Notes under the pieces: model-generated
The model's database searches: none
The model's input: only the letters and a program-made list of their open reading frames with translations
What the model was told of the DNA's origin: nothing
Source of the DNA: Acidobacteriota bacterium
GTDB lineage: Bacteria; Acidobacteriota; Terriglobia; Terriglobales; Acidobacteriaceae
Direction: 5' to 3'
NCBI GenBank assembly: GCA_003225005.1
Contig: QIAN01000205.1
Coordinates: 1-64,000 of the forward strand
DNA length: 64,000 nucleotides
Shown here: positions 1 through 64,000 of the stretch, piece by piece
Layout: every line of letters starts with the position of its first letter
Numbering within the stretch: the stretch's first letter is position 1
Translations under genes and position numbers: made by a program

Positions 1-382
1 ATTCCTTGCTGGCGGCTCAACATGTGCTCGAGATGTTCCGCCGCGTGCTGCCACATGGCCACTCCCGCGCTCGCCTCGACCGCCTATCCAACCGGCTCAC
101 CAAGATTGTCAGCGAAACGCGCAAACTCCGCACCCCCTGAGAGTGGGCAGAGATTGGCCGGTAATGTCGATAAGCCGGAAGTAATTCGGTTACTTCCGCA
201 TCGCCCGTACGCGGCAACAAGGGGGCGCGTCAGACACGCAAGAAACGAGTCGTCTGGAACTCGCACTGGTGGCAGATTCGTTGTGCTGCGGTCTGGCGAA
301 GCGTATGATGCGCAAGCCCGATATCCAAATCGGAAATTCCAATTCGAAAAGCTCAAACAAGTTTAAATTAAAGGAGACGGCT
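1..382. other. no recognisable gene
   Basis: Short open frames occur on both strands, but none resembles a known family and they conflict with each other. The last bases before 383 carry the Shine-Dalgarno sequence of the next gene (AAGGAG, 371-376). Confidence 0.5.
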
Positions 383-826
383 ATGAAGAAAGCGTCGATA
401 TGGTGCTTGCTCGCTCTGCTCTCACTGGTCAGTGTCGCAGGGTCGCAGACCGGGGCCGGCACCGAAAAAGCTGTCGCGGCACTGGAACAACGGTGGCTTG
501 AGGGGCAAAAGACAAATAATCCTAATCTACTCGCGCCGCTGCTGGCTGACAAGATCGTGGTTACGGAGGCCGATGGGAAAGTCAACGACAAGGCCGGGAC
601 GCTTGCGTTTTACAAAAACACTAAATGGGACAGCGCCGCGTACGACGATGTGAAGGTAACGGTATTTGGCGATACGGCCATCGCGACCGGAGGCTTCAAA
701 GGTAAGGGCACCGATGCGATGGGAAAGCCTTTCGATAATAATGAGCGCTGGACCGACACGTGGATGAAGATGCCGACCGGTAAGTGGCAGTGTGTTGCGA
801 GTCAGGCGACACCAATAAAAATGTAA
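383..826 (+). CDS. secreted NTF2-like (DUF4440/SnoaL-type) protein
   Basis: A 147-residue protein. The ATG at 383 was chosen because AAGGAG lies seven bases upstream and because the product then begins with a Sec signal peptide (MKKASIWCLLALLSLVSVAG). The mature part has the layout of DUF4440/SnoaL-like NTF2-fold proteins: an N-terminal helix with ALEQRWLEGQKT, a strand pair around DKIVVTEADGKV, then TAIATGGFKGKG and a final strand with ERWTDTWMK and KWQCVASQATP. Such domains bind small hydrophobic ligands or act as small enzymes, but the specific role cannot be read here. It stands alone; a short hairpin with a T-run follows. Confidence 0.8.
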   Translation: MKKASIWCLLALLSLVSVAGSQTGAGTEKAVAALEQRWLEGQKTNNPNLLAPLLADKIVVTEADGKVNDKAGTLAFYKNTKWDSAAYDDVKVTVFGDTAIATGGFKGKGTDAMGKPFDNNERWTDTWMKMPTGKWQCVASQATPIKM

Positions 827-864
827 GCAGCGCACAACGCTCGATTCGTGTGGCCTCCCTCCCC

Positions 865-883
865 AATGGCGGCCATTTTTTTT
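865..883 (+). terminator. possible rho-independent terminator
   Basis: AATGG-CGG-CCATT forms a five-base-pair hairpin with a three-base loop, followed by a run of T. It lies 38 bases after the NTF2-like gene. The stem is short, so strength is uncertain. Confidence 0.45.
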
Positions 884-1084
884 GATCCCTGCCTAGCGCG
901 TTGCATGAGGATGGCAACGATTCTGGGTGAATTGTTGCCAATCCGAAAACTGGAGTCTGGCCCATAACGCAGAGTCGCCAGTCAACCGCCCGGGATGTTG
1001 GTAACATATCGATGGATCATCGAAGGTTGGTCCACCACTCGGTTCATGCAGTCAGCCTGGAAAGGCACGATCACCCACTCAGCC

Positions 1085-1840
1085 ATGAAAAAACTTCCAC
1101 GCAAGGGCGGTCACCGTTCAGGAAAGCAAGATCGGCGAAATCCCCGTTTCTCCGGGAAGCTTGTCATGCTCTACGAAGACGATGCCGTCGTGGCCCTCAA
1201 TAAACCTGCCGGACTTCCGGCGGTGCCTGTGAAAGGCTCCGATACACCGTCCGCATGGTCTCTGCTTTCTGCGGAACTGAAGCCGAGGAGACAGCGAGCC
1301 TTTGTCGTACATCGCATCGATCGTTTCACCTCCGGGGTTCTGCTCTTTGCAAAAACCGAACGGGATCGAGACGCACTCGTTCGACAGTTTCTCGGCCATA
1401 GTCCGGTGAGGCAGTATCTCGCAGTCGTTCGCGGATATCTCGGCGTCAAAGAAGGGACGCTCGTTCACTACTTTCGACGAGAAGGAATGTTTCAAAGGTT
1501 GACCACCGAGAGAGGCTCCCAAGCGGCTCGTGCTGAACTTCGGTATTTCGTCGAACGCCGTCTTCGTGCCGCTTCGCTCGTCCGAGTTACGCTGCGGACG
1601 GGATTGCAGAATCAGATCCGAGTGCAGTTTTCAGCGACCGGCCACCCGGTCATCGGCGACAGAAAGTATCACCGGGCGGAAGCGTTGGAGCGGCGAATTG
1701 CTCGCGTCGCTCTTCATGCAGGGCATCTTCAGTTCATTCATCCACGCTCGGGAGACAGCGTCTCCGTTGACTGCGAACTCCCCCCAGACTTTCAGTCTCT
1801 TCTTCAGGCATTATCGCTGCCCACACGCCCGCGTCGGTGA
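1085..1840 (+). CDS. RluA-family RNA pseudouridine synthase
   Basis: A 251-residue protein starting at ATG 1085; the frame is open 30 codons further upstream but that part resembles nothing. The catalytic motif of RluA/RluC/RluD enzymes is present as HRIDRFTSGVLLFAKT (aspartate in HRxDR), preceded by the strand YEDDAVVALNKPAGLPAVP. The C-terminal family motif reads GLQNQIRVQFSATGHPVIGD. These enzymes convert specific uridines in rRNA or tRNA to pseudouridine. No S4 domain is present, so it is closer in layout to RluA/TruC than to RluD. The target RNA cannot be deduced. Confidence 0.9.
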   Translation: MKKLPRKGGHRSGKQDRRNPRFSGKLVMLYEDDAVVALNKPAGLPAVPVKGSDTPSAWSLLSAELKPRRQRAFVVHRIDRFTSGVLLFAKTERDRDALVRQFLGHSPVRQYLAVVRGYLGVKEGTLVHYFRREGMFQRLTTERGSQAARAELRYFVERRLRAASLVRVTLRTGLQNQIRVQFSATGHPVIGDRKYHRAEALERRIARVALHAGHLQFIHPRSGDSVSVDCELPPDFQSLLQALSLPTRPRR

Positions 1841-2505
1841 CTGTTCCAGTAAGGCAGTTCTCAGCCGAGCATCCCGCGACAGCGCCGCTACTCACGGCTA
1901 ATCGGCCAACCGGAATTTATCCGCAGTGAAGTATTATGGAACGGCTAGAGTTCTTGGTAATGTCGGCGAGCCATTTCTTTTTGCCAGCCTCCTAACTGGG
2001 CTAGCCCGCACCTCCAGCGCCCCCTTGTCTCCCAAGATTCGCTGTCGGCAATGAACACTCGTGGCTTTCGGATTCGATGACGGCTTTCTGAGTGTCTCCT
2101 GTAGAGGTGGGCGATGCACTACTCGACTGAGTAAATGCAGATGGCGCAAGTAGCAAAACGATACCGCTTACTGCAAAGCGCTTTATGAGCTGGGTATCCT
2201 CATTTAGTGGAGAAAGGAGGTTTCATTACAATCTTGGCGGAAAACATTCCATTTCGAGGCGGTTTTACTACAATCAGCAGACCATGACGAAGCCGCTTCT
2301 TCTTACCGTAGTGGGTCATCTATGAAGGTGTCGGCTCTGTCAAGGGCTTTCTTGGGCGCATTACTGCCTGCACTCCAAAGAGCGCGCCATTTCGCTCTAA
2401 CTGGAAAAACGTTTCGACACAATTCCGGAAAGAAGAATCGAGAGCTTAAGCGCTAGTTTCATCTATACAGCTTTCTCTCCGAGTGCCTTCAGGATTCTTG
2501 ATTCA
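1841..2505. other. 665-base stretch without a supported gene
   Basis: Only short, unconvincing open frames (for example 1934-2149 on the minus strand). No tRNA, repeat array or clear terminator was seen. Confidence 0.5.
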
Positions 2506-3210
2506 ATGAACACGAGTCGCTGCTTAGGTCTGGTGGGTGGGCTTGGAGTCGGAGCCACCATTCATTACTATCAGAAGTTAGCCAAGGCGCATGAGGCACA
2601 AGGCCGCACGCTAGACATCGTAATTGTCCATGCCGAGACATCTCGAGTCTTTGAGCATGTCCAGGCGGATGATCGCGATGGATTGGCTGAATATCTAACC
2701 GGTTACATCCGCCGGTTGAAGGCTGCCGGGGCGGAGCTCATCGCCATCCCGGCAGTCACTCCGCACTTCTGCGTGCGGGAACTCATCGCCACCTCGCCGT
2801 TGCCTGTTTTCAATATCTTCGAGCCTCTCGTCCAGGAACTTGCGACACGAGCGGCTCGACGGGTAGCCGTTTTTGGCACTCGCTTCGTCATGGAATCGGC
2901 GCTCTTCGGCGAGGTGAATGAGGTCGAAATCGTCAAATCGCGGCCACGCGAGATGGACTACATCCACAACACGTACGTCGAGCTGGCTCGAACGGGAGAA
3001 GGCTCAGAAGAGCAGCACAGGAACCTGACGGCGCTTGCTCATACGCTCCTAGAACGCGATGGAGTCGACGCCATCATTCTGGCGGGAACCGACCTCGCGC
3101 TGCTCTTTAATGAAACCAATACTGATTTTCCCTACATCGATTGCGCGGCGTTGCATCTCCAGGAGATCCTGAACGAGTTACTCGGCGAGACTTCGCCGAA
3201 TTCACACTAA
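2506..3210 (+). CDS. aspartate/glutamate racemase-fold protein lacking catalytic cysteines
   Basis: A 234-residue protein with the two-domain layout of the Asp/Glu/hydantoin racemase superfamily. The N-terminal glycine-rich segment GLVGGLGVGATIHYYQKL is typical of aspartate racemases (RacD/YgeA group). In that group two cysteines at the domain interface do the proton transfer, in IPCNTAH and LGCTEI contexts. Here the aligned motifs read IPAVTPH and LAGTDL, so both cysteines are replaced (Ala and Gly). Flanking residues (Thr, His, and Asp for Glu) remain. The fold call is firm; ordinary racemase chemistry is doubtful. It could be a lyase, a binding protein or an enzyme with other chemistry. 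It stands alone between unrelated genes. Confidence 0.8.
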   Translation: MNTSRCLGLVGGLGVGATIHYYQKLAKAHEAQGRTLDIVIVHAETSRVFEHVQADDRDGLAEYLTGYIRRLKAAGAELIAIPAVTPHFCVRELIATSPLPVFNIFEPLVQELATRAARRVAVFGTRFVMESALFGEVNEVEIVKSRPREMDYIHNTYVELARTGEGSEEQHRNLTALAHTLLERDGVDAIILAGTDLALLFNETNTDFPYIDCAALHLQEILNELLGETSPNSH

Positions 3211-3421
3211 ATTACGTTTCCTACAGCTGGAGGCAGCCGTTTCAGCAGCTCTGGAAGGGTTGTCCATCCGGAAGCTATCCACGAAACGGGCTTCTGGGAA
3301 TTGTCGGCGAGATTCTGGACGTGTGGTCGGCTAGCCGAAAATGATGCCGCTGATTGACGTAAAATCGACATTCACTCACAACCATGCGGCAATGAGTGTA
3401 CTGCCCTTGATTATGCCAATT

Positions 3422-3790
3422 TCAGCGATGAAGTTTGATTCCCACTAGAACAGCACCAAGGCTCAGGACATTGTTGGCGAGGATGTTGAGCATGAACGCT
3501 CCGATTTGTCCCACATGCCAATACGCCATGCTTTCATACGCGAATGCCGAAAACGTGGTGAATGCACCGCAGAACCCAGTAGCCATCAGGAGCCGCCAGC
3601 GATCATGCTCGTGGTTGGCTGTCCAGGTGAGGACGTACCCCACAATGACGCAGCCGACTACGTTCACGACTAGTGTTCCATAGGGAAAACCATGATGGTG
3701 TGAAAGTTCTGAAGAGATGTGGGTGATGAGAAATCGGGCTACTGCGCCAATAATCGCCCCAGCCGCTACGATCAAGATGCCATTTAGCAT
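3422..3790 (-). CDS. crcB: fluoride exporter CrcB/Fluc
   Basis: A 122-residue integral membrane protein with four hydrophobic segments, the normal length of Fluc subunits. It carries the family signatures GAIIGAVARFLI near the N-terminus, GTLVVNVVGC in the second segment and TGFCGAFTTFSAFAYES in the third, the phenylalanine- and threonine-rich lining of the fluoride pore. Fluc works as an antiparallel dimer that exports fluoride. The gene lies directly behind a fluoride riboswitch on the same strand, with a G-rich Shine-Dalgarno sequence between the aptamer and ATG 3790. Confidence 0.96.
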   Translation of the reverse strand: MLNGILIVAAGAIIGAVARFLITHISSELSHHHGFPYGTLVVNVVGCVIVGYVLTWTANHEHDRWRLLMATGFCGAFTTFSAFAYESMAYWHVGQIGAFMLNILANNVLSLGAVLVGIKLHR

Positions 3791-3805
3791 GATGCCCCCC
3801 GCGAA

Positions 3806-3855
3806 GTAGGAGTCATCAGCCTCTGTGCGGGCGGTTAATGGCGAACTCCATCGCC
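3806..3855 (-). promoter_or_regulatory. fluoride riboswitch (crcB motif)
   Basis: Read on the minus strand, the element opens with GGCGATGGAGTTCGCC and closes with CTGATGACTCCTAC, the two most conserved blocks of the crcB/fluoride aptamer. The spacing suits the H-type pseudoknot. It ends 15 bases before the crcB start codon. By analogy to characterised examples, fluoride binding would raise crcB expression; since the ribosome site follows at once, control at translation is likely. Confidence 0.95.
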
Positions 3856-4049
3856 GTTTTTATTTTAACAAAACTAGCCTCGGACTGGTTGCCCTTTGGC
3901 GGGGAGAATGGATATTGTTGAGCAATCGCGATTACACCAACAATCGGGGTTGGTGAGGTATTGGAGATGTTACGAGAGCTAGCCACTCTTCCTGTATCTA
4001 ACCACGTGCTCGCTGTGGAGATATAATCTCTGTCCGTGAGCACGAGACA

Positions 4050-4478
4050 ATGAAACATCGCGTCGTCCACTTTCTTCAGAAATACCTGTTCAACCCGCCT
4101 ATCAAAGTTTTGTTTGCGATCGGCCTAGTCCCGCCGGGATATGCGCTCCTGGAAACGACCGGCCGCAAGACCGGAAAGCCGCGCCGTACCCCCGTGGGCA
4201 ACGGACTCGTGGGCGGCCAGTTCTGGGTCGTGGCAGAGCACGGCCAGAAAGCTAGCTACGTTCGCAATATTGTGGGTAATCCGAGCGTGCGCCTGAAACT
4301 GCGCGAAGGGCTACGGGCTCGCTGGTACACCGGCACAGCACACTTACTCTCCGACGATGATCCACGCGAGCGCCAACACTGGCTCGCGAATCAGTTGCCG
4401 AGCAGCACCAGCAATGCCGCCGCGGTCCGCTTCTTCGGCACGCAACTTCTCACGGTTCGGATTGATTTGGACGCCTGA
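4050..4478 (+). CDS. Ddn-like deazaflavin (F420)-dependent nitroreductase family protein
   Basis: A 142-residue protein of the DUF385/Ddn family of split-barrel proteins. The diagnostic stretch is LLETTGRKTGKPRRTPVG, followed by WVVAEHGQKASYVRNI and a downstream NPSVRLKLR strand. Members use the deazaflavin F420 (some use flavins or heme) to reduce quinones, nitroimidazoles or related compounds. No F420 synthesis gene lies in the window, so cofactor use is inferred from the family only. It is monocistronic as far as can be seen. Confidence 0.85.
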   Translation: MKHRVVHFLQKYLFNPPIKVLFAIGLVPPGYALLETTGRKTGKPRRTPVGNGLVGGQFWVVAEHGQKASYVRNIVGNPSVRLKLREGLRARWYTGTAHLLSDDDPRERQHWLANQLPSSTSNAAAVRFFGTQLLTVRIDLDA

Positions 4479-4684
4479 CACCTAAATGGAAGTGCTCAGA
4501 AGAGCATTTTGCGGTAGTTATCCGGTAGAGATTGCCTCCGTACTGTTCATCTTGAGCAATCTGAATGTTCTTTGCACATCCGCTAGCAATACTGCGAAGA
4601 ACGGCTTAGGATGTTTGATCGTTGTTCCGAACCAGGCTGCTCGTCGCAAAAGAGTACAGCATTCAGAGGTAACGAGGTTCCCTG

Positions 4685-5182
4685 ATGGGGCCGAACGCAA
4701 GCCCGACACCAAGTCAGGCACCCAAGCAACTGCCCGCCGCAAACGGGCTGGCGCTTGTACGCGTGACGATTGGGGCAATGTTCGTGTGGGTGTTTTTTGA
4801 GAATCTGGGGAAAGGCCTCTACAAACCGGCGGGTTACGCAGGTCTGATCAACTATTACATCAAGGCGAGTCACTCACCGGCTGCCTGGAAGGCGGTAATG
4901 GGCCTGGCGGCAAACCACGCCGCGATGGCGGCTCCTATGCAGGCCATTACCGAGATCTCTTTCGGTATCCTGCTCGTCATCGGTCTGCTTACCCGACCGG
5001 CCGCATTTGTGGCGTTTCTGTATCTCGGCAGCCTTTGGATTTCGGAGTGGGGCACGGCGTGGATATGGGAACTGCTGGTTCCGGTGCTCGCATCGCTGGG
5101 GCTCGCTATCGGACGCGCCGGCCGGAGATGGGGCGTTGACGCGTGGCTGTCGCAACGGTGGCCGTCGTCTCCGTGGTGGTAA
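4685..5182 (+). CDS. DoxX/DoxD-family membrane protein
   Basis: A 165-residue protein with four predicted membrane segments: LALVRVTIGAMFVWVFFENL, the MQAITEISFGILLVIGLL stretch, AFVAFLYLGSLWISEWG and LLVPVLASLGLAIG. This is the layout of the DoxX superfamily, which includes the small subunit of thiosulfate:quinone oxidoreductase and many uncharacterised membrane proteins. There is no DoxA partner. A GT2 gene follows 14 bases after its stop, so the two probably form an operon. Confidence 0.75.
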   Translation: MGPNASPTPSQAPKQLPAANGLALVRVTIGAMFVWVFFENLGKGLYKPAGYAGLINYYIKASHSPAAWKAVMGLAANHAAMAAPMQAITEISFGILLVIGLLTRPAAFVAFLYLGSLWISEWGTAWIWELLVPVLASLGLAIGRAGRRWGVDAWLSQRWPSSPWW

Positions 5183-5196
5183 TCGGGCCAGGTTCA

Positions 5197-5904
5197 GTGC
5201 GAGTGTCCGTCATCATCCCCACCCATAATGAAGCGCAGGCGATTGAGCGCGTTTTAGCGGATCTCCCGTCCGATCTCATGACGGAGGCCATCGTTGTCGA
5301 CAGCAACTCGAACGACGGGACGCCCGAGATCGCCGCAAGAATGGGAGCCCGCGTCATTCAGGAACCGCGCCGCGGCTATGGGCAAGCGTGCCTTACCGGG
5401 CTGGCCACGGCAAACTCCCCCGACGTGGTTGTGTTCCTTGATGGCGACTACAGCGATCGGCCCTCTGAACTGCCGATTCTTTTAGCGCCAATCATTGAGG
5501 GGCGTGCGGACATCACGCTCGGTTCCCGCCTCCAGGAGCGGCGTTCTGCTGGAGCGTTGCCTTGGCATCAGGTGTTTGGGAATCGTCTCGCCGCCAGCCT
5601 GATCAGGCTTCTCTATGGAGTAAAAATCACCGATCTCGGTCCGTTTCGCGCTGCCCGCGCAGATGTGCTGCGCGCGCTCGCCCTCGAAGAGACCACCTAT
5701 GGCTGGGCGGTTGAGATGATCCTCAAAGGCGCCCTCGCTGGATTCCGCGTGGTTGAGGTTCCGGTGAGCTACCACCCGCGTATCGGAAAATCGAAGATCA
5801 GCGGTACGCTGAAGGGCACGGTCGGCGCCGCTTGGTTCATTCTCAGCTTGATCGTGCGCTATTATTTCCGGCATCGAAAAGCCGGGACACCAGGGCCGGC
5901 CTGA
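5197..5904 (+). CDS. family 2 glycosyltransferase (DPM1-like)
   Basis: A GT-A fold glycosyltransferase of about 236 residues. The frame is open to 5143, inside the DoxX gene, but the fold begins VRVSVIIPTHNEA, so GTG 5197 (or GTG 5203) is the better start. Visible motifs are PTHNEA, the VVDSNSNDGT strand, the metal-binding DGD in VVFLDGDYSD and a GSR segment. The C-terminal third resembles dolichyl/polyprenyl-phosphate mannose or glucose synthases, with VEVPVSYHPRIGKSKISGT and a final hydrophobic segment. It probably transfers a sugar to a polyprenyl phosphate at the membrane and could supply the GT-C enzyme at 8002-9318. Confidence 0.87.
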   Translation: MRVSVIIPTHNEAQAIERVLADLPSDLMTEAIVVDSNSNDGTPEIAARMGARVIQEPRRGYGQACLTGLATANSPDVVVFLDGDYSDRPSELPILLAPIIEGRADITLGSRLQERRSAGALPWHQVFGNRLAASLIRLLYGVKITDLGPFRAARADVLRALALEETTYGWAVEMILKGALAGFRVVEVPVSYHPRIGKSKISGTLKGTVGAAWFILSLIVRYYFRHRKAGTPGPA

Positions 5905-6076
5905 GTCTACGCACAGCAGTCGCTTCCGTGATGCCATGGAGGCAACATCCCAGCTGGCATTCTTGCGCGTCTGCAGTCCATCCGGAGTAGAATTCTGCTG
6001 CTGCGGCCACATCGCCGCTGATCACCCGTCGGCGGCGCGGCTTCCGAATTCACTTTCAGTTAGAAAGGAGATCTTC

Positions 6077-6793
6077 ATGAGCGCATCCACCACAGTCATG
6101 ACCTCATCCACCAGCGTGAACACCACCCGTGTGTTCTGGGAACGCTTGTGGCGGACGGCCGGCATCCAGTCCGTCGCCTGCTTCATCATCGCGTATGTCA
6201 TCTACGGCTCTCAGCCGCAGATCGGCGCGTCACCCGACGCACTCGTCGCGTTCTACGACGGCGATCGCACGCGGATCCTGATCGCTGCTGTGTTTTACGG
6301 CCTGGCGGTCCTCAACCTCATGTGGTTCGCGGCGGCTATCAGGACCACCTTGGCGGATGCGGGGCAAGACGGCTGGGGCGCGGCGGCGACCGCCTCCAGC
6401 GCAGCGCTCGGAGGGCTTTTCCTCCTGCTCATCACGGTGGCAGCAGCCCTCTCACACTCGATCGCCGGCTCCGGAAATCACATGCTCACATCGGGACTGA
6501 ACGACTTCACCTGGACCTGCGCCGTGTTGACTTCGTTCCCACGGGCGATGCTGATCATGGCCGGGACGTTCGGGCTCTGGCGAGCCGGGCTGATCTCGAA
6601 CGGGCTCTTCGCGGCGGGGGTCGCAGCCGTCGTGCTCGTCTTGCTGGGCGGCACCACGTGGCTGAGCGGTGGATTCTGGGCACCGGACGGCGCGTATTCG
6701 CGGTTTGTCTCGCCCATCATCAGCCTCGTGTGGGTCGTGGTCGCGAGCCGGGTCCTCTTGACGCGAAGTCCTGCTACGCGCACGGGATGGTGA
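6077..6793 (+). CDS. six-TM integral membrane protein of unknown function
   Basis: A 238-residue protein. ATG 6077 follows GAAAGGAG at good spacing, so the 47 upstream in-frame codons are left out. About six hydrophobic segments are seen, starting with IQSVACFIIAYVIYG and ending with IISLVWVVVASRVLL. Loops such as SPDALVAFYDGDRTRI between segments 1 and 2 recall DUF4386-like membrane proteins, but I do not assign it to a family. Its G+C is clearly higher than that of its neighbours, which fits acquisition together with the truncated gene that follows. Confidence 0.7.
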   Translation: MSASTTVMTSSTSVNTTRVFWERLWRTAGIQSVACFIIAYVIYGSQPQIGASPDALVAFYDGDRTRILIAAVFYGLAVLNLMWFAAAIRTTLADAGQDGWGAAATASSAALGGLFLLLITVAAALSHSIAGSGNHMLTSGLNDFTWTCAVLTSFPRAMLIMAGTFGLWRAGLISNGLFAAGVAAVVLVLLGGTTWLSGGFWAPDGAYSRFVSPIISLVWVVVASRVLLTRSPATRTGW

Positions 6794-6917
6794 TGCCGAC
6801 GCTAACCCGCGACCTCGAGGATGAGCCGCGAGCGGGGTTCCGCTCGCTGGGCTAACCCCAACGGCGAGGTTGCGGCCTGCGGCCATGCATCCCCGCCTCC
6901 GCGAGAGACGCGAACAT

Positions 6918-7121
6918 ATGAGCACAGCAACAACGGTTGATGTCGTCGGCACAGCGCGGGATCGCGTGGACGGCCGGTTCAAGGTCATGGGCGCGACGAC
7001 GTATCCGATCGACGTGACGCTGCCCGGGATGGCTCACGCTGCTCTGTTGCAAAGCACGGTGACGAGCGGGCGAATCCGTCACAGCGCGGTGGACGCCGAG
7101 GACGGACCGAGGCGCCATTGA
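6918..7121 (+). pseudogene. N-terminal fragment of a CoxL/xanthine dehydrogenase-type molybdenum hydroxylase subunit
   Basis: ATG 6918 opens a short frame whose first 50 or so residues match the start of the large molybdopterin subunit of aldehyde oxidase/CO dehydrogenase-like enzymes: DRVDGRFKVMGATTYPIDV, then LPGMAHAALLQSTVTSGRI. Family members run to about 700-800 residues; here the match ends near residue 55 and the frame closes after 67. The cofactor-binding parts are absent. It is best read as a truncated remnant. Its G+C resembles that of the preceding membrane protein gene. Confidence 0.8.
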
Positions 7122-7249
7122 ACGGCACCTGTTTTCAAAAATGCGCACAGACTGACGAGCCAGAAGAATCCAATGGGGAACTTGGCGCGATCGGAAACGA
7201 TAAACGCACTTGTGGGAATTGATCGACCACCTCCCAAAAGCAATCTGCT

Positions 7250-8005
7250 ATGGAATCCTCCAGCGAGAATAAGGTACATTCGCCCAACGAGGTTCGAACG
7301 CTCGTTATTATGGCAAAGGCGCCAAGGCCGGGCGCGGTCAAAACCCGCCTGGCGCCCAGCCTTTCTTCTGAGGCCGTCACGGATTTCTATTGCTGTCTTC
7401 TGGACGACACGCTGACGCTGGCGCGGTCATTGAGCGATGTGGAAGTTGCCATCATGTGCCCATGTTCGGACGTAAGCGAACTTTCGCAGCTGGCAGGCAA
7501 CAAAGCAAGTGTGGTTGCACAGCAAGGTGAGGGTCTTGTTGCAGGCCTTACTTCAGTGTTTGCACACTTCGCAGAAGACCGTCAGCGACGCACCATTGCC
7601 TTCAACAGCGACAGCCCGCACCTCCCGCGTTCTGTTCTCGAAGAGGCGTTCGAAACGCTGGCCGCACATGACGTAGTCGTTGGACCAACGCACGACGGAG
7701 GCTACTATCTCGTCGGCGCAAATGCCTCCCATCCTGCGCTCTTTGCGGGCGACGGAATGGGCACCAGCAGCGCGCTGGAGAGACTGCTATCGAGCGCACG
7801 AGATCTTGAGCTATCCGTAGGTTTCGCCGATCCTTTTTACGATATTGATGTAGCTGATGACCTGACGCGGCTGGCAGAGGAGTTGCGGCTGGCTCCGGCA
7901 AGGGCGCCTCGCACAGCGAGGTGGCTTAAAGAGTGGGAGTTTGCGGCGGACCAATCTCGGACAAGCTCTCGGACGGGCTATCGAACAGGCACAGGAGAAC
8001 TGTGA
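7250..8005 (+). CDS. DUF2064 / TIGR04282-type glycosyltransferase-like protein
   Basis: A 251-residue GT-A-fold protein. The diagnostic opening is LVIMAKAPRPGAVKTRLAP, and the core holds FNSDSPHLP and VVGPTHDGGYYLVG, both typical of the DUF2064/TIGR04282 family. This family is annotated as an arsenosugar-synthesis glycosyltransferase in some neighbourhoods, but no ArsM/ArsS gene is present here and that role is unproven. Residues 1-18 precede the fold, so a later start is possible. Its stop overlaps the next gene start (GTGA at 8002-8005), which indicates translational coupling with the GT-C enzyme. Confidence 0.85.
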   Translation: MESSSENKVHSPNEVRTLVIMAKAPRPGAVKTRLAPSLSSEAVTDFYCCLLDDTLTLARSLSDVEVAIMCPCSDVSELSQLAGNKASVVAQQGEGLVAGLTSVFAHFAEDRQRRTIAFNSDSPHLPRSVLEEAFETLAAHDVVVGPTHDGGYYLVGANASHPALFAGDGMGTSSALERLLSSARDLELSVGFADPFYDIDVADDLTRLAEELRLAPARAPRTARWLKEWEFAADQSRTSSRTGYRTGTGEL

Positions 8006-9318
8006 AGGTCGTCCCCGAGTGGAGAGTATACGTACTCGGCGCCACCTTGTGCGTTGCGCTGACGATCTGCTCACGCAACTTCGGCGATAGAGGCGGACCG
8101 TACTTCATGGCCTCGTTGACGCTTGCGGGCATTGCGTATCTCCTAGCGATCCGTGAGCTTTTCGCTACGCCGAAATTTAAACGAAGATTTTCCCGACGAG
8201 TTGTCGTGATTGGGCTCTTGCTAGCTGCGGTGTGGCACATTGAATTTCTTCGGCTGCCCCCGGGTGCCGATGATGATATTCATCGCTATGTTTGGGATGG
8301 CCGCCTGCAGAGGCTCGGCTACAACCCCTATATTGTCGTTCCCAGCGATCCTACCCTTAAGGGACTGCATACCCAGGAAACCCGCACCTTGAACAACCCG
8401 GATCTACCGAGCCCCTATCCACCAGGAGCGCAGCTTTTTTCCCGCGCAGTAACCGCGATTCAGGAATCTACGCTTGCGTTCAAAGCAGCATTTGTGCTCT
8501 GCGAGTTCGCAATTGTTTTCGCGTTGCTCGATCTCCTGCGTTGTACCCGGCAGGCAGCGCACCTAGTTCTGGCGTTCGCCTGGAACCCATTGTTGGCCAT
8601 TGAGGTGGCGGGAAGCGGTCACATTGACATTGTTGGCGTGCTCTTGTTGCTGGTGTCCGCCGCTGCGCTGCTGCGCCGATGGCGCGCGACTGCGGCCGTC
8701 GCACTTGGGCTGGCTATCGCGGTGAAATTGCTGCCGGTCGTACTCTTGCCCCTGTACTGGAAGCGGGTTCGCATTCGCGACGCGGCGCTGGCGGCAACCG
8801 TCGTCGGACTCCTGTACGTGCCTTTTCTTAATCACGGCCGCATTCCGATCGGCTCGCTCGGTACGTATGTGCAGAATTTCCGATTTATTGGTCCCGTGTT
8901 TGCGGTACTCGATCAAGTGGCGCCTCCGCAGTTGCTAGCTGGCTTGGCAGTGCTCGCGGGATTAGCGACTGCAACCTGGCACAGACTAAGAAGCGCAGCG
9001 CCTGAGTGGTCTCTGGACCAATTTGCCTGGCCAATGGCAGCATCTCTTTTGTGTGCACCCGTCGTATTCCCATGGTATCTTCTCTGGCTGCTGCCATTTC
9101 TGACGTCGGCCTCGACGCTGCTGATCATCTTCTGGACTGTCAGCATTGGCCTCACATACGTCCAATGGCACTTGCGCGCACTCGGGCGTCCGTGGGGGGC
9201 GCTTCCTGGTTGGGTCATGCTGTTGGAATACGGATGCGTGGCAATGGCCGGTGCCATGATGGCATTACGCCGGCTCAGGCGGCCGGGGACGCCTCGATAC
9301 CCTAAGGAATTAGTTTAG
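8002..9318 (+). CDS. GT-C fold (GT87/DUF2029-like) polyprenyl-phosphate-sugar transferase
   Basis: A membrane protein of about 438 residues with nine or more hydrophobic segments. GTG 8002 overlaps the preceding stop, so it is preferred to the upstream in-frame codon at 7933. After the first membrane segments comes a periplasmic loop with GADDDIHRYVWDGRLQRLG and NPYIVVPSDP. This acidic-loop pattern is the active-site signature of GT-C mannosyltransferases of the GT87/DUF2029 type. Such enzymes take a sugar from a polyprenyl-phosphate donor; the GT2 at 5197 could make that donor. Substrate and acceptor cannot be inferred. Confidence 0.82.
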   Translation: MKVVPEWRVYVLGATLCVALTICSRNFGDRGGPYFMASLTLAGIAYLLAIRELFATPKFKRRFSRRVVVIGLLLAAVWHIEFLRLPPGADDDIHRYVWDGRLQRLGYNPYIVVPSDPTLKGLHTQETRTLNNPDLPSPYPPGAQLFSRAVTAIQESTLAFKAAFVLCEFAIVFALLDLLRCTRQAAHLVLAFAWNPLLAIEVAGSGHIDIVGVLLLLVSAAALLRRWRATAAVALGLAIAVKLLPVVLLPLYWKRVRIRDAALAATVVGLLYVPFLNHGRIPIGSLGTYVQNFRFIGPVFAVLDQVAPPQLLAGLAVLAGLATATWHRLRSAAPEWSLDQFAWPMAASLLCAPVVFPWYLLWLLPFLTSASTLLIIFWTVSIGLTYVQWHLRALGRPWGALPGWVMLLEYGCVAMAGAMMALRRLRRPGTPRYPKELV

Positions 9319-9603
9319 TTAATCTTTGCGGCGATAGTTGATCCGACCGCCTCACCCAAAAGAGTTATGAGTCTGTAAAGCGTTTGAGGTAACAAAAATC
9401 TACCGCATCGCGTGATGCAGTCGGGATACGTGTTTACAGACTGCGACGATGAACAACGCTCAAGACCTGTCTGACACGACGAAATTTGTTTGATCAACGA
9501 GAATACAATGGCAATCACCGAGATCGGCTCAAAAGGTTGGGATTGAAGAACCCATGGAAGCTGTCGAAGACAATATCCGTTCAATTCACCAAGGAGCGAA
9601 ATT

Positions 9604-10338
9604 ATGAAAGACACGAGCCGTTTAACCATGACGGGTATTCTGCTTTGTGGAGTGCTGGTCCTTGCTCCAAACTCCTGGGCGCAGGCGCGCCCGCCAATTT
9701 TCGAGAAGATGGCTAAGACCTATGGTCTCGATTCGTGGGATAAGATCGAGGCGATCCGCTACACCTGGAACTTACAATTGGGCAAATTGAATGTCTCCCG
9801 TTCATGGGAATGGGAGCCCAAGACCACCCAGGTCACCTACGAGGGGAAGGACAAAGACGGCAAGCCGGTCAAGGTTACCTACAAGCGTTCCGAGCTTGGT
9901 AGCCAACCCGACTCCGTGAAGAACGATGTTGATCCGGGTTTCATCAACGATAACTACACGCTTCTGTTCCCCTTGAAGGCTTACTGGGACGCCAGCCCCG
10001 CGGTGATCGACGCCGGTACGTATAACTTGCCGGTGGGCAGCGGCATGGCCGAGTTGGTCGCCGTGAAGTACCCGGCGGAAGGCGGCGGTTACACGCCCGG
10101 CGACACCTGGGAACTCTACGTCGGCAAAGACGGCCGCGTCGAGTATTTTGTTTACCACCGCGGCGGGGCCAAGAAGCCGAGCCTTCTCTTCGCAACGTGG
10201 GGAGGCCAAAAAAAGGCAGGCCCTCTGCTTATCTCGACGGATCACCGCGGCTACGCTGATGGCACGCCGATACGCGTCTTCTTTACAGATGTGGCGGTCA
10301 AGGTGACGGGATCGGACAAGTGGATGACGGCGCAATAA
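9604..10338 (+). CDS. secreted protein of unknown function
   Basis: A 244-residue protein with a Sec signal peptide: a hydrophobic stretch ending in NSWAQA. It is preceded by AAGGAG at 9592-9597. The mature part is rich in aromatic beta strands, for example WNLQLGKLNVSRSWEWEP, KTTQVTYEGKDKDG and DTWELYVGKDGRVEYFVYH. The pattern resembles LolA/outer-membrane-lipoprotein-sorting-like half-barrels that bind lipids, but I recognise no specific family. The next gene starts 60 bases downstream on the same strand. Confidence 0.7.
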   Translation: MKDTSRLTMTGILLCGVLVLAPNSWAQARPPIFEKMAKTYGLDSWDKIEAIRYTWNLQLGKLNVSRSWEWEPKTTQVTYEGKDKDGKPVKVTYKRSELGSQPDSVKNDVDPGFINDNYTLLFPLKAYWDASPAVIDAGTYNLPVGSGMAELVAVKYPAEGGGYTPGDTWELYVGKDGRVEYFVYHRGGAKKPSLLFATWGGQKKAGPLLISTDHRGYADGTPIRVFFTDVAVKVTGSDKWMTAQ

Positions 10339-10397
10339 GTCGCGTGCTACGACACTATCTCCAGGCGCTCTCGGGACTGTAAAATGCACGCATTTCG

Positions 10398-11438
10398 ATG
10401 AAGGCCAACGTCGATCTGGAAATTGGGCGAAAGACCTTTGCGTCGGGTCTTCTGCCGCAGTTAATCTCTGGGCTGCGCCTATGCCGCCCGGGTGATCTGG
10501 TCGCGGTGGTCGGTGACGAACAGAGCATCGGACCTGAGCTGGAAACGTGGTGCAGATTTACCGGGAATCCACTGCTGGAGGCAACGGTCGACCATGGCCG
10601 CGCACGCTGGGTCTTCCGCTGCGGGACGGTTGCGGCGCCTGCCGGGGTACCGGCAGAAGACAACCGGCCGCTGGGCTCGCGGCTTTGGCTCTACACGAAT
10701 TTCGACTGTAACCTGCATTGCGACTACTGCTGCGTGCGTTCATCGCCCACCGTGCCGCGACGCGAACTAGGGTTGGTACGCGTTCAGCGGATCGCTCGGG
10801 AAGCGGCGGAGCTTGGCGTCAAAGAAATCTTCGTGACCGGAGGCGAGCCGTTTCTGCTGGAAGACATCGGCGACATCCTGCTTTCTTGCGCTGCAGCCGC
10901 CCCGACCACGGTGCTGACCAACGGAATGCTTTTTGCCGGGCGACGGGCAGAAAGCCTGCGTGTGTTGCCGCGTAATCGAATTGTCTTGCAAATCAGTTTG
11001 GACAGCGCTACGCCAGAACTGCACGACCTCCATCGCGGGCCCGGCACATGGGCGCGTACACGCGAAGGGATTCAGCGCGTTCGTGCGCATGGCTTCCGCG
11101 TGCGACTGGCGGCCACGGTTTCGACCGATGCCGAGGCGGAGGCGTTCCGTGAATTCCTCGATGAGGAGAAGATTGCGGCCGAAGACCGTGTCATCCGCCG
11201 GATCGCGTTGCGTGGCGCTGCCAGCGAAGGTGTCGCAGTGAGTCGAGCCGATTTAGTGCCGGAAGTCACCATTACAGCCGATGGCGTGTACTGGCATCCG
11301 GTTGGCGCGGAGGATGCCGATCTGCTGGTCACCCGCGACATCTTTCCTCTCTCCGAGTCCTTCGCTGCGGTCCGCCACGCCTTCGACCGCGAAGGCGAAC
11401 ACGCGCATAAGCTGGCAAGAATCTTTAACTGCTCGTGA
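10398..11438 (+). CDS. radical SAM protein with N-terminal TusA-like domain
   Basis: A 346-residue fusion. Residues 1-75 look like a TusA/SirA sulfur-carrier domain: GLLPQLISGLRLCRPGD, a central VAVVGDEQSIGPELETWC and RFTGNPLLEATVD. The usual N-terminal CPxP cysteine of TusA is not evident; it reads TFASGLLPQ instead. From about residue 95 a radical SAM core follows with C104-x3-C108-x2-C111 (CNLHCDYCC), then FVTGGEPFLLEDI and LQISLDSATPELHD. The core should bind a 4Fe-4S cluster and S-adenosylmethionine. The fusion suggests chemistry on a sulfur-linked or small substrate, but no partner gene is adjacent. The C-terminus ends NCS. Confidence 0.82.
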   Translation: MKANVDLEIGRKTFASGLLPQLISGLRLCRPGDLVAVVGDEQSIGPELETWCRFTGNPLLEATVDHGRARWVFRCGTVAAPAGVPAEDNRPLGSRLWLYTNFDCNLHCDYCCVRSSPTVPRRELGLVRVQRIAREAAELGVKEIFVTGGEPFLLEDIGDILLSCAAAAPTTVLTNGMLFAGRRAESLRVLPRNRIVLQISLDSATPELHDLHRGPGTWARTREGIQRVRAHGFRVRLAATVSTDAEAEAFREFLDEEKIAAEDRVIRRIALRGAASEGVAVSRADLVPEVTITADGVYWHPVGAEDADLLVTRDIFPLSESFAAVRHAFDREGEHAHKLARIFNCS

Positions 11439-11476
11439 AGAATCCTGCTGGACAGGGCCGCATTCGCGCGTCGGTC

Positions 11477-12343
11477 CTATCGGGAGAACGTCTCGATGAT
11501 CGCCTCGGCGATCGCGTCGGCGTACTCGTCAAGCACGAAGTGGCCGCCGTCGAAATAGCGCAGCTCGGCGGTCGGCACAACCTGCTTCACGAATTCCGCG
11601 GCAGCGGGCAAGATGAGAGGGTCATTTCGCCCCCAGACGATGAGCGTCTTCGGCTGCCGGTCCTTCAGATAGGCGGTCCATTCCGGGTAGTGCTGGATGT
11701 TCGTCGCCAGGTTCATAAACAACCTCGACATGAAGACCCGATTCGCCGCGATCGAGAAAGCATAGGCGTCGATCGCCCAATTGTCCGGATTCAGGGCGTC
11801 GGGCTGGCGCGCGCCCCTCTGGTGAAGAAATTTGTCGCGGTCCACGGTGGCAAATTGCTCGGTCTCGGCCAGATTCTCTGGGGTTTCAGGGCCGCCGAGC
11901 CGCTTGTAGACTTTCAGGCGGTCGGGGTCCCAACGCTCCACTGAAATGGTGAAGTTCTGAAAAATCAGGCCCGCGATCCGCTCGGGATGGGCCGTCGCGA
12001 TGCGCATTCCGATCGGACCGCCGATGTCGTGTATGTACAAGATGAGTGGCCCGGGCGCGCACTGCGCGATGAACGCGTCGATGGCCATGACCACGTCGTC
12101 GAACGTCGGTCGCAGGACGGTCGGGTCTGGCGCCTCGCTATATCCCATGCCGGGGTAGTCGGGCGCGATGACACGAAATCGATCCGCCAGAAGCGGAATG
12201 AGATCGTGGAACTGGTACGACGACGAGGGAAAACCGTGCAGCAGGACGATGGTCGGCTTCGACAGGTCGCCCGCCTCGCGGTAGAAGAGCCTAAGGCCCG
12301 CAACGTCGGCGGTCTTGAAGTACATAAAGCTCTTTCTCCCCAC
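11477..12343 (-). CDS. alpha/beta hydrolase (epoxide hydrolase/haloalkane dehalogenase-like)
   Basis: A 288-residue alpha/beta hydrolase. The oxyanion-hole motif is LLHGFPSSSYQF, and the nucleophile elbow is ILYIHDIGGPIG, with Asp as nucleophile as in epoxide hydrolases and dehalogenases. A second acidic residue sits in IVWGRNDPLILP and the catalytic His in YFDGGHFVLDEY. No signal peptide is seen. It leads a minus-strand trio with the binding-protein-like and acyl-CoA-dehydrogenase-like genes, but a gap of about 200 bases separates it from them. The substrate is unknown. Confidence 0.88.
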   Translation of the reverse strand: MGRKSFMYFKTADVAGLRLFYREAGDLSKPTIVLLHGFPSSSYQFHDLIPLLADRFRVIAPDYPGMGYSEAPDPTVLRPTFDDVVMAIDAFIAQCAPGPLILYIHDIGGPIGMRIATAHPERIAGLIFQNFTISVERWDPDRLKVYKRLGGPETPENLAETEQFATVDRDKFLHQRGARQPDALNPDNWAIDAYAFSIAANRVFMSRLFMNLATNIQHYPEWTAYLKDRQPKTLIVWGRNDPLILPAAAEFVKQVVPTAELRYFDGGHFVLDEYADAIAEAIIETFSR

Positions 12344-12551
12344 CTTCTTAATTTGCCCACCAGCAACGAAGCTGGTGGTCGTTCCTGAATGCAGGTGCGA
12401 TTAAGCCAGAATCAACGAGAGGAATCTATTGGGCGATGGTATGCTCCGTCAAGATCAGGACGTCCTCTTCAAATCTATCCAGGTCAACCTCAAATTCATC
12501 CCTACCCCGTGATCTTGTCGGCAGGTTTGTCTTGTTCCAAAGCCCACTTTC

Positions 12552-13406
12552 TTAAGCCGACTTGGCAAGTACCTGCTCGAAAAATCCCTGTTGAGCAGCG
12601 GCCTGGCGCAATGCAGCGTAGCCATCCACGTGAGGCGGCAGCCAGCGCTGAAGTCCTTCGGCGTCGAGTATCGGGCGATGAACCGGGTTGTCGTAGCTCA
12701 TGGCTGAGAGCGCTTCGGCAAACCGGCGCTCCTGTTCAAGGCTGAGGTCAGGCCTCGCCGTGAACATGCAATGATTGTAGGTCGGAGAGGACCATATCTC
12801 ACGAAGGCCACCTTCGGGCACCAGGCACTCCTTGCGCACAGTGTTCCAGAACGGGCTGCCGATAGCGCCGGCGTCGGCTCGCCCGTCGAGGACGGCGCGC
12901 ACCACTTCCACTTCGCTGGTCCCGGTATCACCATGTTTGCCTACGTCGCTGTCGAAGCGCAGCGTCCGGTAGTCCCTTCCCTCGCGCATGCCTTGCTGCT
13001 CCAAAAAGTGAACGGGAAGAATCGCTGCGTGTCCGCTGTCTCGGCTGCCAAGCGCGAGCGTCCGATTTCTCAAATCCGCGAGCGTAGAAATGGGGCCTCC
13101 GGTGACCGCAAGGATCTTGGTCATCCAGCCGAGATCGGTGTCGCGCATCGCGACCGCACGACAGGCATGGCCGCTCCACTCATCGGCCTGCAGGTAGGCA
13201 AGGTTTGTGTTCCAGGCCATATCGATACGCGGCACGGCCTCGCCCGGTTGGGCGAGGAGCGCGAGGACCTGCGCTTCGTAGCTCTGAAATAGTGCGACCT
13301 CAACGGGAAGATGCGCTTCCTCGTGAAAATAGCGCCGCATCCCCTCCCAAATCGTAACCACTTTCGGATTGTATGCAACAGCTCCTACCCAGATTGTTTT
13401 GCTCAT
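12552..13406 (-). CDS. PhnD-like periplasmic-binding-protein-fold protein without signal peptide
   Basis: A 284-residue protein of the phosphate/phosphonate (PhnD-like) type 2 binding fold. It has VGAVAYNPKVVTIWEGMRRY at the start, the DMAWNTNLAYLQ and LADLRNRTLALGSRDSGH blocks, and a late segment with DGRADAGAIGSPFWN. It begins MSKTIWVGAVAYN, so there is neither a Sec signal nor a lipobox, and no ABC permease or ATPase lies nearby. It may therefore be a cytosolic binding protein or enzyme. The acyl-CoA-dehydrogenase-like gene lies 64 bases upstream on the same strand. Confidence 0.78.
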   Translation of the reverse strand: MSKTIWVGAVAYNPKVVTIWEGMRRYFHEEAHLPVEVALFQSYEAQVLALLAQPGEAVPRIDMAWNTNLAYLQADEWSGHACRAVAMRDTDLGWMTKILAVTGGPISTLADLRNRTLALGSRDSGHAAILPVHFLEQQGMREGRDYRTLRFDSDVGKHGDTGTSEVEVVRAVLDGRADAGAIGSPFWNTVRKECLVPEGGLREIWSSPTYNHCMFTARPDLSLEQERRFAEALSAMSYDNPVHRPILDAEGLQRWLPPHVDGYAALRQAAAQQGFFEQVLAKSA

Positions 13407-13470
13407 AGGCCTCCACCGTTCCTGTCACCGGCGTTACAAAAACACTCTCTGTTTTCGCAGGCGTCAGGTC

Positions 13471-14622
13471 TCAGAAGAGCGGCATTCCTAACAGCGACTT
13501 CCCGATGAACTCGCGCAGAACATCGCCCGTTGGTGCCATCACAGCACCCGCGTGCGCATCGCGGAACAGGCGTTCAATGCTCAAATGCTTGGAGAACGCC
13601 GCACCGCCGCAAGCGCGCATTGCTGATGAGGTAACGCTGATAGCGACGTCGCCTGCGGCGGCTTTGGTCTCCAGCACGCGCAGCATGGTCGTCTCGCGTG
13701 GCTGTTCAAGATGCTCGATCAAGTCGTCGATGCGCGCCCTCAGCCCGTCGGTATCAATCTGCATCGCCGCGAGTTGCGCGCGTAGGGTAGGCAGGCTCTC
13801 GCCGAGGCTCTGGCCGAGATGCTCGAATTTCGCGCTCTTGAGGTGCGACGCAGTTTCAGCGACTGCCGCTCGGCACAATCCCAACGCCACCGCTGCCGTC
13901 CCCAAATTAAAAAGCGGGAGCACCACGTTCAGCATGGCCGGAAAGCCTGCGCTGTCATCAGTGAGCTGAAAATCGGCTGGGACTTGGCAGTCGTCCAGCG
14001 CAATCGGCGCAGAAGCGTTGGCCCGAAGTCCCAAACCGTCCCAGGGCCCCGCAACTGAAATGCCGCGTGTGTCCGCTCCAAGGAGATAGAGGGTCGAATC
14101 GGTAGGTCCCGCCCCTTCAGGGGCAAGCGCAGAAACGACATAGCTCTGCGCATGACCCGCGCTGGTCACCCATGATTTCTTGGCGCTTATGCGCACGCCG
14201 TCACCATTGCGATGTGCGCGGGATATAGGCGCCCAGAAATGACTGCGCGAGCCGACTTCACTGAAAGCGAGAGTGGATAAATGTCGGCCCGCACCAATCT
14301 CCTGCAGTATGGGCGCGAGTGCCTGAGCCGCGCTGGGGCGCGCTGCCGAGATAGTCGCGGTGCCGAGGATATGCATCAGGTAAACCATAGCGACAGAAGC
14401 GTCTGCCTCGGCGAGCGTGGCGATCACAGCCGCAAACGTGCGGGGACCTAACCCTAAACCGCCAACATCCACGGGTAGCATCAGCCCAAGCAGTCCGGAC
14501 TCACCCAGCGACACGACAGCCTCGGTAGAGAATCGTCCCGCCTTATCGTTTTGCCCTGCGGATGGCGCCAGCACGCGACTGGCGATCTCCCGGGCTTTCA
14601 AAACGGCCGCGTCATGAGTCAT
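13471..14622 (-). CDS. acyl-CoA dehydrogenase-fold flavoprotein
   Basis: A 383-residue protein; ATG 14622 was chosen because the in-frame extension to 14820 runs into the kinase gene and matches nothing. The N-terminal helical domain includes LGESGLLGLMLPVDVGGLGL. The mid-domain flavin motif reads LSTLAFSEVGSRSHFW and KKSWVTSAGHAQSYVVSA, and the C-terminal helical domain ends with MRACGGAAFSKHLSIERLFRDAHAGAVM. The last motif (GGxGxxxxxxxERxxRDA) is typical of the family, but the catalytic Glu of true acyl-CoA dehydrogenases is not obvious. A monooxygenase-like role as in SfnB/DszC relatives is equally possible. It pairs with the PhnD-like gene. Confidence 0.85.
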   Translation of the reverse strand: MTHDAAVLKAREIASRVLAPSAGQNDKAGRFSTEAVVSLGESGLLGLMLPVDVGGLGLGPRTFAAVIATLAEADASVAMVYLMHILGTATISAARPSAAQALAPILQEIGAGRHLSTLAFSEVGSRSHFWAPISRAHRNGDGVRISAKKSWVTSAGHAQSYVVSALAPEGAGPTDSTLYLLGADTRGISVAGPWDGLGLRANASAPIALDDCQVPADFQLTDDSAGFPAMLNVVLPLFNLGTAAVALGLCRAAVAETASHLKSAKFEHLGQSLGESLPTLRAQLAAMQIDTDGLRARIDDLIEHLEQPRETTMLRVLETKAAAGDVAISVTSSAMRACGGAAFSKHLSIERLFRDAHAGAVMAPTGDVLREFIGKSLLGMPLF

Positions 14623-14746
14623 GATCGCTCCTATCATCCACAAACCTACTGGATCGAGCCAGGATTGTCGCCGAGGATGGTAGTTTAACGGGAAAATTGT
14701 GCGCCTGGCGAGCCATCGGGAGTGGTCTGGAGAATAAAAGATATGC

Positions 14747-17410
14747 CTACCGGAAATTCTCGACCAGCATGAGGACGCTACCAGATTCGTCTGACTGCGG
14801 GTAAAGAATCGTCCGGCCATCGGGGGAGACCGCTATGTGGTTATTCACGGGACGCTCAATGGTCACGACTTTCCTGATCTGGCCAGTGGCGAATTCGTAG
14901 AAGGAAATGTCACTGTGTCCGATTTTGTCGGGGGGTTGGAGGAAGTAAATCCCCTCTTTCCAAACGCTAAATTGCCCCTCGGAATGTACAGAGTCAAGAA
15001 CTTTCGCTTCTTGATTTCCATCCACCGAGGCTCTCCAGACGCTCACCGCCTCCGGCCACCCCTTCATGTAATAGAGGAATTTGCCGTCTGGTGATTCTTG
15101 CGGAGTGTCGCCGGAATTGCGCGTGATCTGAACCGCCTCTCCGCCGCTGGATGACATCTTCCAGATTTCCTCCCGGCCACTGCGGGTTGAGCTGAAGTAG
15201 ATCCACTTTCCATCATGCGACCAATAAGGCCATTTGTCCTCGGCCGGGTGGCTCGTCAAGCGCCGGGGAGTGCCCCCATTGGCGCTAATGGAATAGATGT
15301 CCTCCTTCATTCCTTTCTGAGCAGCCGTAAAAGCAATGGTCCGGCTGTCCGGGGACCAGTTCGGGCCATAGATCGCAGCCCCACCAAGAGAGGTTAATTG
15401 CGCGGCTTTGGATCCGTCACTATCACATATCCAGATTTCATCCGTCCCTGATCGTTGCGACATAAAGGCGATCCTCCGATTGTCCGGTGAATAGGCTGGA
15501 TACACCTCCTGCTGTGTGGAGGCAATAAACCGCGAGGGCAGGCCTGGCTTTTGGCCCGGCCCCTTCAAGTCGATACGCCAAATGTTCAGGTCGAACTTTA
15601 CGGACGAGAAAGCCAGACGGTTTCCAACCCGAGAAATGGCTGGCTCGGAAGCGCCGCTCGCGTCAAGACTGATTCTCCGGGGCAGCGCGCCATTAGATGC
15701 TGCAATCCGCGAAAGCCCGATGTCGGTTCCTGCTCCGAAGCTGAACACGAATTCCCTGCCATCTGGCAACCAAGCTGCACTCGTGTTCGTCATCTGGCCC
15801 GTTTGAACTTTTTCCTCACTATCGAGCGGCTTGTAGCCTTCTCCGAGGCGCAGGAGCCATAGAGTTACGTTGTAGTAGTCAGGTGAGACCCTTGAGAAAA
15901 CCAGAGTCCGGCCATCCGGCGAGACCGCCGGAGCCGTATCGCCGAGTTCTTCAATTGGCGGGTTAGTCAGCGGGCGCCGTTCTCCCGTTTCCGTCGAGAA
16001 CAAGTGCAAGGCCCAACCCCGTTGTCCGGTTGTGGAGGTTGGAGCGACGAGCCACTTTGAGTCCGGAGTCCAGGATAAGAATGGCCCGTAGCCTAAGCCC
16101 CGTACGGCCCCGTCGATCTCCGCCAGAATCCGTTCGGATCCGCCCCGCTGCGGTATGAGCATGATCGCGGTCTTGCGTGCTGATACCTCGCGCAAAAAGG
16201 CAATCAAGCGCCCATCCGGGGACCAGACAGGGCTGTAATCGACCGCCGGATCATTCGTCAGCCGATAGGCCGGCTCCACGCCGATTTGCTTGACGTAGAT
16301 ATCCGAGTTGTCCTGCTTCTCCCCATCCCAGGCAAACGCTACTTGTGCGCCTTCCGGGGAAAACGACGGCGACGATTCGTTGCCAGGATAGCTGGTCAGT
16401 GGAACTGCCACCAACTGCGTCTCCGGCACTTCCTTTTTCGATCGAACCAGCCACACTCCAACCGTCGCAACAACCAATGCTGCAGCCGCGCTGACAACCC
16501 ATTGGAGGCGACGACGAGGATTCGGCCTGGACGCATCAGCCGTTCCCAGCACTCCAGAATCTGACTCCTCCTTCAGCTCTTGGAGCGCGATCTTGACGTC
16601 GTCCATGTGCTGAGAGCGCTGATTGACCTCCTTCCGCAGACAACGGGAAATCAGTCGCTCCACTTCTCTGGGAAGGCCATCCACTAGTTTGCTTGCCAGG
16701 CGGGGGTTGTCCTTCAAAATCGCCGCTAGCGTCGAGGCTTTGGTGTCGCCGTGGAACGCTTTTTCTCCCGTCACCATCTCATACAACACTGACCCGAAGC
16801 TGAAGACGTCTGAACGAGCATCGACCTTCTTCCCCTCAGCCTGCTCGGGAGACATGTAAGCAACGGTACCGACGATCTTGCCCTCTTCTGTCGTGGGCCG
16901 CATCGTGCGCGTGGACTCGTCCTCGCCAGCCGGAGTGGGTTCGGTCAGCTTCGCCAGGCCGAAGTCGAGAACTTTCACCAGCCCGTCCTCGTTTACCATG
17001 ATGTTTCCGGGCTTGAGATCCCGATGAACGATGCCAGCGGAGTGCGCCCGAGCCAGTGCATCGGCAATCTGGACGGCACACTTCAGAGCTTCATTCAGCC
17101 GCATCCCGCGCCGGGGGATCAGTCGGTCAAGCGTTTTACCTGTGACGAACTCCATCGAAATGAAGTCAACGCCTTCAGCCTGGCCGATGTCGTAGATGGT
17201 GATGATGTTCGGGTGGTTCAGAGATGAAGCTGCCTTCGCTTCCTGCACGAAGCGCTGCTTACGTTCGGGGTCGGCAACCTTATCCGCAGGCAGGACTTTG
17301 ATGGCGACAAAGCGTTCAAGGTGGGCATCACGGGCCTTGTAGACCACACCCATCCCGCCCTCGCCAAGTTTCTCGAGGATGCTGTAGTGGGAGATGGTTC
17401 GCCCAATCAC
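14747..17410 (-). CDS. Ser/Thr protein kinase with TolB/PD40 beta-propeller
   Basis: An 887-residue receptor-like kinase from GTG 17410; acidobacterial relatives begin with a short IGRTISHY-type start, so the 32 codons further upstream are left out. Residues 9-270 form a Hanks-type kinase: GEGGMGVVYKA P-loop, K38 in VAIKVLPAD, D131 in HRDLKPGN and the DFG motif in VLDFGLAKL. About 60 residues later a single membrane segment (WVVSAAAALVVATVGVWLV) leads into a periplasmic propeller with many PD40 blades, for example SPVWSPDGRLIAFL and YPAYSPDNRRIAFM. The layout is common in acidobacteria and is thought to couple an external signal to protein phosphorylation. Confidence 0.93.
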   Translation of the reverse strand: MIGRTISHYSILEKLGEGGMGVVYKARDAHLERFVAIKVLPADKVADPERKQRFVQEAKAASSLNHPNIITIYDIGQAEGVDFISMEFVTGKTLDRLIPRRGMRLNEALKCAVQIADALARAHSAGIVHRDLKPGNIMVNEDGLVKVLDFGLAKLTEPTPAGEDESTRTMRPTTEEGKIVGTVAYMSPEQAEGKKVDARSDVFSFGSVLYEMVTGEKAFHGDTKASTLAAILKDNPRLASKLVDGLPREVERLISRCLRKEVNQRSQHMDDVKIALQELKEESDSGVLGTADASRPNPRRRLQWVVSAAAALVVATVGVWLVRSKKEVPETQLVAVPLTSYPGNESSPSFSPEGAQVAFAWDGEKQDNSDIYVKQIGVEPAYRLTNDPAVDYSPVWSPDGRLIAFLREVSARKTAIMLIPQRGGSERILAEIDGAVRGLGYGPFLSWTPDSKWLVAPTSTTGQRGWALHLFSTETGERRPLTNPPIEELGDTAPAVSPDGRTLVFSRVSPDYYNVTLWLLRLGEGYKPLDSEEKVQTGQMTNTSAAWLPDGREFVFSFGAGTDIGLSRIAASNGALPRRISLDASGASEPAISRVGNRLAFSSVKFDLNIWRIDLKGPGQKPGLPSRFIASTQQEVYPAYSPDNRRIAFMSQRSGTDEIWICDSDGSKAAQLTSLGGAAIYGPNWSPDSRTIAFTAAQKGMKEDIYSISANGGTPRRLTSHPAEDKWPYWSHDGKWIYFSSTRSGREEIWKMSSSGGEAVQITRNSGDTPQESPDGKFLYYMKGWPEAVSVWRASVDGNQEAKVLDSVHSEGQFSVWKEGIYFLQPPDKIGHSDISFYEFATGQIRKVVTIERPVNNHIAVSPDGRTILYPQSDESGSVLMLVENFR

Positions 17411-17656
17411 TGGAGCGAATCTTACGTGGATAAAACGACATAGGTCAATGAACGCAGAGGAATTGGCAGCATCCTCAAAGGGCTGTTGGCGAAACATCGC
17501 CTTCACGCCAGCGACCCGCTCCCTTGAGTCAGATGCGTGACACTTTCCGCGAGGCGTTGTTGGTTTCGCATTCCCAGCGCATGTTCTGCTGATTCAGGAC
17601 GATGTTTTGTCGGGCAATTCGCAGCACGAGCCTATTCCACAGCACGACCGACGCTT

Positions 17657-17946
17657 CTTTGTCGTCAGCTTATTGCCGAGCTTCAGAAGCGGCTGCCGGA
17701 AACAGACATCAAGACCTGCCAGGACTTCCAGCACCTGGGCGTCAACTGTTGCGACACGTGTCACACCTTCTACCCGCATTACGAGATGAGTGTGATTGAC
17801 CTCCCTGATGGCGCAAAGGCGTGGGTGTGCGATCAAGTGAGGTGGGCGATCTACCCTGAGCAATATCAAGAACTCCAAGAGTGGAGCCAGAACCCCCCGA
17901 GGGCAAACTGCTCCAGCAAATCTTCGCTGAGGACGCCGACAAATAG
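17657..17946 (+). pseudogene. small cysteine-rich ORF, apparently frameshifted
   Basis: One frame reads an ordered, cysteine-rich stretch: LQKRLPETDIKTCQDFQHLG, then VNCCDTCHTFYPHYEMSVI and DGAKAWVCDQVRWAIYPEQY. Near 17880 the sense seems to move to another frame, which gives EPPEGKLLQQIFAEDADK and then a stop at 17946. Paired cysteines and the LPDGAKAWVC turn suggest a small metal-binding protein. I see no credible start codon with a ribosome site, so this may be a relic. The family is not recognised. Confidence 0.35.
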
Positions 17947-18182
17947 ATCATTCGCTCTTCCGCCGTGGCGCTGCTGGAACGGGTCTAAAAAAGGAGAAAG
18001 GAACAGGATGGCTACGGAAGAATCTTGGAGCCGATCACAGTCGTGGTGCGAACCTTGCCTTGATTGTCACGAACGCTGATGTTTTGCATAACCGGATTGC
18101 CGCCATGGGTAGACTCACCAGCGATTGGCTCATCCATTAGATGTGGCGTAAGATATCGTGTTTTGCGAGAGGCGCGATCACA

Positions 18183-20258
18183 ATGAAGAGAATTTCCTTC
18201 CCAGCAATAGCGGCCGTCTTCATGTTTGTTCTGCTTTCGCCAAGGTCCTTCAGTCAGGCCAGCAAGCCGGTCGCGGAATGGTCGTTCGACGAGACCGAAG
18301 GCGCCGTCGCCCATGACTCCGCCGGCGGCATTGATGACACCATCACTGGGAACTTCCGGCGCGTGAACGGCGTGATCGGCCACGGGCTCAGATTTGACGG
18401 TACGTCCACCGTGGTGACGCGCGATAGAAAGACCGCGCCGCACTTGACCCCTGGCGTGACGATCGACGCCTGGGTGGCCATCGATGCCTATCCCTGGAAC
18501 TGGGTGCCGGTCGTCGATCACCGCAGCGAAGAGCAAGCCGGATATTGGTTTGGAATCGATTCCTTTGGGCACGTTGGAATGAATGTGGCCGTGAATGGCC
18601 AATGGTGGACGTTGTTTTCCAAGGCCCAGGTCCCTTTGAAGAAATGGTCCCACGTCGCCGGCTCTTACGATCCAGCCAAGGGAATGGCAATTTATATAGA
18701 CGGCAAGCCGGTCGGTGATTTGTCGGTACAAGGGCCTCTGACTGTTGCCGAGCGGGAAGACCTGGTGATCGGCACTGTTCGTCAGCCGATGCTCCCCGCG
18801 CAATGGATTCATCCCAAGCTTCCGGTGTGGTTTTCGTTCGACGGGATCATGGACGACATTCGTATCTTCGACCACAGTCTCGAGCCCGCGGAAATTGCAA
18901 AGGCTTATGCAGACGTTCAAGTTCCCCCGGGCGACGCGCTGCCCTGGGCGGTCTTGCCGGCGGGACCGCCCGGAACCGGGCGTTTCGGTGGTTTCTACAC
19001 GACGCTCAAATTTGACGACATGTGGGATGCGCCGCGCCGCGCCGCCCCTGACTCGGACGTAGTCGTTCGTTTCGACCAGGCCCCAATCCGGCTTGTGTTC
19101 TGGCAAGGAGCCAACTACACGGGCGACTGGGTCAGTGAAAATGGCAAATGGTACACCGATGAATTTGTGGAGACTGGCGGCAAGGTTGATTGTCCCGGGG
19201 GCGAGGACTGTGAACCGATGTCCGACAAACAAAACCGCTACTCTCACGTTCGGATTATGGAGAATAGCGATGCTCGTACTGTGGTGCACTGGCGTTACGG
19301 GCTCTGCGAGGTGCAAAACTACACCTGCGCCAACCCTGATCCCTCCACGGGATGGACTGACTGGGCCGATGAGTACTTCACCGTCTACCCGGACGGCGTC
19401 GCAGTTCGCAAGCAGGTGCTTTGGACGTCTAACTTCGCGCGCTGGCACGAGTTTCAGGAAACCATCATCATCAACGGACCGGGCACCAGGCCGGAGGACA
19501 ACATCGAACCCGCTGCCCTGACCCTGGGTAATATGAAGGGTGAAACCAAAACGTATTCATGGTCTCCAGCGCCTCCCAAGAAATTCGATGGTCCAGAAAA
19601 TCCGAATATTCAGGTGGTGAATCTCAAGTCTCAGTGGAAACCGTTCCAGATCGTCTCCCCGGTGAAGTCACGAGCCACCATCTATTCTGGAGAACTCACC
19701 TACTCCATGTTTGAGTGGTGGAACCACTGGCCGGTGGCACAGGTGAAATCAAGCGGCATTTCGGCGGTCGCGCCGGACCGTCCGTCGCATTCGTCGCTCT
19801 CGCATATCCTGTGGGAACCTTACGCCCAGACCGACAACACGATGACCAAAATCATGCTGGATGGGCTTACTACAAAGTCCGCGGCTGACCTGGTTCCACT
19901 GGCAAAATCCTGGCTGTCAGCGCCTGCGATCGAAGTTTCCGGACAAGGATTTCAGAGTGAAGGATACGATCAAACGCAACGCGCTTATGTGTTGAACCGG
20001 CAGGCCGCTTCTACTACCGGCGGATTCCGCGCGGTGCTTAAAGCCAGCCCCGATTCGCCGCTGGTCAATCCGGCAATTGTGATCAAGAACTGGGGCGACG
20101 CCGATCCCAAGCTAGTGGTCGATGGGAAAGCAATTCCTCGGGGGCCAAAGTTCAGGTACGGTCACATCGGCAAGTTGGAAGAAACCGATCTCGTGATTTG
20201 GGCGAACCTCGAATCGACAAAGCCAACCACATTCGAAATCTCGTCTCCGCGAAAATAG
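18183..20258 (+). CDS. secreted LamG-domain protein with large uncharacterised C-terminal domain (copy A)
   Basis: A 691-residue exported protein. ATG 18183 gives a clean Sec signal (MKRISFPAIAAVFMFVLLSP). Residues 28-250 form a LamG/concanavalin-like jelly roll: VAEWSFDETEGAVAHDSA, AWVAIDAYPWNWVPVVDHR, WSHVAGSYDPAKGMAIYIDG and FDGIMDDIRIFDHSLEPAEI. Residues 270-690 form a domain I do not recognise, with EPMSDKQNRYSHVRIMEN, VVHWRYGL, DWADEYFTVYPDGVAV, ETIIINGPGTRPEDN and WWNHWPVAQV. The same two-part layout recurs at 51786-53885 and in relics at 28990 and 45259. It precedes a fucosidase by 52 bases, so a glycan-binding or glycan-degrading role is likely. Confidence 0.85.
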   Translation: MKRISFPAIAAVFMFVLLSPRSFSQASKPVAEWSFDETEGAVAHDSAGGIDDTITGNFRRVNGVIGHGLRFDGTSTVVTRDRKTAPHLTPGVTIDAWVAIDAYPWNWVPVVDHRSEEQAGYWFGIDSFGHVGMNVAVNGQWWTLFSKAQVPLKKWSHVAGSYDPAKGMAIYIDGKPVGDLSVQGPLTVAEREDLVIGTVRQPMLPAQWIHPKLPVWFSFDGIMDDIRIFDHSLEPAEIAKAYADVQVPPGDALPWAVLPAGPPGTGRFGGFYTTLKFDDMWDAPRRAAPDSDVVVRFDQAPIRLVFWQGANYTGDWVSENGKWYTDEFVETGGKVDCPGGEDCEPMSDKQNRYSHVRIMENSDARTVVHWRYGLCEVQNYTCANPDPSTGWTDWADEYFTVYPDGVAVRKQVLWTSNFARWHEFQETIIINGPGTRPEDNIEPAALTLGNMKGETKTYSWSPAPPKKFDGPENPNIQVVNLKSQWKPFQIVSPVKSRATIYSGELTYSMFEWWNHWPVAQVKSSGISAVAPDRPSHSSLSHILWEPYAQTDNTMTKIMLDGLTTKSAADLVPLAKSWLSAPAIEVSGQGFQSEGYDQTQRAYVLNRQAASTTGGFRAVLKASPDSPLVNPAIVIKNWGDADPKLVVDGKAIPRGPKFRYGHIGKLEETDLVIWANLESTKPTTFEISSPRK

Positions 20259-20310
20259 CCGCTTCAATAAGGGGCTTCGACGGACAGTAATCCGATACAA
20301 GAGAGGACCG

Positions 20311-21972
20311 ATGAACCAAAGACGCTGCCGGACAACGGCTATGCGACGAGTCGCAGCCGCCTTTGTTTATGTCTCCATACTCTTGACGCCGCGATATCTT
20401 GCGCCGCAAGTTGCCACTTCCGCTACTCGGCCGACTGTCTCTGACGATCCCGCGGTGCTGGACCAACTATGGCAACGCGCTAGCGCCAAATACGACTCCA
20501 GACGCGACACACTGTTGAAAGCCGTCGAGCAGCAGGTCGCGAATGGTCCGTACAGGGCAGATTGGAAATCGTTACAGAAATATCAGGTCCCCGACTGGTA
20601 CAAAGATGCGAAGGTTGGAATTTTTGTGCATTGGGGTCTTTACTCTGTGCCGGCGTTCGGCAGCGAATGGTATCCGCGCGATATGTACCGCCAGGGCTCC
20701 AAAGAGTACACGCACCATCTGGCCGTTTATGGACCGCAGTCAAAGTTTGGCTACAAAGATTTCATCCCCATGTTCAAGGCCGAGCGCTTCGATCCCAAGC
20801 GATGGGCCCATTTATTCAGCGAGGCGGGCGCGAAGTATGTCGTGCCCGTGTTTGAGCATCACGATGGATTCACGATGTACGACAGCGGTTTGTCGGACTG
20901 GACGGCGGTGAAGATGGGGCCGCATCGCGATCTGGCCGGCGATTTAGCGAAAGCGGTCCGTGAGGCAGGCTTGCATCTGGGCGCATCGTCGCACCGGGTA
21001 GAGCATAACTTTTTTCTCGATGAAGGCCGCAAGATCGATTCGGACGTGAACGATCCAGCCTACGCAGCTTTTTACGGCCCCGCCCACCTGCGAATGGAAG
21101 AAGAGCGGCATTCAATGTTGGAGGACTGGACCTACGTCAGTGACGCATATCTGAACGATTGGCTTGCCCGCAATGCCGAAATCGTCGAAAAATATAAGCC
21201 CGAACTGATGTGGTTTGACTGGTGGGTCGGGCAGCCGGACGTGCGAAAGCATCTCCTGGAGTTTGCCGCTTTTTACTACAACCAGGCAGCGAGTCGAGGA
21301 GAGGTTGGCGTAATCAATTACAAGTACAGTGCCATGGAAAAGCAGTCCGCGGTTCTCGATATCGAAAGGGGCCAGTTGAATGACATTCGAGATTCCTATT
21401 GGCAGACCGACACGTCCGTCAGCAACGATTCCTGGGGCTACATTGAAAATGATCACTTCAAGACGCCTGAGTTCCTGGTGCATCAGCTCATCGATATCGT
21501 CAGCAAGAACGGCAATCTGCTGGTGAATGTCGGCCCGCGCTCCGACGGAACAATTCCCGACGAGGTGCAGCGCGTCCTGTTAGACATCGGTTCGTGGCTA
21601 AAGGTAAATGGTGAAGCAATTTATGGCACCCGCCCGTGGAAGTTGTATGGGGAGGGTCCGACGAAAATCGTCGAAGGCGCGTTCCACGACACTGCTGCGT
21701 CTCCCTTCACGGAACACGACTTTCGTTTCACCCGCAAAGGTGACAGTGTGTATGCGATCGAGCTGGCATGGCCCACCACCGGAGAAGCTGTAATTCGGGC
21801 CTTGGGCAGCACAGACCTTGCCGGCCAGAAGATCACTGCCGTTTCCCTGGTTGGATACGGATCGGCTGTGCACTATGAGCAGCGGACGGATGCCTTGCAC
21901 ATCCAGGTGCCGGACCAAGCACCCGGAAAATACGCCTACTGTTTCAAGATCATTCTGGCCAATAAATCCTGA
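20311..21972 (+). CDS. GH29 alpha-L-fucosidase (copy 1)
   Basis: A 553-residue secreted enzyme with an N-terminal hydrophobic stretch (MRRVAAAFVYVSILLTPRYL). The catalytic (beta/alpha)8 barrel shows GIFVHWGLYSVPAFGSEWYP, VVPVFEHHDGFTMYDS and the nucleophile Asp303 in LMWFDWWVG. The later barrel signature is NGNLLVNVGPRSDGTIPDEV. This is the best-conserved of the three GH29 proteins in the window. It should release alpha-linked L-fucose from oligosaccharides in the periplasm or outside the cell. It lies in an operon-like pair with the LamG gene upstream and the truncated frame at 21983. Confidence 0.95.
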   Translation: MNQRRCRTTAMRRVAAAFVYVSILLTPRYLAPQVATSATRPTVSDDPAVLDQLWQRASAKYDSRRDTLLKAVEQQVANGPYRADWKSLQKYQVPDWYKDAKVGIFVHWGLYSVPAFGSEWYPRDMYRQGSKEYTHHLAVYGPQSKFGYKDFIPMFKAERFDPKRWAHLFSEAGAKYVVPVFEHHDGFTMYDSGLSDWTAVKMGPHRDLAGDLAKAVREAGLHLGASSHRVEHNFFLDEGRKIDSDVNDPAYAAFYGPAHLRMEEERHSMLEDWTYVSDAYLNDWLARNAEIVEKYKPELMWFDWWVGQPDVRKHLLEFAAFYYNQAASRGEVGVINYKYSAMEKQSAVLDIERGQLNDIRDSYWQTDTSVSNDSWGYIENDHFKTPEFLVHQLIDIVSKNGNLLVNVGPRSDGTIPDEVQRVLLDIGSWLKVNGEAIYGTRPWKLYGEGPTKIVEGAFHDTAASPFTEHDFRFTRKGDSVYAIELAWPTTGEAVIRALGSTDLAGQKITAVSLVGYGSAVHYEQRTDALHIQVPDQAPGKYAYCFKIILANKS

Positions 21973-21982
21973 GCTTTGACTT

Positions 21983-22150
21983 ATGACCATTGAGTCGAGG
22001 GTGACACGGATCCTTTCTTACGTAACACGATTCGCTCGGTGGAATGCATCGGTATTGGTCTTCGTCTCGGTCTCGGGCCAAGCTCTACTGTTCGGGCAAA
22101 ATTCTGGGGCCGCGCCATCAAAAGCGGCAGATGGCACTGCGGTGTTGGAC
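21983..22150 (+). pseudogene. signal-peptide stub of a truncated exported protein
   Basis: ATG 21983, ten bases after the fucosidase stop, opens a frame with a typical exported N-terminus (hydrophobic WNASVLVFVSVSGQALLFGQ). The frame then runs without resemblance into the inverted DUF3500 relic near 22150. The probable reading is that the rest of a third operon gene was removed by a rearrangement. The identity of the lost protein is unknown. Confidence 0.5.
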
Positions 22151-22840
22151 CGCTCTAGGCGAGCCAGGTCTCGTTGAGATCAGCCTTAAGCTCGGCCACA
22201 CGGGCCGCAGCCGCGCTTTCGTGAATAATACCGGCCCACTCGGATATCAGATCGAGCAGCATCAAGCGTTGCCCATTGCTCATTTGGTGAAGCCTTCAAA
22301 CCCTCGGGCTGGATCGTCTTGCCGTCCTGTCCGGGCCCGAGCACAAGATCGGCTAGCTTGTAGCTCAGAGATGCCTGTTTCTTTTGAGGTCTCGTCGAGA
22401 GCGTTGAGCAAAGCCAAAGTCTTGTCGCCCTCCTGACCGAGAGGCCGCACGGTTTTTCCGTTGCTGGTGTAGAGAGCAGGTTGAGCGCCGGTCAGGGTTG
22501 GCGTGAGAACACCACGTTCGCCTGCGATGGTGATGTTGAGCGCTAAATGGTGGCCGCCAAACTGCAACATCCAGGGATCCTTTTCAGAAGGCTTTCCCGG
22601 AATCGAAATGTAGTAAAGATCTTTGCCGAAGATCGGTTTGTTTCCCTCGATCTTGAGAACCTCGTCGCCTTCCATAATTTGCTCAACTTTCTCAAAACCC
22701 TTTCGACTGAGCGCGGACGAGACCAGAGCCAGAGCGGCAGAACGCTGAGCGGTATTCAGTTCTTTGAGGCTGAGGCCGGCCCGGGGAACGAACGTCCCAG
22801 AGGAATTGGCTGTCGGCCAATCCCCCAGTATGTGCTGATG
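22150..22840 (-). pseudogene. DUF3500-family protein, frameshifted internal/C-terminal relic
   Basis: Read on the minus strand, successive frames give FVPRAGLSLKELNTAQRSAA, KGFEKVEQIMEGDEVLKIEG, then DPWMLQFGGHHLALNITIAG, LTPTLTGAQPALY and, after a frame change near 22350, LADLVLGPGQDGKTIQPEG. These are consecutive blocks of the DUF3500 family. Intact members are roughly 300 or more residues with an export signal. The N-terminal third and the last part are missing and at least one frameshift splits the rest, so it is not functional. It follows the fucosidase at 22985-24553 on the same strand. Confidence 0.85.
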
Positions 22841-22984
22841 TGGCTCTTCCGCGGAGCAACGTGATCGATGGGATCAAAAAAGAACCGGTTCGAACTATCG
22901 TGCCTTTCTTCGACGCGTAACAATAAGCCTCTGCAGCGGCAGCGAGTCGTAACGAGACCAGAGGCCAGGACGTTCCCACCGGTG

Positions 22985-24553
22985 TCATAGTGCGGCAGGA
23001 GATTTGATGCCTCTTGCAGCACCCGGAATTCTGAATGTCCAGGCATGCAGGCAAGGCAGCTTGTCGATGCTGAGTTGGGGCACCGTGATATGCAAGTCCG
23101 CGCCCTGGATGCGCCATTGGATCGAGTCGCTGCATCCTAGCATTGTGATGACGGCCCCGCTTTCAGGGAGGGTGTCCTTTAGAACAAGCTCCTTGCCCGG
23201 CCAGTCAAGACAAATGGCATAGAGGGTCGCTTCCATGGCTGTATATCGTACGCCGGTGCCGTTGTAATCGAGCTTGACCTGGTAGCCTTCCTCTTTGTTT
23301 TTCCTCTCTTCTTGCTCCGGGGGGCTGCTCTCCAGTCTCCGCGTGCGATAAATGGCCTCGCCATTCACTTCGAGCCACCTTCCAATGTCCACAAGCCGCT
23401 GCTGCATGATTACTGGAATTCGGCCGTCCCCGGTGGGTCCGACGTCCAGGGCTAGATTGCCCCCCTTGCTCACCACTTCGACAAGAAGGTGAACTAGCTC
23501 TTTCGAGCTCTTGTAGTCATCCACATCTTCCACGCGGTTGTAACCGAATGATTTGCCTATACCGCGACCCTCCTCCCATGGTTTGTTAGCCTTCAGGCCT
23601 GCCCAGAAATGCCCATACTCTCCTACTGCGTAGTCGCCCACGTTCCTTTCTGTCCAGAGGTCACCCCACCGGTCATTCACCACGACTTTGTCGCGGATTG
23701 GCGATTCGTAGTATACCCAGGCAAGCAACTCCTTCACTTTCAGTTGATCGCTGGGAACCCAGTTACCATCGCCCCAAAGGATGTCCGGCTTGTACTGCGT
23801 TACGAGCTCCTTCACCTGGGGAGTCATATACTTCTCACTGTAGGCCAGGCCATCCACGCAATGCTTGAGGTCCGCACTGTTGTCCATCTCCAGCGGGTTA
23901 AACCACTCACAGAGGGAGAAGTAGGCGCCAAATCGCATTCCCTTCTGCCGGACGGCTTTCTGTATATCGCCGACCACGTCGCGTTTAGGGCCTGTGGCAC
24001 CGGCATTCCAGTCCTTTGGCCAGCTATAGGTCGTCGGCCACATGCAGAAACCATCGTGAAATTTGGTCGAAAACACGACGTACTTGGCTCCCGCCCTGGC
24101 AAACAGGTCTGCCCACTGGTCAGGGTTGAAGAGCTCAGCTTTGAGCAACTTACCGAAGTCCCAGTACGTCACCTGGTCTCCGAACATTTCCCTGACGAAC
24201 GGATCGTTCACCCATCCGTTCTTCGGATTCCCAATCCATTCGGCGTAGCCTTTCTTGGGGTTATATGCGGGAACGGAATAAGGACCCCATTGAACAAAAA
24301 TGCCGAATTTCGCGTCGGGGAACCATGCGGGAGTCGGCCGTTTCGCGAGGGACTCCCACGTTGCTTCATAGTTCTTGCCCGCGGCCTGGCTAGTGCCGCC
24401 GACAGGAGCGTCCCCCGCGGTAGACAAAGCCCTAGCCTTAGTTCGTTGTTCTTGGCGGTTCTCGGCCAATCCCGGTAAGGGGGAAGTGAGTGCTTGCGAT
24501 GCCAGGGCAGTTGCAATTGCACCCTTGAAAAATCCACGCCTTGTTTGAGTCAT
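22985..24553 (-). CDS. GH29 alpha-L-fucosidase, TAT-exported (copy 2)
   Basis: A 522-residue enzyme. ATG 24553 gives a twin-arginine signal (TRRGFFKGAIATALASQAL), so it is exported folded. The GH29 barrel carries KFGIFVQWGPYSVPAYNPK, VVFSTKFHDGFCMWPT, GAYFSLCEWFNP and the probable nucleophile Asp262 in DILWGDGNW. The late motif GGNLALDVGPTGDGRIP is present, followed by a C-terminal beta-sandwich. The first motif has Gln for the usual His (FVQWG instead of FIHWG), which may affect the substrate pocket. The TonB receptor gene lies 77 bases upstream on the same strand, so the two are probably co-transcribed. Confidence 0.94.
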   Translation of the reverse strand: MTQTRRGFFKGAIATALASQALTSPLPGLAENRQEQRTKARALSTAGDAPVGGTSQAAGKNYEATWESLAKRPTPAWFPDAKFGIFVQWGPYSVPAYNPKKGYAEWIGNPKNGWVNDPFVREMFGDQVTYWDFGKLLKAELFNPDQWADLFARAGAKYVVFSTKFHDGFCMWPTTYSWPKDWNAGATGPKRDVVGDIQKAVRQKGMRFGAYFSLCEWFNPLEMDNSADLKHCVDGLAYSEKYMTPQVKELVTQYKPDILWGDGNWVPSDQLKVKELLAWVYYESPIRDKVVVNDRWGDLWTERNVGDYAVGEYGHFWAGLKANKPWEEGRGIGKSFGYNRVEDVDDYKSSKELVHLLVEVVSKGGNLALDVGPTGDGRIPVIMQQRLVDIGRWLEVNGEAIYRTRRLESSPPEQEERKNKEEGYQVKLDYNGTGVRYTAMEATLYAICLDWPGKELVLKDTLPESGAVITMLGCSDSIQWRIQGADLHITVPQLSIDKLPCLHAWTFRIPGAARGIKSPAAL

Positions 24554-24630
24554 ACATCTTCCAGGGTTTCGACATGTTTCTGGAGATCCAGCGGTTGCTG
24601 CGAAGAGCAACCGCTCGATCTCATGAGGGA

Positions 24631-27600
24631 TCAGAAATTAAGCCGAAGACTCAGTTGCAACTGTCGCGGAGTGGTCGCGAGGGTAGTGATCTGACCGAAG
24701 GTTGGATTGCTCATATCCACGTCTGGAACACCGTAATTCATCATATTGAACACATTGAATGCCTCGGCCCTGAACTCAAGGTTCATTCCTTCCCGGATTC
24801 GTATCGACTTAGCCAGGGTGAAGTCGGTCTCAAAGACGGGTGCGCTCCGGAATACGTTTCGGCCCAAATCTCCGTACGCGAACTGAGGAATACCGAAGGC
24901 CGCAGAATTGACCCACTCGTGGACGGTACGATGCGCAGGAGTAGGGTCACCGATAAGATTAGGTCGCAAATACGAATCAAACCTTCCCACGTTGGCCAAG
25001 TCCCCGTCGATGTACGGATTCCACGGCGCCCCCGAATGAATCGCCTGGATAACATCGGTCCGGAAGTTGCCGAGCACCCAAGAAAGTGGCCCGCTGGGGA
25101 GCCACCGTTTTCCTCTCCCAACGGGCAATTCATAGCTGCCACTGACCACGAGATTCTGAGGTACGTTGTAGCTAGAAACGCTGCGGTTGGACTTCATGTC
25201 GTACTCATTCTGAATGGACGACGTGCCGCTGGCACCATTTTCAGAGCCAAACCAGCCGCTGGCACCGTTATCAATCGATTTCGACCAGGTATAGGCAAGG
25301 AGTAGCATCAGTCCCCGTCTGAAGCGCCGATTTAGTTCAACCTGCAGTGAGTTATAGTTGGCGCGGCCAGTGTTAAAGCTATAGGGAAACGGGGCTCCGA
25401 CGTATGGGAACGGGCGCAAAGCATTCACCTGATCAGCTGACCCAGGTCCAGGCGTGGTAGCAGCGTTAGCCAGATAGCCGTAGTCCAATCTCCGAGTGAC
25501 ACTTCCGCTATAGGCCGCTGAGAGCGTGAGGTCTGGTGTGAACTGGCGCTGGAGTTGTACGTGGTACTGAATCGAGTAAGGGGGTTTCTTGTTGGGATCA
25601 AAAGGAAAGCCGCCGAAGGCTATCGAGTTCCAGGGGCCGGTGGGATCCGGCCCAAAATCGAGTCCCTGTGCCTGAGCAGCGTCAATCGTGGTTACCGGCT
25701 GTCCTATCTGGTTGAAGGTGGCGCCCCCGAAATTGTTATTCGGCCACAGCGCCTGGATATTGTTGTTCTCCTGAGTGATCCCCGAGAACACGTCGTAAGT
25801 CAGTCCGGCCCCTGCCCGCAGCAACGTCTTGGGCGTAAACTCCCAGGCAAATCCCACGCGCGGCTCAAAATTCTTCCGGTGAGTCGCTTTAATGTTTGGA
25901 CGTGGTGCAAGAATGATGTGATTGCCTCCAGGAAGGGCCGACAAGTCTCCACCCGGGATACACGGCGGAATTGCAGGCGTTCCACACGCCGCGGGCAGCG
26001 CTTTGCCACCTATCCAGTAATCTCCTGTGGCAAAATTGAAGTCGCCGGCCGTGACCTTGATGTAGTTCGGCGGGTCGACAAATTCCCAGCGCAGCGAGTA
26101 GTTCACTGTCAGGTTCCGCTTCACTTTCCACTCGTCCTGACCATAAAAGCCCCAGGTGTTGTACGTCTGGTTGTAATACTGGGTCGAACCGAACGTGTCA
26201 CTCGGAACTCCGAGCAAGGCGGAAGCGAGGCCGATCCCTGATAGCACTCCACCAGTCTGTTCTGGATCGGCGGTCTGGTCGGTTCCGAAATCCGCTCCGG
26301 CGTAGGGATCGGACCCCCACCAGTGCTGGCGGAAGAACAGATATCCGAACTTCATTTGGTGATTCTTTATTAACCAGCTGAAATCCTGAGCAAACTGGTA
26401 ATTCCGCTCCGAAGCGATACTGTTCGGGTCACCTTCAATTCCGGTCGGCCCGAGGCCATCAACGTTCAGATTGATCTGGCCTCCGTATCTGTTGATCTGA
26501 GTCCACCCCAGGTCGGACCACTGCGATGCGGACAACGGATGTTCCGGATTCCGGGTCCAAGGAGTACCTGTCGTTGCCAGGCGCGTCGTGAGAAAAATAT
26601 TAGGGCTGAACGTCTGATCCCAGCCCAGAGCTAGTTGATTGGGCCAGTGATAGTCGAAGCCGCCGTTCTTGAGGGTGTCGGCCGTGAGGTCCCATTGACT
26701 AAAATGATTCACCCGGAAGAACAGGCGCGTCTTTGACGCGGCTTGATAATCAATTCTGCCCTCAAAAGCATTGGCATTGTTTACGTTCGGCCGGTTATTG
26801 ATCACATTGTTGAAGCCATTGTCGAAGGATTCAATGGGTATATTCGGCTGGTCGTACAAGGTCTTCATCGTGTTCAACATCATTTGATTGATGCGATCAC
26901 TCGGAATAATATTCCCATGAAACGGGTCACGGATGAAGTTTCCGGGGTTCAACGGGTCCTCGCGGGTGGTGGCAGGATCGTAAATTTGAACGGGCCAGGC
27001 GGAAAAATCTCCACCGAGCTCCGCCGTTGTGGGGACGTGATAGAGCGATTTTGCCGCTGCCGAATACCGCCAGGCATCATAACTGAAGAAAAAGAAAAGT
27101 TTGTTCTTGCCATTGTAGAGTTTAGGGATGTACACGGGTCCACCCAGAGTAGCGCCGAATTGGTTCTGTCGAAATGTCGCAGGAGGAATGGGGACGATGT
27201 TTCCTGCACTGTCGGTGCTTATATCGGTAAAAGGATCCCGTGCGTCGAAAATCTGGTTGCGCAGGTACTCGAACGACGATCCGTGAAGCGTGTTGGTCCC
27301 GGACTTCGTCGCGAGATTGACCGTGCCGCCCATGACCAAGCCATATTCACCTTTAGCATTGTGTGTATCAACACTGAATTCTTGAATCGCATCGAGGCTG
27401 GGCAGAATACTGTAACCGGCGGTCTCGCCTTCGGTGTTGACAATGCCATCTATCAAATACAGATTGCTTCGACTCCATTGCCCATCAACGCTTGGCTTGA
27501 TCCAGGCGGAGCCAGGGAGAGCGACCGTGCTGCCCCATTCTTGCGAGGTGTTCACTGGTGAGACGCCGGGAACCAGCATTGTCATTTCAGTGAAGTTCCT

Positions 27601-28053
27601 GCCATTGATCGGCAAGTTCTCGACGGCCTCCCTTCCTATGACCGTGCCCAATTCAGATGTGGAGGCTTGGAGCAAGGGAGCTTCGCCCAATACTTGCACG
27701 GTTTCCGAAACTTGCCCCACAGAAAGAGTCATATTCAACGTGACAGTCCCATTGACAGCTACCCTGAAGGCAGCTACCGAGGACGCCCTGAAACCGGATT
27801 TTTCTGCCTTGAGACTGTAAAGACTCGGTGCCACATTCACGAAAGCGTAGACTCCGCTTGCGTTCGTTACGGCGGTAGTCACAATCCCGGTGGCCGGATT
27901 GGTAAGAGTCAGTGTGGCGCTCGGAATTGCGGCGCCTGTGGAGTCTGTGACAACGCCATTGACTCCGCCCGTCGGCGTCTGACCAAAGCCCAGAGAAGCG
28001 GAGATGAACAGAGCGAGGACGAGAGCCACCGAAGCTGTTGTTAGACGCCCCAT
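24631..28053 (-). CDS. TonB-dependent receptor, Oar-like with carboxypeptidase-regulatory domain (receptor 1)
   Basis: A 1140-residue outer-membrane receptor. ATG 28053 follows GGGAGGGG at good spacing and starts a Sec signal. Residues 27-110 form a carboxypeptidase-regulatory/Ig-like domain (GVNGVVTDSTGAAIPSATLT). The plug follows with NLPINGRNFTEMTMLVPGVS and LYLIDGIVN, then a long beta barrel ending in the aromatic LSLRLNF that BAM recognises. Such receptors import large substrates, here probably fucosylated oligosaccharides. A promoter and two operator-like palindromes lie immediately upstream (28076-28144), and the gene is followed by a fucosidase. Confidence 0.93.
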   Translation of the reverse strand: MGRLTTASVALVLALFISASLGFGQTPTGGVNGVVTDSTGAAIPSATLTLTNPATGIVTTAVTNASGVYAFVNVAPSLYSLKAEKSGFRASSVAAFRVAVNGTVTLNMTLSVGQVSETVQVLGEAPLLQASTSELGTVIGREAVENLPINGRNFTEMTMLVPGVSPVNTSQEWGSTVALPGSAWIKPSVDGQWSRSNLYLIDGIVNTEGETAGYSILPSLDAIQEFSVDTHNAKGEYGLVMGGTVNLATKSGTNTLHGSSFEYLRNQIFDARDPFTDISTDSAGNIVPIPPATFRQNQFGATLGGPVYIPKLYNGKNKLFFFFSYDAWRYSAAAKSLYHVPTTAELGGDFSAWPVQIYDPATTREDPLNPGNFIRDPFHGNIIPSDRINQMMLNTMKTLYDQPNIPIESFDNGFNNVINNRPNVNNANAFEGRIDYQAASKTRLFFRVNHFSQWDLTADTLKNGGFDYHWPNQLALGWDQTFSPNIFLTTRLATTGTPWTRNPEHPLSASQWSDLGWTQINRYGGQINLNVDGLGPTGIEGDPNSIASERNYQFAQDFSWLIKNHQMKFGYLFFRQHWWGSDPYAGADFGTDQTADPEQTGGVLSGIGLASALLGVPSDTFGSTQYYNQTYNTWGFYGQDEWKVKRNLTVNYSLRWEFVDPPNYIKVTAGDFNFATGDYWIGGKALPAACGTPAIPPCIPGGDLSALPGGNHIILAPRPNIKATHRKNFEPRVGFAWEFTPKTLLRAGAGLTYDVFSGITQENNNIQALWPNNNFGGATFNQIGQPVTTIDAAQAQGLDFGPDPTGPWNSIAFGGFPFDPNKKPPYSIQYHVQLQRQFTPDLTLSAAYSGSVTRRLDYGYLANAATTPGPGSADQVNALRPFPYVGAPFPYSFNTGRANYNSLQVELNRRFRRGLMLLLAYTWSKSIDNGASGWFGSENGASGTSSIQNEYDMKSNRSVSSYNVPQNLVVSGSYELPVGRGKRWLPSGPLSWVLGNFRTDVIQAIHSGAPWNPYIDGDLANVGRFDSYLRPNLIGDPTPAHRTVHEWVNSAAFGIPQFAYGDLGRNVFRSAPVFETDFTLAKSIRIREGMNLEFRAEAFNVFNMMNYGVPDVDMSNPTFGQITTLATTPRQLQLSLRLNF

Positions 28054-28075
28054 AAGAACCCCTCCCAGAACGATC

Positions 28076-28144
28076 ATTGGTTGGACTAAGTGGTTGGACC
28101 AATCCAACTGGGACTTCTTACCTCACAGTTTCCATGATTGTCAA
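28076..28144 (-). promoter_or_regulatory. promoter with tandem GntR/FadR-like operators before receptor 1
   Basis: On the minus strand a -35 TTGACA (28139-28144) and a -10-like TAAGAA (28115-28120) are 18 bases apart. Downstream of the -10 lie two copies of a palindrome: TTGGTCCAACCA (28091-28103) and TTAGTCCAACCAAT (28076-28089). They fit TTGGT-N3-ACCAA, close to the TGGT-N3-ACCA site of FadR-type regulators. The position over and after the start of transcription suits repression. The likely regulator is the GntR protein encoded at 41591. Confidence 0.7.
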
Positions 28145-28228
28145 GAGAATTTGCGTTGGACGTGGAATATCGTCCTTAACCCAAGTTCGTCACTAAGGGG
28201 CCAAAAAAAAGGGTTAAGTGCTTTGAAA

Positions 28229-28745
28229 TCAGTTCAGGCTACAACAAAGTCTGCACCTACATTTTTGAATCTGGATCGGGTCCAGTCGTTCCGGCAGCTG
28301 CAGTTGGAGCTGGTGAAAAATCCTCTGCTGGTCCTCATCCAGCTTGCTGATGCGGCGCAACCAAATTTCTTTACCTTCTACCGTGGGCAGTACGATATCC
28401 ACGCTGTGCAACTCGGATAATCGCTTTAAGGCTTTGGCCGGCGAATACTCCGAGGCACTCCGCTTCAGAAGATGCTTCAGCGTCACCAGCAGGGCGTAGC
28501 CGAGAAAGGCCACCAGCACGTGGGCTTTCACTCGCTTTTCCAGTTGATGAAACAGCGGCCGGATCGCCAGCTCACTCTTGAGCGTGCGAAATGCGGCTTC
28601 CACTTCCGTCAGCTGTATGTATTTTTTCCAAAGGTCGTTACGCACGCCTGGTGTGGCGGCAGAAGCCGGAGCAACAACAATGGCTGGAGGCGCGCGAAGG
28701 CGCGTATCTGTTACGCACAAATGCCCGCAAGGAGAATGATGGCGA
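28229..28745 (-). mobile_element. IS1634-family transposase remnant with internal inversion
   Basis: On the minus strand a frame reads LWKKYIQLTEVEAAFRTLKS, then ELAIRPLFHQLEKRVKAHVL and VAFLGYALLVTLKHLL, the C-terminal part of the DDE transposase of IS1634-type elements. The segment that should come just before it (QQWLEAREGAYLLRTNARKE) is found on the plus strand at about 28665-28730. A piece of the gene has therefore been inverted at about 28640. The first two thirds of the transposase and the terminal repeats were not found, so the element is dead. Confidence 0.8.
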
Positions 28746-28881
28746 TGTCTAAGGGTGAGGCCTGAGGCCACGGTTCAAGGCGGAGCCTGGCTTGATAAAT
28801 AAATGGTCGAACCACGTCCAGTGGCTGTCTTGCTGGCTGCAGAGTGCACCCATGTCAAGCGTTTGTTGCAATAAATCAGCG

Positions 28882-28942
28882 TTGACAGGCATCAACACCA
28901 CATCCTAGCATAGTGGTCCTCAAGGATAGTTGGTACACCCAA
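28882..28942 (+). promoter_or_regulatory. promoter and operator-like site before LamG relic 1
   Basis: TTGACA (28882-28887), an 18-base spacer and TAGCAT (28906-28911) form a good sigma70-like promoter. TTGGTACACCCAA (28930-28942) follows, one base from the TTGGT-N3-ACCAA operator pattern. The architecture repeats that in front of both TonB receptors, although the gene behind it is now broken. Confidence 0.55.
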
Positions 28943-28989
28943 TTGTGATCAGCATGGAATACTCTCAACGGGCAAGGATATTACGCATA

Positions 28990-29865
28990 ATGAGCAATTC
29001 GCATCTCCGTATGTTGAGGGCGGTATTTCCAATCTTGCTGCTGGCCGGACTGGCAGTCGGGCAGCAAAACGGTCCTGTGGCCCGGTGGGAGTTCGATCAG
29101 TCAAGCGGAGCCAAAACCAGGGACCCCATCAGCGGCGTCGAGGACAGCGTGAGTGGATCCTGCGCATATGCTCGGAGCGTGTCTGGTAGCGCGCTGTAGT
29201 TCGACGGATACACAACAGGTGTCACACGACTCGCAAAGCAGGTCCCAGCAATGGGGAGCGTACGACGCCGAACCGATGTCTGACAAACAGACGCGTTACT
29301 CACGGGTGAATATTATGGAAAGCAGTCCGCCCGCGCGCTTGTGCACTGGCGCTATGCGCTGGCCGACATTCTCTATCGTGGCGCACATCAGGACCCGCTC
29401 ACCGGGTGGTTCGGACTGGGCTGACGAGTATTACACGGTTTATCCTGACGGAGTTGCCGGAAGAAAACAAGTCTTGCACCATAGTGACCGCGTGCAGCCG
29501 CCGGACATGTGGCACGAGTGGCAGGAGACCATAATTGTGAATGGTCCGGGCACGCGCCCTGAGGATAATGTCCAGAATGACGCGCTCACTCTGGCAAACA
29601 TGTCGGGGCTTCTCCGCAACTGCCGTTGAAACTGCAAGCCTCCGACGATTCTCCAATTTTCAATCCCGCCCTCGTGGTGAAGAATTGGAATGCCGATCCG
29701 GCGCGGGTCACAGTTGATGGTCGTGCGGTGCCAGCAGGAACTGTCCGGGTCGGGACGATACGCAACCTGGACGGCATCGACCTGGCGGTCTTTGTGCAGC
29801 AGCAGACGACGAAGCCGATGGAGATTACTTTGACAGCTCCAAACTCCCGCATTCAGTCGCCGTAG
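28990..29865 (+). pseudogene. LamG/unknown-domain protein relic 1 (two internal deletions, nonsense and frameshift)
   Basis: The start keeps a signal peptide and the first LamG strands (GPVARWEFDQSSGAKTRDP). An in-frame TAG at 29197 replaces the codon before FDGYTTGVTR. About 200 residues are then missing, and another frame resumes with AEPMSDKQTRYSRVNIMES, DWADEYYTVYPDGVAGRKQ and ETIIVNGPGTRPEDNV. A second deletion joins this to the last domain strands SPIFNPALVVKNWNADPARV and NLDGIDLAVFVQ. Every block matches copy A (18183-20258) in order, so this is a decayed paralog. Confidence 0.88.
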
Positions 29866-30243
29866 GCCGATTGAGTTTCACTTTAACTGTCGGGTCGGGG
29901 GGATACTGTACCGCGGTGAAAATTCAAAGGGAGGGCAAGATAGGTGATCTTATGCGTCGTGCGGGATCCGGCGAGCTCCAGGCAGCCCCCGAAGGAAGCT
30001 CTCGAAAGGCCCTGAAGTTCGCACCGATGGCCCTCTATTAATGATGGCTCTCCGCTATTAACAAAAACGGGGTGGGGGATGGCTCGGTGAGGGCCAGTAA
30101 GCATAGAGCTCTCGCAATAGGCTGCATTTTTTCGGCCTCCGGGCCTGCGTTGGCAGGGGATTTCGAATCACCTAACAGCGTAATGCTAAGCGTTTCAGGA
30201 GCACCCTGCTTTGGGCAATGACCGAAGGTCGAGCCAGGACCGG
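29866..30243. other. intergenic, no gene seen
   Basis: The stretch between the LamG relic and the CRTAC1-like gene. No structured RNA or operator-like palindrome was noticed. An in-frame TTG at 30211 would extend the next gene by 11 residues. Confidence 0.5.
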
Positions 30244-33200
30244 ATGCCCTCGCGCCGCGAATTCTTGAGGTGGTGCAGCGGCGTACCAGCCCTCTGGCTA
30301 CCCGCAAGTTTCACCGCGGCACCTCTAGTGGTTGGCCAGGAACCAAACCCCCAACAGCAGCGCACGCTGTCCACCCCACTGGACTATCGCCTTACACCTC
30401 GATACCCCGCGGGGGCGCCGCTCGATGACGTGATGCGGAAAGTTCACTCGGAGCTGGACATCTTTCCCACGGAGAAGTACGCGGAAGAGATTGAAGCCAT
30501 TCTTGCTCGCTGGGGCGAGGCTCTACGCCAGTCTCCCCCTGATTTTGAGCCACTTGAAAGTTCACTCTCGCCCGACATAATGGCCTCTCCCGTGGTAGCC
30601 TCTGACGTCAAGGAGATCCGTTCGGGCCCCCCGCTTGAGGTTTGTCGGCTTCTGTTTCCAAGCGCTCAAAGCCTGCGTCACAACTCACTCGTCGTGCAAC
30701 TCCGCACGCTGTTGGATCCTTCAAGCCGACTTCTGGTGGCAGAATTCACGATACCCTCCCTCTCTGTGATTTCTTCGTCGCTCCTCATCGCCCAGACGCG
30801 AGTGTTTTACAACTGGGTTTTGACAGGATCGGATTTCCACCGCGAAGAGCGGCTCGGGGAATGGGCTATCAAATGGGGCCAGCAGCCCGGCGGCGAGTGG
30901 CGGGTACTGGAATGGCAAGTGCTCGGAGAACGGCGCTGCCGCATGCCGAGTGCGGCGTTTGTGGACATCACCTCGCAAGCGTTCGATAGCAACGCGTCGT
31001 ACAGCGGGCAGCTTCTCCGTGGAACCGACTACTGGCGGACGGTCCTCGACGGTGCGTCGGGCATCGACGTCTATGGAAGTGTCGGCGTCACCTGCGGGGA
31101 TATCGACAACAATGGGTTTGATGATCTCTACGTGTGCCAGCCGTCTGGGCTCCCCAACCGGCTCTACCGCAATCGGGGCGATGGGACGTTCGAGGACATC
31201 ACGGAAGCGGCTGGTGTCGGCGTGCTCGACGCTACCCCTTGCGCGCTGTTTGCTGACGTGGACAACGACGGTTATCAGGACCTCCTCGTGGTGCGAGTAA
31301 CCGGGCCTCTGCTCTTTCTCAACCAGCGAAATGGAACCTTCCGGCTCAAACCTGATGCCTTTCGGTTCGCGGACGAACCTCTAGGTACATTTACAGGCGC
31401 CGCATTCGCAGACTACGACCGCGATGGATGGCTCGATGTGTACTTTTGTCTTTACAGCTACTACCAAGGCCTCACTCAAAATCAATACCCGACGCCCTAC
31501 TACAATGCGCAAAATGGACCGCCCAATTTCCTGTTCCGCAATAACCGCGATAACACTTTCACTGACGTAACCGTTCGAACCGGTCTTGACCAGAACAACA
31601 ACCGCTACAGTTTTGATTGCCACTGGGCCGACTACGATAACGACGGCTGGCCTGACCTTTACGTCGTGAATGACTTCGGGAAGAACAACCTGTATCACAA
31701 CAACGGCGACGGAACTTTCACCGATGTAGCCGATAACGCCGGAGTTTCAGATATCGGGCCTGGGATGAGCGCGTGCTGGTTCGACTACGACAATGACGGC
31801 TGGCTCGATCTCTACATCTCTAATATGTGGGAGGCGCCAGGTCTGCGTCTCACCTCGCAGGAAGCCTTTTCCAGGCAAATGCCGCGCGACATCCTCGCGC
31901 TTTATCGCCGATTTGCCCAGGGCAATTCGCTATACCGGAACCTCAAGAATGGAAACTTCGAGGATCGCAGCGTGTCCGCAGGGACTGAGCAGAGCGGCTG
32001 GTCGTGGTCGAATCATGCCTGGGATTTCGACCATGATGGTTACCCGGACCTGTACATCGCCAACGGCCTGATCTCCGGCCCCCGTAAGCAGGACCTGGCG
32101 AGCTTCTACTGGCGTCAAGCGGTTGCGCAGTCGTACCCTACTGACCGTCCTGCAGCGTACCAGAGGGGTTGGAACGCGATCAACGAATTGACCCGTTCCG
32201 AGGGCACTTGGGGAGGTTATCAGAGAAACGTCTTTTACCTGAACAACCATGATGGGACGTTTACCTCCTGCGCGGGAGCACTGGGACTGGACTTTATCGA
32301 CGACAGCCAAGCCTTTGCCCTCGCTGACTACGACCAGGATGGGCGGCTTGAAGCCTTCCTGACGAATCGCACTGGACCACAGCTCCGGCTTCTACGCTGT
32401 GAAATGCAGAATCTCGGGTACTCTATCGCTTTTCGCCTGCGCGGCACCAAGAGCAACCGGGATGCGATCGGGGCGGTGATAAGCTTGGAAACGGAACAAG
32501 GAATTCAGACCAGGTTTCTGCAAGCGGGCACAGGGTTTTGCTCACAACATTCGAAGGAGATTTTTTTTGGACTGGGAAAAGGCGGCGTTCCGGTTCACGC
32601 GCGGATCCGCTGGCCCAATGGGCTACTTCAGGAATTTCGAGGCCTGCCGGTGAATCACCGGATCGAAATTGAAGAGGGGGCCGAGCACTTCCACGCCGAA
32701 CCCTTTCGGGCGCTTTCGGGGCGATCTTCGCTTCGTCCCAAGCCTCAGCAGAATTTGCTCTCGCCAACAACATGCGAAACCTGGTTGCTCGACCCGGTGG
32801 CTGCTCCCGACTTCGAACTGCCGGATCCCATGGGCCACAAACACACTCTCGCTGAGTTCCAAGGGCGTCGGGTTTTGTTAAGTTTCTGGGCCTTGGAAAG
32901 TCCTGCCAGCCTGAAGGTCCTGGAGACCTTCGAACGGCAGCGGGTCAGGTGGGCGGACGCCGGACTTCACTTCATCGCTGTGAACGTCGACGAGCCAATG
33001 GCGGCGGACAAGGTCCGGGCTTTCGTCCGGGAACAGGAGTTCTCGTTCATCACCGTGCTTGGTTCGGTGGACATGGCGGGTATCTACAATGTTCTTTACC
33101 GTTATATGTTCGCCCGGCGGAGGGACTTGGGAATCCCGACATCTTTCCTGATTGACGTAAAAGGGGACATTGTCAAAGTCTACCAGGGGACCCTCAGCCC

Positions 33201-34053
33201 GGACCGCGTCTCGGACGACTTGTACCACATTCCAAAGTCCCTGGAAGAGCGAGTACGCATGGGATTGCCATTTCAAGGCATTTCTCCCGAGCGAGGATTT
33301 CGTCGCGACAACCTGGCTTATGGGATGGCGTTCTACCAGAGAGGTTACCTGGACCAAGCCCTTAAGCTATTCCAGCTCGCAGTGCGCGACAACCCTGACG
33401 ACGCCGCGACTCAATACAACCTTGGAACGTTGTATCTAATGAAGGGAATGCCCGACGCAGCTCGCGAGCCACTGCAGCGAGCACTTCAAATCCGACCCAA
33501 CTACTCTGAGGCCAACATTAACTTGGGAATCATTGCGGCGCAGGCGGGGCAGCCGCAGGAAGCCCAGCATTATTTCGAGGGCGTGATTCGTCAAAACCCC
33601 AATGACGCAGGCGCACTGATGAGTCTTGGAACCCTGTATCGGCTGCAAGGCCGGTTCGCGGAGGCGCAGGGGCCCCTCGAGCAGGCTCTTCGATCCGATC
33701 CGGAGAATCCAAAAGCAAACTACGAACTGGGGTTGCTCTTTGCCCAAAAAGGAAATATTGAGCGAGCCCAACAATTACTCCAAGCAGCGTTGAAATTGCG
33801 CCCAGATTTCCCCGAAGCTCTCAACAACATGGGGATTGTTTCCTGGCGAACCCAGGATCTGGAAAATGCTATTAGAGCATTTCAAGAATGCATTCGCGTA
33901 TCACCCGATTTCGACGAACCCTACCTGAACCTCGCCAAGCTCTACGTTGCCACGGGTAAGCGAACCCTCGCTCGGGAGATCCTTCAACAACTCCTGGCAC
34001 GAGTCCCGGGAAATTCCCTTGCGCGCAAAGCGCTCGAGGAATTGAAGCCGTAA
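30244..34053 (+). CDS. TAT-exported CRTAC1/UnbV - thioredoxin-fold - TPR protein
   Basis: A 1269-residue multidomain protein. ATG 30244 gives a twin-arginine signal (PSRREFLRW). Residues about 270-720 hold FG-GAP/VCBS propeller blades with calcium-type loops, for example DIDNNGFDDLYV, DVDNDGYQDLLVV, DYDNDGWPDLYVV and DFDHDGYPDLYIA. An ASPIC/UnbV module follows (about 745-815). Next comes an AhpC/Redoxin-like thioredoxin fold (about 855-1000: APDFELPDPMGHKHTLAEF, GIPTSFLIDVKGDIVKVYQG), where the active-site CxxC is replaced by Ser-Pro-Ala-Ser in FWALESPAS. At least six TPR units close the protein. It probably acts in envelope binding or assembly and sits inside the fucose island. Confidence 0.9.
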   Translation: MPSRREFLRWCSGVPALWLPASFTAAPLVVGQEPNPQQQRTLSTPLDYRLTPRYPAGAPLDDVMRKVHSELDIFPTEKYAEEIEAILARWGEALRQSPPDFEPLESSLSPDIMASPVVASDVKEIRSGPPLEVCRLLFPSAQSLRHNSLVVQLRTLLDPSSRLLVAEFTIPSLSVISSSLLIAQTRVFYNWVLTGSDFHREERLGEWAIKWGQQPGGEWRVLEWQVLGERRCRMPSAAFVDITSQAFDSNASYSGQLLRGTDYWRTVLDGASGIDVYGSVGVTCGDIDNNGFDDLYVCQPSGLPNRLYRNRGDGTFEDITEAAGVGVLDATPCALFADVDNDGYQDLLVVRVTGPLLFLNQRNGTFRLKPDAFRFADEPLGTFTGAAFADYDRDGWLDVYFCLYSYYQGLTQNQYPTPYYNAQNGPPNFLFRNNRDNTFTDVTVRTGLDQNNNRYSFDCHWADYDNDGWPDLYVVNDFGKNNLYHNNGDGTFTDVADNAGVSDIGPGMSACWFDYDNDGWLDLYISNMWEAPGLRLTSQEAFSRQMPRDILALYRRFAQGNSLYRNLKNGNFEDRSVSAGTEQSGWSWSNHAWDFDHDGYPDLYIANGLISGPRKQDLASFYWRQAVAQSYPTDRPAAYQRGWNAINELTRSEGTWGGYQRNVFYLNNHDGTFTSCAGALGLDFIDDSQAFALADYDQDGRLEAFLTNRTGPQLRLLRCEMQNLGYSIAFRLRGTKSNRDAIGAVISLETEQGIQTRFLQAGTGFCSQHSKEIFFGLGKGGVPVHARIRWPNGLLQEFRGLPVNHRIEIEEGAEHFHAEPFRALSGRSSLRPKPQQNLLSPTTCETWLLDPVAAPDFELPDPMGHKHTLAEFQGRRVLLSFWALESPASLKVLETFERQRVRWADAGLHFIAVNVDEPMAADKVRAFVREQEFSFITVLGSVDMAGIYNVLYRYMFARRRDLGIPTSFLIDVKGDIVKVYQGTLSPDRVSDDLYHIPKSLEERVRMGLPFQGISPERGFRRDNLAYGMAFYQRGYLDQALKLFQLAVRDNPDDAATQYNLGTLYLMKGMPDAAREPLQRALQIRPNYSEANINLGIIAAQAGQPQEAQHYFEGVIRQNPNDAGALMSLGTLYRLQGRFAEAQGPLEQALRSDPENPKANYELGLLFAQKGNIERAQQLLQAALKLRPDFPEALNNMGIVSWRTQDLENAIRAFQECIRVSPDFDEPYLNLAKLYVATGKRTLAREILQQLLARVPGNSLARKALEELKP

Positions 34054-34379
34054 CTCGTTGCTCCGCCTCGGTGATTTACCGCTCGGGACCTAGGTGCGCA
34101 TCTCTATGAAAACCTGTCCGCTGTGCGAAACCGCTTATCCTAATTAAGATCAAAAAGCCAAAGGTGCGAAACCAGGGATCCACTCCTGCTAGACTCCCCA
34201 AGCGGCTTCAAGTTTGGGAGGCGCATTGCGGTAAATAAGCTCATTCTCAAGTCTTCATGCAAGGTCTAGGTTGTCGAAAGTGCAATCTTCTCAAGGGAGC
34301 GACGCTACGTGGATCGTCGGAAATTCATAATCTCATCGGCGTGTTTTGCTGGTCTGGGACGCAGGGAATACGAACCGGC
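34054..34379. other. intergenic between convergent genes
   Basis: The stretch lies between the 3' ends of the TPR protein gene and the minus-strand amidohydrolase. An imperfect inverted repeat (CTCCCCAA near 34193 and TTTGGGAG near 34213) could form a weak stem without a T-run. Nothing else was seen. Confidence 0.45.
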
Positions 34380-35213
34380 TCAGAACCGGATGGAATAAAA
34401 CCCTATCGCGTTCTTTTCCAAGATTGCATTCCGTTCATCGCCCGAAAGCCGGGCAATGTAGTCAGTTTCTAAGTTAATCACAGAGGTATAGTCTGCCGCC
34501 AAAGTGCACACCGGCCAATCCGAGCCGATCATGAGTCGATGCGGGCCAAATGCGTTAAGTACAACATCGAGGTACGGCTCGAAATCCTGCGCTTCCCATG
34601 AACTCCACTTGGCTTCTGTTACGAGCCCCGAAATTTTGCAAGAAACATTGGCAAAACTTGCCAGTCGTTTGAGGTCACGTGCCCATGGCTCCATTTCTTT
34701 GGCTCGAACCGGAGGTTTGGCAATGTGGTCCAGCACGAAAAGTTGGTCGGGAAATCGCTTCACCACATCGCATGCAATGGGAAGATGCCGAGGGAACAGG
34801 AGCAGGTCGTAAGTGAGCCCAAATCGCTTCAGCTGGCTCAACCCATGAAGGAAACTCTCCCGTAACATAAACTTGTCATCCGCTTCATCGTGGACGACAT
34901 GTCTGACTCCGCGGAATTTCGGGTGCTGAGCAAGCTGCTCAAGTTGCTCCACAACGCGCTCGCTAGTGAGATCTACCCAGCCCACTACTGCGCGGATGAA
35001 AGAATATTCGTCCGCGAGTTGCAGAAGCCAAGTACTCTCTTCGAGAGATTGTCGAGCTTGTACTGCGACGGTAGCACTGATACCAGCGGCGTTGATAAGC
35101 AGCAACAAGTCCGTCGGCAGGTGATCCTTACGGAGCTTGTCCATGCCGGTGCCCATCCACACGTAATCTCGAACGTTATATTTCCAAAAATGCTGGTGCG
35201 TATCGATTTTCAT
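34380..35213 (-). CDS. amidohydrolase, probable L-fuconolactonase
   Basis: A 277-residue metal-dependent hydrolase of the PF04909 amidohydrolase-2 family. ATG 35213 puts the metal motif at the N-terminus as usual (MKIDTHQHFWKY). Further motifs are GWVDLTS, FRGVRHVVHDE, FVLDHIAKPP and the late LMIGSDWPVCTLAADY with the catalytic Asp. This layout is that of L-fuconolactonases and L-rhamnonolactonases, which open the lactone made when fucose is oxidised at C1. The neighbouring fucosidases and sugar dehydrogenases favour fucono-1,5-lactone. The symporter gene lies 115 bases upstream on the same strand. Confidence 0.85.
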   Translation of the reverse strand: MKIDTHQHFWKYNVRDYVWMGTGMDKLRKDHLPTDLLLLINAAGISATVAVQARQSLEESTWLLQLADEYSFIRAVVGWVDLTSERVVEQLEQLAQHPKFRGVRHVVHDEADDKFMLRESFLHGLSQLKRFGLTYDLLLFPRHLPIACDVVKRFPDQLFVLDHIAKPPVRAKEMEPWARDLKRLASFANVSCKISGLVTEAKWSSWEAQDFEPYLDVVLNAFGPHRLMIGSDWPVCTLAADYTSVINLETDYIARLSGDERNAILEKNAIGFYSIRF

Positions 35214-35328
35214 CGTAGCCACAATTCCCAACTCGGCTGGGCGGTTTGCCCTTCCGAAGAGAATCCGCGTAACGCGAAAGGTTCCCAAGTTACGTTTGTG
35301 TTTCTGAGCGAATACTCGACCTCAGGCG

Positions 35329-36963
35329 TCAGCGGAAGATGTAGTACAGAACAGCCACCGTCACTGCGAGGACCGTTGCGATTAAGCGCGGGTCTCGCAA
35401 GCCTTTAAACGGTTCCTGAGTGACAGCGGACAGGGGGTGATCCCAGGTAAAGCCATCCACCGATTCGTGCGGAGGTGCCGGCGTGAGGAGGGTGACCACA
35501 ACGTAGACGACGCTGCAAATACAAAACATCCACCAGGCCTGCATCATGAACGGAATACCCCAGCGGTGAGTAACGATCTTCTCCGTGCCGAACGCAGGGA
35601 GGTCCAGGATGAACGCGATCGCTCCCATCGCAAAGCCGCAAATCAGCGTGTAGAGGGAAGCTTGCTTGGTGCCTCGCCGCCACAGCACACCCCAGAGAAA
35701 AACGACGGTGATCGGAGGTGCCAAGTCAGCCGCGATGGCATTGATCGCTTCAAAGATGCTCGAGTATCGCCCCCCTTGGGTTGACCAAGCCATAGCCAGC
35801 AGCATGACGACAACGGAACTGATTCGGCCGATTGTCACCTGCGCGCGATCGGATGTGCCCGGTCGTAGCCGAGCCACTATGTCAACCGCCACCAGGGTTC
35901 CGATGCTGTTGAGAGCGGCTGCGACGGCGCTCATTAGGGCTGCTAAGACTGCCGCAGTGATCACCCCCCGCACTCCTGTCGGGATCAATTGCTCAATGAG
36001 CACCGGCAGCGCCTGGTTGCTCTCGCTCCCGATGATGTTATGAAACAGTACGTATGCGATGACGCCAGGCAGCACGAGCAGAAAAACAGGCAGGATCTTT
36101 AGGAATCCCGCAAAGAGGGGGCCCAATTGTGCATCTTCTGAGCTGCGCGCTCCTAACACTCTCTGAACAATCGTTTGGTCTGTGCACCAATACCAGATGC
36201 CGAGAATCGGGTAACCAAGCAGCACGGCATACCAGCTAAGACCAGCCGAGTCGTGCGAGTGCAGCATCGATAATTGTTCCGGCTTCGCAGCAGCCCTGAA
36301 CTGCCCTAAGGAATGGATACCGTGGCCGGACAATGCGGCCAGCGAGAACGCCAAAATCAATAGCGCTCCCAGTATCAGGATCACAGTATTGACAGTCTCG
36401 GTGATGACCACGGCTCGCAGCCCCCCGAGCACGGTATAAATCGCGACGACTGCGGAAATAATCACGATCGACGTGACGACGTTAATACCGAAAAAGCGGT
36501 GGAAAACGGCAGCTCCGGCGTACAAACTCATCCCAATGTGGATGAACAGGGCTGCGACAATTGCCATGAAGGCCAAGAATGAGCGCGACGCGGGACTATA
36601 CCGGCGCTCCAGAAATTCCGGTAAAGTTGCTATACGGGTTCGAAAATAGAACGGCGCAAAAACGAGCGATAGCAGGATGAGCGTGTACGATGCCATCCAT
36701 TCGAAGTTCCCCCAAACAAGACCTTCATTGTAACCAGAGGCCGTAAGTCCAACCAGGTGGATGGTCGAAATGTTGGAAGCAAACAGAGCCGCACCGACTA
36801 ATGGCCATGACAGCGATCGTCCGGCGAGAAAAAAAACGTTGCCCGTGATTTTGATCCGACGCACTGACAGCAGGCCAATGGTCAATATGCCAGACATGTA
36901 CAGCAGAATAATCGCGACGTCGAGCGCAGGGATTGTAAGGGTAGGTTGCACGGCGTAGCTCAT
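35329..36963 (-). CDS. sodium:solute symporter (SSS family), probable sugar importer
   Basis: A 544-residue protein with about 14 membrane segments, the full length of SglT-like transporters. Seen motifs are FFLAGRSLSWPLVGAALFAS, NISTIHLVGLTASGYNEG, GYPILGIWYWCTDQTIVQRV and the ALMSAVAAALNSIGTLVAVD helix with the sodium-site serines. The WCTDQ motif is typical of sodium/sugar members. In this setting it probably carries L-fucose or a related monosaccharide over the inner membrane. It is transcribed with the fuconolactonase gene. Confidence 0.92.
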   Translation of the reverse strand: MSYAVQPTLTIPALDVAIILLYMSGILTIGLLSVRRIKITGNVFFLAGRSLSWPLVGAALFASNISTIHLVGLTASGYNEGLVWGNFEWMASYTLILLSLVFAPFYFRTRIATLPEFLERRYSPASRSFLAFMAIVAALFIHIGMSLYAGAAVFHRFFGINVVTSIVIISAVVAIYTVLGGLRAVVITETVNTVILILGALLILAFSLAALSGHGIHSLGQFRAAAKPEQLSMLHSHDSAGLSWYAVLLGYPILGIWYWCTDQTIVQRVLGARSSEDAQLGPLFAGFLKILPVFLLVLPGVIAYVLFHNIIGSESNQALPVLIEQLIPTGVRGVITAAVLAALMSAVAAALNSIGTLVAVDIVARLRPGTSDRAQVTIGRISSVVVMLLAMAWSTQGGRYSSIFEAINAIAADLAPPITVVFLWGVLWRRGTKQASLYTLICGFAMGAIAFILDLPAFGTEKIVTHRWGIPFMMQAWWMFCICSVVYVVVTLLTPAPPHESVDGFTWDHPLSAVTQEPFKGLRDPRLIATVLAVTVAVLYYIFR

Positions 36964-37400
36964 TCGTAAGATCCAGTGCGAGCAGTTGATGGGTGCACGT
37001 TACCTGCTCGTTTGTGTCGTAGGAGGCATGCGATCGGTGTACGCAGTCGTTTGGTCATATGGTCTTTGCATCCGCTGAGCTATTTGACGCGAGGAGTTCG
37101 GCAGAAAACTCGCTCTACGCCTGAGATTCTGCACAAAAAAACATGCTTGCCGCTGCTCCTAAAGTCTTGTGAGCCATTGCCGCACAAATCTTGGGTCGCA
37201 CAGTGCGGTGACCAGTCCAATAGATGGCACCGCGCATCGCTTCACGGCGTTTGGATGGGCCAATACGACCGCGAACTTTACCACTCATGAATTCTGAATG
37301 TCAAGATTTCCGCATTGCGAAGATCCTACTCGGCCCTTTGAATCAGTGTTCTGCTAAGAAATCTCAAGAGTAGTCTCTGACGTGAGCCCACCAGTATGGC
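36964..37400. other. divergent intergenic region of the symporter and dehydrogenase operons
   Basis: No gene is supported. The promoter of the rightward operon lies at its end (37401). For the leftward operon no clear promoter was found. GGTCATATGGTC near 37052-37063 has two TGGTC half-sites in direct orientation and could be a weak regulator site. Confidence 0.4.
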
Positions 37401-37456
37401 TTGACCGAGGATGGATGGTGTTCTAGAATTGACCGCGGCGTATGGCTGGACCAATA
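37401..37456 (+). promoter_or_regulatory. promoter with GntR/FadR-like operator before the alcohol dehydrogenase
   Basis: TTGACC (37401-37406), a 17-base spacer and TAGAAT (37424-37429) form a near-consensus promoter. TATGGCTGGACCAATA (37441-37456) lies 11 bases after the -10 and keeps TGG-N5-CCA of the palindrome found at both receptor promoters. The dehydrogenase ATG follows at 37498. Confidence 0.6.
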
Positions 37457-37497
37457 TCGACAACTCTCCGACTAGCCGCACTTCGAGGAATCCTTTT

Positions 37498-38481
37498 ATG
37501 AGAAGAATTCGGCTGAATGCTCCGGGCGAGTTTGTCGACCTCACCGTTCCACGCCCAGTGCCTTCCAGGGGACAAGTCCTGGTTCGAGTTCATCGAGTCG
37601 GGGTTTGTGGAAGCGATTTCCATGCTCTTGCTGGAAGACACCCAATATACACCTACCCACGTGTCCTGGGACACGAGCTTGCCGGCGAAATCGTGGAAGT
37701 GCCCGAGAATAAGCGAGGACTCCGCCCGGGCGATCGATGCGCGATCGAACCGTACATCAGTTGCGGCCAATGCCGCACCTGCAAAATGGGAAGAACGAAC
37801 TGTTGCGAACAGCTTCAGCTTCTCGGTGTACATGTCGATGGCGGCATGCAGGGCTTTTTAGGGGTCCCGATTGAGCTATTGCACAAATCAGAACTGCTGT
37901 CGCTTGATCAACTCGCTCTGGTCGAGACCTTGGGAATTGGGGCTCATGCCGTAAACAGAACCCAATTGCGGGCGGGTGAAGAGGTGCTGGTGGTCGGAGC
38001 CGGCCCCATCGGACTGGCGGTGTGTCAGTTCGCCGCCGCCATCGGGGCGAAAGTGGCAGTCATAGAAACCAACGATTGGCGCAGACACTTTGCACACAAA
38101 TTGGGTGTGGAAGCCTTACCTACGCCAGATGGACGACTAGCTGACGTGGTATTGGATGCTACGGGGAGCGCGGCCGTCATGGCAGACAGTCTGAACCATG
38201 TAGCTCCTGGAGGGCGGCTTGTTTTCGTGGGCTTAACGCGTGATCCCGTACGCATTGATGACGCGCTGCTACATCGGCGCGAAATCACGATTTATGCGAG
38301 CCGGAACAGTTGCGGACAATTCCCACCTATTATCCGCATGCTTGAAGAAAATAAGATTAATACCGAGCCCTGGATTACCGATCGGATCAGCCTTGACGAA
38401 GTGCCTGCGCGCTTCAAAGAGCTCTCCGAAAAAGTTGGGATGATGAAAGCGGTCGTGGAAGTTCGAGATAGCGATGGATAG
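37498..38481 (+). CDS. zinc-dependent medium-chain alcohol/sugar dehydrogenase
   Basis: A 327-residue MDR enzyme. ATG 37498 is chosen; the in-frame extension to 37411 covers the promoter. The catalytic zinc site is GVCGSDFHALAG and LGHELAGEIVE, and the structural zinc cysteines sit in CGQCRTCKMGRTNCC. The Rossmann motif is VLVVGAGPIGLAVCQFAA. It is slightly shorter than the usual 340-350 residues but has both domains. Close relatives oxidise polyols or sugars such as L-threonine, sorbitol or 3-keto sugars. In this cluster it may act on fucose, or on a keto-deoxy acid further down the pathway. Confidence 0.88.
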   Translation: MRRIRLNAPGEFVDLTVPRPVPSRGQVLVRVHRVGVCGSDFHALAGRHPIYTYPRVLGHELAGEIVEVPENKRGLRPGDRCAIEPYISCGQCRTCKMGRTNCCEQLQLLGVHVDGGMQGFLGVPIELLHKSELLSLDQLALVETLGIGAHAVNRTQLRAGEEVLVVGAGPIGLAVCQFAAAIGAKVAVIETNDWRRHFAHKLGVEALPTPDGRLADVVLDATGSAAVMADSLNHVAPGGRLVFVGLTRDPVRIDDALLHRREITIYASRNSCGQFPPIIRMLEENKINTEPWITDRISLDEVPARFKELSEKVGMMKAVVEVRDSDG

Positions 38482-38663
38482 CAGGCAAGCCGTATTCGAG
38501 CTCCAATGTGGGCTCGCCAGTCCCCGGACGCATTAGCACGATGCTGTCCAGCGTCGAGTACCACGAAATAAAAAGCAGTGCGGTTGTGAAACAAACGCTC
38601 GACCTCATGGCGCGCTCGACTCGTCATTGTGCGCTGAATCTCGATGTCAAGGCGTGAGTTTTT

Positions 38664-39602
38664 ATGGAACGCAATATTCTTGGACGGACCGGGATGAAGG
38701 TCTCCCGGCTGAGCTTCGGAGCCTCCTCTCTTGGTGGCGTTTTCCGTTCTGTCGATGAAAAGGAAGCCATCAAGGCGGTGCATGTGGCACTGGAATGCGG
38801 GATCAACTACTTCGACGTGGCGCCCGCATATGCGGGGACAGTCTCTGAGACAGTTCTGGGAAAAGCATTACGAGGCGTCAGGCGCGACCTGTATTATCTC
38901 TCGACGAAAGTGGGCAAGTATACCAAGCCCGGCACTTACGGCGAAGACACACTCGACTACTCACTCGCTCGGATTCGCAAGTCGATTGAGGAGAGTGCTG
39001 AACGCTTGGGGACTGACTATTTCGATCTGATTCACATCCACGATATCGAATACCAGGGGCGTAAGCACACCGAGTGGGCTCTCACCGAAGGCTATGAGTC
39101 GGTGCTGGAGTTGAAACGGGTAGGGCGTATAGGCGGCGTCAGCTTCGGAATTTATCCGGTAGATCTCTGGGTGAGAATTCTCTCTTCTCTCGATGTCGAT
39201 GCCGGCCTGGTCCATAACCACTACTGCCTGAACGACACGCGAATGACAGAACTGCTGCCCATGGCCGAGGCGAAGGGAATTGGAATCATCAATGGTTCTC
39301 CATTCGCCAGTGCCTTGTTGACAGACCGTGGACCCGCGGATTGGCATCCTGCAAGTGCTCAGGATCGAGCCACTTTCAAAACCGCGGCCGACTTCTGTCG
39401 AAAGCAAGGTAGTTCCATCGCGAAGCTAGCTCTACAATTTGCCAGCCAGAACCCCAGCCTTCCTACTACTCTTTTCAGCTCCGCGAATCCCGAATCTGTG
39501 CGACGCAACGTTGAATGGCATCAAGAACCGGTTGACCTGCAACTTGTAGCAGAAGTGCAGAAGCTGTTAAGACCCGTGCGCGACAAACAGTGGGACTACT
39601 AG
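38664..39602 (+). CDS. aldo/keto reductase, probable L-fucose/L-galactose 1-dehydrogenase
   Basis: A 312-residue AKR. The catalytic tetrad is visible as Asp and Tyr in NYFDVAPAYAG, Lys in YYLSTKVGKY and His in DLIHIHDIEY. The N-terminal LGRTGMKVSRLSFGASSLGG and the IHIHD strand are typical of L-galactose dehydrogenases and bacterial D-threo-aldose (L-fucose) dehydrogenases. That activity would make L-fucono-lactone, the substrate of the lactonase at 34380. It lies 182 bases behind the alcohol dehydrogenase and is followed by a strong terminator. Confidence 0.87.
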   Translation: MERNILGRTGMKVSRLSFGASSLGGVFRSVDEKEAIKAVHVALECGINYFDVAPAYAGTVSETVLGKALRGVRRDLYYLSTKVGKYTKPGTYGEDTLDYSLARIRKSIEESAERLGTDYFDLIHIHDIEYQGRKHTEWALTEGYESVLELKRVGRIGGVSFGIYPVDLWVRILSSLDVDAGLVHNHYCLNDTRMTELLPMAEAKGIGIINGSPFASALLTDRGPADWHPASAQDRATFKTAADFCRKQGSSIAKLALQFASQNPSLPTTLFSSANPESVRRNVEWHQEPVDLQLVAEVQKLLRPVRDKQWDY

Positions 39603-39737
39603 GCGAGTTGAACGGGCTGTGGTTTGCCGGAACTGCCGAATCTGACGGCGAGTGGCGCACTCGTGGATGATCATTTCTGCGACCACTCGAAGACCTGCAG
39701 CTGCAATGTCAGACTTAGATTATTAATCGTGCATTGC

Positions 39738-39776
39738 AAAGCCGAACTTCTCGAACCTGGGAAGTTCGGCTTTTGT
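39738..39776 (+). terminator. rho-independent terminator after the aldo/keto reductase gene
   Basis: AAAGCCGAACTTC and GAAGTTCGGCTTT form a 13-base-pair perfect stem around a ten-base loop, with T residues at the end. It separates the dehydrogenase genes from the fucosidase at 39858. Because the stem is flanked by A and T runs it could also serve the other strand. Confidence 0.88.
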
Positions 39777-39857
39777 CATCGAGTGAATGACGGCTAAACG
39801 CACCGAGCCATCGAGGCCCTTCCTCAAGGCAACTATTTCCGGAGGCAGGAGGAATCA

Positions 39858-41450
39858 ATGGACGACAACACGAGAAGGTCTTTCCTAAAAAGTTTGGGGA
39901 TTGCCTCCGTTATGGCTACCAAGCGGATCCGTCATGTGTTCGCGAGCAACTCAGCCACATCGGCGTTAGCCCAAGGTTACGTTCCTCCGCGTGGAAACAT
40001 CCGGGTGCCGGAATCGGACGATCAATGGAAAGCAGTGAAAGATTACGTTGACGAACCCGGTCCGGAATACCGACATGCTTCCGAATCCGCCTTCGAGGCG
40101 TTTCGCGATATTAAATATGGCGTGCGGATCCACTGGGGGCTGTACGCACTCAAGGAGTGGTGGGACACTAGTTGGCTATTTCTGAAATTGTCGCCTGCGG
40201 AGAAGCAGGAATATCAGGAGCATTACAAAACTTGGAATCCCACAGGGTTCAACGCTGATGAATGGATGAAGTTCTTCAAAGAGAATGGGATGAAGATGTT
40301 TGCCATCACTTGCAATCATCACGAAGGCTTCTCCATGTACGACACAAAAAGGAGAGTAACGAGTCGTGTTGACTGGACGGCACCGGGGGGACCTAAACTC
40401 CAGAATTGCGACCTGGCTTACAGCATTATGGAGACGCCGTTCAAGCGAGACGTAGTAAGAGAAGTGTGCGATGCGGGTCGCAGGCAAGGGCTAAAGATCG
40501 ATCTCTATTTTTCTCATCCGAACTGGTACGATGCAGACTTTCGTCCCTTTTGCAGACATCCCTTGCTGCCGGGATCGTATGGTATTCCGGATCTTACGCA
40601 AGAAGAACAAACGCGGATGATGGCGCATCATCGTCAGCAACTTACGGAGTTGCTGACGAACTACGGCAAGATCGATATGGTGTGTCTGGACATGTGGCTG
40701 GGGAAAGAGGTGTGGCCTCAATTGCGAGAGACGATGTTGGCACTCCGTAAGCTTCAACCGGATGTAATGTTTCGCGCACGCGGCATCGGTAATTACGGTG
40801 ACTACTACACACCCGAACGCTATGTGCCTGGCGGAAAAGGAACGACGGATATACCTTGGTTCGTAATCTATCCGTTAGGCCGCGGCTTCTCTTATAGCGG
40901 GGCCGATGACCATTTCAAGGGCAGCAGGTGGGTCATCCAAAATCTCGCCGACACAGTGGCGAAGGGCGGCAATTTCATGGTCGGTATCGGTCCAGACCGC
41001 AATGGCACGTTCAGTCCCACGGCGATGAGTCAACTGGAGGAAGTCGGCCAATGGCTGAAGGTAAATGGCGAAGCGATTTACGAAACGAGGCCGCGGCCGG
41101 GTGATTTGTGGAAAGAAGGTGACGACGTTTCCCTTGCCGAATCCAGGCCCAAAAATGGCGAACAGCCTGCTGTAACCAGCGAAAATGGTCCGATTCGTTT
41201 TACTCGCCGCAAGGATGAACGAGCGCTGTACGCCATCTGTTTGCAATGGCCTGGTCCAACGCTAAGGTTGAGGACTGTCGGGGCAGCCCAAAGTACCAAG
41301 ATCACCCTGCTCGGTGTGAACCAATCATTGAAATGGCACGACGACACCTCTGGTGGAATGGTTATCGAGACTCCGAGTACACTTCAAGATGAAGCGAAAC
41401 GGCCTTGCAAAGTGGCATGGACCTTCAGAATTGAAGGCGAACAGGCTTAG
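39858..41450 (+). CDS. GH29-type alpha-L-fucosidase, divergent, TAT-exported (copy 3)
   Basis: A 530-residue protein with a twin-arginine signal (NTRRSFLKSLG) and AGGAGGAA just before ATG 39858. The barrel has KYGVRIHWGLYALKEWWDTS, MFAITCNHHEGFSMYDT, LYFSHPNWYD and the probable nucleophile Asp278 in IDMVCLDMWLG. The late motif is GGNFMVGIGPDRNGTFSP. It is clearly the most distant of the three copies; the conserved EWY after the HWG motif is replaced. It may act on a different fucosyl linkage or on another 6-deoxy sugar. The GntR regulator gene lies 140 bases downstream. Confidence 0.88.
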   Translation: MDDNTRRSFLKSLGIASVMATKRIRHVFASNSATSALAQGYVPPRGNIRVPESDDQWKAVKDYVDEPGPEYRHASESAFEAFRDIKYGVRIHWGLYALKEWWDTSWLFLKLSPAEKQEYQEHYKTWNPTGFNADEWMKFFKENGMKMFAITCNHHEGFSMYDTKRRVTSRVDWTAPGGPKLQNCDLAYSIMETPFKRDVVREVCDAGRRQGLKIDLYFSHPNWYDADFRPFCRHPLLPGSYGIPDLTQEEQTRMMAHHRQQLTELLTNYGKIDMVCLDMWLGKEVWPQLRETMLALRKLQPDVMFRARGIGNYGDYYTPERYVPGGKGTTDIPWFVIYPLGRGFSYSGADDHFKGSRWVIQNLADTVAKGGNFMVGIGPDRNGTFSPTAMSQLEEVGQWLKVNGEAIYETRPRPGDLWKEGDDVSLAESRPKNGEQPAVTSENGPIRFTRRKDERALYAICLQWPGPTLRLRTVGAAQSTKITLLGVNQSLKWHDDTSGGMVIETPSTLQDEAKRPCKVAWTFRIEGEQA

Positions 41451-41590
41451 TGCGGATCGTTCGGGAAGCTCTCTAATCAGGCGGTGCAGTAGCAGAGTTG
41501 CTGTACGAATTGTGTGAATCTCGCTAAAATGAACCCTGCTTTTGTTTTTTCCTGGAAGCACAATACGGCACCGCCTGTCGCGCACATGGC

Positions 41591-42298
41591 ATGGCATCTT
41601 CCCAACAGACCCGCCGCAAGACGCCCGCTGATACCCGGATTACGGCAAAAATACTTGAGAGGATGAAACGCCTCATCTCGACCGGGGCGGTTGTGCCGGG
41701 AGCAAAGTTTCCCCCTGAACGTGAACTGGCGAAAGAGTTTGGCGTAAACCGAGCCTCATTGCGCCAGGCCTTGAAAGTGCTTGAGATAATGGGTGTCCTG
41801 ACCCAGAGGGTGGGCGATGGGACGTACCTGAGCGCCAGCGCCGAAGCGACCCTTAAAGAGCCGCTCGATTTTCTCATCCTGTTAGATGACCTCTCCCATC
41901 ATGAGCTGTTGGAGACGCGGATGATCGTCGAACCGGAGCTCGCGGCCCGGGCAGCTCAGCGCGCCACCGCGGAGGACCTGATCGGGCTCCGAAAGGCGAT
42001 TGTCGCGATGGAGCATTGCCGGACAAACGAAGAGAGGTTGGATGCAGACCTCGCATTCCATGAATGTATTTTTCGCGCCAGCGGCAATCGAATCTGTCAT
42101 TTGTTGTTTAGAGTGATCCACCGCAACTTGCTGACCAGCATGGCCCAGTTTTCCACGCGCGTGAACCTCGATCGGCCGCTGGCTTTTCACAAGCGAATCT
42201 ATGCGGCGATTCAGGACCGAAATTCGGAAGAAGCACGGCGCCAGATGCTGGATCACATTGCCGACACCAAAGCACTCCTGACCTCGGCGACGAAGTAG
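41591..42298 (+). CDS. GntR-family (FadR/FCD-type) transcriptional regulator
   Basis: A 235-residue regulator. Residues 18-85 form the winged helix, with PGAKFPPERELAKEFGVN and RASLRQALKVLEIMGVLTQR. Residues 95-230 form the all-helical FCD ligand domain, with metal/ligand-binding Asp and His in DADLAFHECI, AFHKRIYAAI and MLDHIADT. FadR-type proteins bind TGGT-N3-ACCA-like palindromes and release them when a sugar acid or similar ligand binds. Such sites lie in front of several island genes, so this is the likely local repressor, perhaps sensing fucose, fuconate or a keto-deoxy acid. Confidence 0.9.
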   Translation: MASSQQTRRKTPADTRITAKILERMKRLISTGAVVPGAKFPPERELAKEFGVNRASLRQALKVLEIMGVLTQRVGDGTYLSASAEATLKEPLDFLILLDDLSHHELLETRMIVEPELAARAAQRATAEDLIGLRKAIVAMEHCRTNEERLDADLAFHECIFRASGNRICHLLFRVIHRNLLTSMAQFSTRVNLDRPLAFHKRIYAAIQDRNSEEARRQMLDHIADTKALLTSATK

Positions 42299-42303
42299 GA
42301 CAC

Positions 42304-42324
42304 ATTGATCCAACCAATTACGAC
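42304..42324. promoter_or_regulatory. GntR-like operator, exact copy of the receptor 2 site
   Basis: These 21 bases are the perfect reverse complement of 46431-46451 in front of TonB receptor 2; the core reads ATTGATCCAACCAAT. The site starts five bases after the gntR stop codon and 160 bases before the beta-helix gene. It could be an auxiliary operator for that gene. Confidence 0.6.
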
Positions 42325-42435
42325 GTGAGACGCTCGCACCGCTCCATTTTCATTGTCAAGCTTCTTCAGTGCCCGACAATCTGTTGCCTCTGTGTGTGCC
42401 AGTTTCTCGGCATGCACTTCTTTCCGCCCTTCTGC

Positions 42436-42478
42436 TTGACTTCCTAAATAACCGGTGTACGATTTGGTTCGTCCATTG
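42436..42478 (+). promoter_or_regulatory. promoter and operator-like site before the beta-helix gene
   Basis: TTGACT (42436-42441), a 16-base spacer and TACGAT (42458-42463) form a plausible promoter. TTGGTTCGTCCAT (42464-42476) follows at once and is a degenerate match to the TTGGT-N3-ACCAA site. The gene starts at 42486. Confidence 0.45.
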
Positions 42479-42485
42479 TGCTCCT

Positions 42486-44762
42486 ATGAAACGTCGAGAA
42501 TTCTTGAAGCTCAGTGCCACCGCTGCTCTGGCTGGTGTTTACAGCCAAGGCGAAACTCTGATCGCTGCGGGCGCGCCGGAGTTGGGCGAAGCCGCTACTT
42601 TCTATGTTTCTTCTTCCGGGAATGACAAGAGCCCTGGGACTAAGAAACTGCCCTTTGCAACCCTTCACCGCGCACAAGAGGCTGTTCGGCAATCACGGAA
42701 CAGCCCCGCTCCGGTCAGAGTGTTGGTTCGGGAAGGCACCTACTACTTGAAGAGTGCGCTGACTTTCGGTCGGGAGGATTCCGGCAGCAAGGAAGCGCCG
42801 ATGATTTATACCGCCTATCCCGGGGAGCGCGTGACAATCAGCGGCGGACGCAAGCTGACGTGCAACTGGAACCCATATAAGAACGGCATCATGATGGCCT
42901 CAGTTCCATCAGGGCTGGAGTTCACGCAGCTGTTCATCAACGGTAAACGCCAGACTCGTGCCCGGTATCCGAATTACGATCCCTCGAATCCTGGGAAGTC
43001 GGGATATGTTCAGGCGGCAGGTCCGATCCGCGCTGGTACCGTGAACCCAGATGCGGGTCTGGACGACGACATGACATTTTCCACTCAAGCCCCCAGGGGA
43101 ATACGATTCGACCCCGCCACGTTTACAAAAAAAAGGTGGGCGAATCTACAGGAGGCGGAGATCCACATTTTCCAAGCTGCTTACTGGGGAAACCTGCAAT
43201 GGAAGATCAAGGGCATCGACTTCAGCACCGATTCGATCTGGTTCGGCGATGGCGGTCAACAAATTGGCGCTAAGTGGAGCCATAATCCCGCGGTTCTTAA
43301 CGAAAGCTCACGGTTTTTTATCGACAATGTATTTGAGGAACTGGACGTGCCAGGCGAGTGGTTCCTAGACAAGCAGAAGGGCATTCTTTACTACTATCCC
43401 GAGCCGGGCACTGATTTGCGAAGGGCACTTGTGGAAGTGCCCGTTCTGGAGCAGGCGATACAGTTTACCGGTACGCAGCACGATCCTGTGGAGCACGTGT
43501 CTCTGCATGGTTTCCACATTGCGCACACCGCTACGACTTATCTGAAAGCCTATGAGGTCCCGTCGCTTAGCGACTGGGCGATTCGGCGCAGTGGCTCAGT
43601 CTTTGCCGAAGGTACCCGCAACTGCTCAATTGAGGCTTGCTGGTTTGATGCCATCGGAGGCAACGCCGTTTTCGTCAACAACTACAACCGCGAATTCTCG
43701 GTGGTTGGATGCAGATTCACAGAGACAGGCGATAGTGCGATCTGCTTTGTAGGCGACCTGGAAAAAACGAATGGTACACAGCGCGCCTTCCCTTATGAAT
43801 GCCGAGCAGCTGACAACTTGATTCATGATTGTGGTTATTACGGGAAGCAGATTGCTGGCGTTTATGTTTCCCGCGCCAAGCGAATCACGGTCAGCCACAA
43901 CCTGATATACAACATGCCCCGGGCGGCCATCTGCATCGGCGACGGTACATGGGGGGGGCACGTCATCGAATACAACCAGACTCATGACACGGTGCGCGAG
44001 ACCAGTGACCACGGTCCCTTCAACGCGTGGGGCCGGGATCGGGGTTGGGCTTTAGGCCAGTCTCACGCTCCCTACACTTCGGATCGCAGCCTCGATGTCT
44101 GGGAGGCCCTCGTCGACGCCATGGAACCTGTGATCGTTCGCAACAATTTCTTCGATGAAAAGTCGGGGTGGGGGCTCGATCTGGATGACGGTGCTACGAA
44201 CTACGAGATTTACAACAACATCTCGGTAGGTGGCGTCAGCATGAAGCTGCGCGAGGGAGCGTATCGGAAGGTCTACAACAACATCTGGTACCTTTCGAAA
44301 GGGGCCCCATGCTTTCACGTTGGAAACAACTATAACCACGATCAGTATTTTAACAACATCACAGTCATGCATCCCGGCAGCACCAAATGGCCGGATGGAT
44401 GGCCGTGGTGGCCGCAGATGGTTTACTCGATCATCGCGCCTCCGACGGTTGGACCTTGGCTCGAAAAGATCGATAACAATTGTTTCTATTGTGTTGGTGG
44501 AGAATTTCAGGCAGTGGTAGACCAGCTACGCTCGGAAGATGGTAGACGCAACGCGAAACGCTACAACCTGGAGGAATGGCAAAAGCTAGGCTTTGACCAG
44601 CACTCCATGTTTGCCGATCCACTTTTCGTCGACCCCGAAAACCACGATTTCCAAGTGCGCCCGGAATCACCAGCGCTGAAGTTGGGTTTCAAAAACTTCG
44701 AGATGGGCAAATGGGGATTGACGGACGGATTTCCTGAGCAGTGGCGAAAATCAACAAGCTAG
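42486..44762 (+). CDS. TAT-exported right-handed beta-helix glycosidase-like protein (GH141-like)
   Basis: A 758-residue protein. ATG 42486 gives a twin-arginine signal (KRREFLKLSATAALAG); the 39 upstream in-frame codons are left out. The mature part begins FYVSSSGNDKSPGTKKLPFA and has VREGTYYLKSALTFGREDSG and IYTAYPGERVTISGG, then many right-handed beta-helix turns, for example NLIHDCGYYGKQIAGVYVS and NNIWYLSKGAPCFHVGNNYN. This start pattern is known to me from GH141 (alpha-L-fucosidase or xylanase) and related pectate-lyase-like proteins. With three GH29 genes nearby, a fucosidase role is attractive but unproven. The mutarotase gene follows 18 bases later. Confidence 0.82.
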   Translation: MKRREFLKLSATAALAGVYSQGETLIAAGAPELGEAATFYVSSSGNDKSPGTKKLPFATLHRAQEAVRQSRNSPAPVRVLVREGTYYLKSALTFGREDSGSKEAPMIYTAYPGERVTISGGRKLTCNWNPYKNGIMMASVPSGLEFTQLFINGKRQTRARYPNYDPSNPGKSGYVQAAGPIRAGTVNPDAGLDDDMTFSTQAPRGIRFDPATFTKKRWANLQEAEIHIFQAAYWGNLQWKIKGIDFSTDSIWFGDGGQQIGAKWSHNPAVLNESSRFFIDNVFEELDVPGEWFLDKQKGILYYYPEPGTDLRRALVEVPVLEQAIQFTGTQHDPVEHVSLHGFHIAHTATTYLKAYEVPSLSDWAIRRSGSVFAEGTRNCSIEACWFDAIGGNAVFVNNYNREFSVVGCRFTETGDSAICFVGDLEKTNGTQRAFPYECRAADNLIHDCGYYGKQIAGVYVSRAKRITVSHNLIYNMPRAAICIGDGTWGGHVIEYNQTHDTVRETSDHGPFNAWGRDRGWALGQSHAPYTSDRSLDVWEALVDAMEPVIVRNNFFDEKSGWGLDLDDGATNYEIYNNISVGGVSMKLREGAYRKVYNNIWYLSKGAPCFHVGNNYNHDQYFNNITVMHPGSTKWPDGWPWWPQMVYSIIAPPTVGPWLEKIDNNCFYCVGGEFQAVVDQLRSEDGRRNAKRYNLEEWQKLGFDQHSMFADPLFVDPENHDFQVRPESPALKLGFKNFEMGKWGLTDGFPEQWRKSTS

Positions 44763-44780
44763 TAACTCGACGAGGAACCA

Positions 44781-45194
44781 ATGAGAAAACTCGCATTTGC
44801 AACAGTATTCGTTGCTGCTGCCTTATTGACTGTAGCGATGTTCGCCAAAACCGAGAACGCACACGTACAGCGCATCGGCATGGTAATCGGAATCAAAGCC
44901 GACCAGATCAGCGCATACGAAGCCCTGCACGCCGCATCCAACCCTGGCGTTCGCGACTTGCTGGATAAATATCACATGCATAACTTCTCCATCTACATGC
45001 GTCAACTCGACGATGGAAAGTACTACCTATTTGGGTATTACGAGTACACCGGCACAGACTTCAAAGCGGAGATGGAAAAGCTCGCGGCGGAGCCTCGCAA
45101 CCAAAAGTGGCTCTCCATAACGGGTCCGATGCAAGCTCCTCTTCCCGGGGAACAGTCCTGGGCGATGATGAAAGAGGTCTATCACAATCCCTAG
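44781..45194 (+). CDS. exported RhaM/L-rhamnose mutarotase-family protein
   Basis: A 137-residue protein. After a Sec signal (LAFATVFVAAALLTVAMFA) comes a dimeric alpha-beta-barrel domain of the RhaM family: QRIGMVIGIKADQISAYEAL, LHAA with the conserved His, HNFSIYMRQLDD, LFGYYEYTG and the late NQKWLSITGPMQ. Family members interconvert anomers of L-rhamnose and similar sugars. E. coli RhaM is about 104 residues and cytosolic; the signal peptide here would place this one in the periplasm. It probably works on sugar released by the fucosidases. It is coupled to the beta-helix gene. Confidence 0.86.
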   Translation: MRKLAFATVFVAAALLTVAMFAKTENAHVQRIGMVIGIKADQISAYEALHAASNPGVRDLLDKYHMHNFSIYMRQLDDGKYYLFGYYEYTGTDFKAEMEKLAAEPRNQKWLSITGPMQAPLPGEQSWAMMKEVYHNP

Positions 45195-45258
45195 TCGGCG
45201 AGGATTCAGCCAGCAAGCCAAAACTCAAATGGATAACGAGGATCCTGCAGAGCCATTG

Positions 45259-46175
45259 ATGGACGCATTCATGCTGCTGCGTCGGTGGGAGCTAGCTATA
45301 TTGCTTTTCATTTGCCGGTCAGGATTAGGGCAACATAACGGACTGGTGGCATACTGGCCGTTCGACGGTACGGGCGGTACAGCTGTCGTTGAAGCCAAAC
45401 GATTGTATCGCGTGGAATGCGGGTCGTGAACCCATCAAACTTGAGGCCCTGGCCTCGGACGCCGCTCACAAAAGAGAGGTTGCCTTAGATTACGTCTTTA
45501 GTCTGTTTGTTGGACGGTGTGTGGAATGCGCCCGAAATCCAAGATGCCGTGACTTTCGAGGCTTGGATAGCTCCTCAGGCCTATCCTTGGAATTGGAATG
45601 CGATCGTCGAGCAGAGGGACCGATACTTCTTTGGGTTAGACGAGACCGGGCACATCGGTTTGCGAGTTTTCATCGACGATCATTGGCGCGAGTGTGTTTC
45701 GGCCACTCAGGTGCCCTTGATGGAGTGGTCCCATATAGCCGCGACTGTCGATCCCAACTGTGGCCTTACCATCTATATCAATGGGCAGGAGGCTGGTCGT
45801 CTGAAAATCAGTGGCCGTTTCGCCCGGAGGCGCCCCTTCGAGCCGAACGAGATTGAGGATAAATTCTTCACGAAACGGCAAGCCGCGGGCGGCGCCTTCC
45901 AGATTGGCCGCAACCTCGACGAACTCCCCGCCGCCGCAACGAGGCCGATCCCAGCTTCTTATTCTTTTGACGGAATCATCGACGAACTGAAAATCTACGC
46001 CCGCGCCCTTGATGCCAGCGAGATCAAGAGATCTACGACTCTCTGCGTCCCACTTCTCCGCCTCCACTGACCTGGCGCAAGCTGCCCAGCATTCCGGATG
46101 GACAAAAGCGGTTTGGTGAGTTCTACACAAGTCTGAAGTTTTACCCGGAGTGGGACCTCGAGATGTGGGGTTGAG
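45259..46175 (+). pseudogene. LamG/unknown-domain protein relic 2 (5' part only, frameshifted)
   Basis: From ATG 45259 a signal peptide and NGLVAYWPFDGTGGTA match the intact copy at 51786. After a frameshift near 45400 and a damaged stretch, another frame continues with DAVTFEAWIAPQAYPWNWNA, RYFFGLDETGHIGLRVFIDD, SHIAATVDPNCGLTIYING and FDGIIDELKIYARALDASEI. A further shift gives RFGEFYTSLKFYPEWD, where similarity ends and a stop follows at 46173. The last 400 or so residues of the family are missing. The LamG part is much closer to copy B (51786) than to copy A. Confidence 0.9.
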
Positions 46176-46395
46176 TGATCTGCGAGCAAATGCGTTCCGC
46201 CCGTGGTGATATGAACACGGCTGTGAACCGCGCGGGCATGCGCTTGGTATTGGATGAACCATATAGCTCTAGATTTTAGGGGCAAGCTCGCCCCCCAGTC
46301 AATGCCACGATTCCAGGCTAAAATGGTGTCTCACCCTTGACAATTCCTGTCAATTAGGCTTTTTTCGGGCGTTGCTTCATCGGAAGCAAAAGTGC

Positions 46396-46451
46396 TTGAC
46401 AACAGAAATCACGCGGTGCTAGCGTCTCCTGTCGTAATTGGTTGGATCAAT
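46396..46451 (+). promoter_or_regulatory. promoter with GntR/FadR-like operator before receptor 2
   Basis: TTGACA (46396-46401) and TAGCGT (46420-46425, with an upstream TG) are 18 bases apart. AATTGGTTGGATCAATT (46436-46452) starts ten bases after the -10, at the expected start of transcription. It belongs to the same site family as those before receptor 1 and the dehydrogenase, and 21 bases (46431-46451) recur exactly, inverted, at 42304. Confidence 0.75.
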
Positions 46452-46506
46452 TAGCCCTTGTGCCAGCGAGGCTTCTTCGTGGAAAGCCTAGAACCAGGGA
46501 GGCTCT

Positions 46507-49500
46507 ATGAATTCTCCGCTTAGTCGTAGTTTGAGGATTCTCAGCTCAGCGATGTTGACCGTCGCGATCTGTATCGGGATGTCCGTCAACTCCGCGGCGC
46601 AAGCGGGCACTGCCGCAGCTGCACTCAACGGCACGGTGCGAGACCCTTCCGGTGCCGCGGTGCCGAGCGCAACTATAACCCTGATCAATGTCCAAACAGG
46701 GTTCCGGCAAGTGACGCAGAGCAACGCGACCGGAAGCTATTCTCTTGTCAACATCAGCCCGGGCAACTACACCGCGACGGTTGCGAAGGAAGGTTTTTCC
46801 ACCGGCAAGTCATCTGAGTTCGAACTCGGTGTGAATCAGACAGCCACCCTCAACTTCGATTTAAGGGTGGGCAGCACGAATACAACGGTTGAGGTCTCTG
46901 CCAATTCGGTTCAGATCGAAACGTCCACGGCCGAACTCGGGACAGTGATCGGGACCGTTGAAGTCAGTTCGCTGCCCTTGAACGGGCGCAATTTCACAGA
47001 GCTACTGCTGCTTCAGCCTGGCGTTAGCCCTGTAAACACTACGGAGAATTCCGGCTTCGGTGGCGGTTTCTTCGGTAATCCGACCGGAACCGTCGTGCTT
47101 CCCGCGATCAATGGCCAGAATAACCGCAGCAATATGTACCTGCTGGACGGCATCAACAATTACGGCTCGATCCGCGACACTTACGCGGTGCAGCCGACTC
47201 TGGACGATATTCAGGAGTTCAAAGTCCAATCCCACAACGACGAAGCGCAATTCGGGCAAGTATTAGGCGGGATCGTAAATGTGGTGACGAAGTCAGGAAC
47301 CAATCGACTTCACGGAGACGTGTGGGAATTCCTGCGCAATGATGCGATGGATGCGGCAAACTATTTCCACCCGGTGAAGACCCCGCTAAAGCAGAACCAG
47401 TTTGGCGGGGGAGTCGGCGGTCCCGTGATCCTGCCGCATTACAACGGCCACGACAAGACTTTCTTCTACCTTTCTTACGAAGGATTTCGTAACCACACGG
47501 CATCGAACAGCTTCTTTCGCACCCCAACCGCAGCGCAATTGGGCGGCGACTTCAGCAACCTCGATAGTCAAGGAGTACAACTCTACAATCCGTTCAGCAA
47601 CAACGGCACCACGGTTCAGCCGTTTATGTGCGACGCGAGTGGAAACGCGCTCCCCGCTCCCGGCAATATCCAAGCCGCGGGAACTCCTTGCAACAAAATT
47701 CCGTCGAGCATGATCAGTCCGACCACGGTTTACATCGCGAAGACGTTGTTCCCGGCGCCGAACCCCACGATCGCTGCTCAGTCTCCACCTTTCAATGGCG
47801 TCGATACGACTCCCGCGATTATCCGGCAGGATCAGATCTCCCTCCGCTTCGACCAGCAGATCGGTACGAAGGACCGCTTCTTCGGGCGCTGGACGGCAGC
47901 ATGGGAGCCCATTACCGCTTCCGGGGGGTACCCGGGTGTGACGGGGACGACTAAGGACAGTAACTACAATGTGGCAGTGAACTGGACTCACACTTTTGGC
48001 TCCAGTTCCGTGCTAGAGCTAACATTCGGTCGTACTTCAGCGCAGGCCAACCACGGAGGAAGTTACGCGAATGTGCCGTCGAACTTCTATCAACAGGCTG
48101 GACTAGCTCCCAATTTCTACAACCATGGTGTTTTTGGTGGCCCCATCGTTCCAGGATTTGTGGTGGGCGAAAACTACCTCGGCAGCACCGCGACCTTCGT
48201 GGGCAAGTTGCACTATACGAACATCTGGGAATACCGCGGTGATTACTCCAAGACTTTTGGGAGGCACAGTTTCCGCACGGGCGCCAGCCTCGCCTCCTAC
48301 GGATGGGAACAACCTTTCTATGGCTCGCAGGAGAACTTTGATCAAACGCAGACCCAGGATGCTGCCTTTGACTCGAATACAGGCGATGCAATGGCCTCCA
48401 TGGTACTGGGTGTCCCGTCCTATGCCGAAGTGGACAACGTTTATTCGCTGCTTCACGGCGGCAAGATCATTGGCGTGTACGCGCAGGATCAGTGGAGGGT
48501 TAACGATAAGCTCACCGTTAACTATGGTCTGCGTTACGACCTGACAGTAAATCCCCGCCAGGGCAAATCCTCCAACGGAAGTGATATCACCGGGGACTTT
48601 AACTTCAGCAACGGAACGTACATTCTGCAGAAAGCTGCTCCGGCATGTTCCGCGACTCAGGGAGCGCCCTGCATTCCAGGTGGTACGCTGCCACCTCATG
48701 TCGTAATCGCCAGTAACGGAAAAATCCCCCAGGACGACTACACCAATTTTCAGCCCAGAGTCGGATTTGCCTATCGACTGACAGCGAGAACGGTGATGCA
48801 CGGCGGGTATGCAAGGTTCTACGACAATTGGGCCGGTATCACCGAAAATATTTCCAATTTCACTCAGCTCTGGCCCAATGTGGCATTTGTCGCAGCTCCT
48901 GGCGGCTTCAATTCCTTTGGACCACCCACCGGATTAGCCAACGATCCGCTTAATTTGGGAACTGGCACGGGTAGTATCAAGCCGGATGTTTCGCCGTTTA
49001 CGCCTCTGAATGCGAGCCCATATACCGACCCTCACCTCAAGAACGGGTATTCGGACCAATGGAATCTCGGATTCCAGCGAGAATTGGCTCCGGGCGCAAT
49101 TGCGACCATTAATTACGTAGGTTCTCGTAACGGAAACGTAGCCACTACGGTCACCGCCAACGCGGGTTGTTCGGGCGCCCCTTGCCCCATCAGCCAGCCC
49201 ATTCCTTATCCGTACATTCAGTTCCAGGTGCCGTACACCAAGAGCATCTCGTCAACGAACTACAACGGTCTGCAAGTTTCCTCGCAATATAAGTTGCATT
49301 CCGGGATCATGGGGACCATCGCATACACGTGGTCGAAGGCGCTCACTACTGGCTGTGACGGTTACAACTCAGGCTGCGAGGTCCAGAACCCATACAATCT
49401 GAGTATGGATCGTGGACCGGCGGCCCACGATCTTACCCATATCTTCACCACGAGCTTCGTGCTGCCGCTTCCGTTCGGTGGAGGAAGACGATTCAGCACT

Positions 49501-50001
49501 GGCAGCAGCCTGATGAATCACATCATCGGCAATTGGCAGCTGAATGGGATCCTTTCTCTAAACAGTGGACCGCGTTACGACGTCCAAGACAATAACGCGA
49601 TTTCGAATATCAGTAACTTTGCCGGAATCGAACGTGTCAACCAGGTTGCGGATCCTCGTCGGAGTACGCTCGACTATGCCTTGGACAAACTTCACCCGAT
49701 TAACTTTAACGCTTTCGCTGATCCTCCGACGGGGAGTTTCGGCACAATGCGGCGCAACAGTCTGACCGCGGACTGGGGGCGCAACTTGGATCTGTCACTA
49801 TTCCGCTCATTCTCCATATCAGAGTCCAAGCGGTTCGAGTTCAGAGCCGAAGCTTTCAACCTAACCAACACCCCCGTGATGGGGACTCCCGACACGTTCT
49901 TAGGAGATGGAAACGCTTATCAGGGCGGCACTTTTGGCTTAGTGTCGTACACCGCCAACACTGAGCGCCAGCTGCAAATCGCGCTGAAGTTTTATTTCTA
50001 A
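46507..50001 (+). CDS. TonB-dependent receptor, Oar-like with carboxypeptidase-regulatory domain (receptor 2)
   Basis: A 1164-residue outer-membrane receptor with GGGAGG before ATG 46507. A signal peptide leads to a carboxypeptidase-regulatory-like domain (ALNGTVRDPSGAAVPSATIT) and a plug with SSLPLNGRNFTELLLLQPGV and MYLLDGINNYG, then a barrel ending LQIALKFYF. It shares the layout of receptor 1 but differs throughout, so it probably binds a different glycan fragment. Its promoter carries the island operator. The two broken SDR genes lie directly downstream. Confidence 0.94.
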   Translation: MNSPLSRSLRILSSAMLTVAICIGMSVNSAAQAGTAAAALNGTVRDPSGAAVPSATITLINVQTGFRQVTQSNATGSYSLVNISPGNYTATVAKEGFSTGKSSEFELGVNQTATLNFDLRVGSTNTTVEVSANSVQIETSTAELGTVIGTVEVSSLPLNGRNFTELLLLQPGVSPVNTTENSGFGGGFFGNPTGTVVLPAINGQNNRSNMYLLDGINNYGSIRDTYAVQPTLDDIQEFKVQSHNDEAQFGQVLGGIVNVVTKSGTNRLHGDVWEFLRNDAMDAANYFHPVKTPLKQNQFGGGVGGPVILPHYNGHDKTFFYLSYEGFRNHTASNSFFRTPTAAQLGGDFSNLDSQGVQLYNPFSNNGTTVQPFMCDASGNALPAPGNIQAAGTPCNKIPSSMISPTTVYIAKTLFPAPNPTIAAQSPPFNGVDTTPAIIRQDQISLRFDQQIGTKDRFFGRWTAAWEPITASGGYPGVTGTTKDSNYNVAVNWTHTFGSSSVLELTFGRTSAQANHGGSYANVPSNFYQQAGLAPNFYNHGVFGGPIVPGFVVGENYLGSTATFVGKLHYTNIWEYRGDYSKTFGRHSFRTGASLASYGWEQPFYGSQENFDQTQTQDAAFDSNTGDAMASMVLGVPSYAEVDNVYSLLHGGKIIGVYAQDQWRVNDKLTVNYGLRYDLTVNPRQGKSSNGSDITGDFNFSNGTYILQKAAPACSATQGAPCIPGGTLPPHVVIASNGKIPQDDYTNFQPRVGFAYRLTARTVMHGGYARFYDNWAGITENISNFTQLWPNVAFVAAPGGFNSFGPPTGLANDPLNLGTGTGSIKPDVSPFTPLNASPYTDPHLKNGYSDQWNLGFQRELAPGAIATINYVGSRNGNVATTVTANAGCSGAPCPISQPIPYPYIQFQVPYTKSISSTNYNGLQVSSQYKLHSGIMGTIAYTWSKALTTGCDGYNSGCEVQNPYNLSMDRGPAAHDLTHIFTTSFVLPLPFGGGRRFSTGSSLMNHIIGNWQLNGILSLNSGPRYDVQDNNAISNISNFAGIERVNQVADPRRSTLDYALDKLHPINFNAFADPPTGSFGTMRRNSLTADWGRNLDLSLFRSFSISESKRFEFRAEAFNLTNTPVMGTPDTFLGDGNAYQGGTFGLVSYTANTERQLQIALKFYF

Positions 50002-50062
50002 GTTGTCGGACCGTTCTGAGCCGGCATTGGATCACGAGGCGGTGGACATCGCGGGAGGCAGA

Positions 50063-50837
50063 GTGGCGTACGCCTGCTTGGATCTGAACGGCAGACCGCC
50101 GTGGTCATTGGAGGCACATCTGGCATCGGCCAAGCGATCGTTTGGGATTGGCACACGCGGGTGCCGACGTCATCGCCACCGGTCGTAGGCTTGAGCAGGT
50201 AAAGGCAATCGCTGCCGAAATCGAAGCTGCCGGCTGTCGCAGTTTGTCCATGACAGTTGATGTTAGCGATAGGGCTTCCTTGGAACGACTGCTCTCTGCC
50301 GCACTGGACTCATTTGGAAACGTAGACATCCTGGTGAACTGCGCCGGACGCATAAAACGAGCGCCTACGATCGACTCGTCTGAAAGTGACTGGGAAGAAA
50401 TTCTGGATATAAACCTGATGGGTGTGCTCCGCGCCTGCCAGATATTCGGGCGCCACATGCTACAAAAAGGATATGGACGAGTCCTCAACATCACGTCGCT
50501 CAATGTATTCGTGGCGCTGCATGAAGTCGCGGCCTACGCGGCCAGTAAAGCGGCAGTTCAATCGCTGACGAGATCGTTAGCAGTTGAGTGGGCAGGTCGT
50601 GGAGTTTGCGTCAATGCGATTGCGCCCGGCGTATTTGCAACCGCACTAAATTCAGAGCTATTGCAAGGCACTGACCGAGGGCAGGAATTGCTGATGCGCA
50701 CACCGATGAAGAGGTTTGGTACCGCGGAAGAGGTGGTAGGAGCGGCGATTCTTATTGCTTCAGATGCGGCCAGCTTTATGACTGGTTCCGTATTGATTGT
50801 CGATGGCGGTTTCTTGGCGAGCGGCGTTAATCAGTGA
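50063..50837 (+). pseudogene. short-chain dehydrogenase/reductase gene with two early frameshifts
   Basis: Most of a 250-residue SDR is readable from 50142: NVDILVNCAGRI, the catalytic Ser region NITSLNVFVA, YAASKAAVQSLTRSLAVEW and APGVFATALNS. The N-terminal cofactor motif lies in another frame: GTG 50063 (behind GGGAGG) gives LDLNGR, then one lost base near 50098 shifts AVVIGGTSGIGQAI out of frame, and a second lost base near 50150 leads to GLAHAGADVIATGRR. Unless these are assembly errors the protein cannot bind NAD(P). Intact, it could be the keto-deoxy-fuconate dehydrogenase of the pathway. Confidence 0.82.
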
Positions 50838-50935
50838 TTTGCAGTTTCTTGAACAGTGCGCACACTGGCGCGTGGCAAGTTGGACGAGAAGATTGGCCAT
50901 TGCCGCGGTCTTGACAGAGATACTGAAGGATTCTT

Positions 50936-51695
50936 GTGGTCGAGAGCAAACTTAAAGGACTAACCGCGCTAGTCACCGGTGCAAGTAGTGGAATAGGTGC
51001 GGAAACGGCATTTCGACTTGGAGCCAACGGTGCGTATACGCTTATTCATTACCATGAAAACTTGCAGGGCGCGACAGAAGTTCTTGAGAAGATTCGCCAA
51101 GTCCGTGGGGATGGGGAACTCATCTCCAGAGATTTGAGTAACAGTTCAGGCATTGCGCAATTCACTGGTTCATTCGCAAGCTTGCAAAGGCCAATTGACA
51201 TTTTGGTGAATAACGCTGTTCTCTGATACAGAGAAAGCCGTTTCTGGAGATTACTGAACAACTGTGGTCAGAAGCCTTCACGTTGAATGTCAAGCGCATT
51301 CCTTACGACAAAGGCTCTCCTTCCGTCGATGGTGCAGCGCGGACGTGGTTGTGTGGTGAACATTACGTCAGTAGCGGCCCGCTTTGGCGGTGGCATTGGG
51401 GCAATTGCGTACTCCTCAGCAAAAGCAACGCTATCGACAATGACGAAAGGACTCGCTCGAGAATTTGGACCAAAAGGTATTCGCATAAATGCAGTTTCAC
51501 CTGGAACATCGATACGAATTACCACTAGAAGTTTTCTGCACGGGAGTCTCTCGATGCGGTCGTGGCTGCGACGCCTTACAGCGCCTTGGGACAGCAAATG
51601 ATATTGCCGATGTGATTGTTTTTCTTTGTTCGGATGGTGCTCGTTTCATTCAGGGCCAAGTAATTGAGGTGAACGGGCGATTTCTAATGGTGTGA
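50936..51695 (+). pseudogene. second short-chain dehydrogenase/reductase gene, multiply frameshifted
   Basis: From GTG 50936 the frame reads a normal SDR start (LTALVTGASSGIGAETAFRL) up to PIDILVNNAVL and a stop at 51226. The remainder is split over two further frames: GCVVNITSVAARFGGGIGA, YSSAKATLSTMTKGLAREFG and NAVSPGTS from 51287, then RLGTANDIADVIVFLCSDGA and QGQVIEVNGRF up to 51695. The order is complete, so this is a recently inactivated gene. It resembles 3-oxoacyl-reductase-like sugar dehydrogenases. Confidence 0.88.
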
Positions 51696-51785
51696 GTGCG
51701 CGATGCCCCCACTGAGCAGTCCCGAAGAATGTGAACAAAGTAGGCATGCGAGGGATTTCAATCTGAGTACTTGGTCTGGAGCCTA

Positions 51786-53885
51786 ATGAGTGTGTCCATG
51801 CTGCTGCGTCGACTAGGTTGGATAGCGTTGTTGGCTCTCGTTTGCCGGTCAGGATTCGGGCAAGATCAGGGACTGGTGGCCTACTGGCCGTTCGATGAAG
51901 CGAAGGGTACGGCCACCGTTGAGAGCAGCAAGCAGACGGAAGACGTGATCCAAGGGAATTTTTCGTTGGTGAGCGGCGTCCGTGGCAAGGGGATCAAGTT
52001 CGATGGATTCACGACCCGCATTACACGCAAATCAGATCTGCCGGAGATCCACGAGGCTGTGACATTCGAGGCCTGGATCGCACCCCAAGCGTACCCTTGG
52101 AATTGGAATGCCATCGTCGAGCAGGAGAAGCGCTATTTTTTTGGACTGGACGCCACTGGGCACATCGGTCTGCGGGTTTTCGTTGATGATCAATGGCGGG
52201 AGTGCTTTTCGGCGGTGCAAGTTCCGTTCATGCAGTGGTCGCATATCGCCGGCACTTTCGATCCCCAAAACGGCCTTAGCCTCTACATCAACGGCCAGGA
52301 AGGCGGTCGTCTCAATATTGCCGGTCATCTCGGTCAGGGTGAAGTAGACCCTAGTAATGGTCAACCCACCGCGGGCAAATTTCAGATCGGCCGCAACCTG
52401 GAAGAAGTTCCGGCCGCCGCATCGTTGAAGATTCCGGCGTCGTATTCGTTTGACGGAATCATCGATGAGCTGAAGATCTACGGCCGCGCTCTCGATGCCG
52501 GCGAGATCAGGACAGCGTACGAATCGGTGCGTCCCGCGTCCCCACCTGAACTTACCCCACGCAAGCTTCCCGTAATCCCGGTCGGAGACAAGCGATTTGG
52601 CGCTTTTTATACGCGTCTGAAGTTCTATCCTGAGTGGGACCAGCTGTGGCGAATCGACGAGTATCCGGACCTGGTCGTCACCTTCGACGACCAATCGTAC
52701 AAGATGGTGTTCTGGCACGGGACTACATACAACATGAATCTGGTCACGGAGAACGGCCGCTGGATCGGAGACCAAAGCGCGGAGGGAGCAAGAGGTGAGT
52801 TTGGATGTGAGGAGCATATGTCCGACAAGCAGGCCCGCTATGCTCACGTTCGCCTGCTCGAAAATAGCGCTGCGCGCGTTGTCGTTCACTGGCGGTATGC
52901 CTTGACGGATGTCAAGTACAACATCGGGGAGGAGGATCCGATCACCGGTTGGGGAGCTTGGGCGGACGAGTACTACACCATCTATCCCGATGGTCTGGCG
53001 GTTCGTCATTTTCTCGTACATGGCCGGCAGAGGGGATACAGCATTACAGAACCTGCGACGTTGAACAATCCTGGCGAAAGAGCGGAAGACAACGTCTCGA
53101 TCGACGCGGCGACTCTGGCCAATATGGATGGCGAGACGCGGACCTTTAGCTGGGAAACATGGCCCTCCGATGGAGGCATAGGCGCCGAATTCCAACATCC
53201 GGTGTCCAATGCCAATATTGCGATCGTGAACACCAAATCGGATTTCAAGCCCGTCTATATCTATCCGCCTCCCACTCGCATTATCCCCTACGGTGGAGGC
53301 GTCGGCGAGACTCGCCCGTATCTGTCGAAGTTTCCGATCTGGAACCACTGGCCTGTTGCGCAAATTCCATCGGATGGCCGACCCGCACTTGCTCTGGATC
53401 GGGTGTCAAGTTCGGCGATTCTCTCTCCTGAACCACCAGAGACGAAGCGACCCAGAGACGGCATTGTGGAGGGCAGATTTGTTATGGGCCTCACGAACCA
53501 GCCGATATCTGTGATTCTTCCCTTCGCCCGCGCCTGGTTGCAGCCACCTGACTTGAAAATGTCTGGGAAGGATTTCGCCAGCGACGGTTATGACCGCGAT
53601 GACCGGGCTTACCACCTTCGCCGGCTGTCGCAAGGAAACACGAAACTGGAGTTCAATATTCAGGCCGGCGAGAAATCGCCGGTAGTGAACCCGGCATTCG
53701 TCATCGATGGATGGGGCAGAGAAGGCGCAGCGCTGCGATTGAACGGCAAGCTTGTTACAGAAGGCAAAGACTTTCGCGTCGGCCACATTGACCGGTTAGA
53801 AGGCTCCAGTCTTGTGGTCTGGATTCGGGCGCAGCTCACTGCAGCCTCACAGTTTTCGCTAACACCACAGTCGGGATCAAACTGA
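51786..53885 (+). CDS. secreted LamG-domain protein with large uncharacterised C-terminal domain (copy B)
   Basis: A 699-residue exported protein from ATG 51786, with signal MLLRRLGWIALLALVCRSG. The LamG part (about 28-250) has LVAYWPFDEAKGTATVES, AWIAPQAYPWNWNAIVEQE, WSHIAGTFDPQNGLSLYING and FDGIIDELKIYGRALDAGEI. The unknown domain (about 270-695) repeats the landmarks of copy A: HMSDKQARYAHVRLLEN, VVHWRYAL, WADEYYTIYPDGLAV, ERAEDNVSIDAATLANMDG and IWNHWPVAQI. The two copies share order and landmarks throughout but differ in many positions, so they are old paralogs. Being kept twice among decaying copies suggests a useful function in glycan use. Confidence 0.86.
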   Translation: MSVSMLLRRLGWIALLALVCRSGFGQDQGLVAYWPFDEAKGTATVESSKQTEDVIQGNFSLVSGVRGKGIKFDGFTTRITRKSDLPEIHEAVTFEAWIAPQAYPWNWNAIVEQEKRYFFGLDATGHIGLRVFVDDQWRECFSAVQVPFMQWSHIAGTFDPQNGLSLYINGQEGGRLNIAGHLGQGEVDPSNGQPTAGKFQIGRNLEEVPAAASLKIPASYSFDGIIDELKIYGRALDAGEIRTAYESVRPASPPELTPRKLPVIPVGDKRFGAFYTRLKFYPEWDQLWRIDEYPDLVVTFDDQSYKMVFWHGTTYNMNLVTENGRWIGDQSAEGARGEFGCEEHMSDKQARYAHVRLLENSAARVVVHWRYALTDVKYNIGEEDPITGWGAWADEYYTIYPDGLAVRHFLVHGRQRGYSITEPATLNNPGERAEDNVSIDAATLANMDGETRTFSWETWPSDGGIGAEFQHPVSNANIAIVNTKSDFKPVYIYPPPTRIIPYGGGVGETRPYLSKFPIWNHWPVAQIPSDGRPALALDRVSSSAILSPEPPETKRPRDGIVEGRFVMGLTNQPISVILPFARAWLQPPDLKMSGKDFASDGYDRDDRAYHLRRLSQGNTKLEFNIQAGEKSPVVNPAFVIDGWGREGAALRLNGKLVTEGKDFRVGHIDRLEGSSLVVWIRAQLTAASQFSLTPQSGSN

Positions 53886-53976
53886 ATTCGCAAAGCCCGA
53901 GGATTACGAAACGTCGGCCGGTCCTTCGAGGAACTTACAATCCGCAATAGACCACAGTTACCGGGAGACTAAGAAC

Positions 53977-54069
53977 ATGAGCTACACACGACGAGATCTC
54001 TTAACGACCGGTTTGGCCGCTTCTGCCGGGGTTAATCCAGCCCCAGCTGGAAGATACGGCTCGCCGTAA
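53977..54069 (+). pseudogene. twin-arginine signal stub of a lost exported protein
   Basis: ATG 53977 opens a 30-residue frame starting SYTRRDLLTTGLAASAGV, a typical TAT signal, then stops at 54067. It lies 91 bases behind LamG copy B. The most likely reading is that the island was cut here and the rest of an exported hydrolase removed. A few in-frame codons of unrelated sequence follow up to 54135. Confidence 0.6.
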
Positions 54070-54132
54070 ACTTCGCCGACTCGCGCAGCGGCTCCTCAAC
54101 ATCGACCACGAACTCGATCACCTAACCCCAAA

Positions 54133-54522
54133 ATGAGTGCACATTGGCCAGTCAATGCGACAAGTCTGGCAGGTTGCGACAAATGTGGCGTTAGCAAGCA
54201 TATTGGCTATTACGGCCTGAACGGCAAGAAGGAAGGTTTGGAAGTACACGACCTGCGTCGCAGCGCGGCCAAGGCCATGCGGCTGGCGGGCGTGGCCGAA
54301 AGCACGGTGATGAAAATTGGCGGTTGGAAAACGGCCAGTATGTTTCGCCGCTATGCCATTGACAGCCACAAGGACCAACAACAGGCTGTTGAACTGCTGG
54401 AGGCGGCCCGTGCCCGACAGGCTGCACAGGGCCAGCCCAGCGGTTTAGCCCCTACTACGGCCCCTGTTGCATCACAAACGACGGTTGGTGAGCCAAAGCT
54501 GGCCAGCGCGAAGGTTCAATAA
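54133..54522 (+). pseudogene. tyrosine recombinase (integrase) C-terminal remnant
   Basis: The frame holds the C-terminal catalytic part of a phage-type integrase: HDLRRSAAKAMRLAGVAEST with an active-site Arg, GGWKTASMFRRYAI with the Trp/His position and the nucleophile Tyr, and a following helix. The first 250 or so residues of a normal integrase, with the N-terminal core-binding domain and the first Arg, are missing. It sits 25 bases from the 3' end of tRNA-Leu, the classical position of an island integrase. It cannot be active. Confidence 0.85.
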
Positions 54523-54550
54523 TGTGCAGTGTTTACGCGGGTAAAGTTGG

Positions 54551-54637
54551 TGCCGGGAGGGGGAATCGAACCCCCACAGGGCTTTTGGCCCCTGCGGATT
54601 TTAAGTCCGCTGCGTCTGCCAATTTCGCCATCCCGGC
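54551..54637 (-). tRNA. tRNA-Leu (anticodon UAA)
   Basis: Read on the minus strand, GCCGGGA pairs with TCCCGGC to form the acceptor stem. The anticodon arm GCGGA-CTTAAAA-TCCGC has anticodon TAA. There is a long variable arm, as in leucine tRNAs, and a T arm with GGTTCGATTCC. The discriminator A is at 54551 and CCA is encoded at 54548-54550. The 3' end faces the integrase remnant, so this gene is the likely attachment site of the island. Confidence 0.96.
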
Positions 54638-55278
54638 GTCGCAGAATAATTTATCTCGATTCGGAGCTTTGATTGCAGCCGAATGGGACATCGCTCACCA
54701 CCGGCCGCACTGCCAGTTTTCGGCGGCCGTCTGATCGTTTTCAGTATTGCATAGCTACTGAACAGCTGCTAGCTGGGCTTGAGACCTAAGATGGGTGTGG
54801 CGGCGTCGCCCACTCGATGGTCTTGGCGCTAACGCTGCACTCTTACCCCAGCTGCTCGGGCGTGGCAGCAAAGCTAACTTCAAACTCTCCAGGGTTTCTG
54901 GGAAGAGAGAATTGACGGAAGGAAGATGAATCGACCGATCAGGCATCAAATCCGTAACGGCCCAACCGATTCTTGATTGAGATGCCTCAGATCCCCGCGA
55001 GTCTTGCAAAATCGTCGTCGCTAGGTATTGCGGAAATCAGTGTGCTGCGGCCGCACTAGAGGATACCGCCGCGAGAATGGAAATCTTCCCTGAGACGGAC
55101 TGCGTCCAGGCAGCCATCCCCTCACCGTCCGATCGACCGTCTTTATCAAAGTACAGGGCTTCTTCGTACAACACATCTGTGCCGGAGTAGAGTTGTCGCT
55201 CACAACAAGAACAGGGTGCGCAGATCGGCACCTAAACGTCAGGACCGAGACTCCAACCAATGCACAGATTGCCGCGCT
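54638..55278. other. 641 bases with no confident gene
   Basis: Two overlapping minus-strand frames (55021-55260 and 55037-55231) exist. The second, starting MPICAPCSCCERQLYSG and holding YEEALYFDKDG, has a more protein-like composition but no clear ribosome site or known relative. No repeat of the tRNA 3' end was noticed here. Confidence 0.4.
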
Positions 55279-56232
55279 CTACTTTCCCACCACCAATACC
55301 TCGAACTGGCCCGACTCAGCCGTAGACAGAAATAGCTGATGCGTTTTCGGATCAAGCGCCATGGTCTTCGCTCGCGGCAAAGTCTTCACCGTCTCGACCA
55401 CGGAGTACTTGTCCGGGCCATCCTGGTGAATCGCAGTCACGGTCCCCTCACCGTTGGAGTTGAAGATCAGCTTGCTCTCGGGATCGAAGGCAGTGGCGTC
55501 CACATGATCGCCGATGGGAAGAGTTGTAATTACCTGCCCCGTATCCGCATTCATTACTGCCATCACTTTGCTGCGGCAGCCGACGAATAGACGGCGATTC
55601 TCGCGATCCATTGCTAAGCTGGCGGGCTTGGCACAGGGGGCCGCAGGCCAACGTTGCTCAACGGTCAGCTTACGCGAATCGATCTTGAGCACCAGGCCCT
55701 CATCTTCCAAATTGTTGAAGACATAACCTTTGCCATCAGCGACCGCAAATTCTGGGCCACCGCCTAGGTCCACCGTGCCAGCAACTTTGCCGGTGGCTGC
55801 ATCGATCGCCGTCGCGCTGTCGCTCCCTCCGTTGAAGGCAAACACTCGCGACGTGGCTGGATCGAAAATGATGGCATCCGGCTTCTTGCCGGTCGTCACG
55901 TCCGCGATCCGCTTCAGCGTCTTCAGGTCAAAAATCGTGACCGTTGAGGATTGGCCGTTGCTCACGAACCCGCGACCGAGTGCGGGCGCGATCGCGATCC
56001 CATGTACCCCCGGAGTATTGGGGATGTTGCCTACCACAGTTCCGGAGTCTACATCCAGCACTTCGACCTGAGTGCCATGCGAAACGTACAAGCGGCGAGC
56101 GGCCTCGTCAACCGCAAGATAATCCCAACTTCCCTGGCCGGGGATGGGGATCTTCTTCGTGATCTGATAATCCGCGGCCGAAGCCATTGTGACCACGAAC
56201 GCGAACAGAACAATGCTTGATGCTTTCTTCAA
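55279..56232 (-). CDS. exported YncE-like (YVTN) beta-propeller protein
   Basis: A 317-residue protein. TTG 56232 is taken as start: AGGAGG lies six bases upstream and the product begins with a Sec signal (LKKASSIVLFAFVVTMASA). The mature part is a seven-bladed propeller of the YncE/YVTN type, with LAVDEAARRLYVSHGTQVEV, VLDVDSGTVVGNIPNTPGVH, DPATSRVFAFNGGSDSATAI and MALDPKTHQLFLSTAESGQF. Such proteins act as exported binding scaffolds; a precise ligand cannot be named. Confidence 0.88.
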   Translation of the reverse strand: MKKASSIVLFAFVVTMASAADYQITKKIPIPGQGSWDYLAVDEAARRLYVSHGTQVEVLDVDSGTVVGNIPNTPGVHGIAIAPALGRGFVSNGQSSTVTIFDLKTLKRIADVTTGKKPDAIIFDPATSRVFAFNGGSDSATAIDAATGKVAGTVDLGGGPEFAVADGKGYVFNNLEDEGLVLKIDSRKLTVEQRWPAAPCAKPASLAMDRENRRLFVGCRSKVMAVMNADTGQVITTLPIGDHVDATAFDPESKLIFNSNGEGTVTAIHQDGPDKYSVVETVKTLPRAKTMALDPKTHQLFLSTAESGQFEVLVVGK

Positions 56233-56675
56233 AGGACGCCTCCTGAATGTTTGCTTACTTCGCAATTCGATCTGCGCATGCATCGGCGGAAAGTTTCAAA
56301 TTCGTGTAACTGACAATTGTGGCCCGAACCCGACACTTTGTCACATTTCGCTTTTCGGGCTCGAGCTTTGAGTCTATGCTAGGGAATCTGAAGTTTCCCT
56401 GAATCTCTGCGCGGCGTGCCGTGCGTTTACACTCCCGTATCTGGCGATCTTTGCGCTGGCCCAACTCGTATTTGGCGCTGGGATTTGTCAGGCATCAAAC
56501 CTTTGAAACCGACATCGAATTGGTGGCAAATCAGAAGTCCACAAATAAGACTGAACTTGTGAAGATCAGCGCCAGCGAGGAAGCTTCTCAACGCGAATGA
56601 TTTGTAGGCTGCAAGATTGCTTAACCGCGCTCGCAGGAGTTCAACACTTCGCATGGGTTTGATGGAATTGCCGTT
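56233..56675. other. intergenic, no gene seen
   Basis: The stretch upstream of the propeller gene and downstream of the PilZ gene. Only the AGGAGG ribosome site at 56238-56243 (minus strand) was recognised. Confidence 0.45.
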
Positions 56676-57818
56676 TTAAGCATGCGTGGTCGCGCTCTTG
56701 GGCGGTTCAGCGCGGCGCTGCTTGCGCAATTCCTCTCGAAAGGACTCGGTGGACAACCCGGCTTGGCTGCGGAAGAGCTCCAACAATGGATCTTCGGTTT
56801 CGCCGCTGGAAGCTTGTTCCGGGGCACTTGCCGGACTCTCGGTTTCCAGGCCTTCGGGTTCAACTAACAATTCCGGTAACAAGTCTCGATTGTCGTTAAG
56901 GACATCAAGAAATTTTTCCAGCGCTCTCCGATGCTCGGGAGTGGCTTGCGTGAACTCCACGCCCATGCCCGTATCTGGATGCATCACTCTGACTATCCCT
57001 TCGGCCCTCAGCTCTGCGTGAGCCGCTCGCATCGAAAGCGTGACTCGTGTCGATACAGGAAAAGGCGAAGAGATCTCCAAGTAGCAGCCACCTAAGCTCA
57101 GATCGCTGAGTCGGCACTGTTCGGGCGGGTCATCCTTTTCGGCGTCGGAGGCATTGCGGCTGATCCAGCTGCATAATTGATGCGAGGTTTCCGGCGTCAT
57201 TTCCATGAATCGAAGTCCGGCTTGCGCCCCAGTTCCCTCCCACGCGAATTCCGCGACGAGTTCCAAACTGGTTTCGCAGGCAGGCAGCGAAAATGCAAGG
57301 TTCCAGCGCCCAGCAGGCCGTCTCCCGCGGGGAAACTTGATAGCCATCCCGCCCTCGCTCAGATCCAAGGTGGAGACTTTCAAGTCCACCCCAGTAGTGG
57401 GGTTCGACAACGTGACGGGAATCAGGATGGGAATTCTGGAGTTGCGCCTGCGCTCTCGTTTCATCAAAGCTCGCGCCGCGCGGAAGCTCGACTTGGCCCG
57501 TTCGGTTGAAACCGGCTTGTAGAGTACGAAGTGAGCGCCGATATCGAATGCCGACCGCAGACCCACCACCGGCTCCACAATGGCTACAGCCACAGCACGC
57601 TTGTTGCAAGGGGCCCTGCGGGCGCTAAGCAATACTTCGGCCGAACGTGGGCCTGCACAGTCCACGATGATCGCCTCGAACCGGTCTCGAGTTAACTTTC
57701 GCAGGGCGCTATCAGCGTTGGTGCAGAGCTCGACGCCGATCTCCAGGTCACCCAGAGTCCGGCGCAACACTCGCACAATTTTTTCGTCAGAACACAGCAC
57801 CAGCGCCTTCAAACTCAT
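56676..57818 (-). CDS. REC-like plus tandem PilZ-domain protein
   Basis: A 380-residue protein. Residues 1-115 resemble a receiver fold (LVLCSDEKIVRVLRRTLGD, FEAIIVDCAGP, VLYKPVSTER) but lack the acidic pair at the start, so phosphorylation is doubtful. Residues 118-225 form a PilZ domain with RRRNSRIPI (the RxxxR part) and VSTLDLSEGGMAI (DxSxxG), a c-di-GMP binding signature. A second, shorter PilZ unit (about 230-315) keeps DLSLGGCYLEI but has no RxxxR and probably does not bind the nucleotide. A Glu/Ser-rich tail follows. Likely a c-di-GMP effector. Confidence 0.88.
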   Translation of the reverse strand: MSLKALVLCSDEKIVRVLRRTLGDLEIGVELCTNADSALRKLTRDRFEAIIVDCAGPRSAEVLLSARRAPCNKRAVAVAIVEPVVGLRSAFDIGAHFVLYKPVSTERAKSSFRAARALMKRERRRNSRIPILIPVTLSNPTTGVDLKVSTLDLSEGGMAIKFPRGRRPAGRWNLAFSLPACETSLELVAEFAWEGTGAQAGLRFMEMTPETSHQLCSWISRNASDAEKDDPPEQCRLSDLSLGGCYLEISSPFPVSTRVTLSMRAAHAELRAEGIVRVMHPDTGMGVEFTQATPEHRRALEKFLDVLNDNRDLLPELLVEPEGLETESPASAPEQASSGETEDPLLELFRSQAGLSTESFREELRKQRRAEPPKSATTHA

Positions 57819-58405
57819 GGCACAGCCTTAATCCTTGCCCGCGAAGTGCGGATAACTGCCTTGCCCCGGATCGAGACGAACTCCAGCCTGCAGAACTACC
57901 AGGGACCGCAGGCTCCAGTTCGAACTTTATGGCTATGCGGAGACCGGGTCAATGTCACACGGAGACAAATCTGTTACTCCCGTAACCACTGACTCCCAGC
58001 GTGGTCATCAGTTCGTGCGGCCCCCACCACCGAGCGTTGCGGTGTTCTGGCGTGTGCGATCTAGATTGCAAGTTAAATCGGACCGGGCATTCTAGGCTTA
58101 AGGAAAGGGGGTTTTTTCCGGCGAGCTTGGTCCCGGTGAGCAATTAAAGCTAGCAAACACAAGGACTTGCGCAAGCTTCCTCGAAGCTGCGAGGCCACAT
58201 TGCGGATTTGACTTTGAGTGAATTGCAGGATATTATTTTGAGTCTTCGATTAGCTTTAGGGTCGCCGGGGGACGTCTAGGAGTACCTAGCTGTCCAACGC
58301 GAGGTTGTGTTCAAGTGCATCCGGAACGCCGTGCGGAGAATCTTATTGAGGTAAGGCAATACCAGCAAAGGTATTTATCCCTCGATTTGGAAAGGTAATT
58401 TTTTC
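57819..58405. other. 587-base intergenic region
   Basis: No gene is supported. A GGAAAGGGGG run followed by T residues lies near 58098. Two small open frames show no family signal. Confidence 0.45.
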
Positions 58406-58633
58406 ATGGCTAAGCGACGCGGAAACCCTAACTGGGGCAAACCCGAGCCGATCGGTCCGATTGTCCCCACGATTACCGAATTTGAACAGGTCGTGCGCGA
58501 ATACAAGCTCTCCCCCGATCAGTATCTGCGTTCTACACGTCTGCGAGAGTGGGCACGCCGCAACAAGAATTCGAAGTATATCCCCGAACCTCTGCTTGAG
58601 GCCTGGGGCTTTGAGATCGAATCAACGCTGTAA
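58406..58633 (+). CDS. small basic protein of unknown function
   Basis: A 75-residue protein, MAKRRGNPNWGKPEPIGP at the start and LLEAWGFEIES at the end. The basic N-terminus, the central helix with FEQVVREYKLSPDQYLRS and the RLREWARRNKNSKYIPE segment give a compact, highly charged protein. A likely weak ribosome site (GGAAAGG) precedes the ATG, and a strong terminator follows, which supports a genuine single-gene unit. I do not recognise a characterised family; it looks DNA- or RNA-binding by charge only. Confidence 0.7.
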   Translation: MAKRRGNPNWGKPEPIGPIVPTITEFEQVVREYKLSPDQYLRSTRLREWARRNKNSKYIPEPLLEAWGFEIESTL

Positions 58634-58657
58634 CGCGGATGTAACAGGAGCTTTCGA

Positions 58658-58686
58658 GGGTCGCTGAAAAGCGACCCTTTTGCTTT
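58658..58686 (+). terminator. rho-independent terminator after the small basic protein gene
   Basis: GGGTCGCT-GAAA-AGCGACCC forms an eight-base-pair stem closed by a GAAA tetraloop, followed by TTTTGCTTTT. Confidence 0.93.
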
Positions 58687-58990
58687 TGGGACTCGAGAAG
58701 GAGAACTAGCCCAGAAGTGTCTTGAAGAATGGTTTGAAGAGATTCGTGTCAGCTCGTGCCTTCGGGCATGCTGGAAGTGCTGCGGAATGAACTCACGCCT
58801 CTCGACCACGTCACCCGCGCTGGACGTCTCGGACCATCAGCCGACCAGTCTGGCACATCGTTCGCCAGTTATATTCATAAGCCGTTCCACAATGCAGGCA
58901 GGCAGATCTGATAGTGACGACCACTTACGTCGATGCGCGGCCTGGCAAATCGATGCGAGCGGCCCCGTCTCAGACAACGTTTCAAAAAAA
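58687..58990. other. intergenic, no gene seen
   Basis: The stretch between the terminator and the 3' end of the response-regulator gene. Overlapping short frames only. Confidence 0.4.
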
Positions 58991-59419
58991 TCAGTGCATC
59001 ACCGATTCATTGCGAACTCTCCAGTGATCGAGCCAACGAGAGAAAAAGGGCTTAGACCGGCTGTCCAGCAAACTCTGAAGCGTGGACAAAAGAATGTTAG
59101 GTGGTTGGGATTTGGACAAGAAGGTATCCACCGCCTTCAGCTTGTTCTGGGGCAGCGGTCCATAAGCCGATAACAGCATGATTGGGACGTGCGCCTTAAC
59201 CCGCTTCATCTTCACCGCAACCACGTCCCCATTCATACCCGGCATCTGGTAGTCGAGGACCACCGCATCCACCGAGTGCGACCGGAACAGCTTCAGGCCC
59301 TCGTCCCCGCCAGTCGCTTCGAGAACTTCATAACCATTTTCTTCGAGCAGCATCTTGCGGCCGATGAGTCCATTTCGATGGTCGTCAATGCAAAGGATTG
59401 TTGCTTTCAGCCCAAACAT
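58991..59419 (-). CDS. single-domain response regulator (CheY-like)
   Basis: A 142-residue receiver domain. The acidic pair is in ILCIDDHRNG, the phosphorylated Asp in AVVLDYQMPGMNGD, the Thr/Ser switch in IMLLSAYGPLP and the conserved Lys in TFLSKSQPP. There is no output domain; the last 20 residues are basic and aromatic (FFSRWLDHWRVR). No kinase gene is adjacent, so its partner must lie elsewhere. Confidence 0.9.
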   Translation of the reverse strand: MFGLKATILCIDDHRNGLIGRKMLLEENGYEVLEATGGDEGLKLFRSHSVDAVVLDYQMPGMNGDVVAVKMKRVKAHVPIMLLSAYGPLPQNKLKAVDTFLSKSQPPNILLSTLQSLLDSRSKPFFSRWLDHWRVRNESVMH

Positions 59420-59935
59420 CGTTGTTCACAGTCCAATTCGGCCAGAACGGTCTGTGTCAGCGGTGGGCTTCCCGGTTGGAAACTACCCGTCGCTGATCAC
59501 TGAAGTGGCAGGCAACTCGATTCTGCCGACATCACCCACGGCTTTCAAATTACGAATGGACACCCCCATCAACAGTTACCGGCTAAATGCGCCGCGCGGG
59601 TCGGTTGAGAGCCTTAAACCGGGCAGCAAAAGCGGCGAGATGGAGCGGTCCAGGGCCAGCAAGCTCGCGAACTGAAGGCCTCGACTGGCGCGATATGAAT
59701 GCAATACACCACGCCCTTCTATCGCAGCCTCTCGAGGCCCTGAACCCTCCGGTTATTCAAAACTACATCCCTCCACCAAATGATTGACGGCGTCTGGTAG
59801 CATTCACCCCAACAATTCAGCCTCAGGCTTTTCCCGCGTCTCCCTGCAGCGTTTCCCCCCAAAAAGATCGAGGGTTGTGCCCTTTCAGGCCGTAGTGTGT
59901 CCGGACTTGACCCGCGCATCAGCAGCGGAGTCCAC
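59420..59935. other. 516 bases with no confident gene
   Basis: Short frames in several readings, none resembling a known protein. The stretch may hold the degraded upstream region of the relic that follows. Confidence 0.4.
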
Positions 59936-60971
59936 ATGAGACAGTCGTTTACAATCAGCATGATAGCTCGCATTTTCATCACGCTTGGGTGCGGAGGAGG
60001 AGCAGCAGGAGGGGGGACTGCCCGGTTCTGGTGCAAGTCCTTTTTCCGGCTCCGTCTCAACCGCCTTCACCGCCGGGATCAGCCATATCGACGGCAAATA
60101 CAGGTTCACCCAGAACAACTATTTACTTGAGGGTGCACAGAAAATCAGCGCCCTCGCCGGACCGGGTGCAAGGTATTGCGCAATCGCAGGACCGGCCGAA
60201 TGCCGAAGAAAACGAGTTCTATCAGCTCACGGGGTATCTCTATTCGCGTTTCTCGGGGTTCGGGAAAAACGTTTGTTTTGAAGAATTGGGAGACGGACGG
60301 ATTCGCCGCTTTCCTGGGAAGTACGGCCGGCGATATTCCCCAAAATGTGGCGGGAGATCTGATTGCGTGGCTCTCAGCTCCCCAGCGCGGGGTGACTCGC
60401 GCCCGCAATGAGGCTCACGACTCGAGCGCGCTCGTGCTAAATGGCGCGGAGGTGAATCGTGTCCTCGATTACGCTCAGAACGGGCTGAGGCGCGTGATCA
60501 ACGCGGTCGTGCCGCGGGCAATGCGGACATGCTCACTTGTTCCTCCTACGATGCGATGGTATATGGTTCCGACGCGCAATCGGTGCAACAGAGCCTCACA
60601 CAGGCTTTGCAGACAATCGAAGAATTAGCGCCCGATCCGCAGGGACTGGGCAACCGCCGGATCCTGATCTCGCAATACGGTCTGTTCGAGAATGAGCAAC
60701 CCGGTGATACATGGCGCGCCGACGCTGTTCTCAGCACCGCCGAAAATGCCGGTCTCTATGGGGCTTTCTTCTGGAACCTGAACGACAATGCGTGCAAGCG
60801 GAACGGACACTACGCACCCGTTGCCCATTCGCAAATGTTAAGGTCGTCGTGACAATCGGCGCGGAAGGAAACCCACAACACCCAACAGATGCGCAGTGCC
60901 GCGGGCTTTGGATCATTCGTCCGGATGGAACTACCAGCTCGGCGCTCGATGTGATCAAGAAATATTGGTAG
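59936..60971 (+). pseudogene. secreted (lipo)protein relic with many frameshifts
   Basis: The start looks like a lipoprotein signal (MIARIFITLGCGGG). Readable pieces then follow in order but in changing frames: DGKYRFTQNNYLLEGAQKIS, EFYQLTGYLYSRFSG, TFVLKNWETDGFAAFLGST, NGAEVNRVLDYAQNGLRRVI, DAQSVQQSLTQALQTIEEL, NRRILISQYGLFENEQPGDT, GLYGAFFWNLNDN and RPDGTTSSALDVIKKYW. The run has the feel of an exported TIM-barrel glycosidase-like protein of about 330 residues. At least four shifts make it non-functional. Confidence 0.8.
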
Positions 60972-61297
60972 CGCCTCGGGGGCATGACGGTGGCCCGGGC
61001 GATCGCGTCCATTCTACTCACGACGGTGCCCCGTCCGAGCTTTTTGCGTGGGCGGGGGGTTTTCCCCGGCTGGACGCGTTCGTACCGCGGGGACCAGGAT
61101 AGCCTGCCACGAAGCCGACGCTCCTCCATGGGACCAGATCCACACGACCGTGTGGCTGAGATGCTGTGATTTTGGGTGGCGCAGCGCTTCGAGCGCTGCG
61201 ATGAAACGCGCAAGAGCAAGGAGCAATTTTAAGCCGCTGAGGCAGAGCAACTGGTTGCGGTTAACCTCATAAACCGCTTTTGCTACAATCGCCTCAA
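60972..61297. other. ribBA upstream region
   Basis: No FMN-riboswitch core was found. A perfect hairpin lies at 61180-61200 and an AAGGAG at 61217-61222. The start of ribBA at 61298 has no strong Shine-Dalgarno sequence. Confidence 0.45.
61180..61200. repeat. perfect nine-base-pair inverted repeat
   Basis: CGCAGCGCT and AGCGCTGCG flank a three-base TCG loop. No T-run follows, so it is not a standard terminator. It may affect the ribBA leader. Confidence 0.6.
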
Positions 61298-62458
61298 ATG
61301 AGTCCTCACCCTCCATTTACAGATGTTCAGACCGCCATCGAGGAAATCCGCAACGGCCGCATGATTGTGGTCGTGGACGACGAGGATCGCGAGAACGAAG
61401 GCGACCTCACTCTGGCCGCGGAGAAAGTCACTCCCGAAGCCATCAACTTCATGGCCAAGTGCGGACGTGGACTGGTTTGCCTCGCGATGACCGAAGAACG
61501 TCTCGATCATCTCCGCATTGGGCCCATGAGTAGCGAAAATACTTCGCAGTATGGAACCGCCTTCTGCGAGGCAATTGACGCCCGCGCGGGCGTCACTACC
61601 GGCATCTCAGCTTACGACCGCGCCCGTACGATTCAGGTAGCGATCGATCCCGCAACTCAGCCCGCCGACTTGGCCCGTCCTGGCCATGTCTTCCCGTTAA
61701 GGGCACGTAAAGGCGGCGTACTGGTGCGAGCAGGACAAACAGAGGCCGCAGTAGATCTCTCCCGTCTGGCGGGACTGATTCCGGCAGGCATCATCTGCGA
61801 AATCATGAAAGACGATGGGACCATGGCCCGTGTGGCCGATCTCATCGAATTTTGCCGCCAGCACGACCTGAAGATCTTAACCGTGGCCGAACTGATCCGT
61901 TACCGCATGGCGCATGAGCGCTACGTGCATCGCGTGGGCGAAGCGTTAGTCGACACACGCTACGGAGAGTTTCGCCTCATCGCCTACGAGAGCGAAGTGG
62001 ACGGCGGCGAGTCGCACGTGGCGCTAATCCGCGGCGACATTGAAAGCGGCGCCCAACCTGTTCTCGTTCGCATGCATGCCCATTGCCTGATGGGCGACGT
62101 CTTCGGCGCCACCGGCTGTGAATGCCACGCGACCCTGGAGGGTTCTCTGCGTCGCATTGCACAGGAAGGCCGCGGCGCACTGATCTACCTGCATCAGACT
62201 TCCAAGGGATTCTCTGTCGAACGAGCCGGGGAGCGAGCAGCTCTCAGCTTTCACCGCGGACAAAAATTGCCTGCGCTGCTTGATAATGTTCGCCAAACCC
62301 AACGTGAAATCGGCATCGGAGCGCAAATCCTCTCCGATCTGAATTTGAGACGTATCCGCCTGCTCACCAACCGCCCGAAACGGGCAGCCGCCCTGGAGGG
62401 ATTTGGAATTGAAATTGTCGAGCAGGTTCCGGTGGAATTAATCGAGGCTAAGGCGTAG
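61298..62458 (+). CDS. ribBA: RibBA: DHBP synthase with degenerate GTP cyclohydrolase II half
   Basis: A 386-residue protein. Residues 1-205 form 3,4-dihydroxy-2-butanone-4-phosphate synthase, which makes the four-carbon unit of riboflavin: [41 protein letters not shown] and DDGTMAR. The usual GHTEA His is Gln147 here (RAGQTEA), a variant also known in other RibBA proteins to my memory. Residues 206-386 have the GTP cyclohydrolase II fold with zinc cysteines C263, C274 and C276, but the RQEGRxIGL substrate loop is replaced by HQTSKGFSV and the DTVEAN block is missing. The second half may therefore be inactive or altered. Confidence 0.92.
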
Positions 62459-62484
62459 ATGGATACGGCGCTAGCGCCGCGCAG

Positions 62485-62748
62485 CTAAAACGGCTTGCGC
62501 ACGATCACTTCACTGTCCCGAATAAAGAACTGAGCCGAGCACTGTTCCGACCCGCAAATCACAGGCAGCAGTCCATTGATTTGTTTGCGCGTGATCAGGC
62601 CAAGCATGCCGCAGGACGGGCAGGCCAGCACAGCCCAGTAGGGATCTTCTTTCTCCCCCACTTCGCCGGCGTTCTCCAGCACAAAAACTGTCCCCGGCAG
62701 CATCTGATCCGGGATCCATTCGTTCAGGATGTCCAGTTCTGCGACCAT
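62485..62748 (-). CDS. small zinc-ribbon protein of unknown function
   Basis: An 87-residue protein; ATG 62748 follows AGGGGGG at good spacing, so the 17 upstream in-frame codons are left out. Two cysteine pairs, CPSCGMLG and CGSEQCSAQF, form a zinc ribbon, with beta strands on both sides (TVFVLENAGEVG, FFIRDSEVIVRKPF). It lies 31 bases behind the MerR gene on the same strand and is likely co-transcribed with it. The function is not known. Confidence 0.75.
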   Translation of the reverse strand: MVAELDILNEWIPDQMLPGTVFVLENAGEVGEKEDPYWAVLACPSCGMLGLITRKQINGLLPVICGSEQCSAQFFIRDSEVIVRKPF

Positions 62749-62779
62749 ACTTTCCCCCCTTGGAACCAAACTGTCCTGC

Positions 62780-63253
62780 TTAAGAAGCCTTTTTAGCACG
62801 CCAAGTTTCTGTCGGCGAAGTTACCGAGGTTTTCGCCTTCCTGGCTATGATCTGCGCCCGTACCTGCCGCACCGCGTCGCTGAGACAGATGCCCAAGATG
62901 GGCTGGCTCGAATTTTTTAAAATATCCACAATCTGCCGCGCCGAAGTCTCAAGATATAGATGCGTGCCGTCGGTCAGCAGGTGGTATTCGGAGTTCCTGG
63001 CAACGATCTCTGCCAAGCCCTTGCCGAACTCGCGCTTCAAAAAGCGCAAGACTTTGCGCACTCCCTGGAGCGAGAACCCCTTGCGACGCAGTTCGCAAAT
63101 TACTGCAACTTCGGTGACGTTTTTCACCGAATACACCCGCCGATGGCCGCGCCGCAGAGGCTGCACCACACCCCGTTCATCCCACCATTGCAATTGGCGC
63201 GGCGTGATCCCGGTAAGGACCACCACCTCCTGCGACGTGAAATGACGCGTCAT
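62780..63253 (-). CDS. MerR-family transcriptional regulator
   Basis: A 157-residue protein. Residues 5-72 form the MerR winged helix: FTSQEVVVLTGITPRQLQWW, DERGVVQPLRRGHRRVYS and VAVICELRRKGFSLQGVRKV. The C-terminal part (about 75-140) is not a cysteine-rich metal domain; it has a helix, HLYLETSARQIVDILKN and GICLSDAVRQVRAQI, so the effector is not a simple metal. The following zinc-ribbon gene is probably part of the same unit. Confidence 0.9.
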   Translation of the reverse strand: MTRHFTSQEVVVLTGITPRQLQWWDERGVVQPLRRGHRRVYSVKNVTEVAVICELRRKGFSLQGVRKVLRFLKREFGKGLAEIVARNSEYHLLTDGTHLYLETSARQIVDILKNSSQPILGICLSDAVRQVRAQIIARKAKTSVTSPTETWRAKKAS

Positions 63254-63363
63254 CTGTCCTCTAAAATGTTTAAAACAATTCGTAAGCTAGATGTTTGAAA
63301 CATTTTAGCTGTGGTTCGTTCCTTGTCAAGAACCAATCAAGAAGAGGAGGTTGACTAGAAGAG

Positions 63364-63648
63364 TTACCGCAGCCCGGTTGATGTTGCCATGGCGCAGGGA
63401 AGCAGTTTCAAACCCGAGTCCCAACGTGGTAACCCGGAAGTTCCTGGCGAACCGCCCCCCACAAACTGGACCATCTCCAACCGGTCGCCTTCCCGCAGAT
63501 TTGTTTCCGGCCAGTGCTCACGCGCGACGATCAAACGATTCAATTCCACCGCGACCCGGTCTGGCTTTAGCCCCAGAATCTCTACCAGAGCGGAAAGCGT
63601 GAGCGGGCCATTGAATTCGCGGAAGTCGCCGTTGATTTGGAGTTTCAT
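63364..63648 (-). CDS. thiS: ThiS-like sulfur carrier protein with C-terminal extension
   Basis: A protein of about 94 residues from ATG 63648 (GTG 63657 is possible). The ubiquitin-like core is typical of ThiS: MKLQINGDFREFNGPLTLSA, VAVELNRLIVAREHW, then the GDRLEMVQFVGGG end. In normal ThiS the diglycine is the very C-terminus, where it is adenylated by ThiF and loaded with sulfur for thiazole synthesis. Here about 27 more residues follow (from SPGTSGLPRWDSG), so the tail is blocked unless it is removed. No thiG, thiF or thiO gene is in view. Confidence 0.82.
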   Translation of the reverse strand: MKLQINGDFREFNGPLTLSALVEILGLKPDRVAVELNRLIVAREHWPETNLREGDRLEMVQFVGGGSPGTSGLPRWDSGLKLLPCAMATSTGLR

Positions 63649-63681
63649 CTGGATCACTTCAGGTAACGAAGGGGGACCGCT

Positions 63682-64000
63682 TCACTGCTCCAATTTGCGC
63701 AACTGGAACTTTCGGGTGGCCGTCCGCCCCTCGTAATGGGCCTGGACCAACACAGAAGAATCCGGCAACAAAGATTCGTCCGCCTCAATCTTAATCTCGG
63801 CACCGCCACCCGCGTCAGTCACCGCTTGCGTATAAAACGGCGCCGCGTCCGGCCGGGCAAAGCGGAATGTCAGGCGAGCGCCGGCCGCAGCCGAGCCCGC
63901 TTCGGTGACCCGCAATCGCATAGTTAAACTGCGATCTGCGTGTACGGAGGACGCATTCAGCCATTCGACGTCGAGCTCCTTCACCGAGGAGAGGCTATCC
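63682..64000 (-). CDS. partial beta-sandwich-like protein at the window edge
   Basis: The frame is open to the window end and stops at 63682, so only the C-terminal 105 residues or so are seen. They show alternating strands such as SLTMRLRVTEAGSAAAGARL, RFARPDAAPFYTQAVTDAGG and SSVLVQAHYEGRTATRKFQL. The pattern suggests an Ig-like or bacterial Big-1-like domain, with the last strand KFQLRKLEQ. The stop lies 24 bases before the GTG candidate of thiS. The function is unknown. Confidence 0.6.
   Translation of the reverse strand, partial: DSLSSVKELDVEWLNASSVHADRSLTMRLRVTEAGSAAAGARLTFRFARPDAAPFYTQAVTDAGGGAEIKIEADESLLPDSSVLVQAHYEGRTATRKFQLRKLEQ

Follow-up and report, generated by a model that had tools for sequence, protein, structure and literature searches.

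The stretch of DNA analyzed here (64,000 nucleotides; hereafter, the window) comes from a soil acidobacterium and sits on an 83-kb contig of its 7.9-Mb genome. A plus-strand gene for a LamG (Laminin_G_3) protein (18183..20258; Pfam), which has its probable start at 18183 and is 72% identical from that position on to its homolog at the related locus L087, is followed after 52 bp on the same strand by a GH29 alpha-L-fucosidase gene (20311..21972; Pfam, 355 bits). On the minus strand, the gene for TonB-type receptor 1 (24631..28053; Pfam OMP_b-brl_4, 656 bits; probable ATG start at 28053) has another GH29 alpha-L-fucosidase gene (22985..24610; Pfam Alpha_L_fucos, 358 bits) 20 bp behind it, and the two probably form one operon. 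The same strand encodes a sodium:solute symporter (SSF; 35329..36963; Pfam, 226 bits) and an amidohydrolase resembling L-fucono-1,5-lactonase (34380..35288; 284 bits on NF052480, short of the cut-off of 400). The plus strand carries a zinc-dependent dehydrogenase (37498..38481; Pfam ADH_N/ADH_zinc_N; probable start 37498), an aldo/keto reductase that is a possible fucose dehydrogenase (38664..39602; Pfam Aldo_ket_red, 152 bits), a further GH29 alpha-L-fucosidase (39858..41450; Pfam, 201 bits), and a 235-aa GntR-FCD (FadR-type) regulator (41591..42298; 80.6 bits for Pfam FCD and 58 bits for GntR, with cut-offs of 24.3 and 27 bits, respectively). Also on this strand are a GH141-like beta-helix enzyme (42486..44762; Pfam GH141_M, 36 bits, and Beta_helix, 26.5 bits; probable start 42486), a RhaM-type sugar mutarotase behind it (44781..45194; Pfam rhaM, 69 bits), and TonB-type receptor 2 (46507..50001; Pfam OMP_b-brl_4, 617 bits); an SDR gene at about 50070-50842 is frameshifted. 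The oxidative L-fucose pathway runs through fucose dehydrogenase, fuconolactonase, and fuconate dehydratase to later steps. Genes in the window that might belong to it encode the fuconolactonase-like protein (below its cut-off), the aldo/keto reductase, and the zinc dehydrogenase; no dehydratase was found among the genes examined.

The short core TGGT-N3-ACCA, with at most one mismatch, is weakly enriched in the window (29 matches versus 17.7 expected, a count reached in 2 of 100 shuffles), and we therefore searched for a longer shared element. This proved to be a 15-bp near-palindrome, ATTGGT-YSR-ACCAAT, located at the promoters of genes that take up, hydrolyze, and break down fucose polymers. 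A symmetric matrix, trained on 16 sites that all came from contigs and genomes outside the window, ranked nine window positions at the top (46437, 42304, 28089, 18124, 46249, 37250, 42463, 37441, and 28076), with matches from the tenth onward at chance level. Eight of these sites score at least 16.2, each with fewer than 0.05 matches expected by chance in 64 kb; the extended element is far above chance in the window. Since the training took in promoters orthologous to some window genes, the sites at 37250, 37441, and 42463 are to be read as footprints rather than as independent discoveries.

Raw counts of ATTGGTNNNACCAAT per genome across 45 members of the genus did not separate genomes with the GntR ortholog from those lacking it, because the background is too high. 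A composite promoter-box search with a fixed 34-base gap was abandoned, as it missed most window promoters (the gap is 35 in several). With a variable gap, the composite search returned six matches in the organism's own genome, four of them in the island or in its copy on contig C71, and two of two matches on the ortholog contig of genome G005. That contig (contig 99, locus L078) is the closest ortholog locus in the genus and has boxes before the dehydrogenase, symporter, and GH141 genes, as in the window. A plasmid search gave no match at 60% identity or more.

The strongest operator attached to a gene precedes receptor 2 (46437..46451, plus strand; score 20.4), with a -35 box, TTGACA, that begins 41 bp upstream. 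Receptor 1 and its GH29 gene have two minus-strand sites, the stronger at 28089..28103 (score 19.2; TTGACA likewise 41 bp upstream) and a second at 28076..28090 (score 14.1; 0.2 expected by chance) that overlaps it by 2 bp. The LamG-GH29 pair is preceded by an operator at 18124..18138 (plus strand; score 18.5), and the LamG genes of L089 (14907) and, more weakly, L087 (12852) carry the box too. On the symporter/lactonase side, the operator at 37250..37264 (minus strand; score 17.8), whose TTGACA begins 40 bp upstream, lies ~290 bp ahead of the symporter ATG and is identical at 15 of 15 bases to the site at L078:8152. The run of zinc dehydrogenase, aldo/keto reductase, GH29, and GntR genes has its operator at 37441..37455 (plus strand; score 16.2), retained before the same dehydrogenase in L078, L077, L087, L088, and L089, and the GH141-like gene has one at 42463..42477 (plus strand; score 16.7), near-identical ahead of the same gene in L078, L087, and L085. 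On other contigs and in relatives, an SDR gene and a PfkB kinase with a lactate-racemase-like protein are also linked to the box. The gene set behind the boxes, in which the GH29 and GH141-like enzymes are candidate fucosidases, is coherent with fucose-polymer use.

An earlier note, made from the sequence alone, had listed such sites before both receptors, the dehydrogenase, the beta-helix gene, and a LamG relic. All the sequences it cited are present where it placed them, and the observation holds, with corrections. Eight window sites are significant, and the site at 28076 is weak alone but adjoins that at 28089. Three strong sites had been missed (18124, 37250, and 46249), and the regulon consequently spans 18124 to 46451. 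The match before LamG relic 1 (28929..28943, plus strand) scores 9.6, with ~6 such matches expected by chance, and as an operator it has no statistical support; matches to the relic itself start at 28930-28972, and the site is probably a decayed operator before a relic gene. Another matrix match, at 28802, is not significant either (score 12.5, ~1.3 expected by chance in the window). Within 41300-41600, ahead of the GntR gene, the matrix found no strong site (best score 5.6), and control of the regulator over its own gene would therefore need the upstream operon.

The 21-base inverted identity that the earlier note had pointed out is exact, 42304-42324 being the reverse complement of 46431-46451. 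The likeness extends further: over the 56 bases that run from the -35 box to the end of the operator, 47 are shared with the receptor 2 promoter, and the operator within it (42304..42318, minus strand) also scores 20.4. This homologous promoter reads along the minus strand into the 3' end of the GntR gene and no longer has a gene to drive. In L078, the GH141 gene and a receptor gene are transcribed away from each other, each with its own box; in the window, the GH141 half is still there, whereas the promoter is all that survives of the other gene. The most fitting reading of the 42304 promoter is that rearrangement has orphaned it. A second orphan operator, divergent from receptor 2, lies at 46249..46263 (minus strand; score 17.9) and faces a LamG relic (45256-46168). 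Its promoter shows 41 bp of homology with that at L081:975. We considered whether it serves a kinase/lactate-racemase-like operon, as in C71, and rejected this, as those genes have no match there and only the LamG relic is found.

In most of 22 promoters examined, 38-44 bp (most commonly 40-41 bp) separate the start of a TTGAC(N) -35 box from the start of the operator box. This distance puts the operator box roughly between +1 and +20; in the GH141 promoter, it covers the expected start site together with the last part of the -10 box. A position near or just after the transcription start is the classical one for a simple repressor. Some GntR-family regulators activate, and with that precedent the 41591 protein might activate these genes instead of repressing them, or do both; we regard this as unlikely, since contact between an activator and the polymerase would be difficult for operators that mostly lie at or downstream of the expected start and, in GH141, overlap the -10 box at its end. 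We also considered looping between the operators of divergent pairs and dropped the idea: eight centre spacings (159-191 bp) looked near whole helical turns, but pairs at 121 and 228 bp are off them, and several of the pairs are homologous.

To assess conservation, orthologous promoters were anchored on the box, and pairwise identity was taken within it and in 25-bp flanks. Within the box, identity was 80% for the dehydrogenase promoters (six loci), 89% for the GH141 group (five loci, including L081:975, which lies before a kinase gene and was placed here by its box), 100% for the symporter promoters (two loci), and 79% for the receptors and related promoters (nine). The flanks were 24-35% identical; the exceptions are two left flanks, at 50% in the GH141 group and 60% for the symporter, which contain the promoter itself. 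The copies at 42304, 46437, and C71 are homologous over the whole promoter, and one might ask whether the boxes resemble each other only through common descent of duplicated promoters, with no operator function. We find this hardly credible, given that the sites are kept while flanks fall to near-random identity, and that they occur in promoters of unrelated genes and across orthologs of only 49-62% identity. Conservation and operator position together lead us to infer binding and repression.

The 41591 protein joins an N-terminal GntR winged helix to a C-terminal FCD domain, the architecture of the FadR (FCD) subfamily. Four FCD residues (D153, H157, H200, and H222) are retained in the orthologs and invariant across 11 aligned proteins, and we take them to be the metal-binding Asp/His residues of this domain that are present in many subfamily members. 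Carboxylic acids are common ligands of FCD proteins in which this Asp/His set is conserved, and for this reason we infer that the ligand is a sugar acid; gene content and the conserved residues together suggest a fucose-derived sugar acid as the inducer.

FucR of E. coli and FucR of Campylobacter jejuni are, by name, regulators of L-fucose use; to our knowledge, they are not GntR-FCD proteins, and their operators differ. Operators of the FadR subfamily are palindromic, with TKGT/ACMA boxes and typically 3 nt between GT and AC (PMC4494728), a rule that the consensus ATTGGT-YSR-ACCAAT over the ortholog loci follows. In E. coli, the box of PdhR, a pyruvate-sensing GntR-FCD protein, is AATTGGTnnnACCAATT (PMC7660256). 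PdhR and the 41591 protein have the operator consensus ATTGGTnnnACCAAT (PMC7660256) and the domain architecture in common, and a PDB sequence search with the 41591 protein returns PdhR chains; set against the PdhR-type operator (A)ATTGGTnnnACCAAT(T), the best window sites are 1-2 bases off and the others 3. However, the 3-nt centre of the window box prefers YSR, the targets in the window are fucose uptake and hydrolysis genes rather than pyruvate metabolism, and the protein reaches 107 bits on the PdhR model, below the equivalog cut-off of 330 (NCBIfam). The best NCBIfam model for it is that of LldR, a lactate-sensing GntR-FCD protein, at 117 bits, again below the equivalog cut-off (311); the half-site spacing of 3 nt is as listed for LldR (PMC4494728), but no lactate-utilization genes were seen beside the 41591 gene. 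The GntR-family regulators AraR2, GguR, and UxuR, predicted in PMC5507952, likewise have local regulons of oxidative sugar or sugar-acid catabolism, delineated by the same comparative method, but they lie outside the Acidobacteriota, and the account consulted mentions no TonB receptors with this box.

Orthologs of the 41591 protein occur at 66-93% identity in six records and at 49-62% in 19 more genomes of the class. The earlier note had suggested a matrix scan of genomes with such orthologs. At the loci of the 19, which lay outside the matrix training, a threshold of 16.5 gave 15 sites, compared with a mean of 0.55 for 200 matrices with permuted columns, among which none gave as many as 15; about half of these distant loci have no strong site in the stretch examined. 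Around 28 paralogous GntR-FCD genes (27-39% identity), with flanks within 1.5 kb, there were no sites at that threshold. In L077, L087, L088, and L089, the regulator and dehydrogenase genes are transcribed away from each other, with the box in between. Of the genomes in the genus, only the two with the GntR ortholog contain the island dehydrogenase. The enrichment at ortholog loci, the absence at paralogs, the divergent arrangement, and the co-occurrence of the dehydrogenase tie the box to this GntR clade. Because the box is of a general PdhR/LldR type and the genome has eight further, more distant GntR-family matches, the boxes could in principle be the target of another FCD-type GntR protein, such as an LldR- or PdhR-like regulator of central metabolism, with 41591 a mere neighbour; the clustering beside 41591 orthologs in many genomes, set against the empty flanks of the 28 paralogs, makes this quite improbable.

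The genome also encodes two close paralogs of the 41591 protein, on C45 and C141, that are 82-90% identical and have the same recognition helix, and the same boxes are found on contigs C141 and C71. The paralogs could act on these boxes, and the regulon may thus be shared, redundantly or through heterodimers, with control that is not local but reaches genome-wide over several island copies. We see the chances of this as evenly balanced; C45 is a 3.8-kb contig and could be strain variation in the bin. Such sharing extends the main explanation and does not replace it.

Collectively, the positive ortholog scan, the negative paralog loci, and the operators kept amid diverged flanks support the regulon link, and a local regulon is well supported by comparative genomics. 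The box, its conservation, the promoter geometry, and the linkage to the GntR clade were computed directly. The claim of the earlier note that one operator joins the 41591 GntR protein to the receptors, dehydrogenases, and hydrolases is supported by the ortholog-locus test, and the regulon is larger than it proposed. We consider it highly likely that the 41591 protein is a local repressor of a fucose-polymer utilization regulon, released by a sugar acid. More specifically, it would bind, as a dimer, the 15-bp box that lies on the transcription start, or shortly past it, in at least six predicted transcription units (LamG-GH29, receptor 1-GH29, symporter-lactonase, dehydrogenase-reductase-GH29-GntR, GH141-mutarotase, and receptor 2) and thereby block RNA polymerase, coming off when its FCD domain binds an acid that arises as an intermediate of L-fucose oxidation.

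The recurrence of the box beside relatives of the same regulator marks a real regulon of a familiar kind, and one of this sort has apparently not been described before in this group. Our literature search found no paper joining TonB-type polysaccharide receptors to GntR regulators and fucosidases, and little seems to be known of how such receptors are controlled in Acidobacteriota. Across the wider clade, a TonB-type receptor and other hydrolases are often neighbours of the regulator. This suggests a more general pattern, although about half of those loci have no strong site. We postulate, with about equal expectation of being right or wrong, that TonB-type (OMP_b-brl_4) receptors in this class are under the one-component control of a whole clade of FCD-type GntR repressors dedicated to them; the regulator would lie beside or near such a receptor, and the same box would stand between the two or ahead of them, at loci with varied hydrolases (fucosidases, GH127, and acetyl xylan esterase). 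If true, outer-membrane polysaccharide uptake would be switched by cytoplasmic sugar-acid sensing and not by sigma/anti-sigma or hybrid two-component systems. With the regulator, box, and promoter geometry known, the substrates of uncharacterized receptors may become predictable from the pathway genes that share the box. The reuse of the PdhR box by a separate clade would also offer a clean case of FCD regulators changing their ligand while the operator is retained.

Partial copies of the fucose island, the set of window genes carrying the 15-bp box ATTGGT-YSR-ACCAAT (the putative operator of the GntR-FCD protein at 41591), were found on further contigs of the same genome, namely C45 (L076), C141 (L077), C71 (L081), and C124 (L175). 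Among the copied genes are two paralogs of the GntR gene (90% and 82% identical), and C124 carries a dehydrogenase fragment interrupted by stops. These copies could represent genuine duplications, or else strain variation within the bin. In addition, the SDR dehydrogenase gene downstream of receptor 2 (window 50070-50842) is disrupted by frameshifts near its N terminus, and contig C71 hosts an SDR copy whose reading frame is open and which has an operator of its own.

Relics also occur within the window itself. Two truncated LamG gene relics lie at 28930-29841 and 45256-46168, the latter containing an internal inverted segment (45404-45532). Between receptor 1 and the first of these relics, a stretch at 28560-28640 is similar to sequence on contig C111 (near L082:3770) and is perhaps a transposase relic.

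The symporter operator lies ~290 bp from the symporter ATG (window 36963-37264) versus about 30 bp between operator and corresponding start in L078, the closest ortholog locus in the genus; the window seems to hold additional sequence between operator and ATG.

In L096, a perfect ATTGGTCCAACCAAT at position 9846 is located 155 bp upstream of the coding match of a Planomicrobium GntR-FCD gene (37% identity). In two related genomes, the GntR coding region itself contains a perfect box, ATTGGTTCATCCAAT (L225:9616 and L228:9655), and a second copy is found 512-513 bp from the first, close to where the following gene begins.

Among more distant loci, ~50% GntR orthologs are adjacent or close to OMP_b-brl_4 receptors as well as other hydrolases, namely GH127 and acetyl xylan esterase (L223, L229, L230, L231, L221, and L232), and in several of these loci the receptor promoter bears the 15-bp box of the fucose island.
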